NCBI GenBank assembly: GCA_032622095.1
Contig: CP136061.1
Location: forward strand, 264,586,077-264,650,076
Direction of reading: 5' to 3'
Length of the DNA stretch: 64,000 nucleotides
From: Siphonodentalium dalli
Taxonomy: Eukaryota; Mollusca; Scaphopoda; Gadilida; Siphonodentaliidae
Shown piece by piece: positions 1-64,000 of this stretch. How positions within the stretch are numbered: position 1 is the first letter of the stretch; every line of letters begins with the position of its first letter. Both the position numbers and the translations under genes were made by a program. The notes below the pieces were generated by a model. That model worked only from the letters and a program-made list of their open reading frames with translations. It ran no database searches and was not told where the DNA came from.

Positions 1-350
1 CACATTTTGTACATTGTGCGTTATAAGTGAGCGTGGCACTTTTTGGTACAGTGTGCGTAATAAGTGGGCGTTTCCAAAGTCGGCAATGACAAAAAACAGT
101 TTTCAGCGCCTTGCTTCGCTCGGACTGCGTAATGAAGATGCGCAAACATTGACTCTCAAAGTAACCCGACCAACGGAGAGATAGCGTGCGGATGGGTTCA
201 GACTTTTGGAAAATTCCTCCGTAAATGGCTGTATTTGAGTGCGGCATCACTAAGCTATTTTTGGTATCGTATGTTGGCGGACGACAAAAATGTTTTTTCA
301 GCGCCTCGCTTCGCTCGGACTATGCAGTGTAGATGCGCAAACTTTGACCG

Positions 351-1174
351 CACTTTCAGCGCACACTGTACCAAAAAGTTTACCAAAAAGTGTCACGCCC
401 ACTTTTAGCGCACGCTGTTCCAAAAAGTGTACAAAAAAGTGCCATGCCCACTTTCAGCGCACACTGTACCAAAAAGTGTACCAAAAAGTGCCACGCCCAC
501 TTTTAGCGCACACTGAACCAAAAAGTGTACCAAAAAATGTTACCAAAAGTGCCATGCTCACTTTCAGAGCACACTGTACCAAAAAGTGTACCAAAAAGTG
601 CCACGCCCACTTTCAGCGCACACTGTACCAAAAAGTGTACCAAAAAGCGTACCAAAAAGTGCCACGCCCACTTTCAGCGCACACTGTACCAAAAAGTGTA
701 CAAAAAAGCGTACCAAAAAGTGCCACGCCCACTTTCAGCGCACGCTGTACCAAAAATTGTACCAAAAAGTGACACCCACTTTTAGCGCACACTGTACCAA
801 AAAATGCCACGCCCACTTATAGCGTACGCTGTACAAAAAATAGTACCAAAAAGTGCCACGTCCACTTTCAGCGCACACTGTACCAAAAGTGTACAAAAAA
901 GTGCCACGCCCACTTTTAGCGTACACTGTACCAAAAGGTGTACCAAAAAGCGTACCAAAAAGTGCCACACACACTTTTAGCGCATACTGTACCAAAAAGT
1001 GTACCAAAAAGCGTACCAAAAAGTGCCACGCCCACTTTCAGCGCACACTGTACCAAAAAGTGTACCAAAAAGTGCCACGCCCACTTATAGCGTACGCTGT
1101 ACAAAAAATAGTACCAAAAAGTGCCACGCCCACTTTCAGCGCACACTGTACCAAAAGTGTACCAAAAAGTGCCA
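351..1174 (+). repeat. Minisatellite built on a ~49-bp unit with a 12-bp submodule, unit 1
   Basis: The unit alternates GCCACGCCCACTTTCAGCGC, CACTGTACCAAAAA and a variable number of 12-bp GTGTACCAAAAA modules, so unit length varies in steps of 12. Open frames on both strands here (Lys/Cys/His-rich on plus, Phe/Trp/Tyr-rich on minus) come from the repeat period and I do not call them genes. The same motif occurs in inverted orientation just outside (1-90 and 6858-6985), so the region can fold back. Confidence 0.93.
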
Positions 1175-1262
1175 TCGATGCGATTAGCCCGAGATAAAGG
1201 GGCTAACAGAGTGTGGGCCCAAGCAAAACACAAAGCTGTCTCCACAAACAGTTATTCTCACA

Positions 1263-2211
1263 GTGAATGATTACAAAGCCCAGCTTATTGACATGATTGT
1301 TAGTGATTTCCAGGTAAACCGGGAATGTTTTCACAAAACAAATCAACGACTCCTAGTGAAGGGAGAGGGTCCTATTCCTGTTGAAATAAATAAGGTCATA
1401 TTTATGAAGACGCTTGATCTAAGATCGACCCAGAGAAGGAGATACTCTTATTGTCCTACATGTTTCGTTTGTAGCAGCCCAAACGTCGTTAGTTATGACA
1501 GATGACATCGATATATTTGTAATGTTGCTCCATTTTCTTTATCACTCTGATTTATCCGACCAGATACTGATGGTCGCATCCACAAAAGGACGAAAAACAA
1601 TAATCACAAATGAATTGCTTAAAGCTCGTATGAATATCACCCATGACATGTTAGCAATGCATTGACTTACAGGGTGTGATACCGTCGCGGCTGTACATTG
1701 AATAGGAAAATATACTGCACTTAACATTCTCAAAGTTTGAAATCACACTCTGAGATATTATCTGTTACAATAGACAGAGTTGAAGACGACGCTAGACCAG
1801 TGCTTTTGGATTGTTAGGGACAACAAAAACCAGAGGCTCGATGGAAAATATGGTAAAACAGTCGGCCGTAGCATGGCTGCAGTGCCAAAACTGAGTTATC
1901 TAACCCCAACCGACGAAGCGTTAATTGAAAGTATTAAACCCGCCCACTTACAAGTATGTGTATGGTGACATGCGCTTGACGACGCACTTCCTGAGCTCAA
2001 TCTATCTTATTACGGCTGGTCGAGAGAGGACGGGTTGTTCGTCCTAACCGCCGTTCCAACTGGGTAGCCACTGGTTCCGGAGACGATACTCAAATTCATG
2101 GGATGGCGTTGTACTTCAAATGCTCCTTGTATGGTCAAACGTTATGTATGTAGGCACGTGGGTTTAACTTGCACGACGTGATGTTCGTGTGAGGCGGGCA
2201 GTAGGTTATGA
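1263..2211 (+). pseudogene. Decayed copy of an invertebrate multicopy gene (EADT / DTD / LTGCDT / Cys-rich tail family), unit 1
   Basis: Frame 3 from 1263 and then frame 1 from about 1435 read in the order known for a large repeated protein family of corals, molluscs and other invertebrates. An AQLIDMI-type start is followed by PIPVEINK. Then come EGDTLIVLHVSFVAAQTS (family EADTRIVLH), DDIDIFVMLLHF (family DTDVLVLLLHH), LTGCDTVA, and at the end PETILKFMGWRC with a row of spaced cysteines up to 2211. There is one frameshift near 1435 and in-frame stops near 1664, 1711, 1968, 2065 and 2180, so it is broken. The acidic spacing resembles a PIN/XPG-like nuclease fold, which is my inference. The family is probably transposon-linked. 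Family assignment is from recalled motifs, not a search. Confidence 0.72.
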
Positions 2212-3058
2212 ACGAGCTGATACATCGACCTTGCGAGGATGATACTGATGACATACACTAACATTTCTAGGTACATTAATTCTTTAATTTACCAATATTT
2301 ATTTGCATATGCCCATATAAATCATTTGTTTCTCTCCTAATAACATTTTGTTATAAAATAACGAGAAAACGTTATCTATTGAAAGCACTGTCTTGATAGT
2401 CCTGCAACAGTTATGGGAAGAATGAGAGTGGCCATTTTGGCAGCCATCTTGAATATTTGTCATTGATTTTGTCCTGTTCATTTTATTTGTCACTTTATAT
2501 CATAATACACGTATTCTATCACATCATTAATGTCATAAATAGTGTTATTGATACGGAATTGCAGCTGACATGGTCGAGATATACAAACAATTTACGAATT
2601 TTGGGTACTCAGTGGCCATCTTGAATAAAAAAAGTTCCGCAAAGGTTACACATCCACATCAACTGGGATATCAATAAAGATACCCCAGTGATAAATTATC
2701 AACAGAGAAAAAAACTTTATCAGAGAATTTTGGGTCACACCCCAGTTCTGCTGGACTATGGGTACCTGGGCCCCGGAGATAAGTTATGCATTTTTCGGAA
2801 AGGTGTCAACTGTCAAGGGGGTCGTCTCGCCATCCCGGATATCAATGCAAGCGAGGGCAATTCCAGGGTAAAGGTAGACTTCAATCACAGGGGCCTGCAT
2901 GTAACACGCTCAGCTGCCCGGCCTCCCTTATACGTGTCTGCTTTACATTAATAGTTTTATTATAAGGACATAATACTTTAAACGTAAAGCATGCACGTAG
3001 ATTGGGCATATTGGGGCAGTGCAAAGGTGGGGGGGGGGGGTCGGGTAGTGGAGCGTTA

Positions 3059-3170
3059 TACAGTAATGCTCTAATTAATCAACCTCTTAACCACAGCAGA
3101 ATTATGGGTAACTTTTCAGGATTTAGTCGGAAATATGGCTTGTTGCCATTCATCGGAAAGCTCTCCCCGA
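3059..3170 (+). mobile_element. Half of a TA-flanked palindromic MITE, unit 1
   Basis: Left arm only of the CAGTAATGCCCTAA palindrome (compare 4645-4862). It runs from the TA and terminal CAGTAATGCTC up to the centre, where it is fused to an AGAGGGTGAATTT repeat fragment (about 3172-3280). A second stretch of that repeat lies near 3790-3840. Other copies are at about 9971-10082, 16871-16982 and 23777-23888. Probable deletion at the centre of the hairpin. Confidence 0.8.
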
Positions 3171-3881
3171 GAGGTCCCCAGAGGGTGAATTTAAAGTAAT
3201 ATGCCCATATAAGTTCTCCCATAGTAGATGAGGCCATGGAGAATGAGGTCCCCAGAGGGTGAATTTGGTGATGCTTTGTCCCATAGTCTAGTGGTGGAGG
3301 TAGAGTAGGCCATGTACGGGAACAATCAAGAGTCCAGAAGATTTGATAACTTTTATATTTTAAATAAGCCTCTGTCGGTAAGCACTATGTTGGTGGTAGC
3401 AAGGTTTGAGGAGAAGTGAAATTCCCTCTCTCTCGAATGGGTAGTTATTTTCTAGTGTTTTGGTATCATGTGTCCATATAAGGTCTGAGGTATCATGATA
3501 TCCATGTTATCTATACATTCACTATAGCGTATATCACACTATTGTTACTGGATTATTATATTCTTCCACTCATACCTGTGTTGTACAATGAGTGCAACCA
3601 ATCATCAGCAATTAAGGTATGATCTTGTTAATTATGTGTGTACGCTCGTATGCATCGTATTATATATCTCTCCTGTACAATCGTGCTTACCACTATACAA
3701 TTAACCCCATTAATACAAACAATGGGGAATGGAAGATTATCCCAGATCCGGGAACACATCAAACTCTATCTACTATTTTATGTACTATCGGACACTAGAC
3801 CTCAATTGGGGACCTCATTCTGCATATGACAGGCACCTTATTCTCAAGCCTGATTGTGGTGGTGATGTACCTGGAGTTGGG

Positions 3882-4317
3882 TTAACCATTTGAGTGCCAG
3901 GGGCCGATCTCATCGGACCAAAACCTACAAAATAAGTCTGTTAAAGAATATAAGAATAAATTATTAAAATTGTAAAAAATAAAAAAATAAATTTTATTTT
4001 TTTTTGGCCAATGCATTCCCTTATATATGCGAGGCGACCTATGGTCGACTCGCATATATAAGAGAATGCATTGGCACAGGGCATAACTGTAACTACCACA
4101 ATGTGGTCAAGGAGCCGGTTCCAATGATATCCATATTTGTATGGTTCTATTGAGACAGAATATAAGAATAAATTATTAAAATTGTAAAATATTGTTAGGC
4201 CAATGCATTCTCTTATATATGCGAGGCGACCTATGGTCGACTCGCATATATAAGAGAATGCATTGGCACAGGGTATATGGGTTGATACAAAAATCGACCT
4301 GGCACTCAAAGGGTTAA
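3882..4317. mobile_element. TTAA-flanked MITE, family 2 (GAGTGCCAGG ends), unit 1
   Basis: Ends are TTAACCATTTGAGTGCCAGG on the left and, reversed, TTAACCCTTTGAGTGCCAGG on the right, about 436 bp apart. TTAA duplication plus a CCC start is the piggyBac pattern. It contains two copies of the 69-bp hairpin (about 4007-4075 and 4200-4267). Between them lies a piece matching the subterminal sequence of family 1 MITEs (the GGTTCCAATGATATCCATAT stretch), so it is a composite. No transposase. Confidence 0.78.
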
Positions 4318-4644
4318 ACTTAGGATGAAATAGAATTCGGCAAAAATCGCAAAATAAGCCTGGAAACAAATAAGATACATTTACATTTGTGAACATGTTT
4401 ATTCACCATCACAAGACAAAGAGACACCAATATATACAATACTGTCTGTTATATACAATAAATGGGACAATTTAGATGACAAAAAAATAAGAGACACACT
4501 ATACAAGCTAACAATAAACATAACAGTGATGATAGATTCACAACATCGTACCAACCTGAGTAAATAATTAAATCAACTTCAAATATTATTTAATGATGGT
4601 CTATCTCTTCCTAACAATTTTATATAGTGTATGGGGTATCTACC

Positions 4645-4862
4645 TACAGTAATGCCCTAAGTAATCGACTTCTTAACCACAGCAGAATTATGGGTAACTT
4701 TTCAGGATTTTGTTGGAAATATGGCTTGTTGCCATTCATCGGGAAAGCTCTCAGTGAGAGCTTTCCGATGAATGGCAACAAGCCATATTTCCGACAAAAT
4801 CATGAAAAGTTACCCATAATTCTGATGTGGTTAAGGAGTTGATTACTTAGGGCATTACTGTA
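4645..4862. mobile_element. TA-flanked full-length palindromic MITE, unit 1
   Basis: Nearly all of the ~218 bp is one hairpin. Arms start CAGTAATGCCCTAAGTAATC next to TA on both sides and meet at GCTCTCAGTGAGAGC. A TA target with CAGT ends suggests Tc1/mariner-type mobilisation (inference). Open frames across it are a by-product of the palindrome. Confidence 0.88.
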
Positions 4863-5273
4863 TATAAAAGCCAAGTGTTTGTGTCTGTAACTTTGTCATG
4901 ATGTTCTCACATCTATAAATATATCACCATCATGTCCACTTGGGCCCAAATTTTTACCATGTACTACTATTAGAATACTACATGCAAAATTTCAGGCCAA
5001 TTGGTGCAAGACGTCCTGAGATACAATGCATTTCCCAAATTTCTTAGAATAGAGTACCAGTGTTTTCTGTCACCATGGGTGTGGTATGTTTATTGAGAGA
5101 AGGTTAGTTATGAAGTTGTGGATTTTTAGAGGATGTCTTTGAGTTTTGAAAAATATTGTTCCAGGTGACCTTGACCCCACCAGTATGAAGTAGTAGCGAT
5201 TTCTGCGAAACAGTGGCTCCAGACACCAGCGTGACGTTTTAGCACCTAAAATTGCAGCGTTCTGTTTAGATAC

Positions 5274-5656
5274 TTAACCCTTTACCCAACAAACCGGGCA
5301 AAACCGGCCAAATAAAGCTTCAACAGCCTAAAATATCTTCGGCCTGTCTCAATAGAACCATACAAATATGGATATCATTGGAACCGGCTCATTGACACAT
5401 TGTGATAGTTACAGTTATGCCATGTGCCAATGCATTCTCTTATATATGCGAGTCGACCATATATAAGAGAATGCATTGGCCTAAAAAAAAAAAATTTAAC
5501 ACTTTTTACCATTTTTTATTACATTCTTTAACAATTTTATAATTTTTAATGTGTTAAGCCAATGCATTCTCTTATATATGCGAGGCGACCTATGGTCGAC
5601 TCGCATATATAAGAGAATGCATTGGCACATGGCCGTTCTGTTGGGTAAAGGGTCAA
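5274..5656. mobile_element. TTAA-flanked MITE, family 1 (CCCTTTACCCAACA ends), unit 1
   Basis: The left end is TTAACCCTTTACCCAACA. The right end is its complement, with the flanking TTAA decayed to TCAA. It contains two 69-bp-type hairpins; the first (about 5429-5481) has lost its inner loop and the second (about 5562-5627) is intact. Same family as the copies at 27544, 31607, 36162, 38543 and 56632. Confidence 0.85.
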
Positions 5657-6228
5657 AGACCGATTTCGGGGCTGAAAAATTTCCAGCAAGTCGTGTATGC
5701 TCTGATCGATGGAATAATCGTTTAAACGCCAAACGACCTAGAAACACCTATTTGGAAACACATGTCATACGTCAATCAACCGAGATGATGGCCAAAATGG
5801 TGCATGCAGTTAAAAACAAAATATTTCATGTATATTATATAGTTTATTTAATTCAGGCTCAAATGGCCCATATGATAGAAATATCAATTATATGTAATAC
5901 AGAATGTCTTTCCAATGTTTGAAAAGATAAGTTCTTTCTTATCAACATAGGAACAGAGCTCACAGCATTCCTGGCGTACATCCCACTTGCGCTACATCTC
6001 CATTCATATGCCATAAACTTCCTATAGGCATTGTTATAACATACAATTATGGGTGAAATTTTCCCACAAAGTGCAGCTGCAAAATACAACAATATAATGA
6101 TGAAATATACGATGAAAAAGATGGCGTTTTACATCAAATGAGCACTTGTAAAAAAATTCATGTGGATATTGGAACGGGAACAAATTATTCTATATTGCCT
6201 CATAATATCATCATCAAACGAACGCGAT

Positions 6229-6490
6229 TTGATTGATTGATTTTATTTGGCACAGGGTACCAGGGATAACACAAGAAAGTCTAGCACGCGCCGTTAGGGA
6301 GAGTCGTTTCTTGAAGTATCCATCCAGGCACACTATCTGACTCAGACAGGCACACTCATCCAGTTTTGCGATTTTTTTCGATCCACCGGGATTCGAACTG
6401 ACGGCGCGCACCTGGTCGTTCGTAGAGCAATTGTCTGTCACTGGTGCAGAAGGGTTATTTCACTTTACCGATTGCGCTAACGGAGCTCTC
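6229..6490 (-). mobile_element. tRNA-derived SINE, unit 1
   Basis: Read on the minus strand, it begins GAGCTCCGTTAGCGCAATCG (A-box-like). An AGTTCGAATCCCGG B-box follows, then a CCTGGTACCCTGTGCC segment and a tail of AATC repeats. This is a Pol III SINE layout. The tRNA part has an insertion between A and B boxes and no intact acceptor stem, so it is not a tRNA gene. Confidence 0.8.
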
Positions 6491-7260
6491 TATAATGATG
6501 TTGACGGCTAAATATGGGGAATTTACTTGTACGTATGTGTCAGTAAATATTAAATTGAGTACCGGTATATTACTGACCCCCCCCCCCCGCATTAATAGTT
6601 ACTTGTTATGTAAATTGTTTATCCTCATGCAACGTCACGTCAAATGCGTTGCATGTATACCTTGGTTAATAAACTGCTTTACTCGTATTTAAATGAGGGG
6701 AAAAATAGTTGGACTCAAGTTTATCTAAACTACAGTCCATAGGTAAAACATAGGTTCGAACGGAAGCAATTGATTTTTAAATTGATTTCAGTTTTGTCAT
6801 CATTCTGCTTTTCTAATAAATTGGTTATTGTAAACGTCATCCAATTAGAAAATTATAAGTGGGTTATAAGTGGCACTTTTTGATACATTGTGCGCTATAA
6901 CTGGGCGAGGCACATTTTGTACATTGTGCGTTATAAGTGAGCGTGGCACTTTTTGGTACAGTGTGCGTAATAAGTGGGCGTTTCCAAAGTCGGCAATGAC
7001 AAAAAACAGTTTTCAGCGCCTTGCTTCGCTCGGACTGCGTAATGAAGATGCGCAAACATTGACTCTCAAAGTAACCCGACCAACGGAGAGATAGCGTGCG
7101 GATGGGTTCAGACTTTTGGAAAATTCCTCCGTAAATGGCTGTATTTGAGTGCGGCATCACTAAGCTATTTTTGGTATCGTATGTTGGCGGACGACAAAAA
7201 TGTTTTTTCAGCGCCTCGCTTCGCTCGGACTATGCAGTGTAGATGCGCAAACTTTGACCG

Positions 7261-8084
7261 CACTTTCAGCGCACACTGTACCAAAAAGTTTACCAAAAAG
7301 TGTCACGCCCACTTTTAGCGCACGCTGTTCCAAAAAGTGTACAAAAAAGTGCCATGCCCACTTTCAGCGCACACTGTACCAAAAAGTGTACCAAAAAGTG
7401 CCACGCCCACTTTTAGCGCACACTGAACCAAAAAGTGTACCAAAAAATGTTACCAAAAGTGCCACGCTCACTTTCAGAGCACACTGTACCAAAAAGTGTA
7501 CCAAAAAGTGCCACGCCCACTTTCAGCGCACACTGTACCAAAAAGTGTACCAAAAAGCGTACCAAAAAGTGCCACGCCCACTTTCAGCGCACACTGTACC
7601 AAAAAGTGTACAAAAAAGCGTACCAAAAAGTGCCACGCCCACTTTCAGCGCACGCTGTACCAAAAATTGTACCAAAAAGTGACACCCACTTTTAGCGCAC
7701 ACTGTACCAAAAAATGCCACGCCCACTTATAGCGTACGCTGTACAAAAAATAGTACCAAAAAGTGCCACGTCCACTTTCAGCGCACACTGTACCAAAAGT
7801 GTACAAAAAAGTGCCACGCCCACTTTTAGCGTACACTGTACCAAAAGGTGTACCAAAAAGCGTACCAAAAAGTGCCACACACACTTTTAGCGCATACTGT
7901 ACCAAAAAGTGTACCAAAAAGCGTACCAAAAAGTGCCACGCCCACTTTCAGCGCACACTGTACCAAAAAGTGTACCAAAAAGTGCCACGCCCACTTATAG
8001 CGTACGCTGTACAAAAAATAGTACCAAAAAGTGCCACGCCCACTTTCAGCGCACACTGTACCAAAAGTGTACCAAAAAGTGCCA
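7261..8084 (+). repeat. Minisatellite, unit 2 copy
   Basis: Same structure as 351-1174, with an isolated substitution near 7464. Confidence 0.92.
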
Positions 8085-8172
8085 TCGATGCGATTAGCCC
8101 GAGATAAAGGGGCTAACAGAGTGTGGGCCCAAGCAAAACACAAAGCTGTCTCCACAAACAGTTATTCTCACA

Positions 8173-9121
8173 GTGAATGATTACAAAGCCCAGCTTATTG
8201 ACATGATTGTTAGTGATTTCCAGGTAAACCGGGAATGTTTTCACAAAACAAATCAACGACTCCTAGTGAAGGGAGAGGGTCCTATTCCTGTTGAAATAAA
8301 TAAGGTCATATTTATGAAGACGCTTGATCTAAGATCGACCCAGAGAAGGAGATACTCTTATTGTCCTACATGTTTCGTTTGTAGCAGCCCAAACGTCGTT
8401 AGTTATGACAGATGACATCGATATATTTGTAATGTTGCTCCATTTTCTTTATCACTCTGATTTATCCGACCAGATACTGATGGTCGCATCCACAAAAGGA
8501 CGAAAAACAATAATCACAAATGAATTGCTTAAAGCTCGTATGAATATCACCCATGACATGTTAGCAATGCATTGACTTACAGGGTGTGATACCGTCGCGG
8601 CTGTACATTGAATAGGAAAATATACTGCACTTAACATTCTCAAAGTTTGAAATCACACTCTGAGATATTATCTGTTACAATAGACAGAGTTGAAGACGAC
8701 GCTAGACCAGTGCTTTTGGATTGTTAGGGACAACAAAAACCAGAGGCTCGATGGAAAATATGGTAAAACAGTCGGCCGTAGCATGGCTGCAGTGCCAAAA
8801 CTGAGTTATCTAACCCCAACCGACGAAGCGTTAATTGAAAGTATTAAACCCGCCCACTTACAAGTATGTGTATGGTGACATGCGCTTGACGACGCACTTC
8901 CTGAGCTCAATCTATCTTATTACGGCTGGTCGAGAGAGGACGGGTTGTTCGTCCTAACCGCCGTTCCAACTGGGTAGCCACTGGTTCCGGAGACGATACT
9001 CAAATTCATGGGATGGCGTTGTACTTCAAATGCTCCTTGTATGGTCAAACGTTATGTATGTAGGCACGTGGGTTTAACTTGCACGACGTGATGTTCGTGT
9101 GAGGCGGGCAGTAGGTTATGA
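8173..9121 (+). pseudogene. Decayed Cys-rich multicopy gene, unit 2 copy
   Basis: Same frameshift and stops as 1263-2211. It was therefore already dead when the unit was amplified. Confidence 0.7.
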
Positions 9122-10793
9122 ACGAGCTGATACATCGACCTTGCGAGGATGATACTGATGACATACACTAACATTTCTAGGTACATTAATTCTTTAATTT
9201 ACCAATATTTATTTGCATATGCCCATATAAATCATTTGTTTCTCTCCTAATAACATTTTGTTATAAAATAACGAGAAAACGTTATCTATTGAAAGCACTG
9301 TCTTGATAGTCCTGCAACAGTTATGGGAAGAATGAGAGTGGCCATTTTGGCAGCCATCTTGAATATTTGTCATTGATTTTGTCCTGTTCATTTTATTTGT
9401 CACTTTATATCATAATACACGTATTCTATCACATCATTAATGTCATAAATAGTGTTATTGATACGGAATTGCAGCTGACATGGTCGAGATATACAAACAA
9501 TTTACGAATTTTGGGTACTCAGTGGCCATCTTGAATAAAAAAAGTTCCGCAAAGGTTACACATCCACATCAACTGGGATATCAATAAAGATACCCCAGTG
9601 ATAAATTATCAACAGAGAAAAAAACTTTATCAGAGAATTTTGGGTCACACCCCAGTTCTGCTGGACTATGGGTACCTGGGCCCCGGAGATAAGTTATGCA
9701 TTTTTCGGAAAGGTGTCAACTGTCAAGGGGGTCGTCTCGCCATCCCGGATATCAATGCAAGCGAGGGCAATTCCAGGGTAAAGGTAGACTTCAATCACAG
9801 GGGCCTGCATGTAACACGCTCAGCTGCCCGGCCTCCCTTATACGTGTCTGCTTTACATTAATAGTTTTATTATAAGGACATAATACTTTAAACGTAAAGC
9901 ATGCACGTAGATTGGGCATATTGGGGCAGTGCAAAGGTGGGGGGGGGGGGGGTCGGGTAGTGGAGCGTTATACAGTAATGCTCTAATTAATCAACCTCTT
10001 AACCACAGCAGAATTATGGGTAACTTTTCAGGATTTAGTCGGAAATATGGCTTGTTGCCATTCATCGGAAAGCTCTCCCCGAGAGGTCCCCAGAGGGTGA
10101 ATTTAAAGTAATATGCCCATATAAGTTCTCCCATAGTAGATGAGGCCATGGAGAATGAGGTCCCCAGAGGGTGAATTTGGTGATGCTTTGTCCCATAGTC
10201 TAGTGGTGGAGGTAGAGTAGGCCATGTACGGGAACAATCAAGAGTCCAGAAGATTTGATAACTTTTATATTTTAAATAAGCCTCTGTCGGTAAGCACTAT
10301 GTTGGTGGTAGCAAGGTTTGAGGAGAAGTGAAATTCCCTCTCTCTCGAATGGGTAGTTATTTTCTAGTGTTTTGGTATCATGTGTCCATATAAGGTCTGA
10401 GGTATCATGATATCCATGTTATCTATACATTCACTATAGCGTATATCACACTATTGTTACTGGATTATTATATTCTTCCACTCATACCTGTGTTGTACAA
10501 TGAGTGCAACCAATCATCAGCAATTAAGGTATGATCTTGTTAATTATGTGTGTACGCTCGTATGCATCGTATTATATATCTCTCCTGTACAATCGTGCTT
10601 ACCACTATACAATTAACCCCATTAATACAAACAATGGGGAATGGAAGATTATCCCAGATCCGGGAACACATCAAACTCTATCTACTATTTTATGTACTAT
10701 CGGACACTAGACCTCAATTGGGGACCTCATTCTGCATATGACAGGCACCTTATTCTCAAGCCTGATTGTGGTGGTGATGTACCTGGAGTTGGG

Positions 10794-11221
10794 TTAACCA
10801 TTTGAGTGCCAGGGGCCGATCTCATCGGACCAAAACCTACAAAATAAGTCTGTTAAAGAATAAATTATTAAAATTGTAAAAAATAAAAAAATAATTTTTT
10901 TTTTTTTTTGGCCAATGCATTCCCTTATATATGCGAGGCGACCTATGGTCGACTCGCATATATAAGAGAATGCATTGGCACAGGGCATAACTGTAACTAC
11001 CACAATGTGGTCAAGGAGCCGGTTCCAATGATATCCATATTTGTATGGTTCTATTGAGACAGAATATAAGAATAAATTATTAAAATTGTAAAATATTGTT
11101 AGGCCAATGCATTCTCTTATATATGCGAGGCGACCTATGGTCGACTCGCATATATAAGAGAATGCATTGGCACAGGGTATATGGGTTGATACAAAAATCG
11201 ACCTGGCACTCAAAGGGTTAA
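10794..11221. mobile_element. TTAA MITE family 2, unit 2 copy
   Basis: Same as 3882-4317, with an 8-bp deletion and a longer T-run before the first hairpin. Confidence 0.78.
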
Positions 11222-11548
11222 ACTTAGGATGAAATAGAATTCGGCAAAAATCGCAAAATAAGCCTGGAAACAAATAAGATACATTTACATTTGTGAACAT
11301 GTTTATTCACCATCACAAGACAAAGAGACACCAATATATACAATACTGTCTGTTATATACAATAAATGGGACAATTTAGATGACAAAAAAATAAGAGACA
11401 CACTATACAAGCTAACAATAAACATAACAGTGATGATAGATTCACAACATCGTACCAACCTGAGTAAATAATTAAATCAACTTCAAATATTATTTAATGA
11501 TGGTCTATCTCTTCCTAACAATTTTATATAGTGTATGGGGTATCTACC

Positions 11549-11766
11549 TACAGTAATGCCCTAAGTAATCGACTTCTTAACCACAGCAGAATTATGGGTA
11601 ACTTTTCAGGATTTTGTTGGAAATATGGCTTGTTGCCATTCATCGGGAAAGCTCTCAGTGAGAGCTTTCCGATGAATGGCAACAAGCCATATTTCCGACA
11701 AAATCATGAAAAGTTACCCATAATTCTGATGTGGTTAAGGAGTTGATTACTTAGGGCATTACTGTA
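11549..11766. mobile_element. TA palindromic MITE, unit 2 copy
   Basis: Same as 4645-4862. Confidence 0.87.
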
Positions 11767-12177
11767 TATAAAAGCCAAGTGTTTGTGTCTGTAACTTTGT
11801 CATGATGTTCTCACATCTATAAATATATCACCATCATGTCCACTTGGGCCCAAATTTTTACCATGTACTACTATTAGAATACTACATGCAAAATTTCAGG
11901 CCAATTGGTGCAAGACGTCCTGAGATACAATGCATTTCCCAAATTTCTTAGAATAGAGTACCAGTGTTTTCTGTCACCATGGGTGTGGTATGTTTATTGA
12001 GAGAAGGTTAGTTATGAAGTTGTGGATTTTTAGAGGATGTCTTTGAGTTTTGAAAAATATTGTTCCAGGTGACCTTGACCCCACCAGTATGAAGTAGTAG
12101 CGATTTCTGCGAAACAGTGGCTCCAGACACCAGCGTGACGTTTTAGCACCTAAAATTGCAGCGTTCTGTTTAGATAC

Positions 12178-12560
12178 TTAACCCTTTACCCAACAAACCG
12201 GGCAAAACCGGCCAAATAAAGCTTCAACAGCCTAAAATATCTTCGGCCTGTCTCAATAGAACCATACAAATATGGATATCATTGGAACCGGCTCATTGAC
12301 ACATTGTGATAGTTACAGTTATGCCATGTGCCAATGCATTCTCTTATATATGCGAGTCGACCATATATAAGAGAATGCATTGGCCTAAAAAAAAAAAATT
12401 TAACACTTTTTACCATTTTTTATTACATTCTTTAACAATTTTATAATTTTTAATGTGTTAAGCCAATGCATTCTCTTATATATGCGAGGCGACCTATGGT
12501 CGACTCGCATATATAAGAGAATGCATTGGCACATGGCCGTTCTGTTGGGTAAAGGGTCAA
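12178..12560. mobile_element. TTAA MITE family 1, unit 2 copy
   Basis: Same as 5274-5656, including the decayed right TTAA and the shortened first hairpin. Confidence 0.85.
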
Positions 12561-13132
12561 AGACCGATTTCGGGGCTGAAAAATTTCCAGCAAGTCGTGT
12601 ATGCTCTGATCGATGGAATAATCGTTTAAACGCCAAACGACCTAGAAACACCTATTTGGAAACACATGTCATACGTCAATCAACCGAGATGATGGCCAAA
12701 ATGGTGCATGCAGTTAAAAACAAAATATTTCATGTATATTATATAGTTTATTTAATTCAGGCTCAAATGGCCCATATGATAGAAATATCAATTATATGTA
12801 ATACAGAATGTCTTTCCAATGTTTGAAAAGATAAGTTCTTTCTTATCAACATAGGAACAGAGCTCACAGCATTCCTGGCGTACATCCCACTTGCGCTACA
12901 TCTCCATTCATATGCCATAAACTTCCTATAGGCATTGTTATAACATACAATTATGGGTGAAATTTTCCCACAAAGTGCAGCTGCAAAATACAACAATATA
13001 ATGATGAAATATACGATGAAAAAGATGGCGTTTTACATCAAATGAGCACTTGTAAAAAAATTCATGTGGATATTGGAACGGGAACAAATTATTCTATATT
13101 GCCTCATAATATCATCATCAAACGAACGCGAT

Positions 13133-13394
13133 TTGATTGATTGATTTTATTTGGCACAGGGTACCAGGGATAACACAAGAAAGTCTAGCACGCGCCGTTA
13201 GGGAGAGTCGTTTCTTGAAGTATCCATCCAGGCACACTATCTGACTCAGACAGGCACACTCATCCAGTTTTGCGATTTTTTTCGATCCACCGGGATTCGA
13301 ACTGACGGCGCGCACCTGGTCGTTCGTAGAGCAATTGTCTGTCACTGGTGCAGAAGGGTTATTTCACTTTACCGATTGCGCTAACGGAGCTCTC
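13133..13394 (-). mobile_element. tRNA-derived SINE, unit 2 copy
   Basis: Same as 6229-6490. Confidence 0.8.
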
Positions 13395-14164
13395 TATAAT
13401 GATGTTGACGGCTAAATATGGGGAATTTACTTGTACGTATGTGTCAGTAAATATTAAATTGAGTACCGGTATATTACTGACCCCCCCCCCCCGCATTAAT
13501 AGTTACTTGTTATGTAAATTGTTTATCCTCATGCAACGTCACGTCAAATGCGTTGCATGTATACCTTGGTTAATAAACTGCTTTACTCGTATTTAAATGA
13601 GGGGAAAAATAGTTGGACTCAAGTTTATCTAAACTACAGTCCATAGGTAAAACATAGGTTCGAACGGAAGCAATTGATTTTTAAATTGATTTCAGTTTTG
13701 TCATCATTCTGCTTTTCTAATAAATTGGTTATTGTAAACGTCATCCAATTAGAAAATTATAAGTGGGTTATAAGTGGCACTTTTTGATACATTGTGCGCT
13801 ATAACTGGGCGAGGCACATTTTGTACATTGTGCGTTATAAGTGAGCGTGGCACTTTTTGGTACAGTGTGCGTAATAAGTGGGCGTTTCCAAAGTCGGCAA
13901 TGACAAAAAACAGTTTTCAGCGCCTTGCTTCGCTCGGACTGCGTAATGAAGATGCGCAAACATTGACTCTCAAAGTAACCCGACCAACGGAGAGATAGCG
14001 TGCGGATGGGTTCAGACTTTTGGAAAATTCCTCCGTAAATGGCTGTATTTGAGTGCGGCATCACTAAGCTATTTTTGGTATCGTATGTTGGCGGACGACA
14101 AAAATGTTTTTTCAGCGCCTCGCTTCGCTCGGACTATGCAGTGTAGATGCGCAAACTTTGACCG

Positions 14165-14988
14165 CACTTTCAGCGCACACTGTACCAAAAAGTTTACCAA
14201 AAAGTGTCACGCCCACTTTTAGCGCACGCTGTTCCAAAAAGTGTACAAAAAAGTGCCATGCCCACTTTCAGCGCACACTGTACCAAAAAGTGTACCAAAA
14301 AGTGCCACGCCCACTTTTAGCGCACACTGAACCAAAAAGTGTACCAAAAAATGTTACCAAAAGTGCCACGCTCACTTTCAGAGCACACTGTACCAAAAAG
14401 TGTACCAAAAAGTGCCACGCCCACTTTCAGCGCACACTGTACCAAAAAGTGTACCAAAAAGCGTACCAAAAAGTGCCACGCCCACTTTCAGCGCACACTG
14501 TACCAAAAAGTGTACAAAAAAGCGTACCAAAAAGTGCCACGCCCACTTTCAGCGCACGCTGTACCAAAAATTGTACCAAAAAGTGACACCCACTTTTAGC
14601 GCACACTGTACCAAAAAATGCCACGCCCACTTATAGCGTACGCTGTACAAAAAATAGTACCAAAAAGTGCCACGTCCACTTTCAGCGCACACTGTACCAA
14701 AAGTGTACAAAAAAGTGCCACGCCCACTTTTAGCGTACACTGTACCAAAAGGTGTACCAAAAAGCGTACCAAAAAGTGCCACACACACTTTTAGCGCATA
14801 CTGTACCAAAAAGTGTACCAAAAAGCGTACCAAAAAGTTCCACGCCCACTTTCAGCGCACACTGTACCAAAAAGTGTACCAAAAAGTGCCACGCCCACTT
14901 ATAGCGTACGCTGTACAAAAAATAGTACCAAAAAGTGCCACGCCCACTTTCAGCGCACACTGTACCAAAAGTGTACCAAAAAGTGCCA
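14165..14988 (+). repeat. Minisatellite, unit 3 copy
   Basis: Same structure as 351-1174, with one substitution near 14839 (GTTCC for GTGCC). Confidence 0.92.
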
Positions 14989-15076
14989 TCGATGCGATTA
15001 GCCCGAGATAAAGGGGCTAACAGAGTGTGGGCCCAAGCAAAACACAAAGCTGTCTCCACAAACAGTTATTCTCACA

Positions 15077-16025
15077 GTGAATGATTACAAAGCCCAGCTT
15101 ATTGACATGATTGTTAGTGATTTCCAGGTAAACCGGGAATGTTTTCACAAAACAAATCAACGACTCCTAGTGAAGGGAGAGGGTCCTATTCCTGTTGAAA
15201 TAAATAAGGTCATATTTATGAAGACGCTTGATCTAAGATCGACCCAGAGAAGGAGATACTCTTATTGTCCTACATGTTTCGTTTGTAGCAGCCCAAACGT
15301 CGTTAGTTATGACAGATGACATCGATATATTTGTAATGTTGCTCCATTTTCTTTATCACTCTGATTTATCCGACCAGATACTGATGGTCGCATCCACAAA
15401 AGGACGAAAAACAATAATCACAAATGAATTGCTTAAAGCTCGTATGAATATCACCCATGACATGTTAGCAATGCATTGACTTACAGGGTGTGATACCGTC
15501 GCGGCTGTACATTGAATAGGAAAATATACTGCACTTAACATTCTCAAAGTTTGAAATCACACTCTGAGATATTATCTGTTACAATAGACAGAGTTGAAGA
15601 CGACGCTAGACCAGTGCTTTTGGATTGTTAGGGACAACAAAAACCAGAGGCTCGATGGAAAATATGGTAAAACAGTCGGCCGTAGCATGGCTGCAGTGCC
15701 AAAACTGAGTTATCTAACCCCAACCGACGAAGCGTTAATTGAAAGTATTAAACCCGCCCACTTACAAGTATGTGTATGGTGACATGCGCTTGACGACGCA
15801 CTTCCTGAGCTCAATCTATCTTATTACGGCTGGTCGAGAGAGGACGGGTTGTTCGTCCTAACCGCCGTTCCAACTGGGTAGCCACTGGTTCCGGAGACGA
15901 TACTCAAATTCATGGGATGGCGTTGTACTTCAAATGCTCCTTGTATGGTCAAACGTTATGTATGTAGGCACGTGGGTTTAACTTGCACGACGTGATGTTC
16001 GTGTGAGGCGGGCAGTAGGTTATGA
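15077..16025 (+). pseudogene. Decayed Cys-rich multicopy gene, unit 3 copy
   Basis: Same disabling changes as 1263-2211. Confidence 0.7.
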
Positions 16026-17693
16026 ACGAGCTGATACATCGACCTTGCGAGGATGATACTGATGACATACACTAACATTTCTAGGTACATTAATTCTTTA
16101 ATTTACCAATATTTATTTGCATATGCCCATATAAATCATTTGTTTCTCTCCTAATAACATTTTGTTATAAAATAACGAGAAAACGTTATCTATTGAAAGC
16201 ACTGTCTTGATAGTCCTGCAACAGTTATGGGAAGAATGAGAGTGGCCATTTTGGCAGCCATCTTGAATATTTGTCATTGATTTTGTCCTGTTCATTTTAT
16301 TTGTCACTTTATATCATAATACACGTATTCTATCACATCATTAATGTCATAAATAGTGTTATTGATACGGAATTGCAGCTGACATGGTCGAGATATACAA
16401 ACAATTTACGAATTTTGGGTACTCAGTGGCCATCTTGAATAAAAAAAGTTCCGCAAAGGTTACACATCCACATCAACTGGGATATCAATAAAGATACCCC
16501 AGTGATAAATTATCAACAGAGAAAAAAACTTTATCAGAGAATTTTGGGTCACACCCCAGTTCTGCTGGACTATGGGTACCTGGGCCCCGGAGATAAGTTA
16601 TGCATTTTTCGGAAAGGTGTCAACTGTCAAGGGGGTCGTCTCGCCATCCCGGATATCAATGCAAGCGAGGGCAATTCCAGGGTAAAGGTAGACTTCAATC
16701 ACAGGGGCCTGCATGTAACACGCTCAGCTGCCCGGCCTCCCTTATACGTGTCTGCTTTACATTAATAGTTTTATTATAAGGACATAATACTTTAAACGTA
16801 AAGCATGCACGTAGATTGGGCATATTGGGGCAGTGCAAAGGTGGGGGGGGGGTCGGGTAGTGGAGCGTTATACAGTAATGCTCTAATTAATCAACCTCTT
16901 AACCACAGCAGAATTATGGGTAACTTTTCAGGATTTAGTCGGAAATATGGCTTGTTGCCATTCATCGGAAAGCTCTCCCCGAGAGGTCCCCAGAGGGTGA
17001 ATTTAAAGTAATATGCCCATATAAGTTCTCCCATAGTAGATGAGGCCATGGAGAATGAGGTCCCCAGAGGGTGAATTTGGTGATGCTTTGTCCCATAGTC
17101 TAGTGGTGGAGGTAGAGTAGGCCATGTACGGGAACAATCAAGAGTCCAGAAGATTTGATAACTTTTATATTTTAAATAAGCCTCTGTCGGTAAGCACTAT
17201 GTTGGTGGTAGCAAGGTTTGAGGAGAAGTGAAATTCCCTCTCTCTCGAATGGGTAGTTATTTTCTAGTGTTTTGGTATCATGTGTCCATATAAGGTCTGA
17301 GGTATCATGATATCCATGTTATCTATACATTCACTATAGCGTATATCACACTATTGTTACTGGATTATTATATTCTTCCACTCATACCTGTGTTGTACAA
17401 TGAGTGCAACCAATCATCAGCAATTAAGGTATGATCTTGTTAATTATGTGTGTACGCTCGTATGCATCGTATTATATATCTCTCCTGTACAATCGTGCTT
17501 ACCACTATACAATTAACCCCATTAATACAAACAATGGGGAATGGAAGATTATCCCAGATCCGGGAACACATCAAACTCTATCTACTATTTTATGTACTAT
17601 CGGACACTAGACCTCAATTGGGGACCTCATTCTGCATATGACAGGCACCTTATTCTCAAGCCTGATTGTGGTGGTGATGTACCTGGAGTTGGG

Positions 17694-18130
17694 TTAACCA
17701 TTTGAGTGCCAGGGGCCGATCTCATCGGACCAAAACCTACAAAATAAGTCTGTTAAAGAATATAAGAATAAATTATTAAAATTGTAAAAAATAAAAAAAT
17801 AATTTTTTTTTTTTTTTTGGCCAATGCATTCCCTTATATATGCGAGGCGACCTATGGTCGACTCGCATATATAAGAGAATGCATTGGCACAGGGCATAAC
17901 TGTAACTACCACAATGTGGTCAAGGAGCCGGTTCCAATGATATCCATATTTGTATGGTTCTATTGAGACAGAATATAAGAATAAATTATTAAAATTGTAA
18001 AATATTGTTAGGCCAATGCATTCTCTTATATATGCGAGGCGACCTATGGTCGACTCGCATATATAAGAGAATGCATTGGCACAGGGTATATGGGTTGATA
18101 CAAAAATCGACCTGGCACTCAAAGGGTTAA
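17694..18130. mobile_element. TTAA MITE family 2, unit 3 copy
   Basis: Same as 3882-4317, with a longer T-run before the first hairpin. Confidence 0.78.
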
Positions 18131-18457
18131 ACTTAGGATGAAATAGAATTCGGCAAAAATCGCAAAATAAGCCTGGAAACAAATAAGATACATTTACATT
18201 TGTGAACATGTTTATTCACCATCACAAGACAAAGAGACACCAATATATACAATACTGTCTGTTATATACAATAAATGGGACAATTTAGATGACAAAAAAA
18301 TAAGAGACACACTATACAAGCTAACAATAAACATAACAGTGATGATAGATTCACAACATCGTACCAACCTGAGTAAATAATTAAATCAACTTCAAATATT
18401 ATTTAATGATGGTCTATCTCTTCCTAACAATTTTATATAGTGTATGGGGTATCTACC

Positions 18458-18675
18458 TACAGTAATGCCCTAAGTAATCGACTTCTTAACCACAGCAGAA
18501 TTATGGGTAACTTTTCAGGATTTTGTTGGAAATATGGCTTGTTGCCATTCATCGGGAAAGCTCTCAGTGAGAGCTTTCCGATGAATGGCAACAAGCCATA
18601 TTTCCGACAAAATCATGAAAAGTTACCCATAATTCTGATGTGGTTAAGGAGTTGATTACTTAGGGCATTACTGTA
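18458..18675. mobile_element. TA palindromic MITE, unit 3 copy
   Basis: Same as 4645-4862. Confidence 0.87.
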
Positions 18676-19086
18676 TATAAAAGCCAAGTGTTTGTGTCTG
18701 TAACTTTGTCATGATGTTCTCACATCTATAAATATATCACCATCATGTCCACTTGGGCCCAAATTTTTACCATGTACTACTATTAGAATACTACATGCAA
18801 AATTTCAGGCCAATTGGTGCAAGACGTCCTGAGATACAATGCATTTCCCAAATTTCTTAGAATAGAGTACCAGTGTTTTCTGTCACCATGGGTGTGGTAT
18901 GTTTATTGAGAGAAGGTTAGTTATGAAGTTGTGGATTTTTAGAGGATGTCTTTGAGTTTTGAAAAATATTGTTCCAGGTGACCTTGACCCCACCAGTATG
19001 AAGTAGTAGCGATTTCTGCGAAACAGTGGCTCCAGACACCAGCGTGACGTTTTAGCACCTAAAATTGCAGCGTTCTGTTTAGATAC

Positions 19087-19469
19087 TTAACCCTTTACCC
19101 AACAAACCGGGCAAAACCGGCCAAATAAAGCTTCAACAGCCTAAAATATCTTCGGCCTGTCTCAATAGAACCATACAAATATGGATATCATTGGAACCGG
19201 CTCATTGACACATTGTGATAGTTACAGTTATGCCATGTGCCAATGCATTCTCTTATATATGCGAGTCGACCATATATAAGAGAATGCATTGGCCTAAAAA
19301 AAAAAAATTTAACACTTTTTACCATTTTTTATTACATTCTTTAACAATTTTATAATTTTTAATGTGTTAAGCCAATGCATTCTCTTATATATGCGAGGCG
19401 ACCTATGGTCGACTCGCATATATAAGAGAATGCATTGGCACATGGCCGTTCTGTTGGGTAAAGGGTCAA
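19087..19469. mobile_element. TTAA MITE family 1, unit 3 copy
   Basis: Same as 5274-5656. The truncated fourth unit ends before this element. Confidence 0.85.
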
Positions 19470-20041
19470 AGACCGATTTCGGGGCTGAAAAATTTCCAGC
19501 AAGTCGTGTATGCTCTGATCGATGGAATAATCGTTTAAACGCCAAACGACCTAGAAACACCTATTTGGAAACACATGTCATACGTCAATCAACCGAGATG
19601 ATGGCCAAAATGGTGCATGCAGTTAAAAACAAAATATTTCATGTATATTATATAGTTTATTTAATTCAGGCTCAAATGGCCCATATGATAGAAATATCAA
19701 TTATATGTAATACAGAATGTCTTTCCAATGTTTGAAAAGATAAGTTCTTTCTTATCAACATAGGAACAGAGCTCACAGCATTCCTGGCGTACATCCCACT
19801 TGCGCTACATCTCCATTCATATGCCATAAACTTCCTATAGGCATTGTTATAACATACAATTATGGGTGAAATTTTCCCACAAAGTGCAGCTGCAAAATAC
19901 AACAATATAATGATGAAATATACGATGAAAAAGATGGCGTTTTACATCAAATGAGCACTTGTAAAAAAATTCATGTGGATATTGGAACGGGAACAAATTA
20001 TTCTATATTGCCTCATAATATCATCATCAAACGAACGCGAT

Positions 20042-20303
20042 TTGATTGATTGATTTTATTTGGCACAGGGTACCAGGGATAACACAAGAAAGTCTAGCAC
20101 GCGCCGTTAGGGAGAGTCGTTTCTTGAAGTATCCATCCAGGCACACTATCTGACTCAGACAGGCACACTCATCCAGTTTTGCGATTTTTTTCGATCCACC
20201 GGGATTCGAACTGACGGCGCGCACCTGGTCGTTCGTAGAGCAATTGTCTGTCACTGGTGCAGAAGGGTTATTTCACTTTACCGATTGCGCTAACGGAGCT
20301 CTC
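20042..20303 (-). mobile_element. tRNA-derived SINE, unit 3 copy
   Basis: Same as 6229-6490. Confidence 0.8.
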
Positions 20304-21076
20304 TATAATGATGTTGACGGCTAAATATGGGGAATTTACTTGTACGTATGTGTCAGTAAATATTAAATTGAGTACCGGTATATTACTGACCCCCCCCCCC
20401 CCCCGCATTAATAGTTACTTGTTATGTAAATTGTTTATCCTCATGCAACGTCACGTCAAATGCGTTGCATGTATACCTTGGTTAATAAACTGCTTTACTC
20501 GTATTTAAATGAGGGGAAAAATAGTTGGACTCAAGTTTATCTAAACTACAGTCCATAGGTAAAACATAGGTTCGAACGGAAGCAATTGATTTTTAAATTG
20601 ATTTCAGTTTTGTCATCATTCTGCTTTTCTAATAAATTGGTTATTGTAAACGTCATCCAATTAGAAAATTATAAGTGGGTTATAAGTGGCACTTTTTGAT
20701 ACATTGTGCGCTATAACTGGGCGAGGCACATTTTGTACATTGTGCGTTATAAGTGAGCGTGGCACTTTTTGGTACAGTGTGCGTAATAAGTGGGCGTTTC
20801 CAAAGTCGGCAATGACAAAAAACAGTTTTCAGCGCCTTGCTTCGCTCGGACTGCGTAATGAAGATGCGCAAACATTGACTCTCAAAGTAACCCGACCAAC
20901 GGAGAGATAGCGTGCGGATGGGTTCAGACTTTTGGAAAATTCCTCCGTAAATGGCTGTATTTGAGTGCGGCATCACTAAGCTATTTTTGGTATCGTATGT
21001 TGGCGGACGACAAAAATGTTTTTTCAGCGCCTCGCTTCGCTCGGACTATGCAGTGTAGATGCGCAAACTTTGACCG

Positions 21077-21889
21077 CACTTTCAGCGCACACTGTACCAA
21101 AAAGTTTACCAAAAAGTGTCACGCCCACTTTTAGCGCACGCTGTTCCAAAAAGTGTACAAAAAAGTGCCATGCCCACTTTCAGCGCACACTGTACCAAAA
21201 AGTGCCACGCCCACTTTTAGCGCACACTGAACCAAAAAGTGTACCAAAAAATGTTACCAAAAGTGCCACGCTCACTTTCAGAGCACACTGTACCAAAAAG
21301 TGTACCAAAAAGTGCCACGCCCACTTTCAGCGCACACTGTACCAAAAAGTGTACCAAAAAGCGTACCAAAAAGTGCCACGCCCACTTTCAGCGCACACTG
21401 TACCAAAAAGTGTACAAAAAAAGCGTACCAAAAAGTGCCACGCCCACTTTCAGCGCACGCTGTACCAAAAATTGTACCAAAAAGTGACACCCACTTTTAG
21501 CGCACACTGTACCAAAAAATGCCACGCCCACTTATAGCGTACGCTGTACAAAAAATAGTACCAAAAAGTGCCACGTCCACTTTCAGCGCACACTGTACCA
21601 AAAGTGTACAAAAAAGTGCCACGCCCACTTTTAGCGTACACTGTACCAAAAGGTGTACCAAAAAGCGTACCAAAAAGTGCCACACACACTTTTAGCGCAT
21701 ACTGTACCAAAAAGTGTACCAAAAAGCGTACCAAAAAGTGCCACGCCCACTTTCAGCGCACACTGTACCAAAAAGTGTACCAAAAAGTGCCACGCCCACT
21801 TATAGCGTACGCTGTACAAAAAATAGTACCAAAAAGTGCCACGCCCACTTTCAGCGCACACTGTACCAAAAGTGTACCAAAAAGTGCCA
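21077..21889 (+). repeat. Minisatellite, unit 4 copy with one 12-bp module lost
   Basis: One GTGTACCAAAAA module is missing near 21193 and one extra A is present near 21417. This shows that length change occurs by whole submodules. Confidence 0.92.
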
Positions 21890-21977
21890 TCGATGCGATT
21901 AGCCCGAGATAAAGGGGCTAACAGAGTGTGGGCCCAAGCAAAACACAAAGCTGTCTCCACAAACAGTTATTCTCACA

Positions 21978-22926
21978 GTGAATGATTACAAAGCCCAGCT
22001 TATTGACATGATTGTTAGTGATTTCCAGGTAAACCGGGAATGTTTTCACAAAACAAATCAACGACTCCTAGTGAAGGGAGAGGGTCCTATTCCTGTTGAA
22101 ATAAATAAGGTCATATTTATGAAGACGCTTGATCTAAGATCGACCCAGAGAAGGAGATACTCTTATTGTCCTACATGTTTCGTTTGTAGCAGCCCAAACG
22201 TCGTTAGTTATGACAGATGACATCGATATATTTGTAATGTTGCTCCATTTTCTTTATCACTCTGATTTATCCGACCAGATACTGATGGTCGCATCCACAA
22301 AAGGACGAAAAACAATAATCACAAATGAATTGCTTAAAGCTCGTATGAATATCACCCATGACATGTTAGCAATGCATTGACTTACAGGGTGTGATACCGT
22401 CGCGGCTGTACATTGAATAGGAAAATATACTGCACTTAACATTCTCAAAGTTTGAAATCACACTCTGAGATATTATCTGTTACAATAGACAGAGTTGAAG
22501 ACGACGCTAGACCAGTGCTTTTGGATTGTTAGGGACAACAAAAACCAGAGGCTCGATGGAAAATATGGTAAAACAGTCGGCCGTAGCATGGCTGCAGTGC
22601 CAAAACTGAGTTATCTAACCCCAACCGACGAAGCGTTAATTGAAAGTATTAAACCCGCCCACTTACAAGTATGTGTATGGTGACATGCGCTTGACGACGC
22701 ACTTCCTGAGCTCAATCTATCTTATTACGGCTGGTCGAGAGAGGACGGGTTGTTCGTCCTAACCGCCGTTCCAACTGGGTAGCCACTGGTTCCGGAGACG
22801 ATACTCAAATTCATGGGATGGCGTTGTACTTCAAATGCTCCTTGTATGGTCAAACGTTATGTATGTAGGCACGTGGGTTTAACTTGCACGACGTGATGTT
22901 CGTGTGAGGCGGGCAGTAGGTTATGA
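21978..22926 (+). pseudogene. Decayed Cys-rich multicopy gene, unit 4 copy
   Basis: Same disabling changes as 1263-2211. Confidence 0.7.
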
Positions 22927-24599
22927 ACGAGCTGATACATCGACCTTGCGAGGATGATACTGATGACATACACTAACATTTCTAGGTACATTAATTCTTT
23001 AATTTACCAATATTTATTTGCATATGCCCATATAAATCATTTGTTTCTCTCCTAATAACATTTTGTTACAAAATAACGAGAAAACGTTATCTATTGAAAG
23101 CACTGTCTTGATAGTCCTGCAACAGTTATGGGAAGAATGAGAGTGGCCATTTTGGCAGCCATCTTGAATATTTGTCATTGATTTTGTCCTGTTCATTTTA
23201 TTTGTCACTTTATATCATAATACACGTATTCTATCACATCATTAATGTCATAAATAGTGTTATTGATACGGAATTGCAGCTGACATGGTCGAGATATACA
23301 AACAATTTACGAATTTTGGGTACTCAGTGGCCATCTTGAATAAAAAAAGTTCCGCAAAGGTTACACATCCACATCAACTGGGATATCAATAAAGATACCC
23401 CAGTGATAAATTATCAACAGAGAAAAAAACTTTATCAGAGAATTTTGGGTCACACCCCAGTTCTGCTGGACTATGGGTACCTGGGCCCCGGAGATAAGTT
23501 ATGCATTTTTCGGAAAGGTGTCAACTGTCAAGGGGGTCGTCTCGCCATCCCGGATATCAATGCAAGCGAGGGCAATTCCAGGGTAAAGGTAGACTTCAAT
23601 CACAGGGGCCTGCATGTAACACGCTCAGCTGCCCGGCCTCCCTTATACGTGTCTGCTTTACATTAATAGTTTTATTATAAGGACATAATACTTTAAACGT
23701 AAAGCATGCACGTAGATTGGGCATATTGGGGCAGTGCAAAGGTGGGGGGGGGGGGGGGTCGGGTAGTCGAGCGTTATACAGTAATGCTCTAATTAATCAA
23801 CCTCTTAACCACAGCAGAATTATGGGTAACTTTTCAGGATTTAGTCGGAAATATGGCTTGTTGCCATTCATCGGAAAGCTCTCCCCGAGAGGTCCCCAGA
23901 GGGTGAATTTAAAGTAATATGCCCATATAAGTTCTCCCATAGTAGATGAGGCCATGGAGAATGAGGTCCCCAGAGGGTGAATTTGGTGATGCTTTGTCCC
24001 ATAGTCTAGTGGTGGAGGTAGAGTAGGCCATGTACGGGAACAATCAAGAGTCCAGAAGATTTGATAACTTTTATATTTTAAATAAGCCTCTGTCGGTAAG
24101 CACTATGTTGGTGGTAGCAAGGTTTGAGGAGAAGTGAAATTCCCTCTCTCTCGAATGGGTAGTTATTTTCTAGTGTTTTGGTATCATGTGTCCATATAAG
24201 GTCTGAGGTATCATGATATCCATGTTATCTATACATTCACTATAGCGTATATCACACTATTGTTACTGGATTATTATATTCTTCCACTCATACCTGTGTT
24301 GTACAATGAGTGCAACCAATCATCAGCAATTAAGGTATGATCTTGTTAATTATGTGTGTACGCTCGTATGCATCGTATTATATATCTCTCCTGTACAATC
24401 GTGCTTACCACTATACAATTAACCCCATTAATACAAACAATGGGGAATGGAAGATTATCCCAGATCCGGGAACACATCAAACTCTATCTACTATTTTATG
24501 TACTATCGGACACTAGACCTCAATTGGGGACCTCATTCTGCATATGACAGGCACCTTATTCTCAAGCCTGATTGTGGTGGTGATGTACCTGGAGTTGGG

Positions 24600-25035
24600 T
24601 TAACCATTTGAGTGCCAGGGGCCGATCTCATCGGACCAAAACCTACAAAATAAGTCTGTTAAAGAATATAAGAATAAATTATTAAAATTGTAAAAAATAA
24701 AAAAATAATTTTTTTTTTTTTTTGGCCAATGCATTCCCTTATATATGCGAGGCGACCTATGGTCGACTCGCATATATAAGAGAATGCATTGGCACAGGGC
24801 ATAACTGTAACTACCACAATGTGGTCAAGGAGCCGGTTCCAATGATATCCATATTTGTATGGTTCTATTGAGACAGAATATAAGAATAAATTATTAAAAT
24901 TGTAAAATATTGTTAGGCCAATGCATTCTCTTATATATGCGAGGCGACCTATGGTCGACTCGCATATATAAGAGAATGCATTGGCACAGGGTATATGGGT
25001 TGATACAAAAATCGACCTGGCACTCAAAGGGTTAA
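24600..25035. mobile_element. TTAA MITE family 2, unit 4 copy
   Basis: Same as 3882-4317. Confidence 0.78.
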
Positions 25036-25362
25036 ACTTAGGATGAAATAGAATTCGGCAAAAATCGCAAAATAAGCCTGGAAACAAATAAGATACATTT
25101 ACATTTGTGAACATGTTTATTCACCATCACAAGACAAAGAGACACCAATATATACAATACTGTCTGTTATATACAATAAATGGGACAATTTAGATGACAA
25201 AAAAATAAGAGACACACTATACAAGCTAACAATAAACATAACAGTGATGATAGATTCACAACATCGTACCAACCTGAGTAAATAATTAAATCAACTTCAA
25301 ATATTATTTAATGATGGTCTATCTCTTCCTAACAATTTTATATAGTGTATGGGGTATCTACC

Positions 25363-25580
25363 TACAGTAATGCCCTAAGTAATCGACTTCTTAACCACAG
25401 CAGAATTATGGGTAACTTTTCAGGATTTTGTTGGAAATATGGCTTGTTGCCATTCATCGGGAAAGCTCTCAGTGAGAGCTTTCCGATGAATGGCAACAAG
25501 CCATATTTCCGACAAAATCATGAAAAGTTACCCATAATTCTGATGTGGTTAAGGAGTTGATTACTTAGGGCATTACTGTA
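25363..25580. mobile_element. TA palindromic MITE, unit 4 copy
   Basis: Same as 4645-4862. It lies ~180 bp before the array boundary. Confidence 0.87.
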
Positions 25581-25757
25581 TATAAAAGCCAAGTGTTTGT
25601 GTCTGTAACTTTGTCATGATGTTCTCACATCTATAAATATATCACCATCATGTCCACTTGGGCCCAAATTTTTACCATGTACTACTATTAGAATACTACA
25701 TGCAAAATTTCAGGCCAATTGGTGCAAGACGTCCTGAGATACAATGCATTTCCCAAA

Positions 25758-27379
25758 GGATATCAAGACAATTTTTTCACTGATACAATGCGCTTTTTCT
25801 GAAGACGAATGTGTTTTCAGAGGCGTCAGTCATTACAAAACACCAAAGTCAAATTCCGAACAAACTCTGTTCAGCGTTTGCCGGCTTTATTTATATCGTT
25901 ATCAATGGTACAGCAGGGACAATATTTTCCTCCTCATTTGTGATGGGCAATCCCTTAGTAAAATAATAAATATGAATCAAAGACACCTGTCTAAAAAAAC
26001 TGCTATCAATTAATATTGATTTTTATTCAGATTTGTTTCTGGAAAAATACATGCAACAATTTGGAACAGTTTTACAGGCTATTTTTAGAATAAAAACTTC
26101 AGGGGTTTTGCAGGAATGTTCAGAGCATAGCAAGAGGGAGAATTCTATCTTGTTAGCACTCTCCATTAAGGCAAAATGCCATTTCTATTCAGATATTTTG
26201 CAGGAATAAACCACATTATTTATGAGCTTATGGACAAATAATTTACCCAATCTTCAGTTTTGACTGTTTTATTCATCGAGAAATTTGTAGTCTTCAAATC
26301 AGGTTTTATAAAAATGATGATGTTGTTGTTGTAACTGTGGTCCAGAAGAGATAGACCATCTTTAAGAGACCAATCTGTTCTGATGTGTTAGGGATTGTTG
26401 TCTTAATGTTTACGACACAAAATTGTTCTACCCCTTGTTCTAGCTAAGCTTGACTTTGACTGATTATTGCGAGATCGATCAAGTTTTTTATATTTCTAAT
26501 AATATGCACATTGTCATAGTATTGGATGACTATTTATATTTTATGAATGTTTTAAAGATAAATCAGAGCCACGAGGCCTTTTCATATAATTTCAGTATTC
26601 AAATTTTAAACAAGAGCATCGCTAGGGCGTGGCAAAATATGCCTGGGGTAATTTCAACAAAGGGCCATAACGAGTAATCATATGACAAATTTGAAAACAA
26701 AAAGATAATTATAACTAAAGCTATCACCCGGAAACCAAAATAATCATCAATTTATAAGTCAACAAGGAACATAACTCCGGTTAAAATAGGGCGACGGAAC
26801 CCAAATTCGAACTTGACCTGTATTTTTAAATGCGTAATCCATTTACCAAATTTGAAAAGAATCAGAAAACTAAAACTAAAGTTATCACCGGGACACCAAA
26901 ATAATTGGCTAATTCTAAGTTGACAAGGACTATAATTCTGACAAAAATTGGCGGACCGAATCCAAATTGGAACTTGACCTGTATTTTAGTAAACTCACAT
27001 ACCAAATTTCATTCCATTCAGTTCAGACTTCCTAAAGTTATATATCATCCGAAACGAAAGATCGAACAGACAATGATAACATCGCGGAGTAATTTTGTGC
27101 AACAAACTTCATGACAACAACCTCATAAATAGTAGCGACGACAAAGTTGTAAAAATAATGTTAAAATTTGTGTTCATATATAGCTGCCTGGTGATAAAGA
27201 CGCAGGAACTCTCTGTAAATTGCATAAGGCAATATGGTGGAGACATTATTCCAAATTTACTACATTGTAAATGAAACTTCATGTTTGTTTCAACAAAAGC
27301 TGCAAGTAGAATGGTGACTAGCACTCAATAAGATATAGAAGTGATAGTTTAGATATATATGACACCATTACACCAAAAA
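25758..27379. other. Spacer between macrosatellite and PQBP1 3' end
   Basis: No gene recognised. About 26005-26200 is a copy of a dispersed repeat also seen, diverged, at 51395-51590 (shared GACAGTTTTACGGGCTATTT-like core). About 26683-26855 and 26855-27010 are two diverged tandem copies of a ~170-bp repeat marked by CAAATTGGAACTTGACCTGT. The part just below 27380 would contain the 3' UTR of the minus-strand gene. Confidence 0.6.
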
Positions 27380-27515
27380 TTATGATGATTTGTTTCGTCG
27401 CAACACTTCTCCGGGACTTGGGTATGGTCGCTGCTGAAACAATGGACCATTAGCGGTAACATCAACGCCAGTCTTAGCATCACCGCGAGATTCCAAACCA
27501 CTGTGCCAGTCCCCT
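27380..27515 (-). CDS. PQBP1: PQBP1 coding exon 7 (C-terminus and stop)
   Basis: Acceptor TTGTTTTGCAG, stop TAA at 27382-27380. Encodes RGDWHSGL, then EAKTG-like [17 protein letters not shown], and [16 protein letters not shown]. The [17 protein letters not shown] and VLR blocks identify the family. A MITE ends only ~28 bp upstream of this exon's acceptor. Confidence 0.95.
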
Positions 27516-30500
27516 CTGCAAAACAAATAAAATTAAAGATGTATTAACCCTTTACCCAACAGAAGGGCCCTGTGCCAATGCATTCTCTTATATATGCGAG
27601 TCGACCATAGGTCGCCTCGCATATATAAGAGAATGCATTGACTTAACACATTAAAAATTATAAAATTGTTAAAGAATGTAAGAAAAAATGGTAAAAAGTG
27701 TTAAATTTTTTTTTTTTTTAGGCCAATGCATTCTCTTATATATGCGAGGCGACCTATGGTCGACTCGCATATATAAGAGAATGCATTGGCACAGGGCTAA
27801 CTGTAACTATCACAATGTGGTCAAGGAGCCGGTTCCAATGATATCCATATTTGTATGGTTCTATTGAGACAGACCGAAGATATTTTAGGCTGTTGAAGCT
27901 TTATTTGGCCGGTTTTGGCCGGTTTGTTGGGTAAAGGGTTAAGGGTTCTAGACCTTCAGGTACAGCAATGACATACAAAAACTACATTAACTTTCTGTTT
28001 CTGCTTTATTTCATTGAAAAAAATGTTGAAAACCAAATATGACGTACCAAGAGTGTACCAACAGAGAATACTCTATCTTGTTAGCCCCCGCAATCAAGGA
28101 TCAGCTAAGAGATTTAATGTGAATTATGATAAAAATAATCCACTTTATTTTGCCATTATATAGAGAGTAATCAATTGGTTCCAAGAATTAAGTTAAATAA
28201 TTCACGAGAGGCGAGAGACGTCAGTAAGAAACGAGTGCGCGTTAGCCTCGAGTGAATTATTGAACGTAATTCTTGGAACTAATTGATTACTCTGTTTATT
28301 ACACTTCTGCATCAATTTGGTTTGCCAAATATGATTAAAACACACAGAATTAATGTATGAAAGTCCCGATGTGGAGAAAGATCAACCATCGAATATTCAG
28401 TCTAGATCAGTAAGCGACGTAACGTCAATGACGTCACTGAAAATGACAATTCACTAGTGACATTACCATTTTTAATTAACCCTTTGAACCCTGACGCCCC
28501 ACAGTGATCGACACCCTGACCCGGGGCTCCCAGTGGTATTTCCGCTTAAATTAGACAGTGTCTAGTCGCATGGTGTTGATTATGTTCAAACTGTGACACA
28601 GGTCTGAAACTTTACAGGTTAGTTCCCCATGGATCAGCGATCATTATAAGATCGCGAGACTTTGCCTCACGGCAATTCCTTGGTAACAGTTGCTAGGCAA
28701 CTACCTGGATTGACTGGAAAATGTAAATATAGCTTATAGCATCGTTATTCAACCCCAGTGATTGCGTTTTTTGATACAGGTAATACCGTAACGTGAAATT
28801 TGAGATATACCCGACCAGAATAGTGAACCAAATATCCCATTTATGGGTAGCAACAGTTGCTAAGCAAATACCACTAATGATCGAATGACATTGCACTAAC
28901 TATTCAGTTGTATGTTTTGCCTTAATTTAGACAGTGTCTATAGTCGCGTGGTGTTGGTTATGTTCAAAGGGGACACATAACTGAAACTGTACAGGCATGC
29001 TGTGCATGCATGGACCACTGATCATTGTAAGACCAGGATACTCTGCCACCCGATCTCTCCTTAGAAACGGTTACTAGGCAACTACCCGAAATTTGCAGGA
29101 TAAACGAATTCTAGCTTTTAACGTTGTAATTATACATCAGCGAATTGCGTTTCGATGCAACCAATATCCTAATGTGAAATTTAAGATATACCTGACCATG
29201 TGCGAGTAAGTCAACTTGATATGCAATAGACTTTTTGCCGCATGTGGCATAACAGAGACTGATATTACAGAGACCAAGCAGAAACAACGTAATTTCCCGT
29301 AACATATCGTGGTCCCATTGCTCAAGTAAGCTGTCTAGATTTGTGTCTACAGAACATGTGAAACATGCAACTATATGTCATATATAGTGCCACAATTCAC
29401 TTAAACGCATTTTTCAAAATGAATTATAGCCTGCGCGCATGTGCATATTTTCCTACCCGTTTCTAGCGGGCAGCCAATCCAATATACACACCTTTGCCAG
29501 CGCTGACTTCAATAGGCCCATTTAAATATATATATTAGTTGGTATGTCGTGTATAAGTACGTTATAACCCATTTATTTGTCATTGTGCTGGTCTGCGCAT
29601 GCGCGAATAAATCAACTTGATAGGCGATAGACACTTCCCCATATGTAGCAGAACACTTGACTAATATATACGCGAGGGTAATTTAAACTGACATTGTGTG
29701 TCTAAATTATGTCTGTTCTATACACACACGGGGAACACGAAATTATATGCCCTAAATATAGCGACACAGTTCGCTTAAAATATCGTATGTTTTTGTAGAT
29801 TATATGCTATGCGCATAAATTTCTACCCGATACTAGCGGCCAACCATTCCATACGAACCATGGGCGCCGCTGACATATGTGGGGGCAATTTAAATATAAA
29901 TCAGTGGGTCTGACGCTCGTTATACCATATATAAATTTGCTACCGAATCATGTCGTCGCTGCACCGAAATATCGGTGTTACGGAATATAGTCACGGTTCG
30001 TTTGCACCTAAATATCGGTGTTACGGGTTCAACGGGTTAACAGCGTTTTCGATGGAAATCGCGCATAGGCGTATCATAAAGACAAATAATACACCCGATC
30101 TTCATTTTATTTGTATTTTAGTCACGCAATAACTATTTGTAGTCTTGAAATCAGGTTTTATACAAATATGTTGTTGTAACGAGAGACCATCTTTAAAGGC
30201 CCACTTAATTTTTGAATCACGAGATCACATTATATACAACGTATTCCATATTATATACCATTTGAAAGAGGAAGCTCCAAAACATTGTATTATCAACTGA
30301 TCCGGTCGAATAATTGGGAATATATTGTTTTTGTCGAGGTACTGAGGTGCGTTCTGTGATTAATTTTGATTCAGACTATACTATAAAGTCTATTATTCTC
30401 AATGGAAGGGGAATAATTATATCTCTTTGTTTGAATTCTGATGCATTCTGGGGGGAGTCTTGGAATGAATCTGAGAATCTCTATCACTTGGTGGACACTA

Positions 30501-33500
30501 CAAGGCCACAGCTGTTACGTATTCTGGTGGAATATATATATTTTTGGTCCCTCTTCCAAATTGTATATAATATGGGATATGTTGTGTATAATGTAATCTG
30601 GTCATTCGAAAATTAAGTGGGCGTTTAATTTAACAATGAATTGTACCCATCTCGATAAAAGGTCATACCTTGCAACATCAGAATAAGCTGCAGGATCCAT
30701 GGGGTCAAGGTCGTCTTTTCTGTTGCGTCCTGAAATTGAATAACAAGCATTTATAGAGGTTTATATCCAGTAGGATGGCAAAGTTAATTTACGAGCATAA
30801 ACAGAGTCTCTATAGCAACAGCTGACAATCACTCCCCATTTAGGACCCCTTTGGCGGAGAGCATGTGTCACTCCCCATTTAGGACCCCTTTGGCGGAGAG
30901 CATGTGCAATGTGAAGTTTTTGGCACCATTACGTCATCTTCGAGACGTCCTAGCGCAAACAGTGTCTGGCCGTTGTCAATATCCATTGAGGCAATGGTAC
31001 TACAGGCACAAGCATGTATTGACTGACAAAGGACGTTTCATGAAATTTGGGAATAAATATATTGCAGAGATGTACGGTATATAAATGTTCAAGGCAGATG
31101 AATGACAAGATCCCGATTTTGAAACCAACGAAAGCGTTTCCGAGATTCATGCGCTGTACAGATGTATAAATAAAGACACAACGAGAGCCAGTTTATAGTG
31201 CATTGTCAAGAGGACACTATCACGGCATATTTTCGTGATCTTCCCAAGGAAATGATTATAGCAGATGGAATTTTGTATCAGAATTGCTCAAATTGTTTGA
31301 AATATACAATTACAGCACGTTTCAGCTGGCTCAAAGTATAAATCAAACAAATGTAACGTGTGCCAGAGATGCACCAATGTTGAGCCAAGCGAAGATAGCA
31401 TGACCTGTGTTTGGCGGAATGAATAAATGGGGCCTCAGTTACTCAGTTATAAATATAAATAGATCTGACGCAATGTCAGTTGCATGCGGAGTGATAGGAA
31501 AAACCTTCTCTCGGTAAATATCAATCGATTCACATGGTATTATTGGTATATAAATGGCAATTGTCAACTAACTGAGATACTGCCTTCACTTTACATTAAA
31601 ACAATGTTAACCCTTTACCCAACAAACCGGCCAAATAAAGTTTAACAGCCTAAAATATCTTCGGTCTGTCTCAATAGAACCATACAAATATGGATATCAT
31701 TGGAACCGGCTCATTGACCACATTGTGATGGTTACAGTTATACCCTGTGCCAATGCACCATAGGTCGCCTCGCATATATAAGAGAATGCATTGGCCTAAA
31801 AAAAAACTTTTTTTAACACTTTTTACCATTTTTTCTTACATTCTTTAACAATTTTATAATTTTTAATGTGTTAAGCCAATGCATTCTCTTATATATGCGA
31901 GGCGACCTATGGTCGACTCGCATATATAAGAGAATGCATTGGCACAGGGCCGTTCTGTTGGGTAAAGGGTTAAGCTAAATCGCTGAACTTCGCGTGTTCA
32001 GAGGCATTATTTTGTCTAGCGCAATAACATGTTGCCCTTACAAGATTACATTCTCTTTGCTGTTAGCGGTAATTCGAGTCTCTGTCAGTCATGACTTACT
32101 TTAGCACCCACCTTACAAGGCCCGAGAATAAGGTGCCGGACAATTGCAGAATGAGGTCCATAGAGGGTGAATATAATGATGCTATCCCGCACAATGGGTT
32201 AGCATCACCAAATTTATCATCTGGGGCGACCTCATCTGCTATGGGAGACCTAGACACAGATTTAAGTTCCCAGATGGTGAATATTGTGATGTGCACCCAT
32301 TGAGAACTCGATTATGCAATGTGTTGTCTGCCAATTTGTGGATATTGAGAAACAAAACTAAAAAAGAATCTTTGCAAAGAAGTTTCAAAAGAATAAAATT
32401 TTTGTTAATAAAGAATAAGATACTTTCCAGAAATGATGAGGCCTAAGCAGAATCATGTCCCGAGAGGGTGAATTTAGTGATGCTAGCCTGCTATGCCCAT
32501 TTTGGGGGTAGCGTCACTAAACTAGAGGTGTGAATAACTCCACACAAAAAATGTAGGACAGACGTCATAATTGCAGGTGCACAGGTTCCCATGGTACTAA
32601 ATATCAGTGCCAAGATTAAAAAACATTGACCGAAAAATGTAGGAATAAAAGCTCGGACAAAATTATGCATGTTGCAAAAAAAGTTTCTAAGTCGAAAAAG
32701 GGGGGATAACTCCACCAAAAAAAGTCCGACAGACGTCATAATCGCAGGTGCACAGGTTCCCATGGTGGTTGATGTCTGTGCCAAGTTTCACAGAAATTGA
32801 TCCAAAAACGACTGAGAAAAATTCTGGACAAATTTGTGTCCACGGACGGATGGACGGACGGACGACGGACGGACAAGCTGACTCCAGTATACCCCCCCTA
32901 ACTTCGTTGCGGGGGGTATAATTATCACTCTGGGAACATCATTCAGCAAATGTCCGGCACCTTATTCTCAGGCCTGCAGCTTACCATCTGAGAGTAAAAT
33001 CGCGAACAGACAGATCGCTTTCACATTCCCAATGCAACAATAGTACTAGTACCCCGCTGGACAAAACAAGTGTCCACTTAACCGCGGTGCGGTTTGCGTT
33101 GCCACCGCGGCCGAACTGCAACAACACCGCGGCTCCACCGGCTGATTGCAGTTCGGCCGCGGTGTACTTGCCGTTCAGCCGCGGTGTACTTGCCGTTCGG
33201 CCGCGGTGTAGTTGCCGTTCGGCCGCGGTGTACTTGCCGTTCGGCCGCGGTGTACTTGCCGTTCGACCGCGGTGTACTTGCCGTTCTTGGAATGATGTTG
33301 AAAAACACAAAGAGGGCACCATAAATGAGGCTTGATTGAGGCCATTGTCTAAATACCGTCCGTCAGACGATCTATTATATGTTTGAGGGTTAATCTGTCG
33401 GGTGACAAGGTGTGATAATCTTTTAAGTAGTCAACGTACGTCCCACCAGTAAACTGTCATAAAATCAAGGTGTCATAATCCATCCTGATTATAAAAGGCT

Positions 33501-36500
33501 CCCGCTGATAATTATTAGGCGACACGGAAGTGTGATGTTGCCGACAACAGACTTCATCTAGATTTGGCAGCACGTGTCTTTTTGAGAAATAAGCACTGGA
33601 ATGGCGTGCACACGTGGCAGCCTCATCATGAGAGAATTGAATCACTATGCTGTCATTTAAGACTGATTATAAAATAAGGATTGTCGCATCCTACTTTGAA
33701 CTGTTTGTTTGCCCATGTTGAAATATTTGTTATTGTGATGTTGTTTTCTCTTGTTAAATTTTTTTTTTTTACATTAATTAAAACTATTATTTGGTTTGAA
33801 TTATATACTGACAACATCCACCCATGTGGACCTCCTTTTGGAATTCACTGCCGTCCATTGAATGTATAAAAATCTGTGCCAGAATTGTCTTCAGAATGAA
33901 CAATAAAGAGCGTTTGTTCGTGATCAGGTATTTTTCTCCCGCGAAGATTTTATGAACCTAAATATTCAAATCCTTTCAATACCGTGGTTACTTTAAAGAC
34001 AAAACTGCGACAGAATGCCAATTGAACTTTGATAAAACTTGAAAGGGAATATCGAGGAGAAAGTGACATGTCATAATCATGTTAACTCAAACAGTTACGA
34101 TGTAGCAAACAATGTCATTGCTACATTCCTCGCGCCCAGTTTCTGAATAATGCTGACGTAATCGCGTGCACCTGGCATTTGAGATGTACAGATGTGCGCA
34201 AAATTAACGGCGGTTATCAACCTCCCAATCGAGGGTTTCACTCAATTTTTTGTGGCAATATACGTAAACAATACTTTATAATGGATATATAACAAAATAA
34301 AAATTTAATGAGGCATGCATGGTTTATACATCCATTGAATAAAAGCGACCACGTGGTTCGTTTTTGTGAATTTGCAATAGATCGGATATGGGAGGGAGAT
34401 CATGGGATCATTATAATTGTGCTAAATTAATCGGCTTTCTGGGAAACACGGCACCAGAGCGCATCGCTTCAACAAAACGGGAATATCTGAGAATGTACCG
34501 TACTGCCGTTGCGAAAACAAAAGAATCGTGGTTCTCCGTTTTTTTTATTGGCGTATACGGCGCCGCTGTGTATTCCAATGTTTATTTATTTATGAAACTC
34601 TATTACAGTAAGCATGTTTGTTGAGATACTATACTTGTCAATATATGTCATATCTGTCTGGTTTTTAAAATCCAGATTCCTACATAAATTATACCAGTAA
34701 TAAACGCATGCATGACGTATTGACCGCGTGGTTGTTTGTGCACGCGAGGTTTCCCCCGAATTATCTGCATTTTCTGATCAGGGCTAGTGGTTTTCAAAAC
34801 TTGTCAACATGAAATTTTTTATTTGAATATGATGACTAAATTCTTATATTTAGGAATGTTGGTAGAGAATACAATAAATGGTGTATTTTCAATAGCTTGT
34901 TAATGCATAATAAAACGGAAAACATTAAATGAATTGAAAAGCTTACCGCCCACCCCTAATTTCGGGGTGTCCGTTCGGGGAAACGTGTGCATTATTCCTT
35001 TTGACCTTATACACGTGTCCCATCACAATTCTAATTTGTTTTTCAACACACATTGATTGTGTAATCTTTATTCAGTCCATCCTCTGGTGGCAAATATCGT
35101 GGACTTATAGATCGAGCAAAGTGTAAAATGTCGCGTATTTTCAGTTTCTGGCAATTAATTTTTACTTGGCAATGGATTTGCCACATATATGGATCGATAA
35201 TATAACACTTTTATTTAATATGCTCATTTGATCATATTTATTTTCAAAAATAATAGCAACTCTAATAAAAACATGGGAATCATTTTATTTACCAAATCTC
35301 GGTTATGGTGTCAAAGCATACCACATTAGAACAAAATATCGGTAAGCTCCTCCCACAGCCAACCAATTAAAGCAGAGAATAAAATCTCACAAACTAATCC
35401 TGGATGATTGACAGGTGTATGTCGACGTGCTAGCATGCACAGGATCGACGCATGAAGTTTTTTTTATATTTGACAACAAAGTTCCATTAAAATCTACCGG
35501 TACGTTAGATCGTTGAAACAGTTGGGTTAAATATAAATGTGATTTGCATAATGACCTTAAAGCCGATATTATGTACGGATTTAAATTTCCTGTAATTAAA
35601 AATACTAACCTTCGTATATTTCTACTAATAAAACATGTTTTAAACTCGAGAAAAAAAGACGATACAAACCAGGAATCTAACCCCGGTGTACTTGCCGTTC
35701 GGCCGCGGTGTACTTGCCGTTCGGCCGCGGTGTACTTGCCATTCGACCGCGGTGTACTTGCCGTTCGACCGCGGTGTACTTGCCGTTCGACCGCGGTGTA
35801 CTTGCCGTTCGACCGCGGTGCTCAGCCGCGGTTCCACAAAGTGACACCGCGGCCGAACGGCAAGTACACCGCGGTGGCATTGGACACTTGTTTTGTCCAG
35901 CGGGGTATATTAAAATTATTTGAAAAGTATTCAAATTCAAATGACAATAATAAACTAAGCCCGGCACTCTCTTTCATGTGGATGGTAATTACAAATAACA
36001 GAAACTGTGGGAGAATGTTTATTTCTGTCATTCATTTCAATTTAAATATGAGATTAATTCTCATATGTGTTGTCCTATGCAGTCTTGTTTGTTAAACGTT
36101 TCTCTTTTACATTAGGAGAGCCATGGGATCTGTAAACATATAATCTGTTACATGAATTTGTTTAACCCTTTACCCAACAGAACGGCCCTGTGCCAATGCA
36201 TTCTCTTATATATGCGAGTCGACCATAGGTCGCCTCGCATATATAAGAGAATGCATTGGCTTAACACATTAAAAATTATAAAATTGTTAAAGAATGTAAG
36301 AAAAAATGGTAAAAAGTGTTAAAAAAAGGATTTTGTTTAGGCCAATGCATTCTCTTATATATGCGAGGCGACCTATGGTCGCATATATAAGAGAATGCAT
36401 TGGCACAGGGCATAACTGTAACTATCACAATGTGGTCAAGGAGCCGGTTCCAATGATATCCATATTTGTATGGTTCTATTGAGACAGACCGAAGATATTT

Positions 36501-39500
36501 TAGGCTGTTGAAGCTTTATTTGGCCGGTTTTGGCCGGTTTGTTGGGTAAAGGGTTAAATGTATAGTTAGTTAATCCAAATATTTCTGCTTCAGTTTTTTG
36601 GAGTTTCATGTAACCTACCTCTTTTCACAGGCTCTCGACTTCTTCCTCTCCCTCCTCCTCCTCCTCTGCTGTCATCTTTCCGTTTCCTATCGACTCGACC
36701 ACGATTATCTTCTTCTGGTTCAGATTCCGAGTCACTCGTTGAATCCAGATCGCTCAAGCTGTCATCAGACAGATCCTAAAGCAGATTAAATTCAATTACA
36801 ACTGAGGTCTGTTGAATGTAAAAGCAACAAGATTTATAAAATTGTGTCGTGTTACCAGAAAATGCATGTAAACAATAAATTAAACGATCGTGATGTGACA
36901 GTGAACTTTGATAACTAGATGCTCCCTGACTTACTACTAACAGTTACATGATCCTGATTTGTTACGTGATATGTTCAACAACAGAAGGGATCTGGCTTTG
37001 GGAATTAGATCCATATAGGATTTATCTGCAGATGTGAGATGAAGTATGTCTGACATTTGCAGAATGAGATCCCCAGAGGGTGAATTTAGTGATGCTACCA
37101 CTGCACAACAGGCTACCATCATCAAATTCACCCTCTGGGAACCTCATTCTGCTTAGGCCTCATCTTCTGGGAAGTATTTATGGTCTCAAATTAACATTGT
37201 TTTCAGTTACTTTTTCCTTTCTGTTCAGTTTCTATATCCCCTAATTTGCAGAAGATAAAATGCATAATCGAGGTAACTAATGACTGAATATCACCAACTT
37301 CAACTGGGGAACTTTAATCTGATCCTAGGTCTCCCATAGCAGTTGAGGCTCCCAGAGAGTAAATTTTGTGATGCTAGCCCACATTGCACGATAGCATCAC
37401 TAAATTCACCCTCTGGGGACCTCATTCTGTAAATGACAGACACACTATATCCAGGCTTGTATGAGATCTCAGTTTTTATAAACAGAACACAATGTGTTTT
37501 TTAGTCCACTCTCTGTCATTGAACGTCAAGCGTTGCATTGGTTGCCTTTGGCAAGCGACCTCATGCAACAGTTGTTGCAGGGGACTCACCGTTAACAATC
37601 AAGTACCCAGTCGGAGTCGATGGATATTGTCAGTATGCTAATCCTGATGCACTCCATTTATTAATATACTTACCAATATACGAGCGCCTGCGGTGCATAA
37701 GATACTATAGGTGGCGGGATGGGGAGGTGGGTGGGTACTTACCAATATACGAGCGCCTGCGGCGCATAAGATACTTTAGGTGGCGGGATGGGGAGGTGGG
37801 TGGGTACTTACCAATATACGAGCGCCTGCGGCGCATAAGATACTATAGGTGGCGGGATGGGGAGGTGGGTGGGTACTTACCAATATACGAGCGCCTGCGG
37901 CACATAAGATACTATAGGTGGCGGAATGGGGAGGTGTGTGGGTACTTACCATTTTGCTTCCTCCTGAGCAAGGATGGGTAATAAATACCCCATGATGGGG
38001 TAATACAGTGGTACAGTGGAATTTACAGTGACATGAGCAACAGTAATGCCCTAAATAATCGACTACTTAACCACAGCAGAATTATGGGTAACTTTTCAGG
38101 ATTCTTCTCAGTGAGAGCTTTCCGATGAATGGCAACAACCATATTTACGACTAAATCCTGAAAAGTTACCCATAATTCTGCAGTGGTTAAGGAGTCTATT
38201 ATTTAGGGCATTACTGTAGCTCACGTCACTCAGTGAGAGTTTTCCGATGAATGGCAATAAGCCATATTTCCGACTAAATCCTGAAAAATTACCCATAATT
38301 CTGCAGTGGTCAAGGAGTCGATTATTTAAGGCATTACTGTACATAAATGCATCGATTATTATTAACTCTTTCATGATGGGAGCTGTACTGGTGCAGCATT
38401 AAAAATCCAGTCATTGAGTTGTTTCTGGCCCGAGGCCGGGTAGGATGGTCGGAGTGCAGTGTGCAGTTCCCTTCATCCTTTCTTGATGTGACCACCACAC
38501 CCACTATTTGACTTCGACCAGGATCAAAAGGTGAACCTGTTATTAACCCTTTACCCAACAAACCGGCCAAAAACGCCCAAATAAAGCTTCAACTAGGGGT
38601 GCCACGATTAATCGTATAATCGATGAACCATTGATAAAGCCGATAATCGATTACCATTTCCATAGTCGATTAATCTGCGTTATTTATTTCAGACGTCGGA
38701 AAATGCCGGGTATTATTGAATACGGTATTTCTTTTACACAGTTTAATCTACAACCGAAGGGTTAACAACATCAATTTAATCAAAGAGATTCCGACAACAT
38801 GAGTACTACTAACTTATGTTGCAAACACTCGGCAGTTCATTTGATGATGCGACATGGTTACTCTTCGGCCCATTGTATATTCTACAAATCGGTTGCACTG
38901 CAGCTTTGAACTTATGGCAGCGTCGTTGTATATAAATTTAAACTTGACAGGTGGCACTATGGCTTTGAAATGTGCCGACTGTCACCTTAGATGTTACTAA
39001 TACAGGTTATCGTGTATCATACTTAACTTGTTCTAAGTCCTGTAATTTGCGGGTGGGGGCACACGTTTGTGATTGTTAACCACGCACTGGATGTTTGATG
39101 AAACTTATAGTTTCTAACTTTCCTACTTTTATATTGTTTGTATGTTTGGCTATTCGTAACTGAAATCAATCGCAACGTTCGTTCAAATGAACTCACAAAT
39201 ATTATAATCATAACATCGCCGAGAACTGTGGTGGTATTCAATACATTGTGTTCATTGGTCATTAACAGTGGTTTATGATGCACTTTATTAATGTAAAAAA
39301 TTACATCAGCCGATGCCACAATCAGCGACAGTGCATTCAACCAGCCCCCAGCCAATAGGCCATATTACGGAAATCTTCCACTGAAGTTATTAGGTACGAT
39401 TAATCGATTATAGTCGATTATTGACAACCGATTATCGATTATCAAAATCAATAATCGTGGCACCTCTAGCTTCAACAGCCTGAAATATCTTCGGTCTGTC

Positions 39501-42500
39501 TCAATAACACCATACAAATATGGATATCATTGGAACCGGCTCATTGACCACATTTTGATGGTTACAGTTATGCCCTGTGCCAATGCATTCTCTTATATAT
39601 GCGAGTCGACCATAGGTCGCCTCGCATATATAAGAGAATGCATTGGCCTAAAAAAAAAACCTTTTTTTTAACACTTTTTACCATTTTTTCTTACATTCTT
39701 TAACAATTTTATAATTTTTAATGTGTTAAGCCAATGCATTCTCTTATATATGCGAGGCGACCTATGGTCGACTCGCATATATAAGAGAATGCATTGGCAC
39801 AGGGCCGTTCTGTTGGGTAAAGGGTTAAAGATCATCTGCCAGTGCATTCTCTTATATATGTGAGGCCATGTTCAAACATAAGGATTGATAATATTGGACA
39901 GAGATTGATAGAATATAAATACCTCTTCATCTGACCTCTCCTCGGACATCAGAATATCTGCAATATAAACAGATTGCGAGCTTTACAATCATCAAATTCA
40001 TTAAAGGGGAGATGCACATTTTGCATAAATCCAGCCAAAAATGGCAAGAGATTTTCAACAAAGAATTTCTCTGGATCTATCTGGTGAAAAATCTTGAATT
40101 TTACATATCATCTTCATTGTATATAGAATCTGAGCAATTAAAATCTTAATAGAGACCATAAAAACATTGGATATTAATACATTTGAGAGGTTGAAAAGTT
40201 TCTTTTATTGTCCCTTTGGATACCAAGAACTGCTACAGTAATAACTAATTTCACACAAGACTCCAATCACCAAATAGCTTATTGTCTTGGCTCTATGAGA
40301 CGAGGCTTCATTTGTATCATAATGGTGAGTTTGATTTTTAATTGCAAATATAGCATCATACCCCAAATATTATAATAAAGAATAAACAGTTCAAATTGAA
40401 ACTAGAGGTGTGACCGTCCCAATGGGACTAAGGATACCCCCCGTGTTTTTAAAATACTAAGATGTTTCACATGTCAGTAAACATTTAGTTAAAATAATAA
40501 AATAACAGTTCCCATTGCAGGTGCACAATCCTAACCCTAATCTTAAACATATTGACCGAAAAATGTAGGAATAAAAGCTCGGACAAAATTATGCATGTTG
40601 CAAAAATGTTCTAAGTCGAAAAATGGGAATAACTCCACACAAAAAAGTCGGACAGACATCATAATCGCAGGTGCACAGGTTCCCATGGTACTAAATATCA
40701 GTGCCAAGATTAAAAAACATTGACCTAAAAATGTAGGAATAAAAGCTCGGACAAAATTAGGCATGTTGCAAAAAAAATTCTAAGTCGAAAAAGGGGGATA
40801 ACTCCACCAAAAAATGTCGGACAGACGCGTCATAATCGCAGGTGCACAGGTTCCCATGGTACTAAATATCTGTGCCAAGTTAAAAAAAAATTGACCTAAA
40901 AATGTAGGAATAAAAGCTCGGCCAAAATTATACATGTTACGAAAAATTTCTAAGTCGAAAAAGTGGGGATAACTCCACAAAACAAAGTCTGACAGACGTC
41001 ATAATCGCAGGTGCACAGGTTCCCATGGTGGTTGATGTCTGTGCCAAGTTTCACGGAAATTGATCAAAAAACGACTGAGAAAAACTCCGGACAAATTTGT
41101 GTCCACGGACGGACGACACGACGGACAGACATACCAACAAATGGCCACTTACGTGTCTACACAATTGAGTGGCTAGATACCTACCGGGTATGTGACAAAT
41201 CGTTTTTACATGGCTTCAAAAAGTATTCTCACGAAATGCTAGTTGCGAGGTAGCAAATAAAGTGTCAATGTATTCTGTGACTTAAGGTTGCCACATGTGA
41301 AGTAGTCAGCAGATTGTATTTTATCAACCCTTCATTCACAATCTAGAGAGTTCAAAATAAAGCGTGATTAAGAAAAATATTATATATTTGTAAATAAGGT
41401 TGCTAATGTGGCTAGCCACTTAAGCCGTCCGTCCGTGTCCATAGAACACTGGTTGGACATCCATATTGATGGGCAAATTGTTTCCATTTTTTAAAGAACT
41501 ACTTTTTCAAGTGACTTCCTCAAGCCACTTAGAACACATTTCAGGTGTCAAATAAGGTTGATAATGTGGCTAGCCACTTAAGCAATTTTGTGAGCATTAA
41601 GGATGTTTATGTGCCTTCTTAGTCACATTAGTAGCATTTTGTGAGCACGGATGAGCTGACTCCAGTATACCCCCCCCTAACTTCTTTGCGGGGGGTATAA
41701 TAAAGGAGTCACAAATATTCCAACCCAATGTAAACAAATTTTGATATGCAGTGTGGTCCACTCAACCGGGGAGAAATCAACTGGAATTATGGTGAGGGGT
41801 GTGGTCCACTCAACCGGGGAGAAATCAACTGGAACTAGAGGTGTGACTGTCCCAATGGGACTACGGATACCCCCCTGTTTTTAAAATACTAAGATGTTTC
41901 ACATGTCAGTAAACATTTAGTTAAAATAATAAAATAACAGTTCCCATTGCAGGTGTACAACCATAACCTTAATCTTAAACCTATTGACCAAAAAATGTAA
42001 GAATAAAAGCTTGGACAAAATTATGTATGTTGCGGAAAAAATTATAAGTCGAAAAAGGGGAATAACTCCACACAAAATATGTCGGACAGACGTCATAATC
42101 GCAGGAGGTGCACAGGTTCCCATGGTACTAAATATCAGTGCCAAGATTAAAAAACATTGACCGAAAAATGTAGGAATAAAAGCTCGGACAAAATTATGCA
42201 TGTTGCAAAAAAAGTTTCTAAGTCGAAAAAGGGGGGATAACTCCAGCAAAAAAAGTCCGACAGACGTCATAATGGCAGGTGCACAGGTTCCCATGGTGGT
42301 TGATGTCTGTGCCAAGTTTCAAGGAAATTGATCAAAAAACGACTGAGAAAAACTCCGGACAAATATGTGTCCACGGACGGACGGACGGACAAGCTGACTC
42401 CAGTATACCCCCCCCCTAACTTCGTTGCGGGGGGTATAATTATGGTGAGGGGTGTGGTCCACTCAAGCAGGGAGCCATCAACTGTAATTATGGTGAGGGG

Positions 42501-45500
42501 TGTGGTCCACTCAAGCAGGGAGCCATCAACTGGAATTATGGTGAGGGGAAAGGGACCCTAAAAATAGGGTGTCTGTCATTTGCAGAATGAGGTTCCCAGA
42601 GGGTGAATTTGGTGATGCTAGCCCACTATGCGGGGTAGCATCACTAAATTCACCCTCTGGGGACCTCATTCTGCAAATGACAGACACCCTATTTCAAGGC
42701 TTGGGGGGAAAGGACCCTAAAATCTCCATTTTGTTATCTGTATAGAGCATCGATTAGTTTGACTGTGTAGCTGATTTACACATTAATTAATAAACAGTTT
42801 TAGGTAGTACCTAATACACCATATTCATTGTGAATCAATATATGTCATTACTGTAACGGCCATACAGTATTTTGATGCAATTATACCTATCCTACATGGG
42901 CCTAGGGGAATCACCCCTACTTTCGCAAGGTTAATAGGGTGCCAAACCACCACAGCTCAGTCACCACTGACGAGCCGAGTCTAAATCCAAACAAGCTTGG
43001 CTTGATGTTTCTGAAAACTGGAGTCGTTAAGTTTTATTAGTTGCGGACCAATGTCTGTTTATTATATTCCAATGTGTATTAATGCATTATCTTGGCATGG
43101 CTGAATTTGTCATTCTGATCACCAATAGTGGAAACCCTGGTTTTACTAACCCTTGAGTTTCTCTGCTGGTTGTGAGATAATCGCTCTGGGATGGGAAGGA
43201 GATAGCCATGAAACCTGCTCCGTCAGACAGTTCCAATAGTAGTATCTGCCACTGAAAAAGAATACAAGAAAATCTGGTCTCTTTTCCCAAACAAGACTTA
43301 TAATATAAACCTATAATATACAGTAATGCCCTAAGTAATCGACTCCTTAACCACAGCAGAATTATGGGTAACTTTTCATGATTTAGTCGGAAATATGGCT
43401 TGTTGCCATTCATTGGAAAGCTCTAATTGAGAGCTTTCCGATGAATGGCAACAAGCCATATTTCCGACTAAATCATGAAAAGTTACCTATAATTATGCTG
43501 TGGTTAAGGAGTCGATTACTTAGGGCATTACTGTATAAAGACTTATAATATAAACCTATTGACTGCCTTGAGGTGGAATATCGAGAACTATTTCCCCGAG
43601 TTGGTGTCTTCTGAACAGCATGCAGGACTATTGACCAAGTCCGCCGGCCGAAGTTAATAGTCCTACTTACTGTTCAAATGACACTATTCTCACTGCGTGC
43701 CAGCCGGCAGATATATAGTTTGAAGACTATAGCCTGGGTAATAATAGTTTGCTTGCCACTAATCTCGCCATGCACCAATCATGATGACAAGCGGATAAAT
43801 AATATGACGACTATAGCCCGGGTAATAGTTAGCTTGCCACTAATCTTGCCTTGCACCAATCGTGACGACAAGCAGATAAATATTATGAAGACTATAGCCT
43901 GGGTAATAGTTTGCTTGCCACTAATCTCGCCTCGCACCAATCGTGACGACAAGTGGATAAATAATATGAAGACTATAGCCTGGGTTATAGTTTGCTTGCC
44001 ACTAATCTCGTCTTGCATCAATCGTGAAGACAAGCGGGTAAATAATATGCAGACTTAGCCTGGGTAATAGTTTGCTTTCCACTAATCTCACCTCGCACAA
44101 TCGTGACAACAAGCAGGTAAATAATATGAAGACTATAGCCTAGGTTATAGTTTGCTTGCCACTAATCTCGCCTCGCACCAATCGTGATGACAAGTGGATA
44201 AATAATATGAAGACTATAGCCTGGGTTATAGTTTGCTTGCCACTAATCTCCCCTCGCACCAATCGTGATGACAAGTGGATAAATAATATGAAGACTATAG
44301 CCTGGGTAATAGTTTGCTTGCCACTAATCTCGCCTCGCACCAATCGGTCCAATCGTGACAACAAGTGGATAAATAATATGAAGACTATAGCCTGGGTAAT
44401 AGTTTGCTTTCCACTAATCTCACTGGGAGTCACCTCGCACCAATCGTGATGACAAGCGGATAAATAATATGAAGACTATAGCCTGGGTTATAGTTTGCTT
44501 GCCACTAATCTCGCCTCGCACCAATCGTGACGACAAGTGGATAAATAATATGAAGACTATAGCCTGGGTAATAGTTTGCTTTCCACTAATCTCACTGGGA
44601 GTCACCTCGCACCACTCGTGATGACAAGCGGATAAATAATATGAAGACTATAGCCTGGGTGATAGTCTGCCAGCCAAAATTCTTGCCTTGGGCCAATCGT
44701 GACGTGTTAGCAGGCACAATTCTGGCTTTGCACCAATCAGCAGATGGGTAATCGCACATTGAGATGTCCCTCAACTCAGATCAATTATCAGTTTATTACA
44801 ATCCTTGTTGGTGTTAAGTTGGAAACAATATACATTCATGTTAAATCAAACATAGGAAAAAAATGGAAGAAAATTTACAGGTATAAATCAGAATAAATTC
44901 CGACTGATGCATTGTCAAAGATTATATGTTACAGCGTAACAAGTGCGAACTCTCCATTTTATCGAAAATAAACATTTGAACTAGTGTTGAAACGATTAGG
45001 GAATTTACTAGTCATGGTTAAGGGGCGGTATGACCGTGGTCATAACCGGCTTACAACCTCATTGAAAGGGTCAATTAATTAGACCATAGCGCTATATGAA
45101 CCACATACTAGTAAATATGTGACCCGCCATCTCAAATACAGTCGTAAATCAGGATTTTTTTACCCTGTGCCAATGCATTCTCTTATATATGCGAGTCGAC
45201 CATAGGTCGCCTCGCATATATAAGAGAATGCATTGGCCTAACAATTTTTTAAATAAATGTTTCTTACATTTTTAGGACATAAAATAAAAAAACATCCATT
45301 ACCCTGCAGGGAGCCCCACACATATATAGAAGCATATAGAAGAGTGTTGTCTGCTCATGTTTGTCTGGGGCTCTGTATGGGTAAAATTATAAAATTGTTA
45401 AAGATTACAAGAAAAAATTATTAAAATTGTTAGGCCAATGCATTCTCTTATATATGCGAGGCGACCTATGGTCGACTCGCATATATAAGAGAATGCATTG

Positions 45501-48500
45501 GCACATGGTAAAAAAATCCCAACTTACGACTGGATTTGATATGGCGGGTCACATATGTCACCAAATGTTTTTACTCACGTGTTAGTATCACCGACTTCCA
45601 CCCATCCAGGAGGCAGTGGATATTTCGAAATCATTCTCTCTCGTCTGCTTTTCATGTCGACATCTTCTTTGAACTTTTTAACTCCCCATCTCTTTTTGCA
45701 GTAACTTGTACATTCATGGAACGAATTAGATTTGTTTGGGCATGCAGAGACCTCATGAACAAGGTCTCCGTCGTTATCGATTTCAGCTGTATCTGCTTCG
45801 GCTTCTGCTGGTTTCGGTATAGCGTCCTCTACAGAATTCTCTGGGAGCTGAGGGCTCACTTCTGGTCTCCCGGGGTCATCATAGTCCTCAGCAAACACTT
45901 CCTCATCATCACCTGAAATAATATATTATGAACATATATTTATTTCATGATCCTACCCTTATTCCATTCATTAAACATTCGTTTAAAAACAGGAAATAAA
46001 TGATCAAAGAGATGTGTGAATATCACTTAATTTAATAATTGTGTAGGTCATTGTGTTGCCTCATTTAGCTGTTGTCGCGAATGTGGTAAATCCGTGGGCA
46101 TATTTTCATGCATATTCAGTTAAAAACTTGAGTTACCGCAATTTACCGGGAATTTCTGCTCTGGTTTTGTAATTTAATAGCAATACCGATTACCGTACCG
46201 ATACCGCGGTAAATCGACGAAAATTTACCGATACCGAGCTTAAAATTTCAATACCGCCCATCTCTACTGGAGTCACCACAGGGTTATAAAGTTACGCGGC
46301 CGTGGTAGCACCTGGACCTCCACATAAACATCAGCACATTGAGTATCAAGTAGATAGATAGACAGTTGCAGATTAGGATATCATGGGTTGTTCACAGGCC
46401 ATGGTTAACCACATGAATGACTACCGGTACCCTACAATTTTTGCGTACAAAAGACTGCAATTCCATCGTAAGCAGAGATAAACCAAGGATACGCTCTGAT
46501 TTTGCATCTAAAATCAATCATTACTTGATATCATTTTTATACTCGCGATCTTGTCGTGAGCATGTGCAGTCCAAGTTCCAACTGCCGGTTTCTACCACAG
46601 TTGTTGGAAACTTGTCAAAAAACCCGAAAAGAGATGTCACCTCCACTACTTATTAATATAATTGACAAGTAGGGAAAGCTACTGAGCCCACCCATCTCCC
46701 ATCAAACCAAATATGTCACCGCTCGTTTCGTGTTCAATTGCATCAATAAAAACATTAATTTCAGAAAAGTACCACATCCTAGTAAATAAAACATATATTT
46801 CTTTTCATGTTTACCGTAAGTGCAGTAGAAAATTATCACTTTATAATTACTTTTATCGTATACAACTTCCCAAACAACAGCGGCTCGCTGATTCCACGAG
46901 TCGCCATCTGAGAGTCAAGCGCAGATAATAGCAATTGAAATTATCTGCCCTTGACTCTCGGATGGCGACTCGTGGAATCGGCAGTCGCCATATTTCAATT
47001 GTAAACACATGTTCATGACGTTGTTGTCATTTTTTAATTTGCGGCAGGTACATGAAAATCGACCAGAAAAGCAATCCGATCCTGCAATCGGGCAAGTTTA
47101 TGATATGAAATCGATGCTTTCAGTTTATTTAAGTTGTTGGAATTAATTTAGTTGCTTGATTACCCACGATTTATGAAGTTTTGTGCTGTTTACAGATGGA
47201 AATGTTGATATTTTATTTTTAGAATCACCAGTCTATAGTCGAAAGCGAGATTACAAGATGTCGTATTAGTACGCAAATAACATAAATAGAAAACTTACAT
47301 GTTTCAGAATATTGTATTATTCTAAAATCAAATAGCCTATATAAAAACATATTTATGAATAGGAAAGTACCGTATTCCGACGAAATATGTCATATTTTAC
47401 GACGGACTCCTTGTGCGAGTTCACTCCGGTCAATTCTATTTTGGTGCACTGGGATAAACAACATTGTGGAGAAAAATACGTTTAATAACATTTGAATGTA
47501 AATTAATCGAGAAATTGTCGGTTATCAGGTACAATCATATTGCTTATCACCCATATCTATTGATGGGCATAATCAAAAGCTTGATCCCATGCGCGATTGT
47601 CTATACTGATCGATTTCCATTCGTAATCGTATTCTAGTATTGACGGATGGGTTTGTTTGTAATCATGGCCGCCCCGCCCCCATGGCTTGTGTATCGGCTA
47701 TCGCAAAATAATGTTAGGATATTATGGTCTCCCATACCAAGAAAAATAGTTCCTACGAATGTAAACAATGCAAATGGAGGACATTTTGCCATTATTCAGG
47801 ATGACAGTACTATTTTCACAGGCAGGGTATTTGGGAAAGTTCTTGTTTTTCCTCAAAATGATGTCTCCTTGTCTCTAGCCAGATTCTTATAGGACCATTT
47901 TGACTGTTCAGGTACAAAAAGTTAACCATTGGAACTGGAGAAACGCCGTTTGGGGACATGATTTTTTGTCACTCTACCGCGAGTAAATTCTAACAGCTAT
48001 AATTTCTCTACTAATGACAAGATCTTTGTTTATTATTGATTATTATGTGTGAAAAATATGAAGTTTATCCATTCTATGGCCGGTGAGTAATTATTGATCA
48101 TCTGGAGGTAGGGTGCAATCCGCGGTGGCCATCTTGACCAGACTTTACCATCCCCTTAATGTTTTTATTGTTGCAATTGAACACGAAACGAGCGGTGACA
48201 TGGTTTGATGGGAGATGGGTGGGCTCAGTAGCTTTCCCTACTTGTCAATTATATTAATAATTAGTGGTGGTGACATCTCTTTTCGGGTTTTTTGACAAAT
48301 TTCCAACAACTGTGTTTCTACATAATTATGACGGAAATCTTTCCACATACGATTGAATGAGGATTCATTAATTCTTGACAATAATAATAGGTGTTGAGAT
48401 AATAAAATCAGACGGATATCGCAGCATGTACCATAGGCTTTAAAGCGAACTATTTCAATGAAGTGAAACTGAAAAAGTGACGCATGCTGGCCGATCACCA

Positions 48501-48624
48501 CCATATCCCGAACTTAGGAAATAACTGGTAAAAAACCCATTAATTTCGCACTTTTATTGCCTCTATCTCTGACAGAAATTCCCCGCTTCTGTAGTCGAGC
48601 AAGTAATGCTGGTGGTATCGGCAT
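27380..48624 (-). CDS. PQBP1: Polyglutamine-binding protein 1 homologue, complete gene in seven coding exons
   Basis: Join (minus): 48624-48552, 45912-45579, 43251-43151, 39956-39922, 36775-36619, 30729-30669, 27515-27380. This gives 897 nt, 298 residues and a stop; human PQBP1 has 265. The start [16 protein letters not shown] is the family N-terminus. An acidic segment [11 protein letters not shown] follows. Then come a C-H-C-C cluster (about residues 82-96) and a WW domain (about 124-158) with PPGW, YYYWN and VSWLSP. A D/E/S-rich then R/G-rich linker precedes [11 protein letters not shown] and the C-terminal [16 protein letters not shown]. The last holds the YxxPxxVL motif that in the family binds the U5 snRNP protein TXNL4A. 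PQBP1 is a nuclear factor linking Pol II CTD and splicing. Phases join at every intron. The exon 1 donor is the weakest point. Introns hold many transposons. Confidence 0.93.
27544..27942. mobile_element. TTAA MITE family 1, in PQBP1 intron 6
   Basis: TTAACCCTTTACCCAACA at 27544 and its complement ending at 27942. Hairpins at about 27574-27641 and 27722-27790. The subterminal GGCCGGTTTTGGCCGG and ATATCCATATTTGTATGG stretches are shared with the other family 1 copies. Confidence 0.9.
28164..28293. mobile_element. 130-bp foldback element
   Basis: Arms AGAGTAATCAATTGGTTCCA and, reversed, AGAGTAATCAATTAGTTCCA with further pairing inwards (ATAATTCACGAG / CTCGAGTGAATTAT). A MITE-like palindrome; no clear target duplication seen. 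Confidence 0.65.
28476..30040. mobile_element. TTAA-flanked non-autonomous element, family 4 (~1.56 kb)
   Basis: The left end is TTAACCCTTTGAACCCTGAC; the right end reversed is TTAACCCGTTGAACCCGTAA. Internally, a ~390-bp segment is repeated with divergence (about 28550-28815 and 28922-29200, sharing TTAGACAGTGTCTA and GTGAAATTT-AGATATACC). Part of it recurs near 29590. No transposase frame seen. A piggyBac-like mode is inferred from TTAA plus CCC. Confidence 0.55.
30199..30613. mobile_element. 415-bp foldback MITE in PQBP1 intron 6
   Basis: Imperfect inverted ends of ~75 bp: GCCCACTTAATTTTTGAATC on the left and, reversed, GCCCACTTAATTTTCGAATG on the right. Both continue with ACATTATA and CATATTATATAC. 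A 100-codon open frame across it is not a credible gene. It ends 56 bp before exon 6. Confidence 0.72.
30669..30729 (-). CDS. PQBP1: PQBP1 coding exon 6
   Basis: Acceptor CAATTTCAG, donor GTATGA. Encodes [25 protein letters not shown]-x-x-YSD is a conserved PQBP1 signature. Phase 1 in, phase 2 out. Confidence 0.94.
30830..30905. repeat. 38-bp perfect tandem duplication
   Basis: CACTCCCCATTTAGGACCCC and 18 more bases occur twice in direct succession. It lies in PQBP1 intron 5. The following ~500 bp contains broken frames with a Cys-rich stretch near 31350, not recognised. Confidence 0.85.
31607..31973. mobile_element. TTAA MITE family 1, in PQBP1 intron 5
   Basis: TTAA at 31607 and 31970, both ends intact. 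The first hairpin (about 31748-31795) has lost most of its left arm; the second (about 31876-31944) is complete. Confidence 0.88.
32138..32290. repeat. AGAGGGTGAATTT palindromic repeat
   Basis: Diverged inverted halves of the repeat whose best copy is at 42573-42690: ATGAGGTCC-AGAGGGTGAAT, then a central GATGCT-AGCATCA, then the reverse half. Confidence 0.6.
32455..32975. repeat. AGAGGGTGAATTT palindromic repeat, split by a Helitron-like insertion
   Basis: The left half ends GTAGCGTCACTAAA at 32521. The right half resumes TTATCACTCTGGGAACATCA at 32922. Joined, they match the uninterrupted repeat (CATCACTAAATTCACCCTCT at 42650), so the insertion at 32522-32921 is clean. Confidence 0.7.
32522..32921 (-). 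mobile_element. Helitron-like element, copy D (internally deleted)
   Basis: Read on the minus strand, it starts TTATACCCCCCGCAACGAAG and has a TCCGTCCG run and repeated ~200-bp modules (CATGGGAACCTGTGCACCTG). It ends CACACCTCTAG followed by T, with A before the start. No target duplication. The 3' subterminal GTCCCATTGGGAC hairpin of other copies is deleted here. Confidence 0.6.
33150..33283 (+). repeat. 22-bp minisatellite, left
   Basis: About six units of GCCGCGGTGTACTTGCCGTT plus CG, with single-base variants (TTCAG, TTCGA). Confidence 0.9.
34388..34624 (+). CDS. Unrecognised 78-codon open frame inside the TA-flanked element
   Basis: It starts [20 protein letters not shown] and has a basic segment ([20 protein letters not shown]) followed by a hydrophobic C-terminal stretch. 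No family recognised. It is antisense to PQBP1 and within a transposon-like element, so it may be chance. Confidence 0.15.
   Translation: MGGRSWDHYNCAKLIGFLGNTAPERIASTKREYLRMYRTAVAKTKESWFSVFFIGVYGAAVYSNVYLFMKLYYSKHVC
35683..35820 (+). repeat. 22-bp minisatellite, right
   Basis: About six units of the same 22-bp repeat as at 33150-33283, in the same orientation, followed by inverted single units toward the right terminus. Confidence 0.9.
36162..36557. mobile_element. TTAA MITE family 1, in PQBP1 intron 5 near exon 5
   Basis: The most regular copy. TTAA at 36162 and 36554, 14-bp ends CCCTTTACCCAACA, hairpins at about 36193-36260 and 36341-36402 (the second lacks part of its inner arm). It ends 61 bp from exon 5's donor side (intron 5). 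Confidence 0.92.
36619..36775 (-). CDS. PQBP1: PQBP1 coding exon 5 (acidic/Ser then Arg/Gly-rich linker)
   Basis: Acceptor CTGCTTTAG, donor GTAGGT. Encodes [20 protein letters not shown], then basic residues and an R/GGGGGR stretch ending EPVKR. This is the low-complexity polar region that separates the WW domain from the C-terminal motif. Confidence 0.9.
37045..37440. repeat. Two AGAGGGTGAATTT palindromic repeat copies
   Basis: About 37045-37160 and 37345-37440 each hold paired halves: GAATGAGATCCCCAGAGGGT and, reversed, CAAATTCACCCTCTGGGAAC; and the TGATGCTAGCCC centre in the second. In PQBP1 intron 4. Confidence 0.65.
37666..37955 (-). repeat. 69-bp minisatellite carrying a splice-donor match in each unit
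   Basis: Four units plus a partial fifth, with 69-bp spacing (TACTTACC at 37667, 37736, 37805, 37874, 37943). On the PQBP1 sense (minus) strand each contains ATTGGTAAGTA, a consensus 5' splice site. Upstream in the unit is CGCCGCAGGCGC (an AG). It lies in PQBP1 intron 4. Confidence 0.9.
38041..38341. mobile_element. TA palindromic MITE, one deleted copy plus a half copy
   Basis: 38041-38218 has both CAGTAATGCCC ends but has lost most of the left arm next to the centre. 38229-38341 is a right half only. Same family as 4645-4862. Confidence 0.82.
38543..39828. mobile_element. TTAA MITE family 1 interrupted by a hAT-type element
   Basis: TTAA at 38543 and 39825 with the family ends. The MITE sequence breaks after AAAGCTTCAAC (38593) and resumes GCTTCAACAGCCT (39469). 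Uninterrupted copies (for example 5317-5330) read straight through. Hairpins at about 39579-39647 and 39730-39799. In PQBP1 intron 4, just upstream (in sense) of nothing coding until exon 5. Confidence 0.92.
38594..39468. mobile_element. hAT-type non-autonomous element nested in the MITE
   Basis: 875 bp with ends TAGGGGTGCCACGATTAATC and, reversed, TAGAGGTGCCACGATTATTG. It is flanked by a perfect 8-bp duplication GCTTCAAC (38586-38593 and 39469-39476). Subterminal regions are rich in ATCGAT/ATCGATTA motifs. An 8-bp duplication and TAGGGGTG-type ends define the hAT superfamily. No transposase frame. Confidence 0.93.
39922..39956 (-). CDS. PQBP1: PQBP1 coding exon 4 (35-bp microexon)
   Basis: Acceptor TTTATATTGCAG, donor GTATTT. 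With the carried G it encodes [12 protein letters not shown], linking phase 1 of exon 3 to phase 0 of exon 5. Small, but the frame and acidic content fit exactly. Confidence 0.82.
40402..41700 (-). mobile_element. Helitron-like element, copy A (long, with unrelated internal stretch)
   Basis: Minus strand: TTATACCCCCCGCAAAGAAG at the start and CACACCTCTAG then T at the end, with a GTCCCATTGGGAC hairpin just before it. It contains three or four diverged ~150-bp modules (GTTCCCATGGTACTAAATAT). About 41130-41645 does not match the other copies and includes a short repeat (GTGGCTAGCCACTTAAG, near 41410 and 41570). In PQBP1 intron 3. Confidence 0.62.
41752..42550. repeat. 48-bp minisatellite split by Helitron-like copy B
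   Basis: Units of GGTGAGGGGTGTGGTCCACT etc. Two lie before 41834 and about two and a half after 42440, spaced 48 bp. Continuity across the insertion (GGAA then TTATGG, as in intact units GGAATTATGG) proves the array is older than the insertion. Confidence 0.85.
41835..42439 (-). mobile_element. Helitron-like element, copy B
   Basis: Cleanly bounded: minus strand TTATACCCCCC to CTCTAG, 605 bp, inserted exactly between A and T of a minisatellite unit with no target duplication. A 5' hairpin-forming ACCCCCC/GGGGGGT pair, a TCCG-type run and a 3' GTCCCATTGGGAC hairpin are present. These are Helitron-class features, except that the 5' end is TT rather than TC. Confidence 0.7.
42573..42690. repeat. 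AGAGGGTGAATTT palindromic repeat, best copy
   Basis: A near-perfect hairpin. GTCTGTCATTTGCAGAATGA and further into GGTGATGCTAGC, then the reverse, ending CAAATGACAGAC. Partial copies are at 3172, 32138, 32455, 37045, 37345 and 60585. In PQBP1 intron 3. Confidence 0.8.
43151..43251 (-). CDS. PQBP1: PQBP1 coding exon 3 (rest of WW domain)
   Basis: Acceptor TTCTTTTTCAG, donor GTTAGT. Encodes [18 protein letters not shown] and continues SHPRAI to AEKLK. The YYYWN and VSW positions are the core of the PQBP1 WW domain. Phase 2 in, phase 1 out. Confidence 0.95.
43319..43535. mobile_element. TA palindromic MITE next to PQBP1 exon 3
   Basis: Same family as 4645-4862, both arms complete, TA at both ends, centre GAGCTTTCC/GGAAAGCTC. 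It ends 68 bp upstream (in sense) of exon 3's acceptor. Confidence 0.9.
43721..44676. repeat. 81-bp minisatellite in PQBP1 intron 2
   Basis: About twelve units of GACTATAGCCTGGGTAATAG / TTGCTTGCCACTAATCTCGC / CACCAATCGTGACGACAAGT / GGATAAATAATATGAA with point changes and two insertions (near 44340 and 44425). 81 is a multiple of 3, so both strands show long open frames (a 27-residue period). I do not call these genes. Confidence 0.93.
45115..45556. mobile_element. MITE family 3 (TGTGACCCGCC ends) with the shared hairpin, in PQBP1 intron 2
   Basis: Inverted ends ATATGTGACCCGCCATCTCA and ATATGTGACCCGCCATATCA continue ~50 bp each to the hairpins at about 45171-45238 and 45433-45502. The ends differ from the TTAA families, but the hairpin and its CTGTGCC/CTAAC borders are the same. 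Target is probably TA (flanks too AT-rich to be sure). It stops about 17 bp from the exon 2 donor. Confidence 0.8.
45579..45912 (-). CDS. PQBP1: PQBP1 coding exon 2 (acidic region, Cys/His cluster, start of WW domain)
   Basis: Acceptor TATTATTTCAG at 45913 and donor GTGAGT at 45578. Enters in phase 1, leaves in phase 2. Encodes [13 protein letters not shown], a Glu/Asp/Pro-rich stretch, [20 protein letters not shown], and [13 protein letters not shown], the first WW strand. Confidence 0.93.
46890..46979. repeat. 90-bp palindrome
   Basis: Stem of ~38 bp: GATTCCACGAGTCGCCATCT and onward to CAGATAAT, around an AGCAATTGAA loop, then the reverse with a few mismatches. It is inside the 46588-48327 foldback element. 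Confidence 0.88.
47647..47892 (+). CDS. Unrecognised 81-codon open frame inside a foldback element
   Basis: Begins [20 protein letters not shown]; an alternative Met is eight codons in (MAAPPPW). Continues with [20 protein letters not shown] and [14 protein letters not shown], and ends ARFL. Composition is protein-like and balanced. No family recognised; it could be a remnant of the element's own gene or a captured exon. Confidence 0.25.
   Translation: MGLFVIMAAPPPWLVYRLSQNNVRILWSPIPRKIVPTNVNNANGGHFAIIQDDSTIFTGRVFGKVLVFPQNDVSLSLARFL
48552..48624 (-). CDS. PQBP1: PQBP1 coding exon 1 (start codon)
   Basis: The minus strand reads ATG at 48624-48622 and then [15 protein letters not shown], matching the conserved PQBP1 start. 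A phase-1 exit is required by exon 2. Two GT sites fit: after 48552 (A then GTGCGA, preferred) and after 48537 (GTTTTT). Residues after KRGI are less conserved, so the exon end or an extra microexon remains open. Confidence 0.75.
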
Positions 48625-51129
48625 TGTCTACTCGGATCAAGCAATATTTTACTAATAATAAGTAATTTTCATTGTTCATTCGACATTTTGCATGCAACCG
48701 GAAGCGTGGAAATTGCAAATATGTACATGACAAATTTCGTACTGACGAAAAATTCGCGCACCTGCTTGTTTCAAAAAATCCAAAATTATAAGTTGAAATT
48801 GATCTTTTTGTTATAAGTCTCAATATGAAAATTAATTTGTTCATCTTACTGACTATCTCAATTTTTGTGACCGAATTATGGAAAATGACTTGTTCGTACA
48901 ACTGAATTTCGTACTCGAAATCAAACTTCAATGTCACTCATCAAGATCCATACGCTGCACGAAAACCACTGATGTGATCAGCTTTCGGTCTTGATTCTGT
49001 GTCGGTATATTGAATAATACCTTATACTCGTAAAATATTCTGAATGTTTCATAATTTTTCTCCGTGTTTTCTGAAAATATCTTTCTAATTATTCTGCATT
49101 TCGTATTTTCGTTATATATAAACAACTCTGAGTCATGTACATGTAGTGATGTACTCTGTATGGCACGCCCACAGCCATTGGTCATTATAAATAAATTGAA
49201 GCATTTGTATAATATATCATCATTAGTATATGTACTATTGAATATCTTTATCTTATGATTGCCACAGACTGCAAGATTTCTTCACAAATACTCGCTATAC
49301 TATAGTCACTACATCGTAGTATACATGTATCTGTCACGGTGTAAATTATATAGAAGGCTGATGACTTCTCTGCACGAGAGGTCTAGATAACTTGGTCACA
49401 GTCATTAGACGCTTTGTGTGATTAGCAAAATTAAGCAACATCAATATCGTTTGGACGATGCCGGCCGCTTCTATTAACTTTCGGTGCAAATTCCCGCACC
49501 TCTCTCATTCTGTTACAATATAACAATTGTCCAACAAAAAATGCAGATAAAGGGTAATGCACTAGTGTCTAGAATAAGATTGTCTTCATCACTTTATTCT
49601 GCCTCAAAATTGACATCACCAATTGCATGTATTAATTTCATGGCCCTGCGAATGCATGGGCACTTGCCTGCAGATTCAAAATCCGATATCGTATCAGGGA
49701 TTCGACATCAAATAAAATCTCAAATTGAATCGGCAACAGTCTAGAGCATAGGTCTTTGAAGCCAGTCCCGATTTTATTGCTATAAGGTGTCGATAAGTTT
49801 CAGTTTAAGCATCGATCTATATTTATAATATATACGTCGATGGTTTAAGTATGTCACACAGAAAATAAAATCGCTTAATAAGCAATGCCTTGGGAAAAGC
49901 CGGGGCAACATGTGGAATCTAACATGCCACAGTCTTGATGTGTGGTTTTGAAATTTCATTTCGGTTTTGGTTTCGGTATGGTTTTTGTAGAAAAACCAAA
50001 TATTGGTTTCGGTTATCGATATACTCAAAATATACACCAATGACTATATGCATAGAACAGATGGTATACTATTTGACTACAATATTTCCAGCCATTTTCC
50101 AGTGATTTCCATAGTCTAATGTCTGTGACAATATGTGCCATTATCTCTCATGACACCCAAATGTTCCAAAATGAAACTGCTACTAGTAATGGTTGCAAAT
50201 AGGAGTTGACAAAGGAGTGCTAGCAATACATCTTGTAAAAGTGACATTCAGCTACCAGTGATGTCGGTTAATTGAAACCGGAAGAATAGGTTTGGTTTTG
50301 AAATAAAACCGAAAGAAATCCTAGAAACTGTAAAACCACACATCACTATGCCACTGCATTAACTTTGCCATGCAACATTTTTCCTAATTTCGAGGGCTGG
50401 AAGTGGGAGACTGTTCCTCTTCAAAACTAATTGTTGTCCCCAATTTCGATGAAGCCTGGATTACTTGCAGTTTGATGTAAGTCTGCATGTAGCAGGAGGA
50501 ATTTTATAATCAAGTTGAAGTAATTATGAAGATTTTTTGTCGATTTCATTATTGCCCACATAAGATAACATTGGAGCCTTGTTTCTTGTTAATTAATGGC
50601 CAAAAACATTTGACAAAATAATCTCCCTGCTAGTGCACACACTGGTTAACTCTGCACTGATCAATGCTGGTGGGTCATTGTTGTAACATTATATACATAA
50701 ATGTACACTGTGTGCATATCTGTATACATAAATGCACACCAGTCTCGCGTAATGTCACATACCAAGGATCGTGTCATAGTGTTTCCTACATAAATGCACA
50801 TGTGTTGATAATTTTTCTAAGTTCGGTTTCTTCCGCTCTTTGATCAAACAACCGTGCAGTTCTTTTGTTACCTGTTTATGTGATGAATGATAAATTTTAC
50901 CATGTAGTTTCGTCCTTGTGATCAAAGAAATTTATGCCTGTATCCAAAGAAAACTACTTTCAAATTGAAGCAGATGGCAATTTATTTACAGCAACATTTC
51001 AATCTCGCTCTGACCGAGACTGGTGTGGAGTTCTGTATACATAAATGCACATGGTGTGCATTTATGTACAAAATATAACGACAACAACCCCATCAGCTGC
51101 ACTGACCCCATACTGTCCTTGTCTTACAG
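48625..51129. promoter_or_regulatory. Head-to-head intergenic region between PQBP1 and the tetraspanin
   Basis: About 2.5 kb between the two divergent start codons. It should contain both 5' regions, but I see no unambiguous core promoter. It holds a possible ~410-bp foldback (about 49937-50345, GATGTGTGGTTTT inverted at the ends) and repeated TACATAAATGCACA motifs from 50690. These include a 31-bp palindrome at about 51034-51064. A tetraspanin 5' UTR acceptor may be TCTTACAG at 51122-51129, in which case the true promoter is further upstream. Confidence 0.4.
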
Positions 51130-51146
51130 GTTGTGGTCACGCACCC

Positions 51147-51308
51147 ATGAGTGAAACAGAACGAGAAAGCAATGGAGTAACTCGCAGTCATCCAAACAGA
51201 ACAAAACCTCCTAATGTCTTCTTCGCGGGTGCTTCATGGAAAATACGATGCAAAGATCGACACTTTTGGATCAAATTCAGTCTGTTTACTCTAAGCTTCG
51301 TACTATGG
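51147..51308 (+). CDS. Tetraspanin coding exon 1
   Basis: ATG at 51147, then SETERESNG to the first half of TM1 (FWIKFSLFTLSFVLW); donor GTAAGT. The frame upstream is open to 51045, but an acceptor-like TCTTACAG lies at 51122-51129. I take the first Met after it. Confidence 0.88.
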
Positions 51309-54300
51309 GTAAGTCTAATGTGACATTTGTATTCTAAAATATGTGTTGTTTAAGTGTACATGTATGTATACAGTTAGACTGGCAGGATTTTGTTATCAAT
51401 TAATATTGATTTTATTTTTTATTTTTTTGGGGTATAATACATACAACCTTTTGGGACAGTTTTACGGGCTATTTTTAGAATAGAAACTTCTGGCGATCTC
51501 GCAGAAACGCTCAGAGCATACCTGGAGTGCACCAATAGGGAGAATGGTTCAACGCTATCTTTGTTAGCACCCTCAATCAAGGCAAATTTCACTTCAACTA
51601 GCAGATTTCACATCCATGCCATAAAATATGTATATATAATTCCACTGATATACAGACCATTTTATATATATCCCACTGATATACAGAACATTTTATATGT
51701 ATTCCACTGATATACAGACCATTTTATATATATCCCACTGATATACAGAACATTGTTGGCCTAGAATTGTCCAAAAAGAAAAGCTCATAATATTAGCTGG
51801 AAACTCTTCTCCCTTTTCCCCCCACAATGCATTGCGCATCACTCAAATTCCCAACTACTAAGATAGAATTCTTCTATAGGTTTAGTAAGATAAACGATTA
51901 ACAATTTAATCCTTTCATATGTCTCAAATTTTGTCACACAGATTCATTACTCACTCAGGATCACCTCTAGATGGGAGCTTTCGAATTTGAATGATTTTCG
52001 ATGAAATTTGGATTTTAATCTTTGCATGACTATATTCTTTGGCACACCCTACAGACCACATCCCTCATCCGATTGTCACCAAACTTCACACTGCATGATC
52101 TTCTGGGTGACCACTAGATGGAAGCCATCAAATTATTCTGAATTTCCTTGAAAAACATGGTCGCCAGCAGCCATCTTGGATTTTACTCTTCGCATTACTA
52201 AATCTTTCAGCAAACCCTACAGGCCACATCCCTCTTCCGATCATCACTAACCTTCATATGGATCTTTGAGGTGACCTCTTGATGGGAGCTGTAATATTTT
52301 TTTTCCGGAATTTGTTTTAAAACATGGCCACCAGCAGCCATCTTGGATTCTTGAATTCACCAGAACACCATACAGCCCACATTTATCACCCTAGATGAGA
52401 GCTATCAAACTTGAATGATTTTCAATGAAAAACATTAATCTTTGCATGACTAAATAGTATTTAGTAAATAGCCCGGTATGCCCTGCAACCAACATTTGTC
52501 ATCGAATTATCCAAAACTAATTTCATATGGCTTTGGTTGACCTCTTAATAATTTCAACTTTCCCTATCGCACCATTGACATAATGTATGACATTATCCCC
52601 TTTCGAAGCTGACCTACAGTATGATTGACACTTTAATTTGTCAAGCTGCCTTTCGTTACTGAATACATGTGGAAATAATCGTTAATAAGGTATACAATGA
52701 TGTGATTTTAGAACTACCGCAGTATTTTTACCCAGCACTAGTCAGTGGCAAATTTAAAAACAAATTCTGAGTTAAATTTAAAGTCAGCATAAACCACAGA
52801 ATTAAAAACCTTGTGTGACTTTAATTTATGTTTTTTTAGGTGGCAGGATGCGTGATGATCATTGTTGGTTGTTTTATGACTGTCGGACGTGGAACGTTTG
52901 GACGACTGGAGTATGTGTATATTGATGCGATATGGCTGCTTATTGTTGACGGAACCTTCATTTTCATCAGTTCTCTGATTGGTTGTGTGGGAGCACTGAG
53001 AGATAATCTCTATCTTCTCAAAATTGTAAGTAACATTCAGAATACATAGAGGATACCTATGACCTTTGACCTGCTCTCTTAATACAGATTGTTTGGCTTC
53101 ATTAATTGGCTACAGCAACCCTTTGCCTCTTGTAAAACGTAAAACCTATAATGGCTCCTGGCTTCGATGTTTTTCAACAAAATTCCGAAACATTATATGG
53201 CTCCCGTCTAGTGGTTACCCTGAAGATCCATATGCAATTTGCTGACGATCGGGTGAGGGAAGGAGTAAACTTGAAGATGGCTACCGGTGGCCATATTTTT
53301 AAACGAAAATCGTGCAAATTTGATAGCTCCCATCTAGAGGTGGTCTTAAGGTTGTTCCACACCGGGCGCGAGCGAGCGATTATAACGGCCGTTTTCTAAC
53401 GTCCGTAGCAGTTCAAAGCGCGCGATTGTTTGGCTTCTGGAATCCACTACAGCAACCCTTTGCCATGGCCCAGTTTGCTTCAGCAAATTGCTTCGGCATT
53501 GCTGATTGTCGTAGCCAATTATGAGGGCTGATTGACTGAATATGAGAATTATCATGAGTGGGTAAATACATGTTATTGCTGCAGTGAATTGATATGGGTG
53601 AAGTATCACGTCGAGTTGAAGAGGTCAGATTGCTGAATGAAAATGATACGCCGCTGGCATTGAGTTTGATCCAGCGATTTTACCTCTTCAACGAGACATG
53701 ATTCTGATCCAGATCAATTCACTGCAGCGATAATAGGTTTATTATATGACATGCATTTTATTTAAAAGCACGATTTCTGTCATGAATTATGAAATGAAAC
53801 CCCATGTAGGCCACTAGTAACAAGGAACTATTTTTCTATAATAAATAGTCTGGCTTTTTACAGACATGCGTAAGAGAGAAGGGTGGTATGACATCGAATC
53901 AAACTGAAGCTGATCCGATGGTCGGGAAATGATCTCTTTACTATAGTGGTATTGGGGGAGGATAAACGATAGTCATATAATAAAAACAAATACTGATTAT
54001 CCACAAGTAGCTTGCAGCTAGTAGAAATTTGGTATATGCTTGTACCCACTCAGGATATTTCAGAAAATTAGTCCGGGAGATTGGGGAAATCATTGTTTTT
54101 TAATTAAAAATAATAAAACCTTGATGTACAAAATGTGTCATCCCTTCATAATACAGACCTTTCGCAAAATTACGATTACAATTTTGGATATGGCCATATT
54201 ATGCCAGTATACAGCCCAAAAAATTTGATCTTCACACATTGGGGTTCTTATATGAGACGTAATGTACCTCACACAATTTAATTATGTGCAGGTTTGTCAA

Positions 54301-57300
54301 GGACGTGCTACCGGTCCTGCTTGGGGACGCTCTAACATTATCTGTGTGGTGTATAACACACGGATAAGAATATGGGATCTGAAAGAGACACACATTACTT
54401 TTTCCATCAAATATATATATACCAATTAACCATCCTATGTGTTGTTACTAGGACAATATATCCTATCTGTAATCGTAATAGTGATTTTGCGAAAGGTCTC
54501 TATTTATTATAAGTAAATCTACTTACACTAGAGGAAAACACAGTTTAGACATATTGTCCTACATGAGTTCATGTAGCTCATTTAAAATTTTGTTTAGTAC
54601 AATGTCCTTGACCAAATACAGTAATGCCCTAAATAATCAACTCCTTAACCACAGCAGAATTATGGGTAATTTTTCAGGATTTAGTCGGAAATATGGCTTG
54701 CTGCCATTCATCGGAAAGCTCTGTGAGAGCTTTCCAATGAATGGCAACAAGCCATATTTCCGACTAAATCCTGAAAAGTTACCCATAATTCTGCTGTGGT
54801 TAAGGCGTCGATTATTTAGGGCATTACTGTACCGTACATGATCATTTGGAGGGGTTTTCAGGAAAAAATAAGCAGACAACAGATAAAATTACAGAAGGAG
54901 TCCTATTTATTGCAGGGTAATGTTCAGATAATAAGTTCAAACAATGGTCGTTTTTGAGTATTTAGTATAGAAAGGGTTAAAACTGAATTAGTGGATTCAT
55001 CGAGTAAATCATAGATTTAATGCATGGATGGCCTTCGTTATAGGTTATAATTTAAAAATAACAGTTACCAAATTATAAAAAAAATTCCTCAAGAATATAG
55101 TAATAGTATAGTATGAATGCGATATTATCTGCTAAATCTTGATATGCGAAGATTAGCGAGCTATACCAGTATGTTGCATACTATTTACATACTGTCTGTT
55201 TATATAACATGTTGTTTATTTACAAACACAGAGTACTAACATGACAATAACATGCAATTACGCGATATTTATGATTGGTATAAGAACAGTGTTTGTCTTT
55301 AAGATAATATTCTTACTGTTTATGGCGGTTATAATGGATGTGACTATTTAAACAGCAATACGGTTACCATATCTTTAACACTAAATCCACTGTGACTGTC
55401 GCCAGAATTCCTGAGAGCGCATTTTATTTTTTGCAGTCCATTATATTGATTGGCTTCGTGTTTCTGATAGAGGTTGCTACTGGCGTCCTAGTTTTCTTCT
55501 TTCTGTCCAAGATGCGAAATGACCTTCAGGTAACATTGAGAAACAACATCCAGTCGTACAATGATGACATGGTGGCCATGGATTTCATCGATTCTCTTCA
55601 GTTCAAAGTGAGTGTTATATTTCAATTATTTATTGGTATATGAAATGATAAACAAAATTGTATCGCCTTCCATCGGTCCAGGAGTCTGTGAAACCATCCA
55701 ATTGTCCATCTGTCATTCTATAAAATATTTAGAGCTCTCATTAGTTGGATTTGAATATTTTGAAGAGTTTGGTATTCTTATGAACCACCGTGTGGGGGGC
55801 GATATCTGCTCTATCTCTGTCATAAGTAACTTTTGAATGATGTTTGGTATTCTTATGAACCACCGTGTGGGGGCGATATCTGCTCTATCTCTGTCATAAG
55901 TGATAAGTCACTTTTGAATGATGTTTGATATTCTTATGAACCACCGTTACATGGAACGGATTTTAATGATCTTTGCTATGCTAATGAACAACGGTGTGGG
56001 GGCGATATCTACATGGAACATGCCGAAAGCGACAAAATGTGCGTCGTTACATCGGACATTTTGTCGCTTTGGGCGCACGTGCCGAAAGTGACAAAATGTG
56101 CGATATTAGCGCATGTTTCGGCATGCCGAAAGCGACAAAATGTGCGCTGTAACATTTTGTCGCTTTCGGCATGCCGAAACATGTGCTACTATCACACATT
56201 TTGTCGCTTTCGGCACGTTACTAATGGCGCACTTTGTGTCGCTTTTGGCGCGCCATTAGGAAGTGGCCCTAATAGTATTCCATATGTTTTTGAATGTTTG
56301 TTTACAGCTGAGTTGTTGTGGGGTCAACAGTTACATCGACTGGCAGAAGAACAACGCTTTCAGCTGTTCACTGCCCAAGGCAGCTTGTGGTGCTCCCAGA
56401 TCGTGTTGTCGGATAGCGAGTAGTGCTGAGTGCGGCTACCAGATTGGCAAGTTTATGGTGAGGCTAATTTAAAGGGGGACCCTATACTAAATCCGGCCAT
56501 TTATGGGACCATCTCCTTTTATACAGAATACAGAATAGGCTATAATTTACTCATATTTAATTTCGCGGAGTACAATTTGTTTTGCTCACTTTTTAATTCG
56601 CTCTTAATCGTTCCTGAAGAGACTCATTTTATTAACCCTTTACCCAACAAAACGGCCAAAAACGCCCAAATAATGCTTCAACAGCCTAAAATATCTTCGG
56701 TCTGTCTCAATAACACCATACAAATATGGATATCATTGGAACCGGTTCATTGACCACATTGTGATGGTTACAGTTATGCCCTGTGCCAATGCATTCTCTT
56801 ATATATGCGAGTCGACCATAGGTCGCTTCGCATATATAAGAGAATGCATTGGCCTAAACAAATTCTTTTTCTAACACTTTTCACCATTTTTTCTTACATT
56901 CTTTAACAATTTTATAATTTTTTCTTACATTTTTTATAATATTTTTCTACATTCTTTGACAATTTTATCATTTTTAATATGTTAAGCCAATGCATTCTCT
57001 TATATATGCGAGGCGACCTATGGTCGACTCGCATATATAAGAGAATGCATTGGCACAGGGCCGTTCTGTTGGGTAAAGGGTTAAAGACCACCATGACGAA
57101 AATTTACATCAAGTAGAACATAACTGCATCATTATTTTGTTGTGATGCTTAGTGCTTATGCGTGCTCCAAATAATAATTCTGATATTTAAACAACGTTGT
57201 GGATATGGATACATGGTTTTGTACTTCTTCAGTCTTGTATACGTGTATTTCTTACAAGCATTGCAACATCGAAGATTTTACCATACATAATCGCTTTACA

Positions 57301-60101
57301 CATATTGTTTGTTCAGAAGATTGGAAGAATGTTTAGTGGAAACCCTCGTAAAGATATCGGGCTGATTAATATTATAAATTTTAACGGAATAGATGTTTGC
57401 AATGATCATCATATACACCGTGACATATACACTGGTGTGCAAGTAGTCCTGCTAATGTTCTATGATGCTGGTGGGTTCTGCTGAATTGCTATGATGCTGT
57501 TTTGGCAAACTGAATGCTTTTAAGAAAAAGTACTGTTATATTTTTTTATTTTGTCATTTTCGCGTTATTTGGATAATCTGAACACATCCAAGAAAAACCA
57601 TTATGTTTATGAAACATTCCAAAACATATATATTGTGAAATAATTTAATACTGGTTGTATCAGTTATTGCAAATTGACTTTACATGATCCAGATTGCTAT
57701 TCTTGTTGTTTTGCAAACAGCAGTGCATCCATTATTAAAGTGTTAAAAAATAAATATGATTTTGAATGTTTTATAAAGTTACTGGCTTTTTCTCAAATTG
57801 CTCAGATTAGCCTAACACTGCGAAAATGACAACTTTAGAAAAAATAATGGTACTCTTTCGAAGCGGCATCAGTTTGACCTGACAGCATCATAGCAATTCA
57901 GCAGAACCCACCAGCATCATAGCAATTCAGCAGGACCCACCAGCATCATAGCAATTCAGCAGGACCCACCAGCATCATAGCAATTCAGCAGGACCCACCA
58001 GCATCATAGCAATTCAGCGGGACCCACTAGCATCATAGCAATTCAGCAGGACCCACCAGCATCATAGCAATTCAGCAGGACCCACCAGCATCATAGCAAT
58101 TCAGCAGGACCCACCAGCATCATAGCAATTCAGCAGGACTCACCACCATCATAGCAATTCAGCAGAACCCACCAGCATCATAGCAATTCAGCAGAACCCA
58201 CCAGCATCATAGCAATTCAGCAGAACCCACCAGCATCATAGCAATTCAGCAGAACCCACCAGCATCATAGCAATTCAGCAGGACCCACCAGCATCATAGC
58301 AATTCAGCAGAACCCACCAGCATCATAGCAATTCAGCAGGACCCACCAGCATCATAGCAATTCAGCAGAACCCACCAGCATCATAGCAATTCAGCAGGAC
58401 CCACCAGCATCATAGCAATTCAGCAGGACCCACCAGCATCATAGCAATTCAGCAGAACCCACCAGCATCATAGCAATTCAGCAGAACCCACCAGCATCAT
58501 AGCAATTCAGCAGAACCCACCAGCATCATAGCAATTCAGCAGGACCCACCAGCATCATAGCAATTCAGCAGGACCCACCAGCATCATAGCAATTCAGCAG
58601 AACCCACCAGCATCATAGCAATTCAGCAGGACCCACCAGCATCATAGCAATTCAACAGGACCCACCATCATCATAGCAATTCAGCAGGACCCACCAGCAT
58701 CATAGCAATTCAGCAGAACCCACCAGCATCATAGCAATTCAGCAGAACCCACCAGCATCATAGCAATTCAGCAGGACCCACCAGCATCATAGCAATTCAG
58801 CAGGACCCACCAGCATCATAGCAATTCAGCAGAACCCACCAGCATCATAGCAATTCAGCAGGACCCACCAGCATCATAGCAATTCAGCAGGTCCATTTGA
58901 CCAAGGGAGATATAGAGCTGACTGAGATTATGAATGTGACTGGAATAGATGTTTGTGTAACCCTCATGTATACATCGCACCGATTTACTCTTTCTTTAAT
59001 AAGTACTCATTGACGAACACTGGTAGTTAACTAGTTATCCCTTAGGAAATGTTCAGATAATAAGTTCAACAAACGTACATGTATGTAAAACTTTTCGACC
59101 AATAAATAGGATTCCTTCTACATTTTCTATTGTCTGCCATCTGCCAATAAATCATGAAAATGCTTCCAGATGAATAATAGAACTTCCAATGTATACTTTT
59201 ATTTTATTTAATTACACCCCCCGCAACGAAGTTAGGGGGGGTATACTGGAGTCAGCTTGTCCGTCCGTCCGTCCGTCGTCCGTCGGCGTCGTCGTCGTCC
59301 GTCCGTGGACACAAATTTGTCCGGAGTTTTTCTCAGTCGTTTTTTGATAAATTTCCGTGAAACTTGGCACAGACATCAACCATTATGGGAACCTGTGCAC
59401 CTGCGATTATGACGTCTGTCGGACTTTTTTTTTTTGGAGTTATCCCCCCGTTTTCGACTTAGAAATTTTTGGCAACATGTATACTTTTGTCCGAGCTTTT
59501 ATTCCTACATTTTTCGGTCAATTTTTTTAAAACTTGGCACAGATATTTAGTACCATTGGAACTTGTGCACCTGCGATTATGACATCTGTCTGACATTTTT
59601 TGGTGGAGTTATCCCCCTTTTTCAACTTGGAAACTTTTTTTGCAACATGCATAATTTTGTCCGAGCTTTTATTCCTACATTTTTCGGTCAATGTTTTTTA
59701 ATCTTGGCACTGATATTTAGTACCATGTGGAGTTATTCTCCTTTTTCGACTTAGAATTTTTTTCGCAACATACATAATTTTGTCCAAGCTTTTATTCCTA
59801 CAATTTTCGGTCAATAGGTTTAAGATTAGGGTTATGGTTGTACACCTGCAATGGCAACTGTTATTTTATTATTTTAACTAAATGTTTACTGACATGTGAA
59901 ACATCTTAGTATTTTAAAAAGGGGGGTATCCGTAGTCCCATTGTGACAGTCACACCTCTAGTTAACATTTAATTTTGATTTCAGGAAGTGTTTGCAGCTA
60001 CCTTCATATACACACAGGGCTGTGCCCCGATGCTTCTGGACAAGTTTAAGTTCAACCTAATTTTAGTGGGACAATCTGCTCTCATTGTAGGCGTCTTTGA
60101 G
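51147..60101 (+). CDS. Tetraspanin with eight-cysteine large loop (TspanC8 pattern), 3' end missing
   Basis: Join 51147-51308, 52840-53025, 55437-55607, 56308-56457, 59985-60101; every intron is phase 0. Gives 262 residues with no stop. The cytosolic N-tail is ~40 residues. TM1 runs from about 40 to 66. A short loop and TM2 end in GCVGALRDN, the classic tetraspanin motif, and TM3 is at about 117-140. The large loop has CCG (176-178), then FSC, AAC, SCC, AEC and QGC: eight cysteines in the CC-C-C-CC-C-C order of the TSPAN5/14/17/33 group, which in animals escorts the protease ADAM10. TM4 begins at LILVGQSALIVG. The last exon (end of TM4, C-tail) was not found before 64000. Introns contain many repeats. 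Confidence 0.93.
51628..51755. repeat. ~31-bp tandem repeat in tetraspanin intron 1
   Basis: Four units of CCACTGATATACAGA-CATTTTATATATAT. Just upstream (51395-51590) is a copy of the dispersed repeat also seen at 26005-26200. Confidence 0.85.
51955..52490. repeat. Diverged ~155-bp tandem repeat in tetraspanin intron 1
   Basis: At least three degraded units share CAGCAGCCATCTTGGATT, ACCTCTAGATGGGAGCT and CCCTACAGACCACATCCCTC. An inverted copy is in intron 2 (about 53160-53345, GATAGCTCCCATCTAGAGGT). Confidence 0.7.
52840..53025 (+). CDS. Tetraspanin coding exon 2
   Basis: Acceptor TTTTTTTAG, donor GTAAGT, 62 codons. Encodes the end of TM1 (VAGCVMIIVGCF), the small loop (LEYVYIDAI) and TM2 to GCVGALRDNLYLLKI. 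Confidence 0.95.
53573..53732. repeat. ~160-bp foldback in tetraspanin intron 2
   Basis: ATTGCTGCAGTGAATTGAT at 53574 and its complement ATCAATTCACTGCAGCGAT at 53713. Inner pairing GTTGAAGAGGT / ACCTCTTCAAC. A further loose inverted pair is ACCTTTCGCAAAAT near 54158 and its complement near 54489. Confidence 0.6.
54617..54831. mobile_element. TA palindromic MITE in tetraspanin intron 2
   Basis: Same family as 4645-4862; both arms complete, TA at both ends. Confidence 0.9.
55437..55607 (+). CDS. Tetraspanin coding exon 3
   Basis: Acceptor TTTTTTGCAG, donor GTGAGT, 57 codons. TM3 (SIILIGFVFLIEVATGVLVF) and the first helix of the large loop, ending FIDSLQFK just before the CCG motif. Confidence 0.95.
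55755..55990. repeat. ~70-bp tandem repeat, three diverged units
   Basis: TTGGTATTCTTATGAACCAC and GGGGGCGATATCTGCTCTAT recur near 55768, 55848 and 55925, with a fourth partial unit near 55970. In tetraspanin intron 3. Confidence 0.8.
56014..56265. repeat. Cluster of nested palindromes just before tetraspanin exon 4
   Basis: CCGAAAGCGACAAAATGTGC and its complement alternate six or seven times with TGCCGAAA/CATGTTTCGGCA joints. This gives overlapping hairpins over ~250 bp that end ~40 bp upstream of the exon 4 acceptor. Confidence 0.88.
56308..56457 (+). CDS. Tetraspanin coding exon 4 (cysteine core of the large loop)
   Basis: Acceptor GTTTACAG, donor GTGAGG, 50 codons. LSCCGVNSYIDWQ then FSC, KAACGAP, RSCC, AECGYQ: seven of the eight loop cysteines. 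Confidence 0.95.
56632..57084. mobile_element. TTAA MITE family 1, in tetraspanin intron 4
   Basis: TTAA at 56632 and 57081 with CCCTTTACCCAACA ends. Hairpins at about 56785-56854 and 56988-57053. The central spacer is longer than in other copies through a repeated CATTTTTTATAATATT-like stretch. Confidence 0.9.
57460..58891. mobile_element. Foldback element with a minisatellite grown from its right terminus
   Basis: The left arm (57460-57605) and the right arm (about 57780-57922) are inverted copies: GCAAACTGA, GTCATTTTCGC and AATCTGA blocks pair in order. The left arm ends in 1.4 units of the 29-bp motif, whereas the right arm runs into ~35 units. In tetraspanin intron 4. Confidence 0.75.
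57883..58891 (+). repeat. 29-bp minisatellite, ~35 units
   Basis: CAGCATCATAGCAATTCAGC then AGGACCCAC or AGAACCCAC, directly joined with no spacers. Rare variants (near 58018, 58140, 58654). One inverted 1.4-unit copy is at 57460-57499. Confidence 0.97.
59212..59961 (+). mobile_element. Helitron-like element, copy C, abutting tetraspanin exon 5
   Basis: Plus strand: A then TTACACCCCCCGCAACGAAG at the start, with TCCGTCCGTCC repeats and three diverged modules. The end is TCACACCTCTAG followed by T, preceded by GTCCCATTGTGAC, a decayed form of the 3' hairpin. Confidence 0.65.
59985..60101 (+). CDS. Tetraspanin coding exon 5
   Basis: Acceptor TTGATTTCAG, donor GTATGA, 39 codons. Carries the eighth cysteine (IYTQGC) and enters TM4. 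A Helitron-like element ends only 23 bp before this exon. Confidence 0.93.
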
Positions 60102-60168
60102 GTATGAACTTAGTTCTGATGTATAGTTTTATTATCCCCCGTTCTGGTTAAAACACAGACTCCACAGC

Positions 60169-60385
60169 TACAGTAATGCCCTAATTAATCGACTCCTTAA
60201 CCACAGTAGAATTATGGGTAACTTTTCAGGATTTAGTCTGAAATATGGCTTGTTGTCATTCATCGGAAAGCTCTTCCCGAGAGCTTTCCGATGAATGGCA
60301 ACAAGCAATATTTCTGACTAAATCCTGAAAAGTTACCCATAATTCTGCTGTGGTTAAGGAGTCGATTAATTAGGGCATTACTGTA
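60169..60385. mobile_element. TA palindromic MITE downstream of tetraspanin exon 5
   Basis: Same family as 4645-4862; TA at both ends, arms complete with a few substitutions. Confidence 0.9.
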
Positions 60386-61120
60386 TGCTGAAGTGAGTCT
60401 GTGGTAAATGGGGGGATTTCTATTACCACCAGCATAATAACGTCAGTCTCACCCAATCACACCAGGAAAGCGATGCATCCTATCAGGCGATGGTTGGAAT
60501 GCTTTTACATAGGTAGATTCGTCATATTGCTAAAAATATCACTTAAACATTGTCTGTCATACTGTCACACTGCATGATTTCAATGCGGGGTAGCATCACT
60601 AAATTCACCCTCTGGGAACCTCATTCTGCAAATGACAGACACAATATTTCAAGGCTTGATTACCCCAGACTCACTTGCACAATAAGCTTTTAGTGCACGA
60701 ATTGTTCTCAAAGCACATCAGAAATTTGACTTTGGAGTGATCAGTTCTGCCATTTTGGCTGGAATATAGTAAACCACAGACCACTCCGTGTAAATGTTGC
60801 CGAAATCATTTACGGAAGTTTAAGTAACGAGAGTAAGTAATAAGAAGCCGTTTTAGAAGCGATTTGGACAGTTGATTGTGTATTCATATACCCCACAACA
60901 CATGCCTGTTTGATCACCGGCTGCTTTTCTAGACATGAAACTACACTCTGTGTCAGTCTGCGAATCACTTGCTACACATTCAATGCCAATTTCTGGCTGC
61001 ACGCGCACCGCGGCATACATAAAAGCAATCAAGTCTAGCCTTTTACTACGTCATCAATAGTCTGTCTGTTTTGTTGAAACTGTCCCCCCTTTGTCATTAT
61101 CATTAGTTCATCTCAAAGCG
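60386..61120. other. Non-coding stretch with a palindromic-repeat fragment
   Basis: About 60585-60645 is a half copy of the AGAGGGTGAATTT repeat (GTAGCATCACTAAATTCACC ... GCAAATGACAGACA). Nothing else recognised. I looked here for the last tetraspanin exon and did not find it. Confidence 0.5.
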
Positions 61121-61339
61121 ATGGCAGAAGACCAACAAAAACAGAAATCGGATGTTTGGGGACATTTAGTCCTAATTGAAGATGACGAAAAAAAGAAGAA
61201 ATGGGCCTGCCGAACGCAATTCGTTTATCCTGGATCAAAATCCAATTTGAAGTCGCACATCCAGAAAAAACACATAGGCCTACTGGGAGTGGGAACTCCG
61301 AGTGTATCTAGTGATGTGTTCGATAACTTTATTTCCTAA
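61121..61339 (+). pseudogene. BED-type zinc finger fragment, probably from a hAT/ZBED transposase
   Basis: MAEDQQKQKSDVWGHLVLIE, then KKKWACRTQF, GSKSNLKSHIQKKH and a short tail with a stop. The W, first C, SNLKSH and final H fit a BED finger (C-x2-C ... H-x4-H), but the second Cys is Gln. It is 72 codons with no catalytic domain after it, so it is an orphan fragment. The first Met after the upstream open frame was taken. Confidence 0.55.
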
Positions 61340-62645
61340 ACACTGGCTGGGGCTTGTGTAATGAATCACGACGATTTAATTTTGTTTGAATTTGTTTATT
61401 AAATAATTGAAGTAACATTGTGAAGCCACTGTGATTAATACATACCTACCTATACCCAAACACTAGTAAACATTACTAAACAACAGTATACCTACCTTCA
61501 GTACCTTGTAGTACACATGTTTGGACTAATCATGCCCAGGATATACACGAGGAAGGAACTATATTTCGTCGCGGAAGGTTTTGCAAGCAAGCGTTGTTTA
61601 TGCGGAACTCCCGTAAACATCGATATACTAGCGCACTAATATATATTATATTTTAGTTTGTTTGGGCCCGAAACTGAATTAATTTATGCACAGTTAGTCT
61701 AGTCTAAGTGTTGATTACGCGTCCCGGAAACATCGTATACATGCGAACACAAATGATGTCTTTGTCGTACAATGCGGTCCCATTACGGCGATCAAATAGT
61801 GGTAAATTAGTCTAGGCTGTGCTGGGGGGGGGGGTGACCGTCGCACATCGGGGGAATTTATGCGACCATCATTTTCTTATGGGAAAATTACTCTAGTTTT
61901 CGAATTCAGAGGGCGCCGAGCCGAGATAGGTGACAAAATACTTTTCACTATGTTTTATAGGGTACCCTACCTAAAAAATGACATATTTTCAGAGGTTAAC
62001 AGGCATTAGCCAACTGGTTAACAAGGCATCAAAATCGGAAAGATTGTAAACATATTTGCAAATTATGGAACGAATATAGACACTTAATCAGATTCAACAT
62101 CGTTTTCCTGCTTTCGTTCTGATTTCGTGACGTCATGGTAAAATATGTAGCGTGACGCGTCAAAAAATCATGGCGATTCAGACAAAGTGTTGTGCGTCAA
62201 CTCTGTGCAAATATAGCATATCTGTCGAATTCTTCCAAGTTATATATTTTTGGAAATGGAAGGGTATTCCCTATATAAAGATGTTCCTACTTACATTATA
62301 TCTCTCCAAGTATTGCTTGCTTGCTTGGTGTGGATTTCCCTCCTTTAAGTGAGGAGCACCCCATTATATTGGGTATATAAAATAATGGAAGTAAAAATAA
62401 GTCAAATAAAACCAGGTAAAACTACAGTAATGATAAAATAGTTAGTAAAATTGTGGTACTAGTGAGTTAAAAGATTTGTGTGTGCGTAAGTTGCACTTAA
62501 AAACTTTTAAGTTGAGCTTTCATATGTACATATGTACATGTATATTTTTGTTTTGTTTTTAAGATTGGTATAGTTAAAATTGTCGTTTTGACAAGAATAT
62601 TTACAGGTAGTTGTTTTGCCTGTACAGCTCGGCTAGTTTGTCATT
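61340..62645. other. Non-coding stretch between the BED fragment and the LINE
   Basis: No gene, no clear repeat. A G-run at 61826 and several short AT-rich motifs. A 66-codon frame at 62152 has no recognisable content. Sequence up to about 62640 may include the 3' UTR of the LINE that lies on the minus strand. Confidence 0.4.
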
Positions 62646-63704
62646 TTATATGGGCTTGTCTGCTTCTGTTTTCAAAGTGTTTACTCTATGCACATGGATT
62701 GAGTATAAGAAATTTCTTGCCAGTTTTTCAGTTTGTTCTTTTTCTATATCGGTAAGGTTCCAGGTTTCTAGTTTTGTGCAGTCTAAGGTTAATTGAGTTA
62801 AGAGTTCTGGTTGATCAATAATGTATTTGTCAGTGGTAGTTTTTGAGAGACATAATTTGAGTTTTTGTATGTAACGATGTCGTTGGTTACTAGTGTTCGT
62901 ACATTGTGAAATGAAGTGTGTTCTGTCCTCATCAGCTAGTTTGCATAGTGGACATATGGCAGAGGTCAAGTTTTGTCTGAATCTTTTTCTATTTATTTGT
63001 AGTAAATAAGTGTCTGTCATCAACCATGTTTTTATAATAGCCTTTTTTGTGGCAGCGGGTGAGTATTTTGATGAATCCCATACAAGATGACATTTGCTGC
63101 TGGAATTTTTTTGCAGTTTGATCATTGCTAATGTTGTTTTACTGGAGAACTCTCTGTCATTAATATCATGCCAATATTGGTATATAGCTTTTTTACATAT
63201 TGTTTTCCATTTGTTGGCATCTTCCTTACTGTGGATGGTGTTTATGATATGCAGTGGGTCAGGAAGGGTATATTTGGAAAGTATGTCTCTGACATGTATA
63301 AACCAGCTATGGCTGTTGTCATTTTTCATGATAAGTTGTTTTATTGCAAGATCTCGCTCTGCAGAGTTGTGTGTTTTGGCTATATTAATATAGAATGTTG
63401 TAATTTTGAGATCTATAGTGCCTTGGATGGGAATAGCTCCAATAAGTGCATTTGTAGCAGCATTTGCTGTGCGTGTTGATAAACTCTGCAATTGTCTCAT
63501 GGTTTTTCGTTGGAAACGTTCGAGTTCATCTATGTCTTTTTTTTTCATATGTAGTATTTCTATACCATGCAGCATTCTAGGAATGACAAAAGTGTTCCAC
63601 ATTTGGTATGCTATTACTGGTGATATACCGTTTGTTCCATGTAGCCCTGTATTGACATAAAATAGACAAAAACTTAACCCTCCCCCAATTTCACAAATAA
63701 CCAC
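62646..63704 (-). pseudogene. Non-LTR retrotransposon ORF2, C-terminal part (5'-truncated)
   Basis: 352 codons open to the stop TAA at 62648-62646. Recognisable content starts at GLHGTNGISPVIAYQMWNTF (end of the reverse transcriptase thumb). Next are VIPRMLHGIEIL, LERFQRKTMRQLQSL, TANAATNALIGAIPIQ and a zinc-binding-like CPLCKLADEDRTHFISQC near the end. The catalytic palm (YADD) and endonuclease are absent. This matches the C-terminal part of LINEs common in molluscs. The first ~18 residues look non-homologous; the copy is a typical 5' truncation. Confidence 0.82.
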
Positions 63705-64000
63705 ATATATGTGTCCATGCAGTTTGTGTCCAACAAATAAATTGACAATGCACAGTTTACCTTGTCATATGGTGTAGAATCGTACGGGGACACTGATAAT
63801 GTAAAACATCGTTTAAATCCTAGATTAAGAAGGTAATAAAATCCAAGATGGCGTCCAAGATGGCCGCCAATTTTTATATTGACACGCTATACACCAGATG
63901 TATGCTAACCGGACTAGATCATCGCGAGTGCTTTATATAATATGGCATTGTCTTGGATGGAGTCTGTATCTTAATACGTATAATGCAACTGACAACGTAA
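63705..64000. other. Window end, nothing recognised
   Basis: No frame or repeat beyond a short CCAAGATGGC duplication near 63842-63862. The missing tetraspanin exon may lie further right. Confidence 0.4.

Follow-up and report, generated by a model that had tools for sequence, protein, structure and literature searches.

At least four MITE families of the scaphopod Siphonodentalium dalli share a 69-bp palindrome behind unrelated tips

Foldback and other long-inverted-repeat elements have a strong potential to fold back on themselves. The elements of Siphonodentalium dalli that we describe here share this potential, but their hairpins are self-contained internal palindromes, not termini. The piggyBac-type TTAA MITEs resemble them in the TTAA target, the CCCTTT tips, the length of a few hundred base pairs, and the high copy number. 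The differences are that, here, a 69-bp near-perfect palindrome lies inside the tips, and that we found no transposase locus with these tips among 32 that we examined, for 17 of which candidate tips were listed. The ends of piggyBac and piggyBat contain short palindromes that are bound by the C-terminal domains of the transposase, and those of piggyBat lie no more than about 120 bp from the tip (PMC11707139). The subterminal position in piggyBac-superfamily ends is alike, but the palindromes described in that study are family-specific and are 19 bp or about 14 bp long, while ours is 69 bp and is also present in a family that does not use TTAA. In the P-MITEs of Anopheles, as in our elements, the tips and the interior may differ in history: in the account given in PMC1562414, the interiors have no significant identity within a family, and one origin considered there for foreign interiors is sequence copied from an ectopic location once a break has occurred. 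In S. dalli, by contrast, one interior module is common to four tip families, and mosaics are visible. In the literature that we searched, with most subscription papers lying outside it, we found no case of MITE families that have a hairpin in common but differ in their tips and saw no earlier description of a palindromic module that is common to several tip families.

We analyzed a window of 64,000 nucleotides (positions below are within this stretch). The reference copy of the hairpin, at 27722-27790 on the + strand, was described by the initial annotation as a near-perfect 69-bp palindrome with a TAT loop and one G:A mismatch, and folding bore this out: the stem has 33 positions, with a single G.A mismatch. 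The DNA fold is at -37.8 kcal/mol, which none of 200 shuffled sequences equaled. Across the 2.227-Gb assembly, the exact 69-mer occurs 87,638 times (43,752 forward and 43,886 reverse), and the reversed control had no matches on either strand genome-wide. The central 33-mer of the hairpin occurs 114,866 times. If substitutions are independent and all copies are of a single age, then the ratio of these two counts gives a rough estimate of 0.75% change per site, 147,000 hairpins, and 10 Mb of sequence. BLAST found the hairpin at 27 places in the window, of which 22 are near-complete (15 of them exact) and 5 are degraded. This agrees with an earlier count of more than 25, but the number is inflated by a tandem array: positions 1-25757 contain about 3.7 copies of a 6.9-kb unit that are 99.6 to 99.7% identical, so just four sites account for 14 of the 27 places, and about 17 places are independent. 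Except for the transposase loci, the loci that we sampled come from the window and the initial 27 Mb of a single chromosome, while the copy counts are genome-wide.

At least four MITE families house the hairpin, and their tips are unrelated: A, B, and D have TTAA targets, and C has an AT-rich 4-bp duplication. A elements are 355-470 bp (mostly about 400 bp), with ends TTAACCCTTTACCCAACAGAA.. to ..TTGGGTAAAGGGTTAA; one hairpin lies 30 bp from the left end, and its inverted partner lies about 153 bp from the right end. B elements are 188-484 bp, with tips TTAACCCTTTGAGTGCCAGG and a single hairpin about 50 bp from one end. Outside the window, 10 of 11 B-tipped elements have one hairpin (these are 8 insertions, since L001/L002 and L013/L016 have common flanks), and one B-like element, at L004:1195-1382, has none. 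C elements are 436-462 bp, with tips GTGACCCGCC and a third inner module; a hairpin lies about 50 bp from either end, and, as in A, the two form an inverted pair. D is an older TTAA family with tips TTAACCCTTTCATGACGGGAGCTGC and a variant of the same hairpin. In its majority sequence, which we built from 13 elements (9 of 20 fetched loci plus L050, L058, L012, and L057), the hairpins are 50 and 48 bp from the ends, and divergence is 9-19%, depending on the region; the other 11 fetched loci were D-tipped but A-type, were satellite, had no readable pair of hairpins, or were a copy (L189). In B, and at either end of C and D, 48-52 bp lie between the outer tip and the hairpin; only A differs.

The window contains A, B-tipped, and C elements. 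An A element of 399 bp at 27544-27942 (+), with TTAA at both ends, contains the reference copy as its right hairpin; its left hairpin, 30 bp from the left end at 27574-27642 (-), has one altered base at the hairpin base (the BLAST match covers 27574-27640). In the A element at 36162-36557 (+), the right hairpin lacks 5 bp near the apex, and the one at 31607-31973 (-) has one degraded hairpin. Another A element, at 56632-57084 (-), has a longer spacer and a length of 453 bp, with hairpins at 56785-56853 and 56986-57054. The A element at 5274-5656 (-) has an apex-deleted hairpin at 5426-5480 and is repeated in the array at 12178-12560 and 19087-19469. A-type sequence at 39468-39831 (-), with only one end resolved, has hairpins at 39579-39647 and 39730-39798. 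The C element occupies 45119-45552 (+), with hairpins at 45169-45237 and 45434-45502 and ATAT on both sides (45115-45118 and 45553-45556); its third inner module, at 45302-45381, had no BLAST match to the 69-mer. Two TTAA families plus a third family at 45115-45556 are what the initial annotation had proposed, and they correspond to A, B, and C. It had also placed the hairpins in inverted pairs, which is correct for A and C but not for B, with its one hairpin, nor for a B-tipped element at 3882-4317 (+), whose two hairpins (4007-4075 and 4199-4267) are in direct orientation because this element is a B-A-B mosaic. This mosaic is repeated in the array at 10794-11221, 17694-18130, and 24600-25035.

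TTAA is exact at both ends in 23 of 30 A elements. Among 14 C loci with both tips, 11 have an exact 4-bp repeat (8 ATAT, 2 AAAT, and 1 ATGT), and L116, L117, and L127 do not; in a separate set of hairpin loci, the C-family members L015, L037, and L041 had no target duplication. Genome-wide, the exact tip words occur 43,631 times for A (2 of 42 sampled matches were right ends), 11,682 times for C, 3,221 times for B, and 2,602 times for D, although some of the D matches are satellite. A and C combine short length, terminal inverted repeats, a target site duplication, and high copy number, and B has the terminal repeats and the copy number, as in MITEs. Elements of A, B, and C are all shorter than 500 bp. 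Helitron-like elements are defined by the absence of a terminal inverted repeat and of a target duplication; we rejected such an identity, as A, B, and C have inverted tips and A and C have target duplications.

By their TTAA target and CCC-type tips, A, B, and D look like members of the piggyBac superfamily; C, with ATAT, AAAT, or ATGT at its target, does not. These features point to piggyBac-type enzymes as the probable movers of A, B, and D and to another enzyme for C, and amplification probably involved at least two types of transposase. A search for the piggyBac transposase domain (PF13843) gave 128 matches from 116 scored candidates (649 at first look), many of them with open frames. We examined 32 of these loci, 12 of them with flanks and 20 with 1.3 kb of downstream sequence only; none had a hairpin nearby, and candidate tips at 17 of the 32 were none of the A, B, or D tips. 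With 0 of 32 loci having the hairpin, we rejected the idea that it is a native part of piggyBac elements.

When we sought A left tips without reference to the hairpin, all 40 were adjoined by the hairpin or a remnant of it. (The sample comprised 40 loci with 42 matches, 40 of which were left ends; merging common flanks leaves 35 insertions.) Of the loci that we sought by C tips (20, from 19 insertions) or by B tips (20), every one likewise had the hairpin or a remnant. Conversely, we sorted 74 exact hairpins from 60 loci by their outward flank: 26 were A left, 17 A right, 14 B, 12 C, and 5 other. This tally keeps copies of one insertion, such as L006/L007/L011, and two hairpins with a mutated A-left tip (L021 and L024) were moved by eye out of the 7 that were initially "other." The six bases just outside the hairpin are ACAGGG in 59 of the 74, and in 67 the bases on the inner side end in GTTAG (30), GTTAA (23), or TTTAG (14). 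The moving unit is larger than the hairpin: it includes the end of the AT-rich spacer, the hairpin, and usually the ACAGGG outside.

Some elements join parts of different families. By BLAST, the mosaic at 3882-4317 runs from a B start through a hairpin into 84 bp of A right flank, which reaches element position 278, and then into B spacer, a second hairpin, and a B tip. Its first junction can be narrowed down to a stretch of spacer and hairpin that is common to A and B (positions 58-204) but not to the hairpin itself. In L111, an A element has a C-type spacer after its left hairpin. These are the only two cross-family mosaics that we mapped, with boundaries taken from BLAST matches to single reference copies. 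In neither can the junction be assigned to the hairpin itself as opposed to the surrounding shared stretch. Within A, the left tip of L099 is fused to the right hairpin. A D tip with an A-type hairpin and the AT-rich repeat of the A/B/C spacers was found in one insertion that is present four times (L174, L176, L177, and L184, although the apex type of L184 is not readable) and in L186; these loci are a possible link between the old family D and the young families. The sharing and the mosaics are established, and the hairpin has apparently been passed between families by recombination. The proposal that the module is traded between elements is supported by the four tip families that have it in common and by the two mapped mosaics.

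Our preferred explanation, which we give a probability of about 0.6 as a whole, is that an old subterminal palindrome was recombined onto new tips and then amplified. On this view, the hairpin has long been a subterminal part of non-autonomous DNA transposons and became attached to four or more unrelated tips; about 48-52 bp lie outside it in B, C, and D, with A as the exception. We infer that the joining occurred by template switching while an excision gap or a stalled fork was re-copied: synthesis would halt in the palindrome, restart in another of the roughly 10^5 like palindromes, and exit with the tip or spacer of another family. Chimeras with tips that a resident transposase accepts (probably of piggyBac type in the case of A, B, and D, and of another kind in that of C) would then amplify into new families. 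The identity of the hairpins in A, B, and C would reflect a recent common origin and filtering among the source elements that amplify. Counterpoints are the small number of mapped cross-family mosaics, the piggyBac transposase loci without the hairpin, the lower private rate in the A hairpins (below), and the constant tip of about 50 bp, which random switching does not predict.

The initial annotation had described the arms as better preserved than the spacers. In A elements that were selected by their hairpins, the hairpins did seem to be about 4 to 7 times better preserved than the right flank, but we rejected strong preservation, as this contrast was mostly due to ascertainment and to subfamily variants. 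Because the hairpin-selected sample was biased, we repeated the comparison with elements chosen by their tips. For C, we used 14 of 20 loci (omitting L117, which is a copy of L116; L118, truncated; L127, a mosaic; L115 and L130, with deletions; and L132). Private changes were about as frequent in the hairpins (29/1,896, or 1.5%) as in the inner module (14/1,110, or 1.3%; p = 0.63), and the two spacers (18/854 and 19/1,052) did not differ significantly from the hairpins, although one spacer was higher when all changes were counted (p = 0.03).

For A, we began with 42 tip matches and removed two right-end variants (L096+ and L102+), a copy (L102-), and three rearranged elements (L099, L101, and L111), which left 36. 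Of these, 23 have both tips intact at the expected distance, and omitting L078 and L103 (copies of L076 and L097) left 21. In these 21 elements, private changes were at 12/2,888 in the hairpins (0.42%) and 22/2,749 in the right flank (0.80%; p = 0.08). A part of the AT-rich spacer had 14/1,246 (p = 0.016 versus the hairpins), but this contrast may be mutational because the spacer is AT-rich. The p values versus flank and spacer were 0.73 and 0.09 with the 36 elements, in which some right hairpins are misaligned, and 0.22 and 0.002 with the 23. If all changes are counted, then the A hairpins are far below the flank (p about 1e-9), because the flank carries subfamily variants: no hairpin variant was common to two of the 21 elements, as compared to 38 letters of flank in shared variants (60 changes, 22 of them private). 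Among the 36 elements, hairpin positions 41 and 46 each had a variant in two elements, and the pair L090/L091 is one insertion.

The claim about the arms therefore survives only in part: the C hairpins change as quickly as their interior, and the A hairpins change at about half the rate of the flank, which is not significant. The better preservation of the arms largely reflects sampling and the identity between families, and the A data argue weakly at most for modest preservation, upkeep, or constraint. Once inserted, copies change as fast or nearly as fast as the DNA around them, as shown for C, and the hairpin looks more like a traded building block than like a sequence that the cell maintains. 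Two outcomes had been named in advance as counting against exchange and function: confinement to one terminus family, which is contradicted by the four tip families, and equal divergence of arms and spacers together with an absence of mapped small RNAs, of which the equal divergence is about what we see in C.

The hairpin might instead be a portable functional cis element that aids the transposition or survival of any MITE that captures it, as a protein-binding palindrome, by spacing the transpososome, or as a structure for a host factor. We consider this unlikely. The placement, with 48-52 bp between hairpin and tip in B and at either end of C and D, would fit such a role, as would the transposase-bound short palindromes reported for piggyBac and piggyBat ends (PMC11707139) and the lack of shared hairpin variants in the 21 A elements (with the two positions noted above in the larger set). 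The stem itself is also suggestive. Relative to A, B, and C, the majority sequence of D has compensated changes at pairs 5, 30, and 31 and a wobble at pair 8, with the G.A mismatch and the loop unchanged; the change at pair 5 is only in the left D hairpin, and the wobble is only in the right one. Six random substitutions left no broken pair in 1.8e-4 of simulations, although a single templated event at the apex might account for both pair 30 and pair 31, and pairs 5 and 8 alone give 0.8%. As the differences in the stem are only compensated or wobble changes, the element persisted as a hairpin: either source elements were selected for pairing, or one arm now and then serves as a template for the other. 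This is a further counterpoint to switching, as something selects or templates the hairpin and hitch-hiking alone is insufficient. Against a cis element, the hairpins of A sit at 30 and about 153 bp, the 32 piggyBac loci do not have the hairpin, and single C copies are without constraint, although dead MITEs would need none. Also, the tips and target of C differ, so it is unlikely that one transposase binds all of the families.

Another alternative, which we consider quite improbable, is nested insertion: a MITE with hairpin ends (CCCTGTG..CACAGGG) would have entered several other MITEs independently, which then amplified. The stretch from CCCTGTG to CACAGGG and part of the spacer are indeed common to A, B, and C, and the core in C has TA on both sides. 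However, C is symmetric anyway, the core is not flanked by a duplication in A (GG/CA) or D (AT/TT), and B has one core edge only. Furthermore, none of the 40 A, 20 B, and 20 C tips that we sampled was empty, and just 5 of the 74 exact hairpins had other flanks, of which L031 and L044 keep C-like flanking bases.

It is less probable again that the hairpin is kept as a putative source of dsRNA or small RNA. The stem is long and near-perfect, and in a predicted fold of a whole A element as RNA, the two hairpins pair with each other (-214 kcal/mol, z of -24), but such folding is expected of inverted-repeat MITEs anyway, and the window had no Rfam match at the gathering score.

Finally, the hairpin had been suggested to be favored as a cruciform or a repair template, in which case arm-to-arm repair or gene conversion might keep the copies identical. 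Arm-to-arm correction would erase the G.A mismatch, yet the mismatch is stable: among 115,602 copies with the rest of the 33-bp center intact, 114,866 retain it, and 736 (0.64%) have the alternatives (G/T or A/C) that could be corrections. At a normal control pair, the same kind of change was found in 578 of 115,444 copies; the excess of 158 copies may contain a few corrections. Among 129 hairpins from elements chosen by their tips, 7 had changed in length, 6 of them in the central part, and one change leaves a perfect 36-bp palindrome. The count requires both 12-bp bases to be present, which favors central changes; the length changes around the apex are compatible with extrusion or slippage and are proof of neither. 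Despite the very many exact copies, the lean of the A hairpins toward fewer private changes (p = 0.08 versus flank and 0.016 versus spacer), the excess at the mismatch, and the central length changes, upkeep by such repair is largely refuted by the persistence of the mismatch and by the unreduced private rates in C, and we consider it extremely unlikely.

The origin of a short internal sequence between unrelated MITE tips is rarely visible. Here, the G.A mismatch acts as a built-in orientation label on about 10^5 copies in one genome, so the junctions, the direction, and the age of exchanges could be counted. A more speculative reading, and an unlikely one in our judgment, is that the hairpin is a second-order parasite: a non-coding palindrome that spreads via the tips of unrelated transposons, mostly at about 50 bp from their ends, with selection at the level of amplifying source elements preserving the hairpin over long periods, and that boosts the tip that carries it and outlives and outspreads its host families. 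If the position and the pairing of the hairpin turn out to be selected, then this would be a case of a transposable module that has transposons as its hosts.

In the D-tipped loci L174, L176, L177, L184 and L186, which carry the ends of the older MITE family, the hairpin sequence is A-type and there is a long array of AT-rich repeats; these loci may link family D to families A, B and C. Four of these (L174, L176, L177 and L184) are copies of a single insertion; L186 is a further locus. The tip of family D has also turned into a tandem satellite with a unit of about 37 bp, seen in L178 and L192, with clusters on contig C1 of the genome assembly (G000) at about 3.257-3.273 Mb, 4.908-4.924 Mb and 8.447 Mb. 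Family C has a third inner module (..GAGCCCC..GGGGCTC.., window 45302-45381); a diverged version is present in L014, and L041 and L114 contain part of it, adjoining C ends.

At the start of the window (1-25757), a 6.9-kb unit containing MITEs and a TGTACCAAAAAG-type minisatellite is repeated in tandem, with about 3.7 copies at 99.6-99.7% identity. Near the window's end lie a 29-bp tandem repeat (57883-58891; about 35 copies, 97% matches) and an open stretch of 372 codons (62649-63764, minus strand) that matches zf-RVT weakly, at an E value of 3.6e-5 that falls short of the Pfam cut-off, and may be what is left of a retroelement.

Across the assembly, 116 scored candidates gave 128 matches to the piggyBac transposase domain (PF13843). 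Many of these matches have open frames of over 600 codons, which suggests recent activity.
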